Of a stretch of DNA of 64,000 nt, positions 1-64,000 are shown in pieces. The position numbers were made by a program, and so were the translations under genes. Where the stretch lies: the NCBI RefSeq assembly GCF_027409185.1, contig NC_084462.1, positions 24,341,577 to 24,405,576 on the forward strand. The letters run 5' to 3'. This DNA is from Cynocephalus volans. Lineage: Eukaryota; Chordata; Mammalia; Dermoptera; Cynocephalidae. The number at the start of each line of letters is the position of its first letter. Position 1 is the first letter of the stretch. The notes below the pieces were generated by a model. The model saw only the letters and a list, made by a program, of their open reading frames with translations. It did no database searches and was not told where the DNA came from.

Positions 1-545
1 TCATTTCTACAAGTCAATAAGTAAAAAGTCTAATAGAAAAACAGGAAAAAACCTAAGCAGTCATTTTGCAAGAGTGAATAACCAAACATCCAATAAACAT
101 ATAGACCTATAGACATACTCAAACATACTCAAACTCATTAGTTACTAGGGAAAAGCAAATTAAAACCTCAATGATATATCACCAGAATAATGGATAAAAT
201 TTCAGACGGACAGTACCAGGTGTTGGTGAGGATGTGGAACATATGAAACTCTATCATACACTGTTTGTGGGAGTGTAAATTGGTAAACCACTTATGAAAC
301 TGATGATATCTTCTGGCACACACAGATACCCTATGACAGAACAATTCCATTCCTAGGCTATCACTCCTTGTTTATGGCTGGACTGTGGAGGAAAGGATAC
401 TCTCATATTTCTCTGATGAAACTTTGAAGTGTTCCAGCTTTTTTGGAAAGCAATCTGGCCACATCTATTAATATTTAAAGCACATGTACCCTTTGAACCA
501 GCAATTCTGCTTTTAGATATCTACCCTAAAGAAATTATTGAAATT
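1..545 (+). mobile_element. L1 3'-end fragment (old LINE-1)
   Basis: The text matches the typical end of L1 ORF2 and its 3' flank: the 'ggtgttggtgaggatgtgg' type phrase near 220, then the 'cagcaattctgctttta' and 'tatctaccctaaagaa' phrases near 505-535. No frame stays open. It is an old, 5'-truncated copy on the plus strand that runs off the left edge of the window. Confidence 0.75.
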
Positions 546-1856
546 GTGGGATTTAAAAAGTATACGTTCCTCGAGTCTGGAGCTCAAGGAAGGGCAGAAT
601 TAAGTGGGGTAAAGACAACCATAGCCCTAGGTACCACTTTGGAGGCTGGTGACATGTTGAAGCAGGAAAAGACCAGAAAGTTGAGTCAGAGGCTGAAGAA
701 GGACCTGGTGACCCAGGACCAAAGCTGAGAGAGGGCCCAGAGGAATACATACTTGGGGCACATGAGTCTGGGGGCTCTTTCAGTTTGTCTGGAGCAAGAG
801 ACAGGTGTGTCCAGTAGAAAGCTGCCCTGGAGCACTAGAACCAGACCTCCCACCATCGAGCAAGAATCCTGGGAGTGGATAAGAGCTAATGCCACCTGGC
901 GCAGTGACAATCTGGCTGTTGGTGAGAATGGGGGACCATCAACCTGAGGATAAAGTGAGACTCCTCTTCACCTTCTGTGTTAATTTCTGTGTGTTCTCTA
1001 TCCCAGAGCAACAAAGAGCCCCAGGCCAGGAGGCAGTACAGCAGATAAGTGATGTCATCAGTCTCGTGACAGTTTTTCTTCTTTTGTGCATGTTTGTGTT
1101 TCTTTTTCTTTTAATTTTCATGAGAGTTTTTCATATTATTGTCTCCTACAGTTCTGAGCATTGAGCAAGTGTATTACATGCAAATAGAATTAAAATGATC
1201 AGACCGCATAAAAATGTAAATCAATCACAGCAACAAGAGGACACCTGGACAGAACTTCAGCTTCCATGCATATGACGACAGGATGTTGTGCAGGAGAAAG
1301 TGTGTAAGAGGCATTAACTACCCTAACTTCTATTACCACACTGCCATTTCATCTCTTTTCTTAAAACACGTGGACTTTAGCCCCTAATTCCACCCACGCA
1401 CTCGCCTCTCTTACCTCCATCAAGCACCTAGAAATTCCACCCCCACTTTCCTGTATCTATAATGTTAGGCGGACCTCCTTAAAATCCGAAAGCTTCCAAC
1501 TACTCTAGTAAACCATTATCCTACGCTGCCAGGCATCTGCCTTCAGCATTATTACATCATGTTTATTCAACATCTGATCAACCTGAGGCAACAAGTTTAA
1601 CTTGGGACTGAGCCAGAGAGAAGACAGAACAATCTCCTCTCTGGCTTAACCAAACAGCTGCCACCCACTCTCTACTTTCTCCCCCTCCAGCCCCCTTTAA
1701 TAGGAAGCTCATTTCCCCCTCAGCACTTATTTCTTGGGGCTAATGGAAGACCCAGGAATCCTATCATCCCTTAGATATTCCAGACATCCTCCCACTAAAT
1801 TGGTCCTTTTCACTGCTGGACTAGGTTACAGGATCCATATTCTCCCAGTTGGGCTG
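546..1856. other. Unassigned sequence, no gene recognised
   Basis: I see no recognisable repeat or exon set here. A 91-codon plus-strand frame (889-1164) ends in a hydrophobic stretch, but it is produced by a T-rich tract and has no family resemblance, so I treat it as chance. Confidence 0.4.
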
Positions 1857-2177
1857 TGTCACAGACCCCCCTACACCGTCCTGTGCAGGTTCTGAGCCAG
1901 GTAGCCGGAAAAAGATTCTGGCGGCCGATAACAGGATAGAAACCCTTTATTCCACATGCGAGCTCTACCGGTCAGCGGTTCAGAGCTGCTGCTTTTATAC
2001 TGAAAGTACACAGCAGTGACACCGAGCCAAGGGGTATACGGGTGGGCAGCATGCACACTAACACTACCCTTACTCTTACTGTAACTTGTTTACAAGGAAG
2101 GTGATGCATCATACCCAGCCAGACATGAGGCAAGAGGGCTTAACTAAACTAACTCCATTTCCTCACACTCCCTAACA
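1857..2177 (-). mobile_element. Solo LTR, minus strand
   Basis: About 320 bp bounded by TG...CA. On the minus strand it begins TGTTAGGGAG and carries a TATAAAAG box (1992-1999) and an AATAAA signal (1946-1951) in the order expected of an LTR promoter and polyadenylation region. It is a diverged relative of the LTR at 25452-25879, sharing the start, the 'CTTGTAAACAA' block and an R-region hairpin. I could not identify a convincing target duplication. Family name not assigned. Confidence 0.65.
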
Positions 2178-2779
2178 CAGCCCTAGCTGAGACCTGGGGA
2201 GATACATTCAGCTACAGAGACCAAGAAGAAGCAATCTATCTAGGCATAAATGATACCAGGGCAGGGTCAAGTGGACATCACAGCTCAGACCCCAAAGGAA
2301 TTCTCAGAGAAGATTGTTCAGCTGGTGAATGAAAAGTCACTGCCATACATAGATATGAACTTACTCATTGGCTTTTTGGGTGGTAATCAGTGTGAATGGT
2401 TCCCTGGCCAGCACTGTGCTGAAGACCACCAGATGATTGCCAGGCATCAGCCAATGGAGGCAAAAGTGAAACGGGAACCACACTGACTGGTTTTACTGCC
2501 AACTCCCAATTCCACTGCCCTCTCCCCTCTGGCCCAGCTCATGAACCATAGAATGCAGGGAAACCACTGGTGGGCTACAGAACCATAGGGTCAGCTATGA
2601 GCCTACTGGTGTAGCTGGATACTCCAAGATTCCTGAGGCACCCTCTGTGGCTCTGTCTACTTGGACACTGGCTACTGGCTTCTGGGGGTGGCCACCCAGT
2701 ATCCTGCTATCCCACGGATATTCTGCATCCTCTAGACACAAAAGATCATCCCTCCCACCTCCCAACCATTAATCTACTC
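2178..2779. other. Unassigned sequence
   Basis: A 78-codon open frame (2250-2486) is present, but I recognise no protein family and see no splice context. Nothing else can be supported. Confidence 0.35.
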
Positions 2780-3075
2780 CCAGTTCTCTTCAAGCTTTTT
2801 CTCAATTATCCTTCTTGAGTTCTCAGCAGTACCCTAAGCTATTGACTACCTTTTCCTCCATGAAGCCCTATGCGGTTTCTGTTTTTTATGCTACTCCAGT
2901 CTCCTGTCTTCCTGACCACTCAGTCTCTGCCTCATACCCCCATCTGCGGGCCTTACCCACATTCTCTTTGTTAAGTCCTGTACATATAACTATCTCAGAA
3001 TCAGGCACCATGTCTTGTACCTTTCTTTGTTTTCCACACAACATTTAAGACAGTCATTTGCCCAGATCGTGATTT
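2780..3075 (+). repeat. Possible L2 3'-end fragment
   Basis: The pyrimidine-rich text with 'accatgtcttgtacctttctttg' resembles the degenerate end of L2 LINEs. The match is weak and made by eye. Confidence 0.35.
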
Positions 3076-4159
3076 TAATCCATACCTGTGGCTTGACAAA
3101 CAGACTAAATACCTTGTTCCCTAAACCTCAGTCTGCCCACGAGTCCACTCCCCCTGCTCACATATCCTTTATGAAGCCTAAATCCCTTTCCCCGTCACAG
3201 GATACCTCTCAATGCTTGTTCTTTCTCCCCTTTAAGTCCCCAAAGTCTTGTTTCCTCTTTTCATACCCACTCACAGGGTAATGTCCTGCCAATGATTCAA
3301 CTACTGCCAAAGCACAGCATCTCCAAACCTGTGAATGATGTGGTCACTTGGGCACCAAGAATGAAGTTGAATGTGGAGAAAGAGCAGCCGTAGTAAGAAA
3401 GAGAGAACCACACTTAGAATAAATTTAGAGGCTGGGAACACAACAACAAAGCAGGAATAAGGCTGCAGGCAAGAGGAGCTTAATCACTGTAGAACACAGT
3501 GGTCCAAAACCTCTGACAAAGAATAATGACCTCCTTCTCCCACTCACCAGAAAGCCTTTTCTACTGGAGGCCTTGAGAACAAAGTAGTGCCCCAGGGAGA
3601 GGGTCATGTATATTTCCTTTCTTGAGAGAAACTGGATTGAACTTGGCACCTGGGCATATGAGGAAATGTGGTGACTCTGAGACTAGCTTTACCCACCACT
3701 GTCACAAACCAAATAGAGCTTGCCAACACCCCAAAACTTAACTAGTGCCAATGAGCTTTCTTCCAAAACAATTCATAACATTTCTCTTTCTAATAAAACT
3801 CTGAACCTTCCTTTGTTCTTCAGAAGTATCGAATACCACCCCAGTATGTGTGTATGCCCCAAATTGCAATTCTATGATCCCCAAACAAAACACCCTGTTT
3901 AGAAATCTGTTTCTATATTTTAATGGACTTTGACAGAGGAGAAGAGAGGCTCAATTGGGGGGTGAGAGAAGGTTTCCATATGTCATGGCTTTAGAAAATG
4001 AGTGAGAGTTTGGGGGAAAAGGGAAACTTTGAAATCCAGAGTTTATTTAGGAAATCATCATTTCTCTTATATTTCCAAAATATATTATACAAATTATTTG
4101 ATTAGGCAAGATGAGAAAGAATGATTTACAAAAAGGAAAACTCAGAAGGCAGAGAGGGT
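3076..4159. other. Unassigned sequence
   Basis: No repeat, exon or regulatory structure that I can support. Confidence 0.35.
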
Positions 4160-4330
4160 AGTGTATCAATCAGGGTCTAATAAGTGACATAAATCACACC
4201 AGATTTTAATAGCAAGAATTCAATATAAAGAATTGTTAACTGGGTCTAAAGAGCTATTAATAAGTATTTTAAAAAGCAGAAAGAGAACACTAAGGTGTCA
4301 TGTAGGTAGCAACTACAGAAAGTAGCTAAT
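4160..4330. repeat. Old interspersed repeat, related to 30305-30480
   Basis: The block 'cagggtctaat...atcacaccagatttt...taaagaattgttaact' aligns by eye with the block starting near 30325. The two look like diverged copies of one unnamed repeat. Confidence 0.45.
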
Positions 4331-4391
4331 TCTCCTGCAGCTAAGGAAACAAAATGAAGATGTTAGAATGACTTAAGCTTAATAGCTTAGG

Positions 4392-4505
4392 GATGGCCGG
4401 ATGATCAGTGGTTAGAGCACAGCCTTGTATCACCAAGGTCAAGAGTCCGGTCCCTGTACCGGCCAGGTGCCAAGAAAAAAAAACAAAAAACAAATAAACA
4501 AAAAG
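4392..4505 (+). mobile_element. tRNA-Ile-derived SINE (CYN-like)
   Basis: A tRNA-Ile-like body (ggatggccggatgatcag...ttagagca, 'accaaggtcaagagtccggtcc', 'ctgtaccggcca') is followed by an A-rich tail with caaa units. The anticodon-stem region is mutated, so this is a retroposed element, not a tRNA gene. Confidence 0.75.
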
Positions 4506-5639
4506 AACCCTAGAAGTTTAGAAGAGGAGTCCCATGGAGATAAAATACAGACCTCTGGGGAAGAGCACTGTGCAGCTAACTGTGCATGTGTTGGAAAAAC
4601 CACAGAACCACAAACTGAATTCACCTTCTGCTCCTAGAAGGAACAGATCCTGCCGGTGTGAAGAAGGCTGCTGACCTGCATAGGAACTCAACACAAATAA
4701 GAACTCCAGAAGAGGCAGACGGGCAAGAGCAAGTCCTTTCTATTTCCTCCAGCCCTAAAGTCCTAAAGCCTCCCTCTAGCATCCCCCTGCTGGAAGATCC
4801 TACCAGGAAACCAGCAGGTGGAGCAGAAATGTCACTCACAGAATTTCACCCCAGACTCACAAAGTAGCGTTTGAAGCTGAGAGGCAAGAGCTTAATTATT
4901 GACAGAGACAGATATACCAGTAAATAAGCCAGTAGCTTAGAAGTTGCCCCATGTGAGCAATACATTCAGCCTTAAGTTTTGTAGCAGCAAGGCTAACACT
5001 AAAGTATATCAACTGTTTTCTTTCCCAGTAAATTACGATACAAATTTGTCTGGAGAAGAACTCCCTGTTAACTAAGCCATAGACAATTCAAGGAAGGGAG
5101 TAGCGTTGTTTGGAAAGAACTCAAGACAATAAGGTCCCTGAGGAGAATGGAGTTTAGCTGATAGGGTCGTAGTTTCAAAGACCAAAGGAGGGGAATTGTG
5201 CTCAGGGGTTTCAAAGTTTGGGGTCCAGCATGCTGGTTTCTTTCCAGGTCAGTACGTTCCCTCATGGGCTACGGTCACACTAAGCTAGCTGTTGTTTCCT
5301 TGACTACTCAGGTGAGGCTGGGAGCTGATCACAACATAAGGCCTCACCTGAAGACATCCAGGTAGTGACAGGCACCTGCCTTTCCCCAGGGTAAACATTG
5401 CAAGGTGTGGAGTCTAGCCCTGCTTCTAGTCTAGGAAACAACTTTGGGCAAACTAGAAAAAGCTGTACCTTCCACAAGCACTTTACCCCCATGTGCCAGG
5501 AAATCAGCCTTACAAATGTACAAATGTTTATTTTTAGAGAGCAAACTCTGAGCTCCAGGTGAGATGCTTTGGAAGAAATGAGTTGTTCAGTTGCACCTGA
5601 AGTAATTTTTAGCACGTATACTTGATAAACCTAAGCATG
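4506..5639. other. Unassigned sequence
   Basis: No recognisable gene or repeat. Confidence 0.35.
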
Positions 5640-5915
5640 GCATATAAAGTCTTTGGAGATCTTCTCCTTGCTTAATTCTGCTGTCTCACCTCTTGCCTCA
5701 CCCCATCCCCGACTCAAAAAAAAATTACCCTGTGATTTATATCTTTCCTGGACATCTCTGTTCCCAGCCTACAATGTCCTTCTGACACTCTGTGCCTGGC
5801 TCATCCACAATCCTCTCTTAGAACTTGGCTACGGTGTCTCCTCTTTGTGGAGTTCTTCCCTAGATCCCAAAGCTGAGTCACATGCCTTTCCTGTGTAATC
5901 TTCTAGCTGATCTCT
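5640..5915 (+). repeat. L2-like LINE 3' fragment
   Basis: C/T-rich text with 'tgacactctgtgcctggctcatcc' and 'gagttcttccctagatccc' is typical of the 3' part of L2 elements. Confidence 0.5.
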
Positions 5916-6639
5916 GTTATGACATTCACCATATGAAACTGTAAAGGCTAGTTACCAGGGGCAGCATCACCACAGGCTCTGATTAATCAGCATTCTTACT
6001 TTCAAGAAATAGAAGTTTAGTCTGGCTGATTACAGATAAAGGATATTAATAAAAGAATCCTGACTAGCCCATATAAGTACTGGGGGACAGGAGAAGTGGC
6101 CTGAGTGCTGAGTTTCCAGGAACTATACACTTAGACCATGCTCACCGTCACTGCTGCTGCCCTACTCAATAGAAAAAAAATTGCTGCTGTCATTCATACT
6201 GCCCCAACGATGCATTTCTGTGCCAGGAGTCTAACCTTGCTACCACCACCACGACGGAGAGCCAGGTACCTCCGATACCACCCACACCAGCAAAATAGAT
6301 TGTATGCAGACCTCATATTCAAGTTGCTCACATGAGGACTGAAGGCTCTGATATTATGGAAGCCAAGAGAAGAGAGGATTTCAAAAAAAGGAAGAGTGGT
6401 AGGTTCATGCTGTTAAATGATGCAAGAGAAATCAAAAGGTAAGGACTGAAAATTGTTCATTGGACTTATCCTGAATGAATCTCTTAGCTTGGTGAGAAGA
6501 GTTTTGATTGGTTAGAGGGGAAGTGGATTGAAAAGTGAAAGACGGGGAATAAATTTGGAAAGACAATTCCTTCAATAGTCTTAGCTTGAAGGATTTCTCA
6601 TTAGCCAAATGGAGAAACTTGAGAATCAAAATAAATAAC
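5916..6639. other. Unassigned sequence
   Basis: The frame 6432-6791 on the minus strand has no recognisable homology. No gene seen. Confidence 0.35.
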
Positions 6640-7470
6640 AATAGTAATTGATTGTAGACCACAGAATAATGAGTCCATATTGAAATAAATAAATGTGGGC
6701 AACAGGAGGAAAAGCTCTTCCTTACAGCAGAGAGCCAGCTAATAAATACACATAGAACAAATGCTAGATTGAGAATAATCACCATTTGCAACTATCAAAG
6801 TTATTCCTCTGATACTGATTTTAGGCAATAATCACCAATGGATGCTAAAACTGGTAGATAAAAGCTCTATAAGGAACATGTTGTTTACATACTCTCCAAA
6901 ATCTCTGCATAAATTACCTACTATTTGCAAAGGGAAGATAGGCACTTCATACTGGATAAACCTAGGAGACACCACTTCAGCCACATAATCAAAGTAACAT
7001 CACTGATACTGGGGCAAACTGACGTCCTGTGCTTCCTGATGTGACGAAGTGAGAAGCACACTACCTCATTCCTATGGTGCCCTAGCCAAAAGTGCACAAC
7101 TGGAAATTAATTGTTAGGGACATCAGAAAAACCTGAATTAGAGATTTTCTAAGTAAAAATTGGCATGTACTCTTCAAAAAATTTATAGTCATGAAAGACA
7201 AGGAAAGACTGAAGAACAGATTAAAGGAGATTAGAGAGATACGGCAATTAAAGCAAAGCATGATCTTGGTGTGGATCCTAATCCAGGTAAAATATCTATA
7301 AAGAACATTACTGGAACAATTTATTAAATTTTAATATGAACTCTAGATAAGTTTAATTTGATATTAATTTTCCTGATCTTTATACTCTGGCTGTAAATCC
7401 TTATTCTTAGGAAATTCATCCCAAAGTGTATAGAGAAAAAGAGGCATGATGTATGCAACTTCTTCTAAAA
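6640..7470 (+). repeat. Ancient LINE-derived sequence, family uncertain
   Basis: Phrases such as 'aataatcaccaatggatgc' and the 'gtgtggatcctaatccagg' block belong to old LINE-like repeats. Part of it looks antisense to the repeat at 23461-24160. Assignment is by resemblance only. Confidence 0.4.
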
Positions 7471-7879
7471 TGGTTCGGGAAAAAAAATAAACACTCAAAG
7501 GGAGAATGAATGTTCTGGGCATGAGGTCAAGGACTTTGGGTTGGCTTCAGAGTAGGGTGACCAAATAGGAGCCAACCTTGTCATGGGAGAGAATTCCAAT
7601 ATCAGCATTTCACTTGTGTTTCTTAATCTGACAGATTTTATTGTTTTACATGATTCCATAAAAATATTATTATAAATATTTACTACCAAATTGATTTTTT
7701 TTATTCATGAACATTAGCTCTTCCAACTGGAGTCACTTTACTTCTGACTGAAGTACATTTAAAAACTTTTCCTTTAATAAGTAAAATAATACAGAACTAA
7801 AAGCAAAAGAAAAAAAATTTCCTTAGAAAAGCCCTACTGGTAAAACCTCTATCAGTTTATGTTTATCTGAAATGTTTTA

Positions 7880-7937
7880 ATTTTACCTTTTGTTGTAGAG
7901 TGATTTGTATCCTCTCAAAATTCGTATGTTGAAGCCT
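7880..7937 (+). repeat. Left half of an old repeat split by a provirus
   Basis: The text ending 'aattcgtatgttgaagcct' continues directly into 'taacccccaacttgac' at 12180, on the far side of the provirus. The flanks agcct (7933-7937) and tgcct (12175-12179) are a 5-bp target duplication with one change. Confidence 0.6.
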
Positions 7938-8383
7938 TGTAAGGAAACCAGAAAAAAGTATAGTCAGGACCTCTCACCTTGCATCTGTTACAAATGGGCA
8001 AGTTTCAGCACATTCACTAGAAACAAGTTATAAAAGTAGTGTAACTGTGCATGTGTGCCCGTTTACTGATTCAGCATGATTGTTGTAATTCCGTAGTGCT
8101 TGTCTCGTGGCCGCTATTGTGTACTAAGAGCATAAAGGTAACTACTCTGAACTGCTGGTCAGCAGAGCCTGGAAGGTCGGTGGAGCACGGAAGGAGGGCA
8201 GAGCTTGGACGGTCAGTGGAGTAGAGCCTGAGCTTGTGTCTGAGAATAAACGATGTCTGTGAAACTCACAACTAAAGAATAAAATACATCTACCTTGCAT
8301 AAAGCTGCCAGGATCTCCTTTCACTTACCTGACTCAGGACCTGCACAAGAATGGGCAGAAGGATCTGAGATTCCTGCCCAACA
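7938..8383 (+). repeat. 5' LTR of the provirus
   Basis: It has TG...CA ends, TATAAAA at 8029-8035, a hairpin-forming segment at 8145-8167 and AATAAA at 8245-8250. It is the direct partner of 11734-12174. Confidence 0.8.
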
Positions 8384-8385
8384 GT

Positions 8386-8404
8386 TGGCGTAGTCTGGCA
8401 GGAT
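8386..8404 (+). promoter_or_regulatory. Primer-binding site, tRNA-Ser-like
   Basis: TGGCGTAGTCTGGCAGGAT begins two bases after the LTR. It complements the 3' end of a serine tRNA of the AGA type except for one extra T. Serine primers are known for the HERV-S group of class III elements. Confidence 0.6.
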
Positions 8405-8880
8405 GAGCAGGTCAGGGAGGCATGAGCCCCTCAGGAGGGGGAGGAGATGTGGCTGCCCTTGAGCATGTGGTACCTGGGGCAGTGTTCTTTTGCACTTGGG
8501 CTCCACTGGAAACATGGGACCAAGTGGACGGGTCCCCAAGAGCATGGAGAAAGCTCGCAAGGTGCTGGGCTCTGTGGTGAAAGAGGAGGAGTCCCGGTGC
8601 ACATCTGGCTGGATGGACTGGCTGCTGCTCACTGCACTGTGAGCCCATATGGACCAGGCACACCATGATGCAGCACGGCTTCAAGAGGCAATGCAAAAGG
8701 CAGACAGACCTGCTGGACACTGAAGTACAGCAATAGGTCACACCCGTTCCTGAAGCCAAAAATGATGACGAACCTGAGTGTGAGTTGGGAGAACCTGTGC
8801 ATCTCCTTGCATGGCCTGTTGTGCATCAGAAAATGAACCTCTAGTTGCTTGGCTCCTACTGTTGTGGGACCTAGAGGTGG
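8405..8880 (+). pseudogene. Degenerate gag region
   Basis: This stretch lies between the primer site and the protease motif. Short frames remain (for example 8447-8668), but no intact gag protein and no clear zinc knuckle. It is called gag by position. Confidence 0.4.
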
Positions 8881-9075
8881 ATGACAAATGTGCAGTGTGT
8901 GTTAGCATTGGTGGACGCTGGCACAGAATGTAGCCTGATACACAGCAACCCTGATAAGTCTCCGGGGTCCATGGTGAATACTGATGGCTACGGAGGACAG
9001 AGTATCAAAATCAAACAGAGTCTTTGCCACTGGTCATTGGAAGATTGCCTCCTTTTGTATATACTGTGTATGTGT
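8881..9075 (+). pseudogene. Retroviral protease remnant
   Basis: The frame from 8881 encodes ALVDAGTECSLIHSNP. The Asp-Ala-Gly at 8914-8922 sits where retroviral aspartic proteases have Asp-(Thr/Ser)-Gly. A Thr-to-Ala change and later loss of frame make activity unlikely. Confidence 0.6.
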
Positions 9076-9287
9076 CCCCAGTGGCTGAGTGTATCTTGGG
9101 TGTAGATGTCCTTTATGGTGTGCACCTGCAAACAACGGTTGGAGAATTCTGGCTGCAAATATGAACAGTAAAGTGTTGTGGGGACATGTGAAAGAGTATT
9201 GCTTGCTGAGGGGACATGTGGAGATAAGTGCCACTATCTTGGAGTTAGAAAAGATTTGCATCATTTGTCCTACACATAGTCCTTTTA

Positions 9288-9295
9288 CTTTTATT

Positions 9296-9367
<72 letters not shown>

Positions 9368-9542
9368 TTAATATATTTAGAAGATGACTGGTAAGGGGAT
9401 CTGAACCCTTGACCTGGTGGTGTCAGCACCATGCTCTCACAAATGAGCTAACCGGGCATCCCTATATAGGGATCTGAACCCATGGCCTTGGTGTTATCAG
9501 CACCACACTCTGCCAAGTGAGCCACGGGCCAGCCCTCTGCAT
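9288..9542 (-). mobile_element. Dimeric tRNA-Ile SINE inserted in pol
   Basis: Read on the minus strand there are two head-to-tail tRNA-Ile-like units: one opening ggctggcccgtggctcac, then one with 'ggttagctcatttg', joined near 9455-9470 through 'ctatatagggat'. The tail, seen on the plus strand as (TATC)n, is at the low-coordinate end. Target duplication atagtcctttta at 9276-9287 and 9543-9554. Confidence 0.8.
9297..9367. repeat. (TATC)n microsatellite, about 17 units
   Basis: An almost perfect tetranucleotide array forms the tail of the minus-strand SINE. An array this pure suggests recent expansion and likely length polymorphism. Confidence 0.95.
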
Positions 9543-9557
9543 ATAGTCCTTTTAATG

Positions 9558-10568
9558 CTCCAGTGTGGCCAGTGAAAAAACCTGGCCGTCCTTGGAGAAT
9601 GACTGCAGACTATCGGGAACTGAACAGTGTAGTGCCTCCTTTGCACATGGCTGGGCCTTCGGTTCACAGCCTGATGGATCAGCTAAAAACCCAGGTGGGA
9701 ACTTGTCATTGTGTACTGGACCTTGCAAATGTTTTTGTTCCTCTCAGCTTACAGCCAACAACAGAATGACTTTGCCTGGGAAGGAAGACAATAAACTTTT
9801 CAAGTGTTGCTCCAAGGTTATCTGCATAGCCCAACTGTCTGTCATGGTCTGGTGGCTGGGGACCTAGCCAAGTGGACTACGTCCAGCATGGTCACAATGT
9901 TTCATTACATTGATGATGTTACTAACTCTGATTCTCTTGCAAGCTTAAGCCAAGCTGCTCCAACACTGTTGAGCCATTTGGAACAATGTAGGTGGGCCGT
10001 GAACAAAACCAAGTGCAAGGACCTAGGCTGTCCATCAAATTCTTGGGAGTTGTTTGGTCGGGTAAGACACCTGAGTCGTCCCAGAAACCATTATAGATAA
10101 GATACAGGCATACCCCCAGCCCACAACAGGAGCTCAGCTACAAACTTATTTTGGACTTTTGGGGTATTGGAGGGATTTTGTACCCCATATGGCCCAAGTG
10201 GCATGCCCACTATATGCATTAATAAAGAAAGGAGCTCCTTGGGATTGGACTGAAGAGGTAGAACAAGCTTACCATGCTACTCAGAGGGCAATACAGCAAG
10301 TGTGGGCTTTGTAAGTGACTGATCCCCTAAGCCTTTTGAATTAGATGTGCATATAACCCAAGAAGGGTTACAGTGGGGTTTGTGCCAGAGACAGGACCAA
10401 TTCTGAACACCTATAGGATTTTGGTCTAAGCTCTGGAAGGGTGCTGAAGTGCGTTACTCTCCGAAAGAGAAACAGTTAGCAGCTGTGTATTCTGCCCTGA
10501 TGGCCACTGAAGCTATTACAGGAACTGCCAAGGTCCTAGTAAGGACAACATACCCCATTCTAGGTTGG
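9558..10568 (+). pseudogene. Reverse transcriptase and connection remnants of the provirus
   Basis: The frame 9563-9769 shows the fingers motif around DYRELNSVVPPLH and the palm region VLDLANVF. The frame 9804-10100 shows the active-site YIDD at 9906-9917. From 10100 to 10560 similarity to the thumb and connection region continues in several frames with stops. The part between the two RT frames is shifted, so no single reading frame spans the domain. The motifs place it in the ERV-L-like group. It cannot make an enzyme. Confidence 0.7.
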
Positions 10569-10839
10569 CTACTGAAATGGACACCCACTTCTAAAACTGG
10601 GAACTCTGTCTAAGTAGGGAGCATATATAAAACAGAGAAGTACTGTTTCTAGAAGTCCTTTGTCTAATGAATTGCAAACTGTGTTAGGACCAGTACAGGT
10701 TGTGGAAGAAACTTTGACACGACCTACACCCATGGAGGTGGAGACCACACCTTTCCATGAGGGGAAGGTGTAGCAGAGAATCCTGAACAATACCAATGCC
10801 ATCTTAGATCTTAGGTAGGCACAGACTAAAACCTCCAAG

Positions 10840-11174
10840 TGAGAAATCATTGAAAACAGAAACCATTGCATAGAAACAGAAATCATACACAATGAAAATT
10901 GTTATGCTTGATTGCTTTAATTGCTCATTTCAGCTTCTGTGACCTAGCTTGCTTTCTGTACCTGTAACCTAGCAACCTAGCTTGTTTTTTGTACCTGTAC
11001 AAATCCATGTGCAAAAGCGATATGGTTTTTCCCTTTACAAACTCCACAAAACCAAGGCTTGGGACTGTTCTCCCAAAATACATAGGGGAGGCATTCCCTG
11101 GCCGGCTAATAAAGACTCTGTTAAAATTCTTAGTTAAGTGTTTGGCTCCTTTCCTCAGTGACAACCTCACAACA
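10840..11174 (+). mobile_element. Solo LTR nested in the provirus
   Basis: About 335 bp starting TGAGAAATC and ending CTCACAACA, with AATAAA at 11108-11113. It interrupts text that otherwise passes from the pol connection region to RNase H. Flanking 'aag' on both sides may be part of a short target duplication. Family not assigned; the exact ends are my reading. Confidence 0.55.
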
Positions 11175-11733
11175 AAGGGACCTATTCTGGGGCAGGATTG
11201 GTATACAGATGGCTCTAGCATGGGACCCTCAGCATCATGGACAGCGGTTGTCATCCAGCCCTTAACCAATACCTTGTGGTATAAGAATGGAATAAGGCAA
11301 AGCAGCCAGTGGAGCACTATGGATGGTAATAAAAAATGAGCAAGGGGCTTTAACCATCTGTACTGACAGCTGAGCTGTATTCTGGGGTTTGACCCTTTCA
11401 ATCTCTACTTGGAAGTTATCAGTGGTGGCCTGTAGGTCACCGGCCCTTGTGGGGGCAAGCCATGTGGCACGAGTTATGGGAATTGGGACAGGAAAAGGAA
11501 GTAACTCTTTTCCATGTCACAGGACATTCCCCCTTAGCCAGTCTGGGCAATGATGAAGCTGATGCACTGGCTAAGGTAAGGTAGCTGGAGAGAGCTTGTA
11601 TTTTAGTAGCATGTTGCTGCAGCCTATATTGCTGCTGTGGCCTATGGATGCAAGTGTCATCTACCCTCACTAAGGGAATATGCAGAAGATCAAATGTGTT
11701 GATTGTATGGCTAGTGACCCTGAAGGGGTGGAC
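11175..11733 (+). pseudogene. RNase H and integrase-start remnants
   Basis: TDGSS at 11205-11219 is the first RNase H active-site aspartate motif. Near 11512-11575 the text reads HVTGHSPLAS then NDEADALAK, the C-terminal RNase H His and Asp region. They lie in different frames separated by stops. After about 11600 only a trace of an integrase N-terminus remains before a purine tract (near 11719-11729) and the 3' LTR. No envelope. Confidence 0.6.
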
Positions 11734-12174
11734 TGTAAGGAAAATAGAAAAAAGTATAGTAAGGATCTCTCACCTTGCATCTGTTACAAATGGGCAAGAT
11801 CCAGCACATTCACTAGAAACAGTTAGAAGAGCAGTATAACTGCGCCTGTGTGCCCATTTACTGACTCAGCATGATTGTTGTAATTATGTAATGCTTGGCT
11901 TTTGGCTGCAATTGTGTACTAAAAGTCTAACGATAACTGCTCTGAACTGCTGGTCGGCAGAGCCTGGGAGGTCAGCGGAGCATGGAAGGAGGGCAGAACA
12001 TGGAGGGTCAGTGCAGCAGAGCCTGAGCTTCTGAGAATAAAGTAGGACTTTGAAGCTCACATCAGAAGAATAAAGTATGTCTACCTTGCATAAAGCTGCC
12101 AGGGTCTTCTTTCAAGTACGTGACTCAGGACCTGCACAGGAAGTGGCAGAAGGATCTGAGATTCCTGCCCAACA
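11734..12174 (+). repeat. 3' LTR of the provirus
   Basis: It starts TGTAAGG and ends CCCAACA like the 5' LTR. AATAAA at 12036-12041 and the hairpin segment at 11940-11962 are kept, while the TATA box position is mutated. Confidence 0.8.
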
Positions 12175-12250
12175 TGCCTTAACCCCCAACTTGACAATGT
12201 TTGGAGGTAGGGCCTTTAAGGAGATAGTAAAGATAAAATAAAGTGCTGTA
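12175..12250 (+). repeat. Right half of the old repeat split by the provirus
   Basis: Continues the sequence that stops at 7937; begins with the second copy of the target duplication. Confidence 0.55.
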
Positions 12251-13299
12251 TTATTTTTTCTAATTTGATCTTCTGTACATCACTCTCCTTTCTCTGTCTA
12301 TAAATATTAGCTGAACACACTGCAGCTCCAGAGTCACTCTGAACCTTTTCTGCTCTGCTGGCTGCCTGATTAGTGAATTGTTCGTTGTGCAAATACTTTA
12401 AATTTAAATGATCTAAAGTTTTTCTTTTATCAAGATAAATGTAGGTTTCTCTAGAAATCCTATGTATTTGATTTTGTCAGATGTCTGGAGGCAACATGAG
12501 TCTAGGACCACTTAACTTTGAACTAGAGACTTTTTGAGCTACACGGGTAGTATCAATTCAGGCTGAAAACCAGCATGAGAACCGGCTTATGGCCAGTTCT
12601 TAGTGGACACTTCCCCACGTCTTCTGCACACCAAATTTCCCAAAGGTAGTTTTCTTTGTGCTCTCCTGGGTCTGAGAATATACTTCTGGATCACCCTTAG
12701 CCAGATGACATAGTCCTTTTGCAGGAGCCCACCACAGCAAATAGTCATTAACACTTAGCCATAGAAGAGCCATTTTGTAGAATACAGCTTTAAGCAGAAG
12801 TCTTAAAACAGAAGAAGCCTTTTTAAAAGTTTAGCTCACGGCAGAGATCATGAAATAATGCTATGGACCTTGGTGCTCAGGAAGAGCAAAGATAATAAAA
12901 GCTAATCAGTAATGTGCAGAACTAACCATTCTTTCTTTGGAGTCACATCTATCTGGAAGAAGATGGCACCCACACCCCAATACAGATCCAGCCCTGAGAC
13001 AAAGGAAGCCTGGAATCTGCAAGATTTCACGTAGCAGCTCTGTGCCCCTTTTGTTTCCCACACTCTTCCCTTTCAAAACCTTGCTGAGGGTCTTGAACCT
13101 CTGAGCCAGTTTACAACTAAACTGTCTCCCAGGTTGTGCTTCCTGATAATAAAGCTTATCAACATCAGAAACTTAAGTCCTTTATTCCAGGCAAAAGAGT
13201 GGCCATTTCTGATTGCCAGTTTCACTTTGAGATCCCAGTTTATCCAGGGCTGTCCTATTAGACGTCCCTCTTTGGACAAACGCTTGCACTTTGTCTTCT
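12251..13299. other. Unassigned; possible 3' UTR of NXPE copy A
   Basis: No exon or named repeat recognised. TTTATT at 13191-13196 is AATAAA on the minus strand, about 0.63 kb past the copy A stop codon, and is a possible polyadenylation signal. That is inference from position. Confidence 0.3.
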
Positions 13300-13640
13300 T
13301 CCCCTTTCAAAACAATAAAACAGGGGCTAAAAAATTAAACACAAACCAATACATGTGATAAAGTTTCATAAAACTAAATATATACACATACAAATGAGTA
13401 CAATAAAACTGGACCAATCCAAGTATGATTGTCAGGTTTTATCGATGTTACTATACTGTTGTGATATTGTACAGTAGTTCTGCAAGATGTTAACACTGGG
13501 AGAAACTGAGGAAAGGGTGCCAGGGAGCTCTCTGTATTATCCCTTACAACTGCATTATCTACAATTAAACCAATAAAATTTCCCTCCAAACAAAGAGAAT
13601 TAAAAAGGACGTATGTAAAATTATACATGTATCTGTTTGG
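13300..13640 (+). repeat. Old LINE 3'-end fragment
   Basis: The phrase 'gcaagatgttaacactgggagaaactg' resembles one near 38030-38130 and belongs to old LINE 3' ends. Confidence 0.45.
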
Positions 13641-13829
13641 TGCATAGAGAGATGTATGAAAGGATGGTCACCAAATTGTTAGCAGTTGTTAACACTCGGA
13701 TGGTAAGTCTTGGGGTAACTTCTCTGAATCATTGTTAGTTCAGGGTCCCATCATTACCATGATCCTCTTCACAATTTTTATGGCTACATCCCGGGACTCA
13801 AGTTCACAACTCTGGACCCTCAGGAGCAC

Positions 13830-14362
13830 TCAGGTGGGACAGATGAAGGAGAGGAGTAAGTCCACTTCATTGCGGATGATGAGCGGCCCCGGGTGGATTT
13901 TGTCTGGCAGGGCCAGGCTGGAGGTCATTTCCCAGGCATCCACAAAGGCCACACGGAGGTCAGCAAAGGCAGCTCTCAGGAGCCGGTTCAACTGGAGGGT
14001 GAACCAGTCGCTGCCATACACAGACTTGTAGCCAGTGTTGGCCAGTTTGATGACCACAAGAGTGCTGGGTTCCCGGGCCAGCAGGGCGGTCACACCCGCC
14101 CGGATCCCTGCCAGTCGTCGCACAAAGATGGACGGAGGGAAGGTGGTGAAGTGAGCTCCAAGGCCCAGCACCACCACGGTGTGGGGGCCCCCGGCCAGGC
14201 CCCCCAGCTCCCGGGCCACAGAGTGCAGGGAGGCCACTGGTGTATGGACGGAGCGCAGGGGCCAGCCGTGGGCTCGCCAGTGCAGCACTATGCCCCGAGA
14301 GGTCTCCACCGCCATCAGGGGCCCCGTCTGGTATGTGACATGTAGATCCACTGGCTTCAGAG
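13830..14362 (-). CDS. NXPE copy A last exon (PC-esterase C-terminal part)
   Basis: The acceptor CAACAG at 14363-14368 precedes CTCTGAAG. The incoming T completes a serine codon, and the frame stays open for 177 codons to TGA (13830-13832). Recognisable family segments are [35 protein letters not shown] and PDKIHPG; the last two carry the Asp and His expected of the catalytic triad. It matches copy B's exon (47761-48293) at the same length, 533 bp, with about 40 differences. At 14115-14120 it keeps two CGA arginine codons that are both TGA in copy B. Confidence 0.88.
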
Positions 14363-17300
14363 CTGTTGAGAGGATAGAAGTCAGGAGGGATCAGGGGTTA
14401 ACATAGGGCTGTACACCATCCTGTTGGACAAATAAAAGTTTTACTCCCCACTTTGCTTTCCAGGACACCAGCATTCTGTCCCCAAACCCTAATGCCTCTC
14501 TCTCATGTTTTCAAGTTACCAAGGATCTCACTATTATCCATCCAAACTCCTTTTCCGTTTGCTTTAAACTCTTCTATGGCATTGACTTCCCTATGCTGGT
14601 TAACCGCTTTTGAAAACCTCCTTCATTTTGCCTTCCACACTACATTATACCATTTTTCTACCTTCCCAGTCATTCTTTGCACAGTTATTTGCTTCATATT
14701 ATTTTAATTCCACCCTTTTTTCCCTTTTTTATTTGCTTCGTATTTTCTTTGCACTTTGTAAAGGAAGGCATTCCCGAAACTTCCATCATTGTCACCCACT
14801 TTTCTTAACCATCTATTTTGTTGGGAATTTATCCACTTCTACATTTACAGTTTTTGTCTTAGAGCTGATGGTTTTCCAATCTTCAATTCCACACTCTGAG
14901 TGCCCAATCAACATTTTTTTCTCTAATGTTTCACCATTGCCTTGAACTCAATATGCAGAAATGAATCTATCATCTCTGCACAAGTCATGCTCTCTACTTC
15001 TGAAATTTCCCCCACTGCCTTACACCAGTCAGCCATCATCTCTGGTGACTTTCTAGTGTTTTATTCTTTTTTCTCAGCTTTCCATGGGGAAGCCCTTAGT
15101 CATATCTGATGCTTCTCTGTGTCTTAATATGAAATCAGATCAATCCACAAGTTCTATTCATTCTTCATTTTTAAGGATTTCTATGTCCAGCTCTTGCATC
15201 CCACTTTACTTTGGGCTCTTAATAACTCTCAGCTACATTCACCTAACAATATTCAACAGGTGCAAATTGAGGTGTTGTCTATTTTACAGCCATTGTTCGG
15301 AGTACTTTTACATACAATGGTTAAAAAGAGACATAAGTCTTTCCACTTCTGGACCTTTAAGTCTTTTGGGAGAGAGAGCTATTTTCTGATGCAGAAGGGA
15401 GGTGGGAAATTTTAAAGGATGGAAAGAAGGTTAGTGTTCTTAGAGCAAAATGAATGACATGAGATGAGGTTAGAGCTATACACAGAGTGAGATCATGCAG
15501 TACTTTTTAGATCATGTTAATAATTTTGATTTTTGTTTCAAGAAAACTTGGAGTTCATTGAACACAAGGATTATGATCCTATTTACTTTTTTTAAAAGCT
15601 CATGCTCCTTTGTGGAAACCTGCGATAAACAAAGGGGTGCTAAGAAGTGAAACGGGAAACCCAGTTTAAAGGACTTTGAAATAGGTTGGCCAATGGTCCA
15701 GGATAGGGAGTAGAAGTAGAGGGAAAAGGATGTGTTCCACATACATTTCTAATGCAATGTAGATAAGATTAGACCATTAATTGGTTGCTGGCATCAAAAA
15801 GCAGGAACTGTCAATGAATCCCAGATTTCTGGTTTACGCAGATGGGAGATAATGACACTTATCGGAAGTCCGTTTCAGGAAGTCTGTATTATACCATACT
15901 GATAACGAAGGAGAGTGGTCCTGAGGTCAGAATTGTATTAAATATGTGGATATTTGAGAGGCATCCACATGGAGATATTAAGTTGGCAGCTGGATTCAGA
16001 AGAGAGGTCTGGGCCAGAAAGACAAATTTGAGATTCATTATAATTACAAATGTTATCAAAGCCATAGGAATGGGCAAGAACACTTGGGAAGATCATAATG
16101 AGGGAGTAGAGTAGAGGGTCCAGGATTAACTTCAAAGAACTTCATTATTTGGAGGTGGGGTAGATGATGAAGTGACTGAGAGTGAAAGACCAGAAAAATA
16201 AGAGGAAACCAGGTGTAAGTGGCCAAAAAAATAAATGTTTGTATTTGAATGAGTTAGATTTCTTACCTATTCAACTGAGAAAGAAATGCAAGCTTTAAAC
16301 AACATAGTCTGTTGAAGCTATGAGGAAACACACTCCCTGATATATTGCTGTTGAAAGTGTGAAATGTGGAATTTGGAAAATATCAAACAAATTTACATTT
16401 GCATTTGACACATACAACTACTAGCAGTCTTACTTATAGGCTCACCTGAACAAATTGCAAATATCATATTTACAAGTTTATTCACAGTGGCATTGTTTGT
16501 ATAGCAAACATTTGAACAGGACCAGGTGTCCAGTAATAAGGGACATCCATACAATAAGTCTTGTATAGCCATGAAAAGGAATGTGCTAAGATCCAACAAT
16601 ATGCTGCCTACAAGTGACCAGTTTTAGCCTTTAGGACACAGATAGACTGAAAGTCAAGGGATGGAAAAAGATATTTCATGCAAGTGGTAACCAAAAGAGA
16701 ACAATGGTGGCTATACTTATATCAGACAGAATGAACTTTTGTCAAAATATGTTATGAGAGAAAAAGAAGCTCACTATATGATATTGAAGTGGTCAATTCA
16801 TCAAGAGTACATAAAATCATAAATGTATATGCACCCAACGTTGGAGCACATAACTGTTTAAAGTAAATGTTAACAGAACTGAAGTGAGAAACTGACAGCA
16901 ATACAATAATATTTGGGAACTGCAATACCCCACTTTCAATAATACATGGATTATCCAGAGAGAAAATCAATTTGGAAGCACCAGATTTGAATAGCAGCAT
17001 AGACAAAAGGCACCTAACAGACATATACAGAACATTTCATCCAACAGTAGTAGAGCACATATTCTCCTCAAGCACACAAGAACATTCTCCAGGATAGATC
17101 ATATGTTGAGTCACAAAACAAGTCTTAACAAATTTAAGAAGATGGAATTATCTCAAGTATCTTTTCTGACCACCATTGGTAAAAAACTAAAAATCAATAA
17201 TAGGAGAAATTTTGGAAAATTTATAAATATGTGGAAATTAAACAACACATTCCTGAACAACCAGTGGGTAAAAGAAAAAGTCAAAGGAAAATCAAAAAGC

Positions 17301-20300
17301 ATCTTGAAACAAAGGAAAATGGAAACACAACATACCAAAACTTATATGATTCAGCAAAAGCAGTGCTGAGGGAAATTTATGCAGATAAACACCTACATTA
17401 AGAAAAAAGACACATCTCAAATAAACAATCTAATTTCACACCACAAAGAACTAGAAAAAGAAAAAACTAAACTAAACCCAAAGTCAGCAAAGGAAACAAA
17501 TAATAAAGATTAGAACAGAGATAAATAAAAGAGAGACTAGAAAGGCTGTGAATGGCTCAATGAAACTGAGTGGTTTTTTGCATGATCAACAAAACCGAAA
17601 GATCTTTAGATAGACTAGCCAAGAAAAAAGAGGACTCAAATAAAAAAAATTGTAAATTAGAGAGAAAACATTACAACAGATACCACAAAATGCAAAAAGG
17701 ATCAAGAGACTACTTTGAACAATTATATGCCAACAACTGGAAAACTTAGAAGAAAAGGATAAATTCCTAGAACAGACAACCTACCAAGTTTGAATGATGA
17801 AGAAATAGAAACTCTGAACAGACCAATCATGAGTAAAGAGATTGGATCAGCTATCAAAAATTTCCCAACACACAAAATCCCAGGACCAGATGGCTTCATG
17901 AATGAATTCTACCAAACATTTAAAGAAGAATTAATGCCAATATTTTTCAAACACTTCCAAAAAAATTTAGAAACTTTCAAACTCCTTTTACCAGGCCAGA
18001 ATTATCCTCATATGAGAACCACATGAGGTTGCTACCAGAAAAGAAAATTACAGGTCAAAAACCCTGAAGAACACAGATGCACATATCCTTAACAAAATAC
18101 TGGCAAACTAAATTCAACGGCACATTAAAAGGATCATAGCCCATGATCAAGTGGGATTTACCCCTAGCATGCAAGGATGGTTCAACAGGTGCAAATTGAT
18201 AAATCTATGTATCATATTAACAGAATGCAGTCTACAAGTCATAAAATCATCTCAATAAATGCAAAAAAGCATCTGATAGAATTCAACACCCTTTTATGAC
18301 AAAAAACTTCTAACAAATTCGGTATAGAAGGAATGAGCCTCAACAGAATAAAGGTCATGTATGACAAACCCACACTAACATAATACTCAACCATGAGAAG
18401 CTGTAAGCTTTTCTTTTAACATCAGGAACAAGACAAGGGTGCCTACTCTTGCTACTTCTATTCAACATAGTACTGGAAATCCTAGCAAGAGGGATTAAGC
18501 AAGAAACAGAAATAAAGGCATCCAAATTGGAAAGGAGGAAGTTAAACTGTCTCTATTTGAAGATGACATGAAAAACATACATATATATATATATTTCTAT
18601 ATAATAACTAATAAACAAATTCAGAAAAGTTCCAAGACACAAAATCAACATACAATAGTCAATTGCATTTCGGTACACTATCTAGAAAATAAATTTAGAA
18701 AATGATCCCAGCCCACAGTCGCAGCAGCTGCGGAGGTGGGCCAAGACCCGTGAAGTGCCAGGGCTCAGTCTCAGGCCAAGAGGGAAGCACCTACAGTCAC
18801 AGCAGCTGACGAGGTGAGCCACAACCAGATCCATGTGGCACCAGGATCCAGTCTGAGGCCCTGATGGGGGTGAAGGGAGTATACACAGCCCAGCAGGCCC
18901 CAAAGTGAGCCAAGGCCTGCACAGCACCAGGGACTCAGTCTACAGCCATGGAAAGCTGAAATAGGAGCCAAGGTGGTATAATATTGATACTGTGACACCT
19001 TTTTCACCACAAGGACAGTTCACCACCACAGTGGCAGCCAGGGCCACTATACAGGCAACTGGCTACACACTTGACTACAATGATATAAGAAGAGTCACCC
19101 ATAGAGCCTGCAAATAGAGGAGGAAATCTTTATTCTCATAGCCAGCCCCAGAGTAACAGAAGGAGCAAGTTCTCTACCAGATGACCAAACATCAATGAAA
19201 AAATAGTAGAACTACAAATAAGCAAGAAGATATGACACCACCAAAGGAATACAGTAATGCTCAAATTCCAGACCCCATAGAACAGGGAATGCTCGAAATG
19301 TCTGAAAAGAAATTCTGAGGAATGATCTTAAGAAAGCTGGAAGAAATCAAAGAAGACTCAATTAAAGTACACAAGGAAACAAGAAAAAATATCCAGAATA
19401 TGAAGAGGCAAATTTACAAAGAGATTAATACCTTACAAAAGAGTGCAGCACAACTCCTAGACACGAAAGATTCATTCAATGAAATAAAAGACACAACAGA
19501 GAGTTTAAGCAGCAGACTAGAGCAAGCAGAACAAAGAATTGCAGATCTCAAAGATGGTCTTTTCAAAGTAACCCAGCAGACAAAAAAAGGAAGAAAGAAT
19601 TAAAAATAATGAAGAAAATCTAAGACAGAGAGCAGACAACCTCGAGTGCTCTAACATTCGAATTGTGGGTATTCCAGAAGGGGAGGAGAAAGGAAAAGGT
19701 ATTGAAAACCTACTAAAAGAAATAAAAACAGAAAACTTCCTGGGTGTCAGGAGAGATGCAGACCTTCAGATCCAGGAAGCTCAAAGGTCCCCAAACAGAT
19801 TCAATCCAATAAGATCCTCTCCAAGACACTTTCTAGTCAGATCTGCAAAGCTCAAAGACAAAGACAGAACTCTAAAAGTAGCAAGAAAAATGTGTCAAGT
19901 CACCTATAAGGGAATCTTCATCAGACTAACAGCAGACTTCTCAACTGAAACCCTATAAGCCAGAAGAAAGTGGAATTTTATATTCAAAATACAAAAGGAA
20001 AAAAATTGCCAGAAAAGAATTCTTTACCCAGCAAGCCTCTCCTTCAGAAATGAGGGAGAAATCGTGTATTTCCCAGAAAAACAAAAATTGTGAAAGTTCA
20101 CCAACACACTACCAGCTCTGCAAGAAACTCTCAAGGGAGTCCTGCATCTAGAATCTGAATAATGATGATCACTATCATGGGTACACAAGAAAGAGCAAAA
20201 CCTGTCATTGAAACAAAAATGCCAGTGAGAAAGACTAGGAGGCTAAATGACGCCACCTCAAATTTCCAACTAACATTGAAGAAGAGAAATAAAAGGGGAA

Positions 20301-23300
20301 GTAATGATCAAAAGATATTTAAAACATCGAAACAAAAAGCAATTAAATGACAGGAATTAAGCAATACCTGCCAATAACTACCCTAAATGTGAATGGATTA
20401 ACCTCCAAATTCAAAAGGCACATGTTCACTGATTGGATTACAAAGCTAGACCCAAGTATATGCTGTCTTCAAGAGATGCATCTCACCTATAGAGACACAC
20501 ACAGACTAAAAGTGAAGGGATGGAAAAAGATATGCCATGCAAATGAAGACCAAAAATGATCAGGAGTAGTTATTCTTATATCAGATAAAATAGGCTTTAA
20601 ACCAAAAAACAAAAAGAGACTAAGAAGGCCACTATATAATGAGAAAAGGATCTATCCCGCTAGAAGACATAACAATCATAAACATATATGCACCCAATAC
20701 TGGAGCATCCAGATACGTAAAGCAAATTCTTAGACCTCAAGAAAAAAATAGGCCATAATTTGTTGATAGTGGGTGACCTGAACACCCCTCTCTCAGTATA
20801 GGACAGATCTTCCAGGCAACAAATCAACAAAGAGACACAGGATTTAAACTGTACCTTAGACCAACTGGACCTGGCAGATATACACAGAACATTCCAACCA
20901 ATATCTAAAGAATATACCTTCTTTTCATCAGCACATGGAACATTTTCCACGATCGACCACACATTAGGTCGCAAATCTAATCTCAGCAAATTTGTAAAAC
21001 TTGAAATTATTCCAAGTATCTTTTCAGGCCACAATGGACTAAAACTGGAAATCAATAACAAGCAAAACCCTGGAAACTCTACAACTACGTGGAAACTAAA
21101 CAATAGGCTCCTGCATGACCTATGGGCCCAAGAAGAAATTAAACAGGAAATCAAAAAAATTCTTGAAACCAATGAAAATAACGGTACATAATACTGAAAC
21201 TAATGGGATACTACAAAAGCAGTACTAAGAGGCAAATTTATTGCAAGAAATGCTTATATCAAAAGAATGGAAAGACTTCAAATAAATGACCTAACACTAA
21301 GCCTCAAAAAACTGGAAAAACAACAGCAATCCAATCCTAAAGGTAGGAGATGGAAAGAAATAATGAAGATCAGAGCAGAACTAAATGAAATAGAGACCCC
21401 AAAAATGACAGAAAAGATCAACAAAACAAAAAGTTGGTTTTTCAAGAAGATAAATAAGATAGATAAGCCATTAGCTAGGTTAACAGAAAAAATAAGAGAG
21501 AAGACCCAAGTAACAAAAATCAGAAATGAAAAGGGAGACATTACAACCAATGCCACAGAAATACAAAGAATCATTAGAGACTATTATAAACAACTGTATG
21601 ACAACAAATATGAAAACCTGGAAGACATGGATAAGTTTCTGGAAACATAAACTCCCCAGATTGAACCAAGAAGAGATAGAAAATCTGAACAGACCAATAA
21701 CAAGCGATGAGGTTGAAACAGTAATCAGCAATCTTCCAACAAAAAAAGCCCAAGACGAGATGGCTTTACAGCTAATTCTACCAAACCTTTAAAGGGGAAT
21801 TAATATCAATTCTCCTCAAACTATTCCAAAAAAATTGAAATAGAAGCCATTCTCCCAAACTCATTCTATGAGGCCAACATTACTCTGATACCAAAACCAG
21901 ATAAAGACACAATAAAAAAAGAAAATTACAGGACAAGATCCTTGATAAAAATAGATGCAAAAATCCTCAACCAAATATTAGCAATCAGAATACAGCAGCA
22001 CATCAAAAAAATTATACACCATGATCAAGTGGGATTCATCCCAGGGATGCCAGGATGGTTCAACATACGAAAGTCAATAAATGTGATACACCACGTCAAA
22101 AAACTCAAAGACAAAGACCATATGATTGTCTCAATAGACACTGAAAAACATTTGACAAAATTCAACATCCCTTATAAGAAAGACTCTCAACTAATTAGGT
22201 ATAGAAGGAAAGTATATCAACACAATAAAAGTCTTCTATGACAAGCCCATTGCCAGTATCATTCTGAATGGGAAGAAACTGAAGGCTTTTCCTTTAAGAA
22301 CAGGAACAAGACAAGGATGCTAACTCTCATCACTTCTATTTAACATAGTACTGGAGGTACTAGCCAGAGCAATCAGGCAAGAGAAAGAAATAAAGTGCAT
22401 CCAGATGGGAAAAGGTGAAGTCAAACTGTCTTTATTTGCAGATGATATGATACTACATATTGAAAAACCTAAAGACTCTATCAAAAAACTGCAAAAGCTG
22501 GTTAATAATTTCAATAACATTGCAGCATACAAAATAAACGGCCCCCAATCAGTTGCATTTATATTCTCCAATAATGAGCTAACAGAAAGAGAAATCATGA
22601 AAGTAAGTGCATTTACAACAGTCACACACACAAAAAAAAATACCTAGGAATCAATTTAACTGAGGAGGTGAAAGATCTCTACAATGAGAACTAGAAGCTA
22701 TTATTGAAAGAAACTGAAGACGACACAAAAAGATCGAAAGACATTCCAAGCTCTCGGGTTGGAATTACTAACATTGTGAAAATGTCTATACTACCCAAAG
22801 CAATTTACAGACTCAATAAAATCCCTTCAAAATACCAATGACATTCTTCACAGAAATGGAAAAAATAATCTCAACATTCACATGGAACAACAAAAGAACC
22901 CAAGTAGCCAAAACAAAATGAGCAAAAAAAAATAGAGCCAGACTCATAACATTACCTGACTTCAAGTTATACTACAAAGCTATAGTAACCCAAACAGCAT
23001 GGTACTGGCATAAAAATAGACACAGACTAGTGGAGCAGCATAAACAACCCAGAAATCACCTCTCCGGCTTACAGTCATCTGATATTTGACAAACGCAACA
23101 AAAACATACCTTGGGGAAAAGACTGCCTCTTCAATAAGCAGTGCTGGGAAAATTAGATATCCATATGCAGAAGAACGTGACTAGACATACATCTCTCACC
23201 ATATACTAAAATCAACTCAAAATGGATTAAAGACTTAAGTATAAGATCTGAAACTGTACATTTACTAAGGGAAAATAGAGGTGAAACACTTCAGGAACTA

Positions 23301-26300
23301 GGTCTCGGTACAGACTTTATGAACATGAGCCCCAAAGCATAAACACCAAAAGAAAAAATAAACAAATGGGAACATATGAAACTCAAAAACTTCTGCACAG
23401 CAAAGGAAACAATCCACAGAGTGAAATGACAACCTACCGGGTGGTAGAAATTTTTGCTAACTTTTTGAACATCAATGGTGTTAAAAAGAATTCCACCTAT
23501 TGTCTGTATTTCCTGAAAATTAGTATTTAGATCTTGAAACGTATTCAAATTCAGATTCCATTTTCAGGGTCAGTGCTTCATAGGTGATGATTGTGTACTT
23601 CCATTGGGATTACATAATGTCTGGGTATCTCTACTTTTTGTGATATGAGCATCCATCGATAATTATTACCTAGATCTGTTAATTCACTGGGGGCTACAAA
23701 ATGGTGATATTCCAGTGTTAATCCTCCTTCTTTATTAGATGGAATATTTGTATAAAGAGAAATTTCCCCTCACCAATCATTTGGTTATATAAGACAGGAT
23801 AAAGGTTTTTCTCCCTCTATTTATCAATTTTTGAAATAAAAAGTTGATTGCCTACAATTTACCAAAATGTTATTGTTATAAATTTGCGGATTTAATCATG
23901 TCCACTGTGTTTCAATCCACTGCAGTTATTATCTGTGTTGATGTTCAGAATTTTCTGGTGTTTGTTTTTTGATTTTTGCAGGGGTTCTTTGCTTTTTTCT
24001 CTAGTGCAAATCTCTTCGAGGCAGCTTTTAAGTTCTTTTAACACAACCTTTGTCACCTATGAAGTTCAAGGGATCTTTAACTTCATTCAGTGGTTTCATT
24101 GATACTTGTAAAGTGGTTTTCTAATTTGAAATTACTTCTTTTTAAAAATATGGCCAGGTACAGCAATTAAGTAATTGTGTTCATACTGTTACATTTTCAG
24201 TGTGAGAGAAATGAGACTCAAATATAAATTCAAATAAATAAATACAGACACTAATTTTAAAATAACTTAGAAATATCAATATGAATTCATGATTTTTAGT
24301 TTATGTACCTATCTGTCATTTATCCATAGCTTCCATCTGCTCAATGGCCTAGAAGCAAGGTTACTCGATAACAATGAGCACTCACAGTGTCCAGATATTC
24401 ATTTCTAATTCCCCACAAATTCTTGGAGAACCAACAAATTCCAAGTCTGGGGCAAAACAGGTACAAAGTGAGCCTGGGACACCTTGAGCCAGAAGTCAAG
24501 GAGGTTTCCTCAATTTGGATTTATATCAAAAAGGTCACAGAAGCCAACTTGGCAGAAATTGTGAAAACTGGAATATTAGAGAAAACACTGATTATACTAA
24601 TTTAATTACACCAAATATATAACAATCCATGTGCTCATAATGACAGTCAGAAAAAGACAAAATCATTTGTCACCATTTGAAGCAACTGGTAAGCCAGCTC
24701 TTTCCTTTGTAAGTTGGTAATTAAAGGGAAATAACTGAATGTTTTTCTTGCTTCCAGGAGGAACTTTATTTCAAACTAAGCTTTTAGCCCCAATCTGTGA
24801 AAGAAAGCACTATTTTACAAAAGAAGGCAAGCTAATAAATGTAGAAGGAACAAAATACTTAGAAAAATCAACATTTTGTTACCTTTCTAAAATGATTGAT
24901 TCAGGCCATACTTATCACTTGTGTTAAAATAATAAGGAACATGGTTAATGGGAATTATTTTAGAGTTAATATTTGTCACAAAAAAATTACCACATCGATA
25001 CCTTGCTGGTCTCAAGGGAAAAAACAGAAGCGCACCATGCAGGGACCAGCATTTTATCCCCTGATCCAGTCACTATTATCATCACTGATGATAGACAATC
25101 AGGCGTCACACATCTCCCAATGTCTTGCAAATAGAATTTACACCATCACTTATGCTAAAGCTTAAATTAAGTCTATCTAAATTACAGGATACAGGAAACA
25201 CAAGAAATATAGGACAAATTAAGTTTTTCCATATGGAAGCAATCAGAAAAATCCAGAAGTTGGAACATTTGATAACAAAACTAGTCCTGCCTCCTCCATA
25301 GATAAGAGTAAAGAAAAGAACGAACTAGTCTCTATTTAAAGAAAACAAGGGGCAAAACAACCAGGTCCTGGAATGGATCTGGGCTTCAAAAACACAATTC
25401 CATCTTTTATATTTACCCAAAGGAGGTTAAAATTTAAAAATTTATCTGTGTAAACCTAGGGCTGGGTCTGGAGCTCACAGAACCCCTCAAGCCCATTGTC
25501 TAGACTGGGTCACAAAACCTTCATATGAAGATCTACCAGCTAGGTAACAGGAGAAAGTTCCTTGGAGACCTAGGTAAAGAGATAAGAAGATTTATTCAGC
25601 ACACAGGCATTTAAGAGCTAGGCAGTCCAAAGAAAAACTGAGCAGCTGCCAGCAAAGTAGACATGTTCTATTTTTAGACAAAAGCTCTGCAGACCAGTAG
25701 TTCAGAGCCACTGCCTGGCACACTGAAGAACACAAAAGAATAGCAACAAGCTAAAAATACAGGGCATACATGCCCACTAACTCCACCCCCCCACAATTTG
25801 TTTACAAAGAATGTGCTGCACCACACCCAACTGGACCTGATGAGAGGGGGCCTGACCAAGCTACTCTATTTTCCTCCCAATGTGCACACAAAAACCTGCA
25901 CATGGATGTTTATACCTGCTTTATTCATAATTGCCAAAACTTGCAAACAACCAAGATGTCCTTCAATAGGTGAATGGATAAACAAAATATGGTACATCCA
26001 GACAACATAATATTATTCAGGGCTAAAAACAAATGAGCCACCAACCCATGAAAAAAACATAGAGGAGCATTCGATATATATTATTATGCAAAACAAGTCA
26101 ATCTGAAAAGGCTGCATATTGTATGATTCCACCTGTATGACATTCTGGAAAAGGCAAAACTATGGAGACAGTAAAAAGATCAGCAATTCCCAGGGGTTGG
26201 GGGATAGGGAAGGGACAAGAAGGGGAGCACAGAGGATTTTTAGAGCAGTGAAAATACTTTGTATGATACTGTAATGGCAGATCCATGTCACTATTCATTT

Positions 26301-29300
26301 ATCCAAACCTATAGAGTGCAAAACCGAGAGTGAACCCTAATGGAAACTATGAATTCTGGATGATTATGAAGGCTGATAACAATGTGGCAATGTAAGTTCA
26401 TCAGTTGTAACAAATATACCACTCTTATGGGGTACGCTTTTAATGCGGGAGGCTATGCATGTGTGGGGCAGGAGGTGTATGGGAAATCTCTGCACTTTCC
26501 TCTCAATTTTGCTGTGAACCTAAAGTTGCTCTTAAAAAAAAACTCTTTTTAAGAATACAATTCTATAGGTTGTTGAGGGACAACTAAGGACATTTGTTTA
26601 TGAATTGTATATTAGATTTAAGGAATTATTATTCACTTTCTTAGGTATGATCATCTTATTTTGGTTATATGTAAAAAAGACATTATTCTTTGAAAAAAAT
26701 TTGCACAGGAATATTTAGGGAGAAACATCGTGATGTCTGCCATTCACTCTCACACACTTAAGCACATGAAAATGAACTAAGAGGCAACATGCTTATCTGC
26801 TGATTGGAATGGGATGGAAATAACTGTTGAGAGAGAAGATGATTTAGGAAGGAGAGAGGGAAATTGTTAAAGACATGTCCTTGAATAGGTAAAAGGTAGT
26901 GAGATCTAGTGTCTAAGTGGGAGGGCAGTTTGTAGATAAGAAAATGGAGAGTTAACTTCCAGAAACAGGTGGGAAAACAGAGTAAACAACTGGTGCAGAT
27001 GCTGGTAGGTGAGAAAATTTGGTGGTGAAAGTCTGTGGAATTTCACCTCCAATTCCTTAGTTTGGTTCAAGAAAATAGAGTGGCAAAGTGGGACTAGGAT
27101 AGTGGCTCTCAGACTTCAGAAGGCAGCAGCATTCCCTGGAGGAGGGCTTGTCAACACAGGCTGCTGGGGAACAGACAGTCTTTTGAACAAAAGGTGCTGG
27201 GAAAACTGGACATCCACATGCAAGAGAGTGAAATCAAACCTTTATCTTACACCATATACAAAAATCAACTCTAAATGGGTTAAAGACCTAAATGTAAGAC
27301 CTGAAACCATAAAACTCCTGGAAGAAAACAGGGAAAAAACTCTTTGACAATGATCTCACCAATGATTTTTTGGATAGGACACAGAAAGCACAGGCAACAA
27401 AAGTAAGCATAAAGTGGGACTACATCAAATAAAAAAGCTTCTGCACAAGAAAAGAAATAATCAACAAAACAAGAACGTGATCTACAGAATGAGAGAAAAT
27501 GTTTGCAAACCATACATCTGTTAAGGGGCTAACATCTAGAATATATAAGAATGTTATACAATTCATAGCCAAAACAATAAAATAAAATAAAATAAACCCA
27601 TTCAGAGATAGACAAAGAACCTGAATTCATACTTCTCCAAAAAAGACACAAAAATGGCCAAAAGGATATGAAAAGATGCTCAACATCACCAATCATCAGA
27701 GATATGAAAATCAAAACCACAATGAGATGTCACCTCACACCTGTTAGGAAGGCACTTGTCAAAAACACAAGAGATAGCAAGTGTGGGCAAGGCTGTGGAG
27801 AAGAGGGAACCCAAGTACACTGTTGGTGGGAGTGTAGATTGGTGCAGACTTTATGGGAAACAGTATGGAGATTCTTAAAGAAATTAAAAATAGATGTACC
27901 ATATGACCCAGAAATCCCTCTTCTGGGTACATATCAAAGAGAAGTGAAATGACTATTTCCTAAAGATATCTGCACTCCCATTTTTATTATGGCATTATTC
28001 ACAATAGCCAAGATATGGAAACAAGGGACGTGTTCATCAAAAGATGAATGGATAAAGACATACAATGGAAAGTTATCCAGCCTTAAAGAAGAAAGTAATC
28101 CTGCATTTGCCACAACATGGATGAACCTAGAGGACTTCATGCTAAGTGAAATCATCCAGACACGGAAAGACAAATATTACATTATCTCACCTATATGTGG
28201 ACACTTAAGATAAAACAAAAAACGAACACATAGAAACAGAGTAGAATAGTGCTTGCCATGGGGTGGAAAATGGGAAGATGTCAGTCAAAGGGGACAAAGT
28301 TGCAGTTGGGTAAGATGAATAAGTCTAGAGATCTAATGCACAACATGAAGACTATAGTTAATAATACTGTTTTCTACTGGAAGTTTGCTAAGACAGTAGA
28401 CTTTAGGTACCCGTATACACACACACACAAAAGAAAAGCAACTGAGTGACATGATGGATATATTAATTTTCTTGAATGTAGTAATCACTTCACTATGCAT
28501 ACCTACATCAAGTGATGTGCTTTAAATATGTACAATAAAAACAAAACAAAAAACACACAGACTACTGGGCCACGCCACCTCATTTCTGATTCAGTAGGTC
28601 TAGGGTGGGGCCTGAGACAAGCAACCAGGTGATGCGGATGCTGGGGTCTGGGGACCGCTTTTGAGACCCACTGTGATTACTGAGCCTCATCAAGGCTCCC
28701 TTAAGGTTTGAGGTCACGCAGGAAAAGTGAGAGCAGTCAGCATGGCGGAATGTTATTCTCCAGCTGTGTTCAGCTGCTCAGGTGTAGTTGCAAAGGAGGC
28801 GGGGGCTGAATGAACCAGAGATTATCACCAAGAGTTTCAAATAGCTGAGTCCTTCTTATCATTCTGGACTCATCTCAAATGAAACTGCCTCACGGCACCT
28901 TCCCTGAACATTTGATCTAACCATCTGCCTCCTCCTCACCATCAGGCACTTTCATTTTTTTTTTCCATAGAACATTTCACTATCTGAAATTATTGTGAAT
29001 ATCTATTTTGCTAGTTGTTTCTAAGTCATTTCACTAGAGTTGACAAACAACAAAATAGAAATCTTGAAAATGTTTTGTTTTGTTTTGTTTTTTTTGGTCA
29101 CTGCTATATTCCTAGAATCTAGGGCAGTACCTACACATCACATGTGCTCAAAAGTACTTCTTGATGAAAAACGTGCGAGAGAATAGGGAGAACAAATTCC
29201 TGCACAAAAATATTAAACCATCGTATTCGTCTTGACTATGAAAAGACAAATATTTACATAGTTATAAAAATATAAACATAGTTGACTGATATGTCTAAAA

Positions 29301-32300
29301 TACATTGGAAAGAAGGGCAGGAGAGATGGTAGTTGAGACTAGCTAGCTGCTCACCTCTCCATTTTCTCTTTCTGAAGACTGTTTACCAGGCTCCTTTGTC
29401 TGGGGGCCATGACTCCGTTCTGCCCATTGGAATTTGGAATTTTGGCAAAAAAGATGTCCATACCACTTCCACACCTAGGCACAAAGACACTCATACAATC
29501 CACCATTCTCTCTCCCTTCCTCAATCTCTCTCTCTCTGTTCATCAAGAGGCTGGTGCAGAGGATCCCTGTGGCTTCTGGAGATGCCCTAGAGGACAGTGG
29601 AGATGTAGGATAAAAGGAGCCTGGGTTCCTGAATCCCAGCTCAGAAGACAGCAAGGCAGAAGGCTGCCTAATGAACACTGACTGGGCTCTGGGTGAGATC
29701 AAAATAAACTTTAATTGGTCAAGCCCCTGAAATTCTAGGGCTATATTTATTGTTGAGTGGGAAGAAAGGTCAAGGATTAATTAAGAATTACTAGTGCCAT
29801 AAAAAAGAATGAAATCCTGTCATTCACAGCACCATGAATACTTCGGAAGATACTATGTTAAGTGAAATAAGCCAGGCACAGAAGGAGAAATACCACGTCC
29901 TCACCCATATGTGGAAACTGAAAAACTTGATCTCATAGAAGTAGAAAGTAGAATAGTGGTTTCTAGCTTGGTCTGGGGAGGGTAGGGGGAAGGGGCGAAT
30001 AGAGAGAGGTTGGTCAGTATATACAAAATTACAACTAGATACGCAGAATAAGTTCTAGTGTTCTATAACAATGCAGGGTGACTATAATTACACATAGCTA
30101 GAAGAGAGAAATTTGAATGTTCCCATCACAAAGAAACAACAAATGTTTGAAGTGATGGATATGCTAATTACCCTGATTTGATTATTTAGCATCATATACA
30201 TGTATGGAACTACCACACAGTACCCATAAATATGGACACTTATTATGTGTCAATTAAAAATAATAATAAAAGCAAAAACCTGAGTGAAAAACAAGAGAAA
30301 AAAAAAGAATTACAAGTGTATCCCTCAGGGTCCAATCAGGAGAAAGTCATCACACCTTAATCTGATCAGAAAACATTAATGTAAAGAATGATTAACTATA
30401 CCAGATTAACTATAATGGGGTAAAGAGGGTTCTAAAGAGTACTATAGGGCTGAAGGATAGGACTTGAACTCTTAAGAATCCTTTGGCTTACTAATTTGCT
30501 CTAAACTGCTATCCATTTTTGCTACTTGTTCCATCTACTGAATGTTTTCAAAGAATATTTCTCTTTGCAAGATATCTAATTGTTCTTTGTAATCTGTAAG
30601 AAATTCAAAGTCACACATACATTGGCTCTAGGAGGGACCTGAGCTACCACCCCAACCTGGCAGCAGCAAGGCAAAATGAGGCACGGTGAAAAAAAATTAC
30701 TAGTTGGCATTGCATGCTCTCCCTCTGGTGTCACAGGGTGAATTTCTTTCCTCACTCTGTGGTGACAAGGGAGTGTTCATTGGCACTCTGCTCTCACCAG
30801 GGTGGCATCAGCTGGGCCCAAAAGACAGCTGAATGTTCACTCCATCTGACCTGCATGCCACACCTGAACATGGTGTGCCTGCTACAAAAGGAGGTAAAAT
30901 AAGACCCAGTCTCACAACAAAACACCCAAAATGTCCAGTATACAATGGAAAATCAATCAGCAAACCAAGAACCAGAACAATTACAACTTGAATGAGAAAA
31001 GACAACCAATAGGTGCCAATGCCAAGATGACTCAGATGTGGGAATTATCTGATAAGAATTTTAAAGCACCCATCATGAAAATGTTTCACTGAGCCATTAT
31101 GAATACTACGTACCCATTGGTACAGCTAAAACTTAAAAGGCAGAACTTTTTAAGTGTTGGCAAGGACACAGAGCAACAGAAGGTCGTATACACTGATGGT
31201 TAGACTATAAAATGGTACAACTAGTGTGGAGAACACTTTGGCAGCTTTTTCAAAAGTAAAACATACACCAATCATATAATCCAGCCATTCCGCTTTAAGG
31301 TATTTACATAAGAGAAAGGAAATCATATGCACATACAAAGACTTGTACACAAATATTCTTAGCAATTGTATTTGCAATAGCTAAATATTGGAAACAGCCC
31401 GAATTTCCATCAACTGATGGATGGGTAAACAAGTTATGGTATATCCATATAATGGAATACTATTCAGAAATAAGAAAGGAATAAACTATTGCCACATGCA
31501 GAAATGTCAACAAAACTGAAAATAATTATGTTGAGTGAAAGGAGCCATGCATAGAAAAGAGCATAAAGTTCTAGCATATGCAAACTAAGCCCCAGAGGCA
31601 GAAAGCAGAGGAGAAGTAGGAGAGAGGCGTGGGGAGAGCGAGAGGGAAGGATTACCAAGGGGCATGAAGAACCTCTTCTGGGTGATGGACAGCATCTGGT
31701 CTGCAGTGATAGTTTTCCAGGTGAATATATTTGTCATAACTTACCAAACTGTACATTTTAAATATGTGACACTTATCGTTTGCCAACTATACCTCAATAA
31801 AGAGTTTAAAATAAAGGGGAATCTCAAATTAGGACTAATGACTGATAGTGACAACATAGTAAATTTCTAAATTTGGTGGGAAGACAGGAAAGTACCCGAG
31901 CTTCCCATTTAAGAATGGAGATAATATGCTTAGGAGGACTTTCCTCAAAATCATGGTAAGCAAGTGCTAAAATTAGCCCATTGATACTTTATAACTGAGT
32001 TTATAGAGATTTTGGTCACTGAACACTGGGCCCAGTCTGACAGGCATTCTGGCTGGCGTGTCTAGTCCATCTTCCCACTTACTCCACAGGCATCTCTGAG
32101 ACGTGTAATATCTTTGTACTGGCTACAGGTAGCTTGGGACATAATTTTTCTTAAAATAACTGCTTTCGTATACTGAGGGTTTTGTTTTCCAAATGGGGGT
32201 TACTCACAAGTCTTGTGATGGTTTTACGTTTTCCATTAATTTTGACTATTTAGAAAACAGGGAGCACATGGAAGATTTGGAGTTGGATTAGTTTTGCTTT

Positions 32301-35300
32301 GGTGGGGCTCGCTCAGTCTTTCGGTGCTAAGGGAACCATCATCTCTACCAAATCACTGGCCAAGACCAAACCAGTGAAAAAATCGAGTGGGGTGAAGGAC
32401 AAAAGTTTGAACTTTATGTCCTTCACATTTTAATTTTCCTTAAGAGACTAAATGGGGAATTCATTTAGAACCTAAACGGGGACTTTTTGGTAGAGTCACA
32501 CATTGTATTCTTTGAAAGTTGTTGATGTCATTTGAGCTCGTTACATAACTTCCGATGAGCTAAACTGGAAAGCTAGGTCGATGGTGATAATCCGTCCTCC
32601 CAGCTCTCACTCACTCGTCCTTTGGAAAGTGCCAGCATCCTGCCCCACCTCTGCACAAACTACAGGAGCCTTGCTCTTCAAAGCCCTCCCTGTTCCCCTT
32701 GTCCTTCATAAGTCTGCAGGCTCCTGCCCTCTCCCCTCACAGTCTCTCACAGGGCACGGTGTCACGCAGATATTCCCACCACTGCCGGAGTGTGGAATCC
32801 CCCATCATGTGGACGATGTGGCCAGCCAGGCAGCCCAGGATGCTGTTAACAGTGGGGAAGGAGCGGCCAGAACAGGACAGTGAGTGCCACACATCTTGGT
32901 GGTAGAAGCCAGAGGGTTTTAGTGCTGGAAGCCCAGGGTGGCATGGGGGCCGTGGAGACAGTGCTACAAGAAGGAGCAAAACAGAACGGGCTAAATAACA
33001 AACAGGCTAACGTTAATATCTTACAATATTAGACTGCCAGGCACTCTTCTATGTACTTTATATGTATTATTTCATTTACTCTTTTACAAAACCCAGAAAG
33101 TACTATTCTTACCTCCATTTCAAAGTGGGGACACTGAGGCACTGAAATGTTATGTAACTTACCCATGATCAAGAATAGTGCCTGGAAGATCCTCAAAAAC
33201 CCAAACATAGATCTACTATATAGAGCAGCAATCCCACTTCTGGGTATATACCCAGAGGAATTGAAAGCAAGATCTCAAAGAGATCTGTGCACTCCCATGT
33301 TCATTACAGCATTATTCACAACATCCAAGAAATGGAAACATCTTCTGATGGATGAATGGATTTTTGAAATGTGGTACATCCATACAATGGAATATTAGTC
33401 TTAAAAAAAGAATTCTGCCACTTGACAGCATGGGTGAAACTGGACTGCATCATGCTAAATAAAGTAAGCCAGACAGAAAAAGAAAATACTCTATGATCTC
33501 ACTGATAAGTGGAATCTAAAAAAATTAAACTCATAGAAGCAGAGACAGGGGTTGGAGGAAACGGAGAGAAGTTGGTCAAAGCATACAAACTTTCAGTCAA
33601 ACTTTTCAGAATAAGTTCTGGTGTTCTAATGTGCAACATGGTGCCTCTAGTCAATAATTCTGTATTATATGTACCAGCCAGCTGCCCACCCCCCAAAATA
33701 CTGTATTACATGTTTGAAATTTACTAAGAGAGTAGATGTTGAGTGCTCTTACCATCAAAAAAAAAAGTACCTATGGGAGGTAAGGGATGTGCTAACTAAC
33801 ATGTTTGTGGTAATTGTTTCACAATGTGTATGTATATTTTATCATCACATTGTACACCTTAAATATACACAATCTTATTTGTCAATTTTACCTTAATAGG
33901 AGGGTACTTCAAAACGTTCATGGAAAAAATAGAATTAAAGATAATATGAATCTTTCCATGAACTTTCTGACATACCCTTGAACTACATGGTACCAATTAC
34001 ATGAGGAATCTAAAATAGTCAAATTCACAGAAGCAGAGAGAGACACGGTGGTTGTCAGGGGCTCGAGGGAAGGCAAGATGGTGATGTATTAGTCAACAGG
34101 TACAAAATTTCAGTTACACAGACGAGTAGGTCCTAGAGGTCTACTGTACAGCATAGAGCCTAGAACTAACAATAGTGTGTTATGTATTATTATTGCATAA
34201 TACATACTACATTTATTATTTTAAATATATAATGTATCTTTATTATTATATATCATGTATTGCTATTATATATAGTAGAAGGTTGATCTTACATTAAGGA
34301 TTTTTATCACACAGAAAAATAATAATCAATAGAGACGTTGGGACAAAACTTATGGAAGTAATGGATATGTCTATGGAATAGATTGTGGTGATGTTTTCAC
34401 AGGTGTGCACTTATCTTCAAATTCCTCAAGTTGTATACATTACATTTGTATGGCTTTTAGTATTTCAATCATACCTCCATGTTTTTTTTTAATGGATAGT
34501 GACTGGTAGAGATAGCATTTGACTCAAGGAAGTCTGATGTTACAGCCCATACTACTAACCACTATGCATACTGCCCTGGCTGGGAGAAGCTAAACTCCAG
34601 TCAAGGAATAAAACCCCTCCAAGTCAATTACCACCATCATCATAACCCCCCCAGCATATCCCAGCTCCACTCACCCAGGATACTGTTCTCTGTGTCTCCC
34701 CGTCTGATCTGAATTGGAGAAATGCCATGAGGGAGTAGCTTGTCAGTCACATTCCTAGAGAAACACCAAGAATGAGAATTAAGGAATGGTGACCAGATGA
34801 AAGCTTAAGTCACTGTGGGCATACAAGGGGTCTTCAGAAAATTCATGGAATGGTTTGTATTATATGTTAATTCAATTTTTCCACAGACTGTTTGAAGTAC
34901 CCTAGTATGGTGATTGACTTGTAATTTCTACTCTGCCTAATTCCAAAAAGGTTGTTATAATACAATTAACACATTTATAATTTGGGCCAATTACAATAAA
35001 GAGTTAGAAAAATAATGGAAGAAAGAGAAAATCTAATCGGGAGCCTTGGAGAACGACTTTCTGCAATTAACCCACCCATTTAGCTCTCAGCAAACTAATA
35101 GTCAAGGTGAGAAAAGAATGACTGAGCCAAATCATGTAGTCCACCTGATAAATGGAAATACCCAAGCATGCCGGGAGACACCAACTTTTCCTGACACCAA
35201 ATTCTGCAAGGAACATAGAGCAGAATCATTTTTTGTTACACGAACACCCAGGCAATGGGGAGCGTATGCTCTACTTTTTAAGTTGTGGGTTGTGTATAGT

Positions 35301-38300
35301 GACTACCAAAGACGTGGGATGAAAGAGCGAGGTAGTGTGGGACAGCCCCATACAGTGGAGAAACCTGCAAACAGCACTTCAGCCAGGTGATCGAGGTTAA
35401 CACCAACAGGCACAAACCATGTTGATAGTATATACCCTTGACATGATGTGATGATAGTGTCACTTTACCTCTGTGATCTTTCTCCCCAAAACACACAACC
35501 TCAGCTCAGTTACAATAAGAGCAGCATACAAATGTCTATAGAAGAGAATCCTGCAATAAAGTTGACTAATACTTCTCAAAACTGTCAAGACCATCAGAGA
35601 CAGAGAAAGTCTGAGGAACGTGCACAGCCCAGAAAAGCCTAAGGAGACATGACAACTGACCTTAATGTGGTGACTTGAATGGGATCCTGGAACATCAACC
35701 TAAAGAGACCTTAGTTTAAAACTAAGTAAATCTAAATAAACGATGGACTGTAATTAATAATAATGTGTCAACATTTGTTCATCAACTGTAACAGATGCAC
35801 CACACTCATGGAAAATGTTAATACTCAGAGAATCGGGGCGGGGGAGGAAGGGAAGGTGGGAACTCTGTTCTGTCTGCCCAGTTTCTCGGTAAATTTAAAA
35901 GTGTTCTAGAAAATAAAGTGTACTAATACAAAAAGCCCCAGCAATTCCACGCACGGGTGTTTGCCTAAGAGAAATGAAAATATCTGCCCACAAAACTCTC
36001 ATACCCCAATGTTCACAGCAGTTTTATTCCGAATGGCTTAAACCTGAGAAAAAACCCAAACGTTCATCGAGACGTGAGTGAATTAACAATGTATGGTGTC
36101 CCCATGCAATAGCATTCAGCAATAAAAAGGAAAAAACCCTACAGATATCAACATGGATGAATTTCAATACATTTTACTGAGCAAAAGAAACCAGGTACAA
36201 GAGTGCATACTGTATGATACAGTTTTTATGGGATTCTAAAAAAGGCAAAATTGAAATATACCATCAGAAAGCAAATCAGTGTTTGACTGGGGCTGGACAT
36301 GGGTGGGGAACATCAACTGTGAGGGAGCACAAGAGAATTTCCACGGGTGGTGGAAATGTTCTGTATCTTGATTGTGGTTGGTGCAGGTACACAGGTGTAC
36401 ACATTTATTAAAACCCATTGACCTGCAGGTTTGAAATGAGTATATTTCATTGGATGTAAATTATACCTTAATAAAGTAGATTTTTTAAAAAATGCTTAAA
36501 TGAATACAAAAAACTCAGACAACAGGATTATGGGCTATGGACTAATGCCAGAATTAAACAAATAGCTATTAAATGACTTAGTAAATATTTCTTGCATGCA
36601 TGTATGAACTGCTGTCTCTAGAATTGACGGGCTGTAGTTCCAGTTAGGCTGGAAACGCTGTTGGGAAGTTGTTTCATGTGTTTGCGACTAGATGTCTCTC
36701 CCATTCCCCAAAGCTAATGTTGAGAGCTCACCTCCTCTTTCTCCCTGCGCTTCCTGGGGCAGGGCAGAGAGGGACAGGGACAGCACCTCTTACTTTACAG
36801 AGAAGCTCTCTCACCATTAACCCCCTTACTGGAAAATTCGTCTACTTCACGCATTCCCACTTCCTCCTTGCCCTACTCAAGAGAGGAGGCAAAACTGGAT
36901 CTATGCCCTTCTCCATGTTTTAGATTGTGCCATGTTCATTTTCTGCACCATCTTTAACTTATTCTTCCTTTCAGTTCTTTCTTTCTAGAATATAAGCATC
37001 ATCACATCTGCTCCGTTAGGTAAAGCCATTCTTCCATTCTTACCTCCTCCTGTAACTACAACTCTATCAGGTGCTTTTCCTTCATAGGACAACTTCTTGA
37101 AAGACTCATCTGCCCTTGTTATCTGCTTCTTTTCCCACCCCAATACACATATCTTTAAAAAGATATCGTATTGTGTCCTTGACATCCAGCCCTATTGGGT
37201 CTTAACATTTTGCCACATTTGAATCAGATCTTTCTTTAAAAACAAAATGATCAACAGATAAAATAAAAAATAGTGCTAACACCAAATGCTGAGAAGGATG
37301 CAGAGAAACTGTGTCTCTCATACATTGCTGGTGGGAGGGTAAAATGATACAGGCACTCTGGCAAACAGCTTGACAAGTTCTTATAAAACTAAACATCCAC
37401 TAATCACACAAACCAGCAATTGCAGTCAGGCATTTATTCCAGACAACTGAAATCTTACGCTCACATAAAAATCTGTACATGAATATTCATAGCAGCTTTA
37501 TTCATAATAGTCAAAAACTGGAAATAACCCAAATATCCTTCCATGGGTGAATGGTTAAACAAATTCATATAATGGACACCAGGCAGCAATAAAAAGGCAT
37601 AAATTATTGATATACGCAACAACTTGGACGGATCTCAAGGGCATAGGGAGAAAAAGCCAATATCTGAAATGGTTACATACTGTATGATTCCATTTATATG
37701 CTATTCTAGAAATGACAAAACTATAGAGATGGAGAACAGATTAGTAGTTGCCAATGTAGGGACAGGGGTTGGAGGGTGGGAAGGCCATAAAAGTATAGCA
37801 CAAGGATTTCCTTTATGGTGATGGGACATTTCTGTACCTTGATTGTGGTGGTGGTGGTTACACAAATCTACACATGGGCTACATTTGCAAAAACTTACAC
37901 ATGTACCCATGAACACACACACACGTGTATGTGCGAGCTGGTAGGTGAAGACTTAATGAGGCCTGTAATCTTGTTAACATAGAGTAGCAATGTCTATTTT
38001 CTTGTTTTGATTGTGCTACAGATACATGAGATGCTGCCATTGGCAGAAACTGGGTGAAGAGGTCAGAAGACTATGGACTATTTTTGCAACTTTCTGTAGG
38101 TCTGTAATTACCTCACAATAAAAAGTTAACTTTAAAAAAGTAATAAATAGATTATTACAGGTACCACATAGGTAACCTCTATACGCTCACCCTTTCCCAT
38201 TCTGTTCCTCACAAGGATATAGTCCCTATCTTGAATTCAGTGTTTGTGATTCTCATCTACATTTTGTACATTTGATTTATATTTATATTAAATAGCATTG

Positions 38301-41300
38301 TTTGCAAGTTTTAGAACTTTGCATAAATGGAATGATATGTGTTTATTACTACTCATTATCTTTTCAAGATTTAGAAAGTTTTGAAAGGGAGCTGTTCTTT
38401 ATTCATTTTTAAATTATAATTGCATTGTTTGAATATACCATAATTTCTTCATCCATTTCTTATCTGTTGTCATTTAGATAGTTTTCAATATTCTCCTATC
38501 ACAGACAATGTCTGCAATAAATACTATTGTACATGTTCCCTGGCTCTCCTGTAAGAAAGAGAAATCTACAATTTATAACCAGAAGCAAACCTTTGGACTG
38601 TAAGTTATATGCATCTTCAACTTTACTAAGTATTGTTAAATTGCTTTTCAAAGTTCTTATAACAATTTACACTCCCAGCAGTGGTATACGATCCTTTTTG
38701 TCTCTACACATCCTCATCACCTGTGTTTTTGTCAGATTCAAAGATTTGTTCATATAAAAATTATTAAATAACATCATATTTTGTTTCTTCAACTTTTTAA
38801 AAAAATGTTGAGGCAGCTGGCTGGTTTGGGGATCTGAACACTTCACCTTGGTGTTACAAGGCCACATTGTAACCAGCTGAGCTAACTGGCCAGCCCTAAA
38901 TAATATATTTCAGTTTCAATTAAATTTCCCTGACTACTCATGAGATTAAGTATATCTTCAGATTTTATTCATCATTCAAAATTTTCCTTCTGTGATCTCC
39001 TGGTTGTGTCTCTTGCCCATGTTTTCTGTTGGGCTATATAATTTCTCTTATTATTTTGTATAATTTCTTTTCTTTTTTTCTTGGTGTCTGGCTAGTACAG
39101 GTATTGAACCCTGGAACTTTGTGTTGTCAGCACCGTGCTCTAAACAACTGAGCTCACCAGGTAGCTCCCTGTACAATTCCTTTATTTCTTCTGAGTACTA
39201 ATCTTGTGTCACTTTTGTCTGTCACAGATATCATATTCCAGTCTATTATAGCTTGACTTAACCTATGTTCATGGGACTTATTGTAATGAAGAAGTTTTTT
39301 ATTTATATATAGCCCAACTTAACCAATATTTTCCTTTATGATGTCTGCCTCGTTATGTCTGAGGCAATATTTTCCCAAGCTCAAAGCTTGGGAAAAAAGA
39401 CATTTGCTGCTATTGTCTTCTTTGGGTTTTAAGGTTTGCTTTTCACAGTTAGCTCTTTAATCCTCCTGGCATTGATGTTTATGTATAGTGTGAGGCTGAA
39501 ATCTAATTATGCTCTTTTCCATTCGTTGACTATTCAATATTTTCCCTGTAGATTTGAATGCCTATCGTGTTTAGATAAAGTTAGTTATGTTCATGGTTCT
39601 AGTTTCTTCCATGATCCATTTAACGATGCCTAAGCAAATGCTACAATGTCATATTGAGACAGCTGCCTAAAACTATTTCACACAGAAAGTTTGAAAGATA
39701 TACCATGAAAATACTAAGAAAATGAAAGATGTTATAGCAATTTTCATATGATAAAATTTAGAATTTAAGGCAAAAATCAAGAAAGGAAAATGCATAATTT
39801 ACCAATAACATAAAAGAATCACCAGGTTGGATGAGCTGAACAACATTGCCTTGAAATGTATGAAGTTACAACTGCTGAATTACAGAGAGGAATTGTCAAA
39901 TCTACAAATACAGTGTATTAATTCATTTCTGTTGCTCATACAGAATACTTGAAATTGGGTACTTTACAAAGAAAATGAAATTTACTTCTTACTGTTTTAT
40001 AGGCTGGGAAGTACAAGGTCCAGGGGACACATCTGGTGAGGGCCTCGTTCTGGGTGGGAACTCTCTATAGGGTCCCGTGGCAACACAGGGTATCACATGG
40101 TGAAGATGTTAAGAGCAAGAGAGAGCTTATCCTCTCACTCGCCCTCCTTGTAAAGCCATCAGAACCACACCCGTTACCCCACGAATGGACCAATCCATCC
40201 ACAAGGGTGCAGTCCTCACAATCTAGTCACTTCATTAAGGCCCCACCTTCCAAATACCATAATCAGACTTCCCACCCTCTTAGCACTGTTACAATGGGGC
40301 TCAGGCTGCAATGAGTTTCGGGGGCCATTCAATCCACAGCACACAGTACAATATATTTGCATCTAAAATAAATAAATAAAGCAGACATAAAACAATTAAT
40401 GAAGATATAGATGATTGGAATAAGAAAATGAATAAGCTAAAACAAATAGGTTCAGAATTCTATTCTGAAGAAATACAAAATACATATTATTTTCAAGGAA
40501 ACCCGGTATACAAACAAAAATTTAGTCATTTGCTGGGTCGCAAATGAACTCTAAACAAATTTCAAGGAATTGATATCACAAAGACCACATTTCTAGTCAT
40601 AATGCAAATAAATAAGGGAAAAGCAAGAAGAAAAAGGTAGCAACTTTTAAAGTTCAAAAACTTCAAAAATAATTCCTAAATAATTCACCAGCTAAAGAAG
40701 AAATCACTATGGGAATTATAAAACATGTAAAACAGAATTAAAATGATGCTTCTACATATTAAAATTTGGAGAATACAGTTAAAACTGTGCTCACAGGGAA
40801 ATTCATACCCTTAAACATTTTTATGTCATATAAGGAAGGTAGAAATAGATGAGCAAAGTCTTCTGAATCATGAAAGTATAAAAAAGAAAGAAATTCTCTG
40901 AGAAAGTAAAGGAACAGGCTGGCTGGTTGGCTCAGTTGTTTCCAGCAAGGTGTTATAGCACCAAAGTCAAAGGGTTCAGATCCCCGTACTGGCCAGCCAC
41001 CAAAAAAAAATTTTTTTTAAAGAAAGAAAGAAAGAAAGAAAAAAAGATAAACGAAATTGAAGGAATGAATGTTATAGATAGCAGCAGAAACTAATAAAAT
41101 ACAATGGAGAGTTTCTTGCCTGGTACTAGTTTCACCTAGGTATTTTCACCAACTCTCACTGACCTCAGGACAAAATATTTTTAAATCAACTTGAATAATT
41201 GATCTAACAAAATAATGAGAAATTGTCAGACGAAAATCTAAATGATGGCAGGAATCCAGATTTCAAAAATGAAGTGCTTGAGCCACGTTTGCCCTGACAT

Positions 41301-42317
41301 CATTTGCTCCGCTTGAATACTTAGTCTCTTCTCATGCCAGAATCCCGCTTTTTCCTTTAAGCCTAAAATCACTTGTAACCTTCTCTAGACATATAGCCGG
41401 ACCAGTTTACTGTGCTACGTGTCTGTCCAGCAATGTCTGCCATAGAGCAGGTGCTCAACAAGCATGTGTTGAATGAGAATAGAAATTGGATCACAGACAA
41501 GATTTAGGAAAAAGGATGTGACTTAGGGTTGGGACAAGCTTCCCAGATTCTGCGTTTCTTACCATGCCAGCAGGGCCTCATCGTGTGCTGTGGTCACCTT
41601 CAAGTAACTCCCACTCGAGTGACCAACTAAAGAGTTGCAGGGCAGGGTAGGCGGTTGAGCACAGAACCAGAGCTCACTGGAAACCACATCCCTGTACTGG
41701 CAGGTAGGTCCTTTTGCTCCAGTCGACTGAGGGTCAACATTGCAAATCACAATCTCTTTAGTTCCATTGGACCCCTGGAAATACCCCCTAAAATCAACTG
41801 TGGCCCTTTTCTCTCTCCAGATTCTCCTCAGAACCCCAACTGCCTCGCTGGAGTGGATCAGCCGCACTTGAACCTGGGCCTCCCCAGCCCAGAGCAGGGG
41901 GAAGGACAACAGGTATGTGCCATTCTCCAGATCCTGCACATCCCCAGGGACCCCTGCCTTCAAGTCTGGACTCAACAGCTGTGCCCGAAATAGATCCCCA
42001 CCATGGGTCTTGGGTCTGCCCCGGTGGTCCCTGGCCACAAGGACAGCCTCTAGGTAGCCACCCAGAACATAGCTGGCCTGGACAGGATCCCTCAGGTGGT
42101 AGGTGGAGGTCTGGGGACTGGTGGAGGACAACAAGTCCCCTCTGTCTCCCGGGGTCGGAGGCCAGTACGGAATTCGGGTCAGGTTGGTGAGCTCCTGGGG
42201 GAGACAGTCCAAGAGTGGGAGAGATTCCGTGGATTTGGAGGCAGATTTAGAGACAGGACGGGGTCCTGGAGGATGAAAGATGGTGCTTTCAGGCCAGGAT
42301 GTCTTGAAATAGAATAT
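13830..42317 (-). CDS. NXPE-family gene, copy A (spliced, coding exons intact, start exon not found)
   Basis: Four minus-strand exons (41563-42317, 34675-34754, 32751-32963, 13830-14362) join in phase to give 526 codons plus a stop. With a 32-codon start exon like that of copy B, the product would be about 558 residues, the usual length of the family. Order: stem with glycosylation sites, neurexophilin-like domain, then a PC-esterase domain with GDS in exon 3 and an Asp...His pair in the last exon. The family consists of secreted or type II membrane glycoproteins; its substrate is not settled in my knowledge. All splice sites are GT-AG. I find no start exon between 42318 and 47760, so copy A either lost it, has a diverged one, or borrows the exon at 59520. 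Which NXPE member this is cannot be told without an alignment. Confidence 0.8.
14450..15345 (+). repeat. L2-like LINE fragment
   Basis: Long C/T-rich text with 'ccttgaactcaatatgcagaaatgaatctatcatctc' type phrasing of the L2 3' region. No open frame of note. Confidence 0.5.
15410..16240 (+). repeat. Ancient mammal-wide repeat, class uncertain
   Basis: The text 'ttgagaggcatccacatggagatattaagttggcagctgg...gaggtctgggcc' is a widespread old mammalian repeat that I recognise by pattern but cannot name safely. The open frame 15842-16114 is a by-product. Confidence 0.45.
16260..16620 (+). mobile_element. Old L1 3'-end fragment
   Basis: 'tttattcacagtggcattg', 'ccaggtgtccagtaataa' and 'catccatacaataagtc' follow the order of an L1 tail. 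Confidence 0.55.
16621..18690 (+). mobile_element. L1 ORF2 fragment (endonuclease to RT), dead
   Basis: It begins in the endonuclease region ('gacacagatagactgaaagtcaagggatgg'), passes the palm region ('caggaccagatggcttcatgaatgaattct' near 17880, 'gatcaagtgggatttacccc' near 18145) and stops before the 3' UTR. Only short frames remain, such as 17790-18026. The next L1's 5' UTR abuts it at about 18695. Confidence 0.8.
18711..18957 (+). repeat. Tandem units in the L1 5' UTR
   Basis: Three imperfect units of about 80-90 bp start near 18711, 18791 and 18880. Each contains a 'cagcagctg' or 'cagcaggcc' start, 'gaggtgrgcca', and 'gcacca...agtct.ag'. Tandem 5' UTR monomers are known in mouse L1, where they act as promoter units; here the role is inferred. 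Confidence 0.55.
19236..19960 (+). pseudogene. L1 ORF1 remnant (RNA-binding chaperone)
   Basis: The frame 19322-19603 encodes a Lys/Glu-rich coiled-coil segment with [20 protein letters not shown], typical of ORF1p. The frame 19665-19958 encodes the RRM and C-terminal part ([19 protein letters not shown], then a [10 protein letters not shown] segment). The two are out of register, and the start region has a stop near 19317. Confidence 0.75.
20347..23430 (+). pseudogene. L1 ORF2 remnant (endonuclease-RT)
   Basis: From 20347: [20 protein letters not shown] (endonuclease start). Then the frame 21267-21650, and RT motifs in frames 21942-22241 ([15 protein letters not shown]) and 22405-22647 ([12 protein letters not shown], the catalytic Asp pair). 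At least eight stops or shifts separate these frames, so there is no functional protein. Confidence 0.8.
23461..24160. repeat. Ancient repeat, LINE-like, family uncertain
   Basis: 'gggctacaaaatggtgatattccagtg' and 'gaaatttcccctcaccaatcatttgg' are phrases of an old mammalian repeat. Orientation not determined. Confidence 0.4.
24161..25379. other. Unassigned sequence
   Basis: A/T-rich text without an exon or clear repeat. Frames 24387-24605, 24739-24927 and 24896-25165 have no recognisable homology. Confidence 0.35.
25380..26545 (+). mobile_element. Old L1 3' end interrupted by an LTR
   Basis: 'acccaaaggaggttaaaattt' (25418) continues after the LTR as 'gcacacaaaaacctgcacatggatg' (25883), then 'ttattcataattgcc' and an L1-type 3' UTR to about 26545 with an A tract. 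Confidence 0.65.
25452..25879 (-). mobile_element. Solo LTR, minus strand, related to 1857-2177
   Basis: On the minus strand it starts TGGGAGGAAAAT, carries the TTTGTAAACAA block, the hairpin segment (25685-25707) and AATAAA (25591-25596). The right end is set by the L1 text resuming at 25880. The left end, about 25452, is less certain. Confidence 0.6.
26546..27097. other. Unassigned sequence
   Basis: Old A/G-rich text, possibly ancient repeat; nothing I can name. Confidence 0.35.
27098..28675 (+). mobile_element. MER5A-like hAT DNA transposon, split by an L1
   Basis: Left part 27098-27168 ('agtggctctcagacttcag...ggagggcttgtcaac') and right part 28555-28675 ('ctgattcagtaggtctagggtgggg...gaccgcttttgagacccactg') are the two halves of the non-autonomous MER5A type. 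The middle is the L1 at 27169-28554. Confidence 0.7.
27169..28554 (+). mobile_element. 5'-truncated L1 inserted in the MER5-like element
   Basis: It starts within late ORF2 (27180 onward, 'aacaaaaggtgctgggaaaactgg'), runs through the 3' UTR and ends in an AATAAA-bearing A-rich tail (28532-28554). Target duplication acacaggctgctggg (27154-27168) versus acacagactactggg (28555-28569), two mismatches in 15. Confidence 0.85.
28850..29170 (+). repeat. L2-like 3' end
   Basis: 'actcatctcaaatgaaactgcc...' then 'cctagaatctagggcagtacc...acatgtgctcaaaagta' is the L2 end pattern, interrupted by a T/GTTTT-rich tract near 29070. Confidence 0.5.
29171..29339. other. Short A-rich spacer
   Basis: No feature seen. 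Confidence 0.4.
29340..29780 (+). repeat. LTR-like fragment
   Basis: 'gataaaaggagcctgggttcctgaat...' followed by 'aaaataaactttaattggtcaagccc' resembles the end of an old retroviral LTR with its AATAAA signal. Uncertain. Confidence 0.35.
29797..30304 (+). mobile_element. 5'-truncated L1 3' end
   Basis: Typical L1 tail from 'ccataaaaaagaatgaaatcctgtcattc' to an A-rich end. Target duplication aagaattactagtg (29783-29796) versus aagaattacaagtg (30305-30318). Confidence 0.8.
30305..30480. repeat. Old repeat related to 4160-4330
   Basis: Shares the 'cagggtccaat', 'catcacacc' and 'taaagaatgattaact' blocks with the earlier copy. Confidence 0.45.
30481..30889. other. Unassigned, probably old LINE sequence
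   Basis: No gene seen. 'ccctctggtgtcacagggtgaatttctttc' has a repeat look but was not identified. Confidence 0.3.
30890..31825 (+). mobile_element. Old L1/HAL1-like fragment with 3' end
   Basis: First an ORF1-like stretch ('caggtgtgggaattatctgataag' type text near 31036), then from about 31155 an L1 tail ('gttggcaaggacacagagcaac', 'ccattccgctttaaggtatttac') ending with 'actatacctcaataaagag'. Confidence 0.6.
31826..32750. other. Unassigned intron sequence of NXPE copy A
   Basis: No repeat or exon recognised until the donor at 32750. Confidence 0.35.
32751..32963 (-). CDS. NXPE copy A esterase exon with GDS motif
   Basis: 213 bp. Acceptor TTCTTGTAG precedes CACTGTCTCC; the donor is GTGAGA (32745-32750). 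Incoming and outgoing phases fit the neighbours (one base carried in, one carried out). The 71-codon stretch ends in [18 protein letters not shown], where Gly-Asp-Ser (codons at 32794-32802) supplies the nucleophilic serine of the PC-esterase fold. The cysteine before the motif also fits the family. Copy B's counterpart (49855-50035) is 32 bp shorter and has GGS. Confidence 0.88.
33020..33172 (+). repeat. MIR SINE
   Basis: 'gccaggcactcttctatgtactttatatgtattatttcatttactc' followed by 'ggggacactgaggcactg' is the MIR core and 3' half. Confidence 0.75.
33176..34470 (+). mobile_element. Old L1 3' end, with a MITE-like insertion
   Basis: Late ORF2 text ('agcaatcccacttctgggtatatacccagagg') runs into the 3' UTR. 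The L1 resumes after the 33901-33978 insertion and ends around 34470 in A/T-rich sequence. Confidence 0.65.
33901..33978. mobile_element. MITE-like palindromic element, copy 1
   Basis: Inverted ends of about 26 bp: 'agggtacttcaaaacgttc' at the left, and the reverse complement of 'gaactttctgacataccct' at the right. Total about 78 bp with no coding capacity. Probably a Tc1/mariner-type non-autonomous DNA element; family not named. Confidence 0.65.
34675..34754 (-). CDS. NXPE copy A short linker exon
   Basis: 80 bp. Acceptor TTTCTCTAG precedes GAATGTGAC; donor GTGAGT at 34669-34674. The first G completes a Trp codon begun in the previous exon, and the rest reads [15 protein letters not shown] and on to ILG. 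NVT is a glycosylation site. It links the neurexophilin-like part to the esterase. The copy B counterpart at 50128-50201 has two codons fewer. Confidence 0.85.
34826..34903. mobile_element. MITE-like palindromic element, copy 2
   Basis: It starts 'aggggtcttcagaaaattc' and ends in the reverse complement of the same end ('gactgtttgaagtaccct'). Same length class as 33901-33978. It lies 71 bp upstream of the copy A linker exon, within the intron. Confidence 0.65.
34904..35689. other. Unassigned intron sequence
   Basis: The 114-codon frame 35046-35390 has no recognisable homology and no splice support; treated as chance. Confidence 0.35.
35690..36497 (+). mobile_element. Two adjacent old L1 3' ends
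   Basis: 35690-35935 resembles the tail at 26370-26545 ('gtaacagatgcaccacactcatgg', then a G-rich run). 35936-36497 is another tail ('cccagcaattccacgcacggg...' to 'ttataccttaataaagtag'). Confidence 0.6.
36498..37229. other. Unassigned intron sequence
   Basis: No exon or named repeat recognised. Confidence 0.35.
37230..38135 (+). mobile_element. Old L1 3' end
   Basis: 'tgctggtgggagggtaaaatgatac', 'agcagctttattcataatag', then the 3' UTR and the ending 'cctcacaataaaaagttaac'. Confidence 0.65.
38782..38897 (-). mobile_element. tRNA-Ile-derived SINE
   Basis: On the minus strand it reads ggctggccagttagctcagc and 'caaggtgaagtgttcagatcc', then an A-rich tail. The ends are approximate because the flanking duplication is blurred. 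Confidence 0.7.
39070..39169 (-). mobile_element. tRNA-Ile-derived SINE
   Basis: The minus strand carries the same tRNA-like body with 'gctcagttgtttagagc'. Target duplication tgtataatttcttt (39056-39069) versus tgtacaattccttt (39170-39183). Confidence 0.7.
39914..40341 (-). mobile_element. ERVL-MaLR-type LTR, minus strand
   Basis: 428 bp with TG...CA ends. Plus text 'ggctgggaagtacaaggtccagggg' and 'tcattaaggccccaccttcc' is the antisense of the MaLR LTR pattern. Target duplication tacag (39909-39913) versus cacag (40342-40346). Confidence 0.65.
40917..41050 (+). mobile_element. tRNA-Ile-derived SINE with (GAAA)n tail
   Basis: The body 'aggctggctggttggctcag...ggttcagatccccgtactggccagcc' is followed by an A/T stretch and a (GAAA)n tract at about 41022-41045. 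Confidence 0.8.
41290..41480 (+). repeat. L2/MIR-like 3' end
   Basis: 'gccatagagcaggtgctcaacaagcatgtgttgaatg' is the standard end of L2 and related elements. Confidence 0.55.
41563..42317 (-). CDS. NXPE copy A main exon (stem and neurexophilin-like domain)
   Basis: 755 bp and 251 codons, open throughout. The acceptor is a good pyrimidine tract ending CTACCCACAG before ATATTCTATTTC; the donor is GTAAG at 41558-41562. The first part ([12 protein letters not shown], then a Pro/Ser-rich stem with NLT) leads into the neurexophilin-like domain: [59 protein letters not shown]. The exon ends in a Cys-rich stretch (ICNV, PTCQY, ELWFCA, TLPCNS). It begins in phase 0, which is exactly how the 59.5-kb start exon ends. 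The copy B counterpart is interrupted by an LTR and carries stops. Confidence 0.9.
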
Positions 42318-43599
42318 CTGTGGGTAGAGAAGGAGGAATCTATCAGTGGTTAGTGTTTCTTTCATTTTCTTCTGGGAAAGAGATTTCCATTCACCAAACC
42401 TAGTCCCCTCTGCCAGGGGTACCCAGGAGTCTTGCTTGCCTGCATCATGCCATCTGTCACCCTTAAGCCTGGTATCTGAGTCACCACCACCTTTATTTGA
42501 AAGGAGTATCTCATGTTGTGAAGATGAAGTTGTGTCTCTGGTTTAGCTCAACCATCTCCTGTCAGCCTTCTTATTCCATCCACTACCAACCCCCAATGTG
42601 GCATTCTCAGTGTCCCTTCTTCTCCTGTTCCCTCTCTCCACAACTCCACCCCCACCGTCTCCACACCAATTTTCCAGTTGAGAGTCAGGGGTGGCTGAGA
42701 CCTTTCTTTGATGCTCCTGAGGGTCATAGAAGAATGAGACGAGACCATCCCTCAGTGACTTCCCTCTGTAATTGGGCTGAGCTAGGGGTGAGAAGGGATT
42801 CAACCACAGAAACCATTGGGAAAGCAAGAAAATGTAGAAAGGCACAGAACAGGTATGGGTTGGCCAAAGGAGTGAGATACAGCACATTCTTTCCAAGGAA
42901 AACATGGTGTTTGCTATGACAAGGAGTCCTCTCCAGAGGCCCAGACTTTTTTGGTCTCATAGTCTGAGAAACACAAAATCACAAATATAGACCAGAGAAG
43001 TAGAAGAATCCAAAAGAGAAGAACACTGGAGAGGGGCCACATTCTTTGTGATGTGGGTTGTAGTGAATGGGAAAGGGAATCTAGGCACCTGGCCTATGGG
43101 ATCCTCACTTATACCCATCAATGGTCCCTTCTTATTCAGGCAAGTGTACTTCACAATAAAAGCACCCCTCTGACACATCTCAAATTCCAATCTATAGCAA
43201 GATGGCCCAAGATCTACCAAGCAAATTTATACTGGAATTAGAAGTTTGAGCTTCAGAGACATCATCTTCTACTCGGAAGGTTGGTAGTGCAGCTATGTCC
43301 AATGTCATGAGGCACAGAGATGACAAACCTGCTTTCCCCCTTTAATTGTCTTCTAAACTGACTATTTACCTCCTCTGTTAAATTGTAAACTCTTGGAGTG
43401 TTGCATTTTCTCTGGATCTAGCACAATGGATTGTGGAAAATCCTCAGTGGGTGGCTTAGTGATAAAAATGTGGCCTCTAGGCAAAAGCCAACACAGAAGC
43501 CTTTGGCATGAGTGAAAGGAGCATAGATAGAGGGAACACTGTTCTAGGGGCAGAATTAGTAAGAGAGGAGTCCAGATTCACAGGTCATAAGTTAACAGG
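42318..43599. other. Unassigned; 5' side of NXPE copy A
   Basis: Pyrimidine-rich text (42550-42680) resembles the copy B intron near 56500-56700, so part of the duplicated unit. I looked for a membrane-anchor start exon on the minus strand and did not find one. Confidence 0.4.
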
Positions 43600-43995
43600 G
43601 ATTCTGGCTTTGATCACCATGGTACCCTGCATAATGGCCCTCAAAGATATCCGTGTCCTGATTTCTGTCCACTGTGAATATGTCACCCTATGTGACAAAA
43701 GGAACTCTGTATATGTGATTACGTTAAGGGTCATATAAGGGGAAGATTATCCTAAATTATCCAGCTCAAAATGTAATCACAAGTGTCCTTATAAGAGGTA
43801 GGAATTTTACTACAGAAGGCAGAGATGATGCTATGATGGGAGCAGAGGGGCAGAGGCAGAGAGCCTTGAAGATCTGAAGATGCTCCACTGGAGTTTGGAT
43901 CCTCATACTGGCCAGCCACCAAAAGAAGCAGCAGCTCCTACACTGCTGGCTTTTGACATGGAGGAAGTGACCATGAGCCAATGGATGCAGGCAGC
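43600..43995. repeat. Old interspersed repeat (LTR or similar) with a SINE scrap
   Basis: 'atggccctcaaagatatccgtgtcctg', 'tgtgaatatgtcaccctatgtgac' and 'gtaatcacaagtgtccttataagagg' are a widespread old mammalian repeat. At about 43893-43920 'ggatcctcatactggccagccacc' is the 3' end of the tRNA-Ile SINE. Confidence 0.5.
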
Positions 43996-44007
43996 CTCTA
44001 GAAATTG

Positions 44008-45735
44008 AAAGCGGGGGGGCTTCCAGTCAAGATGGTTGGATAGACGGTCCCCAGCATCAGTCTCTCCCACAAAGTGACTAATTTACAACTATTAATAGTA
44101 ATGACAGCCAAGCTGGGGCCACTAAGCTCAGGGGAAGAGGGGAAGACACCTATGGAGTGGATGATGGTCGGAGAAGCTATGAAGAGAGAAAGAAAAAACC
44201 TCCCGGCCACTTCCTGGTTGAGGCTGCTGAGCACACAGAGCAGGAGCTGGAAAAAGCCGCAGCTGTGCCCTTCAGATGAAGTTGTTTGCAGGCAGCAGGG
44301 GAGAAGAGGGCCTTGGTGCTCCCAGGCCATCAATAATTGGGTTCCTGTGGATCCACATTGGACTGAGGAGCCACAACAACTGAAAAACAGGAGCCACTCA
44401 GAGACTGGCAAGTCATCGCAAGGGACAGGAGCATGGCCCGTCCCATGGGAATTGTCTGGAACATAGGTGCTGGGGGAGATGGGCCCACCGGGAGAACACT
44501 GGGGCATAGCAAGGACAGCTGATCTGCCTCCCAATCAGCATGGGACCACTCAGAGGACACTGGTCAGGAATATAGAATTGCATGGGGTGCGGTTTGATGA
44601 AAAGACTCAGGCCCAGACCAGTGTTTCTACACAAGTCAGGTGCACCGGATTTCACTAGACCCAGAAGTATCTATAAAGTCAACCATAAAAACTGGAGCTT
44701 CACAAAAAGCCTTCCCTAGGGAATCAGCAGCCAAGCAGCAATTTAGCTCAACCACACAGCTCAAGTACTGGTCCGCATGGGAAGTTCCCCCACTTCAGAA
44801 GTAAGCAAAGGACAACAAATTAGTTCTAACACAGAGTTAAAGTGGTGGGAACAGGAAATAACCCAACACAGAACTGAGAGAAAGGACAAAGTACCCACGA
44901 CCAGAGACAAAATTTGATATTAACTAGTAAAGGTCTCATTTCACCAAAGAACACCTATAACATGTAGAAGGTCTGGAAGTCCTCTGGGCTACCAAGCCAG
45001 AAAGTGGGGAGGGCTGGGGGCTTCAGCCATGCCCCCAGCACTTGCAACCAGGCCCGAGGGTGGTGGCCTCGGGCTTCGGTCACACTCCGACAACACAGGC
45101 AACCAGCCCAGTGATGACCACCAAGCCACCACCGGAAGTGCCCCGGGCTCTCCCAAGCCAGGGTTGTAGGGCACTGAGGGCCTCAGTCACAGCCCCCGCA
45201 CACAAGCAACCAGCTCAGGGCCGACCACCCAGATGTCAGAAATGAAAAATGATACAACTACAGCTGAGGCAGATATGAAAAGGATGATACACTTGTGGAA
45301 ATAAATTTCAAAATTTAAACAAAATAGACACATTTCTAGAAAACTGTGCCAAAGCTGACTCATGAGGAGACAGAAAACATCATTAGCGTACCATTTTTGA
45401 AAAGGTTTCCTTTCTCACAAGAAAAACTATAGGCTCAGTTAGCTTCACCAGTGAGTGTTATCTAATATGTAACAAACAAATAACTTCAATCTTGCAAACA
45501 TCTTTCCGAGACTAGAAAGAAAAGGGGGGGCGGGGCGGAATTCCCAATTCCTTCTGCAAGGCTAGCGTCACCCTACTAAAATCTGACAGGACTACTATGA
45601 GAAAGGACACTTACAGGCCAGTTTCACTTATGAATATAGATGTACAAATTCTAAACAAAATGTTAGTAAACCAAATCTAGCAATGTATAAAAAAGGTAGT
45701 CCATCACAGCGAGGTTGGGTTTATCTCAGATATGC
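44008..45735 (+). mobile_element. L1 fragment: 5' UTR joined to ORF2 text
   Basis: It starts like an L1 5' UTR ('cttccagtcaagatggttgg'). At 44990-45235 it has three similar units, each 'ggcytc.g.cac....c.gcaaccag'. It then passes to ORF2-like A-rich text until about 45735 without ORF1. The 178-codon minus frame here is a shadow of the GC-rich UTR. Confidence 0.65.
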
Positions 45736-45739
45736 AAGC

Positions 45740-46260
45740 TTGCTTTTAGAGAAATAATTTGTGTTGTTCATATCTTCTATATTTATATGAATTTGGGGGG
45801 TCTCTTTAATTAGTAATTAAGAGAAGTGTGTTGAAAACTCCCCACTACGATAGTACACTTGCAGATTTTTTCTTTTAGTTCCAACAATTTTTTGCTTAAG
45901 TTTAGAGACTATTTTATTAAATGCATTCTTGTTTAGAATTGTAACATATTCTCAGTGAGTTGAATTTTTAATATTATATGGTGATCCACACTATTTCTAA
46001 TGATGATCTTTGTCTTAAAGTCTATTTTTTTTCCTTTATTATTATAATTAAGCCAGCTTTCTTTGGTTAGAATTTGCCTCACATATTTTTCTTCTATTTT
46101 TAATTTTCAATGTTCTTCTCCAGTCCTTGACCATGTGAATATATGATTTCCATAGAGGTATAACAATAGGCCATTTATAGTTTTTTATTCTGCTTAAATT
46201 TTTTTTCTTACCATTTTAGACAAAGCTAACCTTTTCCTTAAAATATCCTTCAAGGTTCAG
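45740..46260 (-). mobile_element. L1 fragment, minus strand (endonuclease region)
   Basis: The plus text 'tgtgttgaaaactccccactac', 'gatgatctttgtcttaaagtctatt' and 'gccagctttctttggttagaatttgcc' is antisense L1 ORF2. It abuts the plus-strand L1 fragment head to head. Confidence 0.55.
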
Positions 46261-47760
46261 CTCAATAGAGATTAGTTAGAAACAACCTAACTGTCAAAGA
46301 AATGATGATTACATCATAAATAATGGTAGTTACAAACCAATATAAATGAAAGCTTTGGGTCATCCTACCAGGTAAGTCACCAAGAATTGCAGAGGCGATA
46401 GCTAGAGGTGAGGGGAACGTAGAATAAACAGAGAAAGAGGGAGAGGATGACTACCAGTTGCCGCCCTCAGACCCACTGCAGCAAGAGGGGCTGCGGGTCA
46501 TCGCACTGACCTCCCTCCTGTGAGTCTCCTCTCATGAAGGAAAGCCCCTGGGAACCACAGAGGAGTTGCTCCCTGACCTCGTATGAAAATGTAGCTCTGT
46601 GCAGTACGAAGGGGTAGACTGCGGCAGCCATGAGAGTGCATTTTGCAAACCTCTAACAACAGGGACTGTAACTGACTGAGGCACCCACTGCTAGTCAAAT
46701 CCTGCACAGTGAAGCGCTTTTCCCATGGGATGCTCACAGCTGATGACAGGGCACAGCAGAAATACTAAAGCTGGCCCATCCCTGGGAGATGCAGGACTGC
46801 CCTGATGGTCACCTTTGATTCAAGGACTTCCCAACACTCCTGCCAAACTTTCCTTAGACTGGACAGTGTCCTAGCATGCTCCTTCCCATGCTCCTTTACT
46901 CAAGGTCAGCCTTGCATCAAGGCTGACAGCTGTCCCAGCCTCACCTGCTACCTCCACATTATCTCTCACAGGTGTTTCTTCTGCAATAATGTTTGCATTT
47001 CTAATCCTGTCTCAGCACCTACTTCTTGGAAGACCTGCACTGAACAACGGGCATAGCAAAATCCTCCTAAATGTCCATTAGGACATTGGAATAATCCCAT
47101 CACATATATCTGAAGTGAAAAACAAAAAAGAAAAGGGAAGGGGGATAGAAAAAAATTTTGCTACTGAAAAATTATTGGGAATATATATGCTTAAACCATG
47201 ATTATCTCCCAGTCATGGGATTCTAGGTGATTTTTATTTTCTTTATTCATGTTTTTTGGTGATTTTTCAAATTTTCTTCAAAAAGCATGCATTACTTTTT
47301 CCAATTAGCAGAAACAGTTCATTTCACAAACCACTACATAAGACTCCTTATAAATGTACATTCAGGCTTTCCACGAGGGTAGCCTTGATAAGCTGAATCG
47401 GAACCCATCTCATATTTTTGCAAGGCTCACTGACACCTTAAATGGAGAAGAGGGCACATAAAATGACAATCTTCATACGTACTGATCGTGGATGTTGCTG
47501 TCTCTGTCCCCTCCCTCATCCCTCAGCACTGCTTTTACATGTGGGAACTAAAACTCTGGAGATGAACTGGGCCACTTCCGTGTTTCCCTCCTTTTTCTTC
47601 TCCTGCCATTGCCCAAGTCCCAATTCTTGCTGGTCAATTTTATGAACTGTACAGATGCTGGAGGTAAGAGAAAAGATACTGACAGCTGAGGGGGGAAGGA
47701 TTCCTGGCTTGATGGTCACACTAGTTTCCCCATCACCCATCCCAGGACCCTCGGGAGCAC
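46261..47760. other. Unassigned sequence between NXPE copies A and B
   Basis: No exon found. The minus-strand frame 46498-46737 shows no family resemblance. An old LTR or L1 tail may be present but I cannot support one. Confidence 0.35.
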
Positions 47761-48293
47761 TCAGGTGGGGCAGATGAAGGAGAGGAGTAAGTCCACCTCA
47801 TTGCCGACGATGAGTGGCCCCGGGTGGATATTGTCTGGCGGGGCCAGGCTGGAGGTCATTTCCCAGGCATCCACAAGGGCCACACGGAGGTCAGCGAAGG
47901 CAGTTCGCAGGAGCCAATTCAACTGGAGGGTGAACCCATCACTCCCATACACAGACTTGTAGCCGGTGTAGGCCAGTTTGATGACCACAAGAGTGCTGGG
48001 TTCCCAGGCCAGCAGGGCGGCCACGGCCACCCAGATCCCTGTCAGTCATCACACAAAAATGGATGGAGGGAAGGTGGTGAAGTGAGCTCCCAGGCCCAGC
48101 ACCACCATGGTGTGGGAGCCCCCGGCCAGGCCCCCCAGCTGCCAGGCCACAGAGTGCAGGGAGGCCACTGGTGTGTGGAGCGAGCGCAGGGGCCAGCCGT
48201 GGGCTCGCCAGTGCAGCACTATGCCCCGAGAGGTCTCCACCACCATCAGGGGCCCCGTCTGGTATGTGACATGTAGATCCACTGGCTTCAGGG
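47761..48293 (-). pseudogene. NXPE copy B last exon with two adjacent stops
   Basis: Same 533-bp length as copy A's exon. The frame 48049-48293 reads MDLHVTYQT to FPPSIFV and stops at TGA TGA (48046-48051). Copy A has CGA CGA, so both are CpG-type changes. After the stops the same frame resumes ([28 protein letters not shown]) to TGA at 47761. The Asp and His of the esterase remain. Confidence 0.9.
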
Positions 48294-49393
48294 CTGTGCA
48301 GAGTGTGAGGGTGGTCAGGGGTTAACATAGGGCTGTACTTTTCATTTAAAACTACAAAGGATCTAGGTTCTCTTTTCTCTTAGCACATAGGTATCCTACG
48401 ACCACCTGGTTTTGCTCTTCCTAATGTGTGATATTACCAGTCACCTCTTAGTTCCCAAATGTGAAGGCTTACTCTCAGTCCCCAGACACTTGAGCAGGAG
48501 GGTAGACAACATCACACAGGCCTCCAGGTCTCCAGGTGGGGCAGCTGGTGTTTTCAGATAGCTCGTGTAAACAAACAGCAGCCCACTTCCAGACTATTTC
48601 ATGCCAAGAGGCCTGATAAGGCTGCTTTCATGCTTGTGGGTAAGAGGGTAGAGCAATGGGGGCTCAGGGGGGTTCCCTTCATGAGAACACAGACCCGTGT
48701 GGACCCTACACACCTCTCTGTGGGGTGAGGGAAGACAGGTGGTGGAGGGGGTGGGTGCTCATGTTCTCTTTTCTTGCTCATCCTTGGCTCTCATGTTACC
48801 CTTTTTCCGCAGTAAGGCATATTCCTTCATTCACGTTATGTTGCATTGTGGAATTTGTCCTAAACCCTAGTGAAAGGTGAAGACTCAGATAAGACTCAGC
48901 TTGCATAACAGTCTGACCTCTTTTAACTTTTATCCCCAAAGAAGTAAATACCAAAACTCTGTCTGAAGCACTGACATCTCACTTCAATTCCTATCTTGTG
49001 TCTTCAAATGCCTCATCCACTCGTTTCCCTAGAGGTCCCCTCCCACCTCTTTAACCCAGTGTGAAGGGCTATGAAATAAATACACCGTCTCCTCCTACTC
49101 CTGCCCCCTGGCTGCCAATCCAGGCACCCCATTAACCTCCATTTGCAGTTCATTTTGTGGTTATCTAGAGTTATTCGGTCATTTCCATTCATTCTAGAAC
49201 CAATCACTCAGCAAGTACTGTCAAGGCCTCCAGCATCCTTCCTTTACTGCTGACACTATATTTCTTTACCTGTTCAGCCTCTCCCTGCCTCACATGTGGA
49301 CTGTACAGCTGTGTTATGACTGGGCTTTGCCCTCTCTTTTTTCAATCCCATCGGTCTAACGAACTGAAAACTCTGCTTAAAAACATCCAGTGT
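48294..49393. other. Copy B intron, mostly unassigned
   Basis: Possibly L2-derived text at 48970-49350. No exon seen. Confidence 0.35.
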
Positions 49394-49503
49394 ATGGCTG
49401 GCCCGTGGCTCAGTTGGGAGAGTGTGGTGCTGATAACACCAAGTCAAGGGTTAAGATCCTCTTACCAGTCATCTTTTAAAAACAAACAAACAAACAAACA
49501 AAG
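49394..49503 (+). mobile_element. tRNA-Ile-derived SINE, young copy
   Basis: The body 'ggctggcccgtggctcagttggg...gctgataacaccaagtcaagggttaagatc' has an (A/CAAA)n tail. Perfect 15-bp target duplication aaaaacatccagtgt at 49379-49393 and 49504-49518. Confidence 0.9.
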
Positions 49504-49854
49504 AAAAACATCCAGTGTCTCCCAATTGTCACAACACAAACCCCTAAATCCTGGATTCTCTACAATTCTCTTCTTAAATTCCAACTCTGTTCCTCCAGTA
49601 CCCCTCAGCAAGTCCTCAGGTCCAGACAAGCTTGTGCATATACCTGCTCTCCTGTAATGTGGAGATTATGCATAATCAAGTCACCCTGTTTCTCAGCCCT
49701 TCCCCTGCCCCAAAGCAGGCGTCCTGTCCTTTCGCATCACTCTACTGAAACCCAGGCATTTTGCACCATTGACAGGATGTTTCCTGCCTTCTCACAGCCC
49801 TCTTACTCCTCTTGTTCTTTTCAGTGTCCTACTCCCTCCCCCATGGCTACTCAC

Positions 49855-50035
49855 AGGGCACGGTGTCACACAGATATTCCCAGCACTGCCGGAATGTGGA
49901 GCCCCCCATCATGTGGACGATGTGGCCATCCAAGATGCTGTCAGCAGTGGGAAGGAGTGGCAGGCGCAGGCCAGCGGAAGCCAGAGGGCTTTGGGGCTGG
50001 GATCCCAGGGTAGCGTGGCTGTTCAGGGGACAGAA
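49855..50035 (-). pseudogene. NXPE copy B esterase exon, frameshifted, GGS
   Basis: Acceptor CTTACAG precedes TTCTGTCC; donor GTGAGTAGCC at 49845-49854. At 181 bp it is 32 bp shorter than copy A's 213 bp, so the incoming frame ends at a TGA. The GDS end lies in another frame and reads HIVHMMGGSTFRQCWEYL, the catalytic motif changed to Gly-Gly-Ser (codons at 49898-49906). Confidence 0.88.
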
Positions 50036-50127
50036 CTGTAAGCAAAACGATAAGCAGGTACAGAAGAGGCTAAAGCTGTGAGCGTGAAGTAAGTGCTGCC
50101 CTTTCTGCAAGCCCCAGTGCCACTTGC

Positions 50128-50201
50128 CCAGACTCTCTCTCCTCTCCCTGGCCATGACGATTGGAGAAATACACCGAGGGAGGACGTTGTCTGTCACATT
50201 C
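50128..50201 (-). pseudogene. NXPE copy B linker exon with a GC donor
   Basis: Acceptor TTCTTTAG precedes GAATGTGACAG; reads NVTDNVLPRCISPIVMARER and on to SLG over 74 bp. The donor is GCAAGT (50122-50127), where copy A has GTGAGT. GC donors can work, but this one adds to the decay. Confidence 0.85.
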
Positions 50202-51013
50202 CTAAAGAAAAACCAACTGGCAGGAAGGGGAGCCCTTAATGGAAGTGTGTGAGGGGAGGAATCCTGAGCTAAGGCAAAGGCGGGAGTGGGGTGGGGGGGC
50301 GGGTGGATTCTTGGAGGAAAGAGGTTCTCAGAGTCAAGGGCTTTTGCGCCAGCATCAGGCTCCTGGGAGGTAGTGAGGGCTTAGAAGGAGGAGACAGGTT
50401 GGAAACAAGTTTAGGGATCCAGGTTCTTTGAATTTCCTTGTCACAGGGATTTCATCTCTGCAGAAAGCAGATTTGCTTTAAAATGTACCCAGGAATTTGG
50501 TTTTATTTAGGTGTGGTGAGGCCAACAGTTCAGGAGGAGATTCCCATTGAAGAAATAGTTTGTTACTTGTGTTCCCAAGGTGAAGGGGCACAGCATGTCT
50601 CGCAGGCCACCCAGGGAAGCACGGGGGGTCAGTCAGGAGGTGGACGGAGTGAGGGAAAAGCATGGGCTAAAGGATCTACTGTGGTTTTCACAGGAAGGAA
50701 TGGGCAAGGCGGGTAAGTCACTGAGCAGGTTTAAGATGTGCTAATTTGAATAATTTGGGTGGGCTCTGGGCTATAGAGATGGTCTTCCGTTGTCTGGCAT
50801 CCGGCCATGGGGTGATTTAGGGCTGGGAATGGTATACGGGGCTGCAGGAACCTGACAAAAGGAGGCGGTATGGTCTCAGGATTGAGTGGTTTGCATGTCA
50901 AAGGCATCCTCACAGGCACGCTGTTTGCTATCTCTAGTGGTTAGCTGACCCTGACAGGGGCAGTCCCTCCCTGGATCCACAAGGCTCTAGGATAATAAAG
51001 CATCATAAAATTC
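50202..51013. other. Copy B intron, unassigned
   Basis: G-rich text at 50280-50310; no exon or named repeat. Confidence 0.35.
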
Positions 51014-51029
51014 AGAAAACAGGCTGGCC

Positions 51030-51602
51030 AAAGGCTTCGGTGCCCTGCCTGGGGGCCCAGGGCATGGAGCTGGAGACCAGACCACCCCTACAACCAGGCA
51101 AACCGCCAGTGCCAAGGAGCATACCAGAAACATCACCTCCGTGTGGATCGCCCACCACAGCCACCACAGTAACCACGGCTGCCACGTAAGTGGCTAGATG
51201 ACACAACCACCACACAGATGGTCCACCAGCCACTGGAGTGCCCTGACACAAGGAGAGTCACCAGCAGAGACCAAAGAAAAGAAGAGGATGTCTCTCTCCA
51301 CAAAGCCCATTCCAGAGTGACAGCAGAAGCATCTGCTCTATGATAACACTGGGGGACCTGAACACACCTCTCAGCATTGGACAGATCATCTAGGCAGCAA
51401 ATCAACAGAGTAACCATTACTCTTTCAGAAGGAGAGAAGTAATCTAGGGTTTTCAGTGGGGGGGGGGGAGATTGGACAAGGGGCATAGAGAATAAGTACA
51501 ACTTGTAACAAAATACATACTAGTAATATTGATTTGATCAATGTATGTCAATTGAATCCCCAGAATATGTATAATCAATTATGATTCAATAAAAACAAAG
51601 AA
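51030..51602 (+). mobile_element. 573-bp internally deleted L1 derivative
   Basis: L1 5' UTR text (51030 to about 51340; compare 19080-19180) joins a short ORF2 piece ('gggggacctgaacacacctctcagc', compare 20770), then 3' UTR and a tail with AATAAA (51589-51594). Flanked by perfect 16-bp duplications agaaaacaggctggcc at 51014-51029 and 51603-51618, so it entered as one unit, inside the head of a SINE. Confidence 0.75.
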
Positions 51603-51608
51603 AGAAAA

Positions 51609-51690
51609 CAGGCTGGCCGGTTAGAATACAGTGCTGATAACACCAAGTCAAGAGTTCGGATTCCCGTACTGGCCAGCCGCCAAATAAAAC
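51609..51690 (+). mobile_element. tRNA-Ile-derived SINE, split at its head by the L1 derivative
   Basis: 'aggctggccggttagaatacagtgctgataacacc...gttcggattcccgtactggccagcc', then A-rich. Its first bases are also present before the L1 derivative at 51021-51029 as part of the duplication. Confidence 0.8.
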
Positions 51691-51719
51691 ACAGAAAATA
51701 CAAAACACAATTAGTGCAC

Positions 51720-52160
51720 GAAGATGTTTGGAGCCTTTTATAAGAAGAATTAACTCTCCTCCTGGTCTCACAAGCCCCACCTGGCAGATCCCCGCTTCCA
51801 TTCTCCCCGAAATGGCGGAATCTGACGTCAGTTCTCTGCACCAAGCGTCAGCCTTCGGCCCAGCTGGACGCTCCGCCCTCCCTGAGACTCCCGCTTCCCC
51901 TGGCTTCCGGGACGCTTCAGTGTCCTGGTGGCTCCTTTCCTGACTCCTCCCCTTCTCCTCAGCCTCTCTCGGTTGGAGTGTGCGCTTCAGTCCTTGCTCC
52001 TCTTTTCTAATTACGCTCTCAGCCTCCTGATTTAGTCTCAGCCTAGACTTCTCAGCCCAGTTCCAGGTTTGTGGACCTAACCGTGCACTCAGCACCTCTG
52101 CTCCGTGTCTCATGCACACGAGCGGACCTGGACTCCCAGTCTCCACCCTCGCCTGCCTCA
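51720..52160. other. GC-richer block with a CRE-like palindrome
   Basis: CpG dinucleotides are denser than in the surrounding DNA (roughly 20 in 400 bp), with a TGACGTCA palindrome near 51824-51831 and a 'gaaatggcgg' just before it. It could be a relic promoter or an old repeat. No exon attached. Confidence 0.35.
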
Positions 52161-53330
52161 CACGTGGCTTTCACCATTTCAGCTGATGGCACCAACTCCT
52201 TCCAACGTCCTTCCAGGGGAGCAGGCTCAAACCCATCTGTGATTTTCTTTTTTTTTTTTTTTCGGCACATTCCACATTCTCTCTCTGAGGAAATCCTCTG
52301 GGCGCTGCCTTCAGAATATGTCCAGAAATGAATCCCTTTACTGCGACCTTTACTACTATAACCTAAGTCCAGGGCCTGATCACCAAGAGCCTCCTACCTT
52401 TCAGTCTCCCTGTTCCTCCCTTAGCCTTCTGCAGTCCATCCTCATTTTTTCCCCATTTTAAAAATTGTGGTAAAATACCCATACATAAAATGTATCATCT
52501 TAACCGTTTTTAAGGGTACAGTTCCTGGTATTCAGCACATTCGCAGTGCTCAGCAACCATCACCACCACCTGTCTCCAGAATTCTCCTCATCTTGCAAAA
52601 CTGAAACTGTGCCCATTAAAAACTAAATCTTCATCCCTCCCTCACCCCAGCCCCTGGCAACCACCACTCTACTTTCCGTCTCTGTGATTTTGACTACTCC
52701 AGATACCTTATATAAGTACAACCATACAGGACAGATGACTCTAACTACAGAAGTCTGAGAGGCCCTTTTGAAATGTAACTCATACTATGGCTCTCCTCTG
52801 CTCAAAACCTGCAATGACTCCCCTGTCACTTAGAGCAAAAACCGACATACAGAGCCCTTGCTGGTCACGCTGTGCCCTCCTCTTAACCTTCCTGGTCTTT
52901 TCATCTACCGTTTTCATCTACCATTTGGCTTCCCTGCTGCTCCTCAGATGCACCAGGCCTGCTCCTGCATCCTCTCCACCCGGAATGCTCTTCCCCCAAG
53001 TATCTCCTTGGCCAACTCTCTCACCTCCTTGCTCTCATCTCATTCCTCAAATGTTGTCTTCTTAATAACATCTACCCCAATTCCCTATTGAACATTGCAA
53101 CTTGCCCCCACCACACTCACTCCTAATCTTCCCTCCTCTATATTTTAAAATTTCCATGTCACATATTTCTCTCTAACATCATGCATAATTTACTTATTGT
53201 TATGTGCATTGCTTACTGTCCCTTCCTCCTGTCACATGTAACTGAACAAGAGCAGGTTCTTCAACAGTTTGTTCAATGCTCTATAGAGCAGGGACACACA
53301 GCAGGTGCTCACTATGCATTTGCTGAATGT
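52161..53330 (+). repeat. L2 LINE, interrupted by an L1 fragment
   Basis: L2 text at about 52161-52454 ('caccatttcagctgatggcaccaac') and 52775-53330 ('ggctctcctctgctcaaaacctgcaatgactcccc' to 'gtgctcactatgcatttgctgaatg'). The latter is the clearest L2 3' end in the window. Confidence 0.75.
52455..52740 (-). mobile_element. Old L1 3' fragment, minus strand, inside the L2
   Basis: The plus text 'attgtggtaaaatacccatacataaaatgtatcatcttaacc' and 'gcaaccatcaccaccacctgtctccagaa' is antisense L1 tail. Confidence 0.65.
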
Positions 53331-53929
53331 CAGAAGGGACTAATTGAAGAGCTTGTGTCTTAGGAGGAGTGGGGAATTTGCTTTCTGGCTGGGAGCAATG
53401 TGGGTGGGGGGGCAGTTAGAGAAGATTCTTGAAATTTGGAGAGATCCAAAAGTGTGGTGTGCTCTGAGAGTATCAAGTCACCAGTGCCCCATGGAGGTGA
53501 CAGAATTCAGGGGGCAGGTGCAGGACGATCCCAGGGACCCTGGATCCACGTGGAGGCATCTGTTCCCCCAGCAGGGCCCAAGATCACACAGGTTTGACCA
53601 ATTAGCACTTTGGGGAGACCATTGTGGACAGAGGACTAAGGAAGGATTCCTGATGGTCAAGGTGGGCTCCTTTGCAGGAGCCTAGGTGAAGGGAAACCTC
53701 CTTACCTGTCCAGCTTCAGAGGTCCTGAGAATTGGATTAAAGTTGATGTAAAGAAAACACCTGAACTTGGGATCTCAAATCCTGTCCACTACACGTTCAC
53801 CACACATGCAATTATCTTTAACATCCGTCGCCTATCAGCAGACTGTTACAGCATCTGGCACAGCGTAGGGAGGGGCTCGACAGCAACAGATGCCCGAGGC
53901 AGGATCATAAAAGCTAACAGAGCCATGTT
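53331..53929. other. Copy B intron, unassigned
   Basis: Minus-strand and plus-strand frames here have no homology that I recognise. Confidence 0.35.
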
Positions 53930-54130
53930 CCTGTTCTAAGCCCTTCACATACATTAACTTAGTTGTCCTTACCACAGCTCTATGAGGTAGGTACTATTAT
54001 TATCCCCTTTTACAAATGAGAAAACTGAGGTGCAGAGAGGTTAAGTAACTTAAGTAATCAGAGATGACATTAATCGTAATTGGCAAATAGTAACTGGTGG
54101 AGCAGGGATTCTAACCCAGGCACTTTCACT
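53930..54130 (+). repeat. MIR SINE
   Basis: 'tatccccttttacaaatgagaaaactgaggtgcagagaggttaagtaactt' to 'ggagcagggattctaacccaggcac' is a clear MIR. Confidence 0.85.
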
Positions 54131-54839
54131 CCAGAGACGCTGGCCTTTACTTCCACGTGACATCCCGAGGCGACTCCTGCTTCCAGTCATAGGTTTATTT
54201 CCAATTGACTAATGCAAAAGCGACACGTGATTCTTCCTTTCTGACCAAAAAGAGCAATACAAATTGGTCTGAAAAGACCGGGGTTTGCTAGTGTTAAATT
54301 CTCTGGCTGGAGAGTGAATGCTACCAGGAATTCCCCAGACACGGGAAAGCTCCAGAGGTGGGCGTCTGGTGCGAGAAGGCACCATGGGCATCTCCAGCTC
54401 AGCTCACTTCTGCGCTTCTGAGCTCCCCCGGTCACAGCGGGCCGCTGCTAACTTTTACGCTCATTAGAGCTCCCTTCTGCGGGGCCTCGGAGCAGCAGCC
54501 AGCTCAATGGCCAAACTCGCACCTGAGCTTCCAGGCTGTAGTGTTCCCTTCTCCCTCCGTGGGGTCACATCCAATTCTCTTCTCCCTGCTGTTGTTTTCT
54601 AAATCTACATCCCTCCTTGCAGCGGCCGTCAGAAGGGTGGAGAGGACTGGGACTCTTCCCTTTTTCCATAGGTCTGTGGTTCTCTTTCTAGCATCAGCGA
54701 AATTGTCACGTGTCCTGACCATCATAGGCCAGGTTGGGTGCCCTTTCTCTGTGTCATCAAACCACTCAGGACATACTATGCTTAAGCTCTCATCACACTA
54801 CATATTTTAAAGTCATGTGCCTCTTCACTGACAACTTGT
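54131..54839. other. Unassigned, moderately GC-rich
   Basis: The 150-codon frame 54358-54810 has no recognised domain and no splice support. Confidence 0.35.
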
Positions 54840-54960
54840 AGAGAGCAGGGGTGCCAACTGTTTTCCATCAGTAGTCAGTCAGCACTTGGTGTGAGAGCTG
54901 GCATATAGTAGGTGCTCAGCAAACGTGTTTAATAGAAGTGAGATGAATGACAAGGGAAGC
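54840..54960 (+). repeat. L2/MIR-like 3' end
   Basis: 'agctggcatatagtaggtgctcagcaaacg' is the common end of these elements. Confidence 0.55.
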
Positions 54961-55024
54961 AGTTTAGGCAGAATAATAACAGTGACCAGGATTCAGGCAC
55001 CCCAGATGAGGCTGGGTTTCTTAC

Positions 55025-55567
55025 CACGCCATCAGGGCCTCTTTATGGGGTGTAGTCACATGCCAGTAATGTCCAGCTGAATGTCCTAGCAGTGAGTCAC
55101 AGGGCAAGGTAGAGGGCCGAGCACAGAACCAGAGCTCACCCGAATCTTCCTCCTTGTAGTGACAGGTGAATTCTTCCCCCCCTGTCAACAGGGCGTTCAC
55201 ATTGCAAGTCACATTTTCTTCATATCCTGGGGGTCCCCGGAAATAACCTATGAAATCCACTGTGGCCCAATAGTCTCTCCAGATTTTCTGCAGAACCCCC
55301 ACAGCCTAGCTAGAGTGGATCAGCCTCACTTGCACCTGAGCCTCCCCAGCCCAGAGCAGGGGGAAGGACAACAGGTATATGCCATTCTCCAGATCCTGTA
55401 TATCCCTAGTTACCCCTGCCTTTAAGTCTGGACCCAAGAGCTGTGCCCAAAACAGATCCCCACCATGGGTCTTGTGCCTGCCTCGGTGGTCCCTGGCCAC
55501 AAGGACAGCCTCTAGGTAGCCTCCTAAGGTATAGCTGCCCTGGGCAGGATCCCCCAGGTGGCAGGTA
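55025..55567 (-). pseudogene. NXPE copy B main exon, 3' part
   Basis: Homologous to copy A 41563-42100. Reads [20 protein letters not shown] to RLIHSS, then TAG (55306-55308, Glu in copy A), then AVGVLQKIWRDYWATVDF to ALMAW. The donor GTAAG is kept (55020-55024). Confidence 0.88.
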
Positions 55568-56052
55568 TATTAGGCCTCACGGCTAGTTTAACATCAGCAC
55601 ATGCAGGTTAAGCAACTTTCCCCCTTCTCCCCCTCCCGTTTCTGTTTTCTGCTCTGGGAACTGAGATCCCTCTCCTCAGAAGGGGTAATATCCCTCTCCT
55701 GGGAAGGGGTAAACATTACTGTTATCATCCAAGGAATGTCTTGTGGTCTGTGTTTAGCAGGCTTCAGGCTGGAATGCTTCGTACCGAGATAGTGGCTAAT
55801 CAAGAGACTATGCCTTAAGCAACCAGATGTTATCAGACCACAAGGGCTGTGTCACCTTGCACACCACTGATTTCAAAATTCCCCACTACTCTGTCAGAAC
55901 CCTCCCTAAGAGTCTTATAAACCTCCTGCTTTCCTTGGTTTGGGAGAACTGATCTGGTTCAGTTTCCCCTCCACGTTAGTGGAATAAACCTTTTGGCTAA
56001 AATGGCTCCTGGACTGGGTGTCTCTCTTTTCTCTGTGTTGCCGAACCTAACA
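55568..56052 (+). mobile_element. Solo LTR inserted in the NXPE copy B main exon
   Basis: 485 bp starting TATTAGG (from TGTTAGG) and ending CCTAACA, with TATAAAC near 55916 and AATAAA at 55983-55988 on the plus strand, antisense to the gene. Exon text stops at 55567 and resumes at 56053 ('atgtggaagtctgggg', compare copy A 'gtggaggtctgggg' near 42104). The short target duplication, about 4 bp, is blurred. Solo LTR, probably class I by length and ends. Confidence 0.85.
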
Positions 56053-56238
56053 ATGTGGAAGTCTGGGGACTTGTGGAGGCAAGAACGTTCCCATCATTTC
56101 CCGGGGCTAGAGCCAGTAGAGAAGATGGGTCAGGTTGGGAAGCTCCTGGGGAGGTGAGCCAGAGGACTTGTGTGCAGGGCTGGGCCCTGGAGGCTGAGGG
56201 ATGGGATTGTCAGGCCAGGAAACCCTGAAGTACCCGAC
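56053..56238 (-). pseudogene. NXPE copy B main exon, 5' part
   Basis: Starts after acceptor CTACCGAAAG with VGYFRVSWPDNPIPQPPGP (copy [13 protein letters not shown]). Reads to LPNLTHLLYWL and hits TAG at 56107-56109. One base is missing relative to copy A just at the stop, so the frame is also shifted. The stem is shorter than in copy A. Confidence 0.85.
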
Positions 56239-57719
56239 CTTTCGGTAGAGAAAGAGCAACCTGTCAGTGGTTTGTGTTTCTTCATCTTCCGAGAAGGAGA
56301 TTTGAATTTGTCAAACTGAATCCTCCTCTGCCTGGTGAGTCTCAGGCAGGCGTCCTGCCTGCCACATGCCCCCTCTGACCAAAGCCTGATGCCTGAGCCA
56401 CCAGCCCACACATCTGCACATATCATAGCATATTTAAAGCCATATGTCTGTGGGTTTTGCTAAATCCCACAGAGAATAAAGAGCGTCTCTGTCTCCTGGT
56501 CCTCATTAGCTTTTACCCTATGACCTGCACACACTCCTACTGCCACCAGAGGGGAGTCTAGGCTCAGCTCCACCCCCGAGTCCCTGGCTGTCCCCACTCC
56601 TGATAAGTCCTTCTCCCTCAAGACTCCAACACCTGGAGTAAATCCCCCTTCCTCTCCTATTTCCTCTTTCCCCACCCCTGTCTCCACCATCTCCACCCTA
56701 GACTTAGAAAAAGGATTTTCTTTACATATAGAAGAAGGAGCCCTTCCTCAGGGAGCAGACAACAAAATCGGACACACGGTGATCCCAGGGATTTGCACAA
56801 TAGCGGAAAGGAGAGAGATGCAAGAGAAGACGGATAAGCCCTGAAGGGAAAAGCCGCATAAATGCACAGGTAAAAGGGAAAGGTGGGAAATGAGTGAGCG
56901 AGCCCCCAACCAAAATCCAAGTCTCAGGAAAGCACAAGCCAAAGTTGGCTTGCCGCATGAGAAACATATCCATATGGGTATGGGTACATCAGCCCATCAG
57001 GGTCTCCCTGTATGGGACTTTCTCTGACTGCACCTTAATGTCAAGGATCTTGACCCCGTGTTCAACCTTTCCTCATAGCACAGATATCAGGTAACATATA
57101 TGCAGTCCTGGCCATCTGATACTCCCACCAGGGCCAGGGCAAAGAGAGTGCCCAGGTGGCTCTCTCTATATGTATCTCCTGGATGAAATCAACATAAGCA
57201 GGAAGAAAGACTTGGTCGGCACAGCAGGAAGGGCGACCTTCACCCTGGCCGCTTGACCTGTCCCAGAGGCACTAAATTAAGTTCCTGGAGGTCTTAATTA
57301 TCTTCTCTGTTTCATCTCCTATGAGTTGTTGGCAGAGTTTGTGAGCAAGATATTTTAGGGATGTGTAAATTTCCCTCTACTTTGAAATCAATAAAAAATG
57401 CATCCATTCAATCTCTCCCTCAATAAAGAATGAGCACTTTATTATAGGTGCTGGTGTTAAAATGATAAAGGACAGCACCTGCACCTTAGTTAATCCAAGT
57501 CACCGAGAACTGTAATAAGTGCTGGGGTACGTAAGGGGCCCCTGCCCATACTGGGACGGGGGAGCCGGCAGCAGGGGAAAAGATATGAGATGCTTGAGCT
57601 GAGTCGTGAAGGAAAAGTGCAGGTGAGAAAGGCGGAGCAATTATGAAAGAGAGAGCAGAATGTACGAAGATGGAAAGGAGAGGGGGCATGTCATTCATTC
57701 CAATACAACTCTTAGGAGA
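56239..57719. other. Copy B first intron, mostly unassigned
   Basis: 57420-57690 has the look of an old repeat ('aataagtgctggggtacgtaag'). Minus frames here are pyrimidine-tract shadows. Confidence 0.35.
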
Positions 57720-58860
57720 AAATAAGGCAAACTCTTCACAACCTTGGATTTGGCACTGACTTCTTGGATATGACACCAAAGGCACAGGAAACAAAATAAA
57801 AAATAGACAAATTGAACTTCATGAAAAATTTTAAAGTTTGGGTATCAAGAGAGGCTATTAACAGAGTAAAAAGGCAACCCATAGAATGGGAGATAGTGTT
57901 TGTAAATAATTTCTCTGATAAGGGATTGAGATCCAGAATATATAGAGAACTCCTGAAACTCAACAAGAAAAAAATGAACAACTGGATTCAAAAATAGGCA
58001 AAGGACTTGAATACACTTCAAGGAAGATACAGAACTGGCCAGTAAGCATACAAAAAGATACTAAACATCACTAACCATTAGAGAAACACAAATCAAAATT
58101 GCAAGAAATACCACATCACCATCAGAAAATAGCAAGTGTTGCTGAGGATGTGAAGAAATTGGAACACATGTGCACTGTTGGTGAGAATGTAGAATGGCAC
58201 AGCAGCTGTGAAAAACTAGGGTGGTTCCTCAAAATATTAAAAGTAGAACTACTATATGATAGAGTAATTCTATTTCTGGGTATATACCCCTCAAAATTGA
58301 AAACAGCATCTCAACGAGATATTTACACACCTGTGTTCATAGCAGCATTAGTCACAATAGCTAAAACATGGAAGCAACCCAAGTGGCCATTGATGGATGA
58401 ATGGACAACCAAAATGTGGTATATACATATGATAGAATATTATTTAGCCTTAAAAAGGAAGGCAGTTCTGGCATATTCTACAACATGGACGAACCTTGAC
58501 GACACTATGCTAAGTGAAATAAACCAGACACAAAAGGACAAATATTGTATGATTCCACTTACAGAGGCAGTTATAGTAGTCAAAATCATAAGAGACAGAA
58601 AGTAGAAAGGTGGTTGCCAGAGGCTGAGCGGTGAAGGGAATGAAGAGTTACTTAGCAACTAAAGAGTCTCAGTTGTACACGATGAAAAGAGCTATGGGGG
58701 TGGATGGGGGTGATGGCTGCACATTATGGATGTACTTAATGTCACTGAGCTGTACACTTAAAAATGGTTAAGATGGCAAATTTTATGTTATATGTATTTT
58801 ACCACAATTTAAAAATATATATAAAATATAAGAAATAAAGAAATAAAAGATTCTCATTTA
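57720..58860 (+). mobile_element. Old L1 3' end
   Basis: Starts in late ORF2 ('ttggcactgacttcttggatatgacacc'), includes the 168-codon frame 58099-58605 (C-terminal ORF2 text in A-rich DNA), and ends around 'gttatatgtattttaccac'. Confidence 0.75.
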
Positions 58861-59519
58861 CACCAGAACTAGTCACAGGAACCATAACTCATCCCAGGTT
58901 AGACACTGAAACTTTTGACTTAACATCCAAATAAGATGCTGTGGAGGCAACTCAATTTGAAGCCCATTGTTATCTGGTTTAGCACAAGTGATTTGTCCTT
59001 TGTAAATACACAGGTTTATGTCTTTGAGTTATCTTTTGCTTTGTTTCTTTATTCATTCCTGGTAAAACTCCTTTTTGAAGTACTACAACTTTCTTTCTCA
59101 GCAGAACCAAGGGGAAAAGGAAACGTCTACATGTGCAGCAAGGTAGAGAGGAGGAAAGGGGTGTCCCTGGAGACAAGGTATGGAGGTTACAGTGCCTCTC
59201 TCAGTTATGAGAAGTGGAAAGGAGCCAGCTGAGCTGAAGCAGAAATGTAACAACTTGGAGAAAGAGAAGGCTTGGAAAGCATAGATTTCTATCTTCTCCT
59301 CAAACTGTTTTGGACACCCTTAAAGCCACCCCTACTTGTTACAATTTGCTCGCTCTCTTTCTATGAACTTGTCCCACCACGACACTTCTGCTCCTGGATT
59401 AGAAGCTGGAAAATAGAGTGAGGAAATGGAGGTTTTTTCTCAGCCTCCTTCTCCCAGATGCAGGTAACTGGTTCAAGCTCTATGGGAGGATCGAGATGAG
59501 TGGAAAGAGGAATACTCAC
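58861..59519. other. Copy B first intron, unassigned
   Basis: No repeat recognised. Confidence 0.35.
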
Positions 59520-59634
59520 CCAAACTGCAATGACCAACCCTAGAACCACAATCTTGTGCCACGTGAACGGGGTGATGAAGAGTTTTGTGGACGCCTGGGC
59601 TTGTGTATTAGACATCTGGCACGTGACTGAGATC
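59520..59634 (-). CDS. NXPE start exon (cytoplasmic tail and membrane anchor)
   Basis: Acceptor CTCTACCCAG ends at 59635; 19 bp of leader precede ATG at 59613-59615. It encodes 32 codons: a short polar N-terminus (MSNTQAQASTKLF) and a hydrophobic stretch (IVVLGLVIAVW). This is the signal-anchor arrangement of the family. It ends in phase 0 at GTGAGT (59514-59519). The exon is intact although the rest of copy B is not. It is the only start exon I can find for either copy, and its phase matches copy A exon 2. The acceptor shows that a further upstream leader exon must exist. Confidence 0.7.
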
Positions 59635-60313
59635 CTGGGTAGAGAGTTTCAAAAATCCAAGAATTAATAAGGAACTATCAACATAGAATTTGTATATTGA
59701 TAATGACAGTCTCTGAAATTTCCAGATTCATGATTAAATAATTAAAAGCTATACTCAGCAATGTGACCCATGCTCTCACCAAAGAACATCCAGCTCGTGA
59801 GCCAACCACTCACAGGCTCTAATGATTGATCCTGCAGATTTCTAAGCCCCTAAAGACTTCTGTCTTGACGTCTAGCCTTTGACATCATCAGCCTTTCCAA
59901 AAGAGGTAGGTTCCCTTTCAACAGGACATGGAGTTTGGCCAAAGACATTAGTTGCTTGGCACTTTTGTCTTCCTCCCGACTCCAAGGAGCAAGAGCTTTA
60001 ACAAGTGAAGAGAAAGGGAGAAAAACCACCAAGTCCTCCAGAATACTAGGTTCTCCTCCCAGATCTATTCCCAAGGACTGTGAGTCTCAGGAAAAACCAC
60101 TTGCAACAACTCCATGCAACAACTTGCTTCAGCTTCGACATCTCTCCCTTTACACGCTCTTCCATGCTCTCCTCTTCTGCCCTTCTAGGTTCTCCTGTTC
60201 TCTTCCAACCTTTACATTTGTGTGAGCCATCATATCATTTTCCCCAAGACGAGCAACGGGACCTTACTTTCTAACTTGTTGCTTCTTTGTGAGTTAATAT
60301 TCATTGAACATGC
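59635..60313. other. Unassigned sequence upstream of the NXPE start exon
   Basis: Any 5' leader exon and promoter of the NXPE unit should lie here or beyond, but I could not identify them. Confidence 0.35.
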
Positions 60314-60372
60314 TTTGTTGTTGTTGTTATTGCTGTTGTGTTGCTGGCTGGTTCAGGGATCAAACCCCAGAC
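60314..60372 (-). mobile_element. SINE fragment with (GTT)n
   Basis: 'gctggctggttcagggatcaaaccccag' is the 3' part of the tRNA-Ile SINE on the minus strand, with a GTT-rich tail. Confidence 0.5.
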
Positions 60373-60949
60373 ATGGTTCCTATTTATGGTTCAATGTGAA
60401 TATGCAAGGGGAGTGTTAGAAAGGTAACAATCTAGTGGAGTGGAGTTAGATTACTCCCTCACCTGTGGATGCCACCGCAGAATGTCCCACAGGTGGATGA
60501 ACACCTAGGCCTCAAAGGACTCCATCAGTCATTGGAAGCCAAAGGTGTGTCAATTGTCTCTGATTTGAAAATCAATTATGAAGGAGGTGTTCCCAGAAGA
60601 AAAACTCAAAATAAATGGAGGAAAAGGTCTCTCGAAAGTTTGGACTAGAAAAACACTTTTTTACAGGGAGAGGGTAAACCAGCACCCAGGTGCCAGAGAA
60701 ATAAAACCATGACCATCGTAAGGATTCTAGAAGCAGAATGTGACTGTTGATCAGAGGATGGGATGTAGTTATCCTGGAAGGCAGATCTGGGCTCAGAGAA
60801 GCTCTTCACTGCCTTTACCAGAATTCTGGTATCAAAGAGCTTAATCTTTAGGAGCCTTTGTGTTTGATCTAGTTCTGGAATCTGTTTATTTTTTTCCACA
60901 ATAAGCAATCTCCAACACTGGGATCAGAACTACCGGGATCAAACTACAT
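60373..60949. other. Unassigned sequence
   Basis: No gene or named repeat seen. Confidence 0.35.
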
Positions 60950-61640
60950 TTAGAATAAACAGGAAATGAATGCAAAAAAAGTAGAAGGAACAAAATAATA
61001 TAGATAAGAGCAAAAATAATGGAATAGAAAACAAACACACAATAGAGAGAAATGAGTAGGATAATTTGGTGTTTTGCAAAGACTAATAAAACTATAAACA
61101 TCAGGTGAGATTAATGAAGGATAACCAATGGCAAGTATGAAAAAGGGTACATGTGACATATCTTACAGATACTAAGACATAGTAAGAGAATATTATAAAT
61201 AACTTTATGCCAATTAATTTGAAAATTTAGATAAAATGGACAAATTTCTGGAAGAAGCCTTCCCAAAATGAACACAAGAAAGAAAAAATCTAAAATGTTC
61301 TATGTCTATTAAATAAATTGAATCTGTAATTTAAAAATTTCTACCAATGAAAACACTGGACACAGATTGTTTACCATGTAACTATTCCAAACATTTTATG
61401 GAAACTTTATACAGAGTACTAAAATTCTGCCACAGAATAGAAAACAAGGAACTACTCCCAACTAATTTGAAATCTTCATGACCTTAATTCCAAAACGAAA
61501 GCAGGACATCACAAGAAAGGAAAATTATAGGTCAACTTCTCTCATACACACAGTTGCAAACTGACTAAACAAATTAGTGACTAACTTTGAGTGAAAGAAA
61601 CCAGATATTTTAAAAGTACCTGGTCTAAAGTATTAAAAGT
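60950..61640 (+). mobile_element. Old L1 ORF2 fragment
   Basis: 'gacaaatttctggaagaagccttcc' and 'caaaacgaaagcaggacatcac' are L1 ORF2 text around the start of the RT domain. Frames are closed. Confidence 0.6.
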
Positions 61641-62690
61641 CCAGGACAGGAGACTTACAGTGCTGGGAAGTTGTCACTCTCATCCTCACAACAAGAAAAA
61701 AGCTGGACAGACTGAAAATCCACAATTTTCATAGATCCATTAGATAATTGAATTTTAGAGTTATCAGATAAAGAATTTAAAATAACTGTAATTAATATAC
61801 TAAGGGCTACAATGGAAAAAAATGGACAACATTTAAGAACAGATGGGTGATCTAAACATAGAGATGGAAACTCTAAGAAAGAGTCAAAAGGGAGTGTTAG
61901 ATGTCAAAAACTCTGTAATGGAAATGAAGGCTGCATCTGATGGATTCATGATTAGACTGGACACTGCTGAGAAAACAATCCGTGAGTCTGAAGAAATGTT
62001 AATAGAAACTCCCCAGATGAAAATGCAAAGAGAAAAAACAGTAAGTAAAAAAGGAACAGAACATCTAAGAACTGTATGACAGTTATAAAAGATGTAACAT
62101 ACATGTAATTAGAATACCAGAAAGAGAAGAACAAGAGAAAGGAGAAGAAATATTTGATGTAATAATGGCTGAGCATTTCCCAAAACTAATGACATGCATC
62201 AAACTACAGATCCAGAAAGCTCAGAGAACATTAAACCAGATGAATGCCAAAAAACCAATCTACAACTAGGTATATTATATTCATATTTTAGAAAGTCAAC
62301 GACAAATAGAAAATCTTAAAAGCTAGAGAAAGCAAACACTATAGAAGAACAAGAGTCAGGATTACACCATCTTCTCTTCAGAAACCATTGCAAGTAAGAA
62401 GAGAGTGCAATGAGATATTTGAAGTAATAAAATAAAATCCCACCCACCCAGAATTCGATATTCAGCAAAATTACACTTCAAAAGTGAAGGAGAAATAGAC
62501 TTTCTCAGACAAAAAAAAAAAAAAAAACTCAGGCAAACTGGGGCCACAAAACTTGTGTTGCTGGGAATATTGAAAGAACTTCTTCAGAGAAAAGAAAAAT
62601 GACATCAATCAGAAACCCTAAGTTCTATATAAAGAAATGAACAGCATTAGAGAAGAAATAAATGAAGGTAAAATCAAATCTTTTATTTTC
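61641..62690 (+). mobile_element. L1/HAL1 ORF1-type fragment
   Basis: The frame 61843-62079 encodes a coiled-coil-like MGDLNIEMETLRKSQKG... stretch, followed by text like 'gaataccagaaagagaagaacaagag', typical of old ORF1. The order ORF2 (before) then ORF1 indicates two separate insertions. Confidence 0.55.
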
Positions 62691-64000
62691 TGACTTTTAA
62701 TTGATATAATTGGTAACTGTTCAAAATAAAACAGCAAAAAATGTATTGGATAATTATAGCTTGTGGATAAGTAAAATGAATGACAGCAATGTTATAAGGG
62801 ATGAGAGGGAGGAATTGGGTATACTCTGCTATAAGCTAACTGTGATACTCCAGAAAGTGGAATTAGATTAGTTGTAAATGTATATTGCAAAGTCCAGGGA
62901 AACTGCTAAAATTTTTTAAAAGAAGCATAAATAATAAGCAAGAGATAGGAGAAAATGTAAATATATAAAATATTCAATTAGAACAAGAAGGCAGAAAATG
63001 GGGAAGATAAAGAAAAGAAGAAAAGAATAAATGCAATGAATAGAAAACAGTTACAAGCATAGTAGATATTAATAATTCTATCCATAATCACTTTAAATGT
63101 GAATGGTCTAAATACATCAATTAAAAGACAGAGATTGAAAAATAGGATTGAACTATGTGTTTTCTACAAGAAATTCCGGTTAAATATTTAGACACAGATA
63201 GATTAAAAGTACAGGATGAAGTAAGATAGACCATGTTAAGTTAATATCCATCCTTCTTGAATAATTCAAAAAAATAGAAGGGAGCACTTCTTAATTCATT
63301 CTATGAGGTCAGCATGACCCCAATACTGAAACTAGATAATGACATTACACAAAAAGAGAATATTACAGACCAATATTTCTTATATTGATGCAAAAATCCT
63401 CAATGACATACTAGCACACCAAATCCAATAGCATATGAGTAGGATTATATACCACAACAGAGAGAGATTTATCCCAAGAATGCAAGGGTGATTTAACAAG
63501 AAGATCAATCAATATAACACACTACATTAATAGAACAAAGGAAGAAAACCATATAATCATCTCAATTTATACAGAAAAAGCATCTGACAAAATCCAACAC
63601 CCTTTCATGATTAAACACACACAATCAACTTGATAAGGAACATCTATAAGATACCTATAGCTGACATCATACTGAACCGTGAATATCTAGATTCTTCCCC
63701 CTAAGACCAAGAATAAGGCAAGATGTCCTCTCTCACCTCTCCTACTCAGTCTTCAACTGAATGTCCTGGCCAAGGCAAGAAGATAAGAAAAGGAATTTAA
63801 AGATATAAAGACTGAGAAGAAACGAATGAAACTGTTATTGTTGACAGATGACATAATTATCTATAAAGAAAATCCCAAGAATCAGAAAACAAAAAATAAA
63901 CACTTCCTGGACCTAATTAGCAAGTACAGCAAGTTTGCAGGACATAAGATTAATACACGAAAATAAATTGCTTTCCTATATACCAGTAATGGATCATTGG
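62691..64000 (+). mobile_element. Old L1 ORF2, with internal loss, running off the window
   Basis: Endonuclease start ('actttaaatgtgaatggtctaaat', 63095), then a jump near 63245 to RT text ('tctatgaggtcagcatgacccc', 'cgacaaaatccaacaccc' type, 'ttgacagatgacataattatc' near 63840). No long frames. Confidence 0.65.

Follow-up and report, generated by a model that had tools for sequence, protein, structure and literature searches.

The window, a 64,000-nucleotide stretch of colugo DNA, appears to hold one unit from an array of tandemly repeated NXPE5-type genes, in which the body of one gene (copy A) was beheaded by tandem duplication. We give this account a probability of about 80%. An enzyme-like gene would have been copied in tandem and cut in its first intron, and the adjacent anchor exon belongs to a dead neighbour (copy B). 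A copy that lacks a start exon, by which the coding start is meant here, is usually expected to decay. In this array, the headless copies became more numerous, and what was read of them has remained open, while the bodies preceded by a start exon of the matching type are broken. The array offers a natural test of whether a truncated copy can stay in use thanks to the front of a dead paralogue.

Gene bodies and start exons in the window

The following features were located in the window.

41563..42317, minus strand: exon 2 of copy A (E2A), open, phase-0 acceptor after CCCACAG
34675..34754, minus strand: exon 3 of copy A (E3A)
32751..32963, minus strand: exon 4 of copy A (E4A), with the GDS motif
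13830..14362, minus strand: last exon of copy A (E5A), with the DXXH motif and the stop codon
59520..59634, minus strand: B-type start exon (E1B), coding at 59615-59520, with the signal anchor MSN...AVW and a GTGAGT donor
55025..56238, minus strand: dead exon 2 of copy B (E2B), with a frame change, a TAG and an LTR-like insertion
55567..56054, no strand assigned: the LTR-like insertion in E2B (LTR by eye), ~0.49 kb, a gap between two A/B alignment pieces
50128..50201, minus strand: exon 3 of copy B (E3B), with a GC donor
49855..50035, minus strand: exon 4 of copy B (E4B), with deletions and GDS changed to GGS
47761..48293, minus strand: last exon of copy B (E5B), with TGA TGA
44017..45240, no strand assigned: repeat with the tandem-duplication junction (L1-like character and limits by eye); homology to intron 1 of A ends at 44971

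Judged by its sequence, copy A is an NXPE5-type (A-type) member of the family. It gave 260.8 bits for the NXPE4_C domain and 61 bits for the neurexophilin domain (Pfam cut-off of 27). Exons 2-5 of the A-type orthologues, which have the same two domains, are 81-84% identical to copy A. E2b of copy A scored 0.91 to A-type and 0.77 to B-type orthologues, and exon 3 scored 0.73 and 0.54, respectively; exons 4 and 5 do not discriminate between the two types. The A-type orthologues, however, start with an A-type exon 1 (MGPF..FLVW), and no such start exon with a membrane anchor was found for copy A of the window. NXPE1 is described as a sialic acid O-acetyltransferase of human colon, with GDS and DXXH named as its catalytic motifs and an N-terminal transmembrane domain predicted (PMC12216134). 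Both motifs are kept in copy A (GDS in MMGDSTLRQ and DXXH in PDKIHPG). NXPE1 is nevertheless another gene, and for copy A the anchor is not encoded with the body.

Copy B is an unprocessed pseudogene that keeps its introns. As the sequence-only reading had claimed, it is dead, with disabling lesions in exons 2-5; exons 3 and 4 show gaps in the alignment. The acceptors of E3B, E4B and E5B scored 8.4, 9.2 and 6.3. The acceptor of E2A, which had been called good and in phase 0, indeed has both properties and scored 11.0 vs. 7.7 for that of E2B. E1B had been described as intact, with a phase-0 end and a good donor, and was found to be so: its coding part runs from ATG to TGG over 32 open codons and ends in phase 0 before GTGAGT. 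It matches the B-type exon-1 model at 53 bits, and its anchor helix is complete (mean hydropathy of 2.24 over 17 residues). An acceptor-like TCTCTACCCAG lies directly above the coding start; therefore, a 5′ untranslated exon is probably located further upstream. When E1B is joined to E2A-E5A on the minus strand, an open frame of 558 residues with no stops results, in agreement with the claim that such a hybrid would be a protein of normal family length.

The A-type exon-1 model, which picks up 28 of the 29 left-out exons of orthologues at E<1e-4 (that of the hedgehog reached only E 0.086), revealed no A-type exon across the 64-kb window. When the stretch upstream of copy A was scanned for anchor-like start exons followed by a GT donor in phase 0, none appeared in 42318-47760 and two candidates in 47761-64000, one of which is E1B, the only family exon of the two. 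Both searches agree with the earlier statement that no start exon for copy A is found in 42318-47760; a decayed A-type exon in this interval, found by neither of them, was rejected. The use of A/B intron homology to place a start exon was also rejected, as this homology stops after about 170 bases.

The tandem array and its junction

E2A matched seven places and the split E2B six places, all on contig C3, which gives seven A bodies (A1 to A7) and six dead B bodies matched in the array. Exon 2 of A repeats every 65.9 to 87.5 kb, and six units show the order E1B, dead B and open headless A. The full length of E2B, including the LTR-like insertion, was matched in the five other units. An A-type start exon (E1A) was found at C3:24785076-24785008 (34.6 bits), running from ATG to TGG|GTGAGT over 23 codons. 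It lies 17.1 kb ahead of exon 2 of A7, the 5′-most A body, and is the sole A-type exon 1 in 298,311 bases (some overlapping) of array DNA. The B-type exon 1 was found in five units of the same DNA, in addition to E1B of the window. A7 is broken: its exon 2 is 11 bases shorter, its exon 4 is one base longer, and both contain stops, although its exons retain the GT and AG splice sites. Since A7, next to E1A, is broken and all six B copies are dead, neither a complete A gene nor a complete B gene was found in the array. The last stretch read at the A1 end, down to 24282770, gave A1's last exon and no other exon match. The public model P0002, which matches A1, is without exon 3.

Positions 41261-44971 of the window align with intron 1 of A7 at 91%, and beyond ~44971 merely 105 bases match this intron, at 74%. 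The distance from E5B to E2A in the six units is 5444, 5444, 5444, 5449, 5715 and 5713 bp, which suggests that all six have the same junction, read in the window and at B6-A6 and in part in the others. Because intron homology ends at ~44971 and this distance stays at 5.44-5.72 kb in six units, we infer that a tandem duplication broke intron 1 of A. The founder would have been a complete A gene (E1A and exons 2-5) followed by a B gene (E1B and exons 2-5), the latter presumably already dead, since the LTR-like insertion is common to all six matched B copies. One break would have fallen in intron 1 of A (~44971 in the window, within the repeat) and the other downstream of the last exon of B. The start exon of the later A bodies would then be missing because the duplication left E1A at the head of the array; the break and the missing exon are observed, and the order of events is our proposal. 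If an A body plus B had simply been duplicated, a seventh B would be expected to follow A1, but the array search matched none.

Possible constraint on the headless bodies

Four headless A bodies were read fully and two partly (A1 in exons 2 and 5, A4 in exons 2-4), and none of them showed a stop or an indel. That they stayed open under weak constraint is an assessment we slightly favour. No indel was observed in the headless A exons read, compared with 4-6 in the B exons of the array and 2.4 to 11.7 predicted for the A exons from intron rates, depending on the yardstick. The headless bodies differ by 19 synonymous and 20 nonsynonymous changes, a nonsynonymous deficit with P of 0.013 against neutrality; A and B do not differ significantly in the type of substitution (Fisher P of 0.26). 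Among columns conserved in the A-type, 2/200 are changed in A of the window and 13/165 in its B; with both A and B references, the counts are 3/218 and 12/177.

The absence of indels and the nonsynonymous deficit argue against the reading that the headless bodies make no protein. According to this reading, whose chance we put a little below even, they are recent partial copies that are still open owing to the youth of the array and to gene conversion, which keeps them alike; the A body beside E1A has lost its frame, and at this locus the family is dying out. Several observations fit it: the array units differ by only ~1-4%, E2A differs between unit groups at 25-26/755 positions, which is close to the intron level (3.3-3.9%), the six B copies and A7 are all dead, and public models P0001 and P0002 give copies that are 97% identical different 5′ ends. 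Gene conversion could keep the bodies open without use.

Possible sources of a 5′ end

If any membrane-anchored protein is made, the likeliest route would be transcription from the dead B front, with E1B (59520) spliced to E2A (42317) past the dead B exons, giving a working 558-residue membrane protein per unit. We regard this borrowing of the anchor exon, proposed by the sequence-only reading, as possible but less likely than not. What stands of it is that no start exon was found near copy A, that E1B is the sole family anchor exon found upstream in the window, and that the arrangement recurs in six units, with headless A bodies still open and an E2A acceptor stronger than that of E2B. The complete anchor helix also fits. 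The phase match was rejected as support, since the first exons of the two types that were compared enter exon 2 at the same point, and so was the length, which is expected from the family. The E1B frame and donor are intact in 6/6 units, but this was rejected as proof of use: at ~7 lesions per 1.58 kb (arithmetic from the B lesions), exon 1 is expected to stay open in ~2/3 of cases (about 0.65), and between unit groups E1B diverges like its flanks (5/96 coding bases vs. 25/792, B2 and B1); of its variants, 4 are nonsynonymous and 2 synonymous. The E1B-E2A junction itself found no support. The dead B exons keep usable-looking splice sites and would need skipping, and poly(A) signals at 47247 and 47238 precede copy A. 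A hybrid of B-type exon 1 and A-type exon 2 was seen in 0/65 proteins with a typed exon 1 and in 0/23 viewed, counts that do not cover the individual members of P0001, a cluster of 7 sequences. A protein search with residues 1-90 returned only P0001, P0002 and P0003, and no hybrid.

A new start exon may instead have been recruited at the junction from the 3′ flank of B, as modelled in P0001 (47740-47537, 47434-47360 and 47109-47023), which maps exon by exon on the structure with three residues different. We regard this as unlikely; the modelled N-terminus is without an anchor (best mean hydropathy of 1.3), and the model matching A1 uses other exons (46501-46454 and 42703-42656). This difference suggests that the first exons of P0001 and P0002 were guessed rather than based on RNA, a warning that public models of such copies carry first exons that look invented. 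Splicing of E1A into one of the A bodies downstream, past the broken A7 and past B6, appears very unlikely. The ATG, the 23 codons and the GTGAGT donor of E1A are all retained, but the intron would span ~105 kb to A6 and 467 kb to A1, and the exons of B6 and of A7, which has its splice sites, would have to be skipped.

With borrowing, this would be a repeated chimeric gene, in which up to six units keep a dead paralogue only as promoter and anchor exon, and this exon is joined by splicing to a headless body across four dead exons. We consider this doubtful. If true, the gene family would persist in an array where no complete member was found. In tandem RNA chimeras, or intergenic splicing, splicing runs from one gene into its neighbour on that strand. 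Copies B and A likewise lie side by side on the same strand, and their phases are compatible, although splicing is proposed here and not observed. Tandem duplication is described as able to create chimeric gene structures in Drosophila yakuba (PMC5460883). The colugo case differs from those chimeras in that the front would come from a dead paralogue, all of whose exons lie in between, and in that the arrangement is repeated six times. Literature searches on NXPE5 and on colugo with NXPE gave no title on the array among the matches listed, and no paper holding 'NXPE' was among the matches listed for colugo.

A start by in-frame read-through from intron 1 (MKETL...) was rejected, as it has no anchor (hydropathy of 0.61). 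In 7/7 A copies, the 40 codons viewed upstream of exon 2 are open in this frame, and similar read-throughs also occur in gene models of other mammals.

Gene bodies in the window and first-exon types among homologues

The window contains an open NXPE5-type body without a start exon of its own (copy A) and a dead paralogue (copy B), which sits between copy A and the copy B start exon (E1B). The relevant exons, in window positions, are:

42317-41563, minus strand: copy A exon 2 (E2A), open, phases matching its neighbours
34754-34675, minus strand: copy A exon 3, open, phases matching its neighbours
32963-32751, minus strand: copy A exon 4, open, phases matching its neighbours
14362-13830, minus strand: copy A exon 5, open, phases matching its neighbours
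59615-59520, minus strand: E1B, start exon upstream of copy A, B-type

Joined, E1B and copy A exons 2-5 encode 558 residues with NXPE4_C and Neurexophilin domains (Pfam). The sequence-only reading had described an intact anchor exon and a copy A exon 2 that meet in phase 0, this 558-residue join and dead copy B exons, and these structural points stand. The single start exon for two bodies is real as well: the A-type exon 1 model found no A-type start exon in the 64-kb window. By eye, reading frames at 9521-10100 resemble retroelement polymerase fragments.

Homologues fall into two types by first exon, A-type (MGPFMEQFKGYK..FLVW) and B-type (MSNKQLQASTDLF..IAIW). Judged by sequence, the exon at 59520 is B-type, scoring 53 bits with the B model versus about 9 with the A model. 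In a check of the A model, 28 of 29 left-out A exons were recovered at E<1e-4; the one missed, from hedgehog, scored 7.6 bits (E 0.086). Exons were compared one by one in 93 proteins (the best 100 of 271 minus seven distant or partial). Exon 1 was typable in 65 of them (45 A, 20 B) and untypable in 28. Among these 65 typed proteins from the best of 271, 38 paired A with an A-type exon 2, 14 paired B with a B-type exon 2, 13 had a non-separating exon 2, and none was mixed. Inspection by eye of the first 130 residues of 23 further proteins revealed no hybrid. Sloth P0013 is mixed in the opposite sense, with an A-type exon 1 ahead of an exon 2 whose first part is B-like. Mouse P0059, B-type under a looser rule, was rejected, its 0.12 identity being noise.

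Three of the six species examined showed A-B likeness in the last exon (13830-14362 / 47761-48293) far above that in exon 2, as if the NXPE5-type last exon had been shared or converted repeatedly between A and B. The protein pairs concerned are P0009/P0043, P0010/P0061 and P0008/P0034. The rabbit pair agreed at 175/176 last-exon residues versus 162/241 in exon 2; Fukomys gave 175/176 and naked mole-rat 170/176. Marmot (163/176) and guinea pig (156/176) were weaker, and the sloth pair (89/122) did not fit.

The tandem array and the break in intron 1

A search of the 2.81-Gb assembly placed E2A at a minimum of seven sites and the split copy B exon 2 at a minimum of six, all on one contig (C3). 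The NXPE5-type array spans about 0.5 Mb (C3:24285054-24785076), with seven A and six B bodies matched and no complete gene found. Its minus-strand order is E1A (the A-type start exon), A7, B6, A6, B5, A5, B4, A4, B3, A3, B2, A2 (the window), B1, A1; B2 and A2 are copies B and A, and the window itself covers C3:24341577-24405576. The sequence examined comprised C3:24650001-24850000 and selected pieces of other units. E1A (MGRLMRQFKEYMILALGLVFLVW, donor GTGAGT) lies at C3:24785076-24785008, 17.1 kb ahead of A7, the 5'-most A body, in which exon 2 is 11 bases shorter, exon 4 one longer, and both carry stops. Among 298,311 bases retrieved, part of them overlapping, this was the only A-type exon; B-type exons were present in the window and in five of the retrieved units. 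At C3:24646127-24653495, unit A6 is longer by about 6.3 kb in the interval from exon 5 to the position equivalent to window 15400, and A1 and A4 seem to have extra DNA near their A exons. An LTR-like insertion (55567-56054) splits exon 2 in all six matched B copies, so B death probably preceded array growth.

A tandem duplication with a break inside intron 1 accounts for the lone start exon. Window 41261-44971 aligns with A7 intron 1 at 91%, and the alignment ends there; from 44972 to 47760 the window agrees at 99% with the corresponding B6-A6 junction, and the only other match of this stretch is 105 bases at 74%, just past the break. In six units, copy B exon 5 and E2A lie 5444 to 5715 bp apart. 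Since both sides of the break resemble one kind of repeat (L1-like by eye), exchange between such repeats would be a fair guess for its origin. Against a simple duplication counts the seventh B expected beyond A1, which was found neither among the array matches nor on reading down to C3 24282770.

E1B as a possible start for copy A

Splicing of E1B onto E2A past the dead copy B exons is a live, testable idea, which we rate as less likely than not. It is favoured by E1B being the only family exon near copy A that combines an anchor and a phase-0 donor; the exon is open and its splice sites are canonical in all six units. Against it count divergence between unit groups at flank level (5/96 coding differences versus 25/792 in the flanks), four nonsynonymous variants of six, acceptors that still look usable in dead copy B, and poly(A) signals (AATAAA) at 47247 and 47238. 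The other candidate of the anchor-exon scan, 61101-60934, looks like chance. An acceptor-like site at 59635-59645, directly above the E1B coding start, suggests that a promoter and an additional, untranslated 5' exon may be located farther up.

Two public protein models of A copies start from exons other than E1B and E1A. P0001, closest to A5/A6 and three residues from window copy A, begins with three pieces at 47740-47023 and has an N-terminus without anchor; P0002, matching A1, has pieces at 46501 and 42703. Such unlike first exons on 97%-identical copies suggest guesses.

Possible constraint on A bodies lacking a start exon

All four exons are open in A2, A3, A5 and A6, as are those covered in A4 (exons 2-4) and A1 (exons 2 and 5); A1 may be damaged, because its matching public model lacks exon 3. 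In window copy A, a leucine that the references conserve is replaced by P, and in A3 an R to W change adjoins the GDS motif. Copy A alters 2/200 columns conserved among 30 A-type proteins, which by sequence looks like a working gene; copy B alters 13/165. With A- and B-type references pooled, the values were 3/218 versus 12/177.

Weak constraint on these headless bodies is, from substitution and indel patterns, slightly better than an even bet (about 0.55). They carry 19 synonymous and 20 nonsynonymous changes, a departure from neutrality at P 0.013 with dN/dS near 0.46. For B exons, E1B left aside, the counts are 14 and 26 (P 0.20), and the two sets do not differ significantly (P 0.26). A exons contain no indels versus an expected 2.4 to 11.7, depending on the yardstick. 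Introns have 23 indels per 143 substitutions, and B exons have 4 to 6 indels, spread over four places of which two have a pair of alleles. Against use of the headless bodies counts E2A divergence between the A1/A3 and A2/A4/A5/A6 groups, at 25-26/755 nearly the intron level (3.3-3.9%).

By analogy, the family function may extend to the colugo array. Published work reports in vitro acetylation of sialic acid by NXPE1, its presence in human colon and a loss of its activity when the GDS serine is changed (PMC12216134); another source lists Nxpe5 as 33-fold higher in colon of one mouse strain versus another (PMC3739790).
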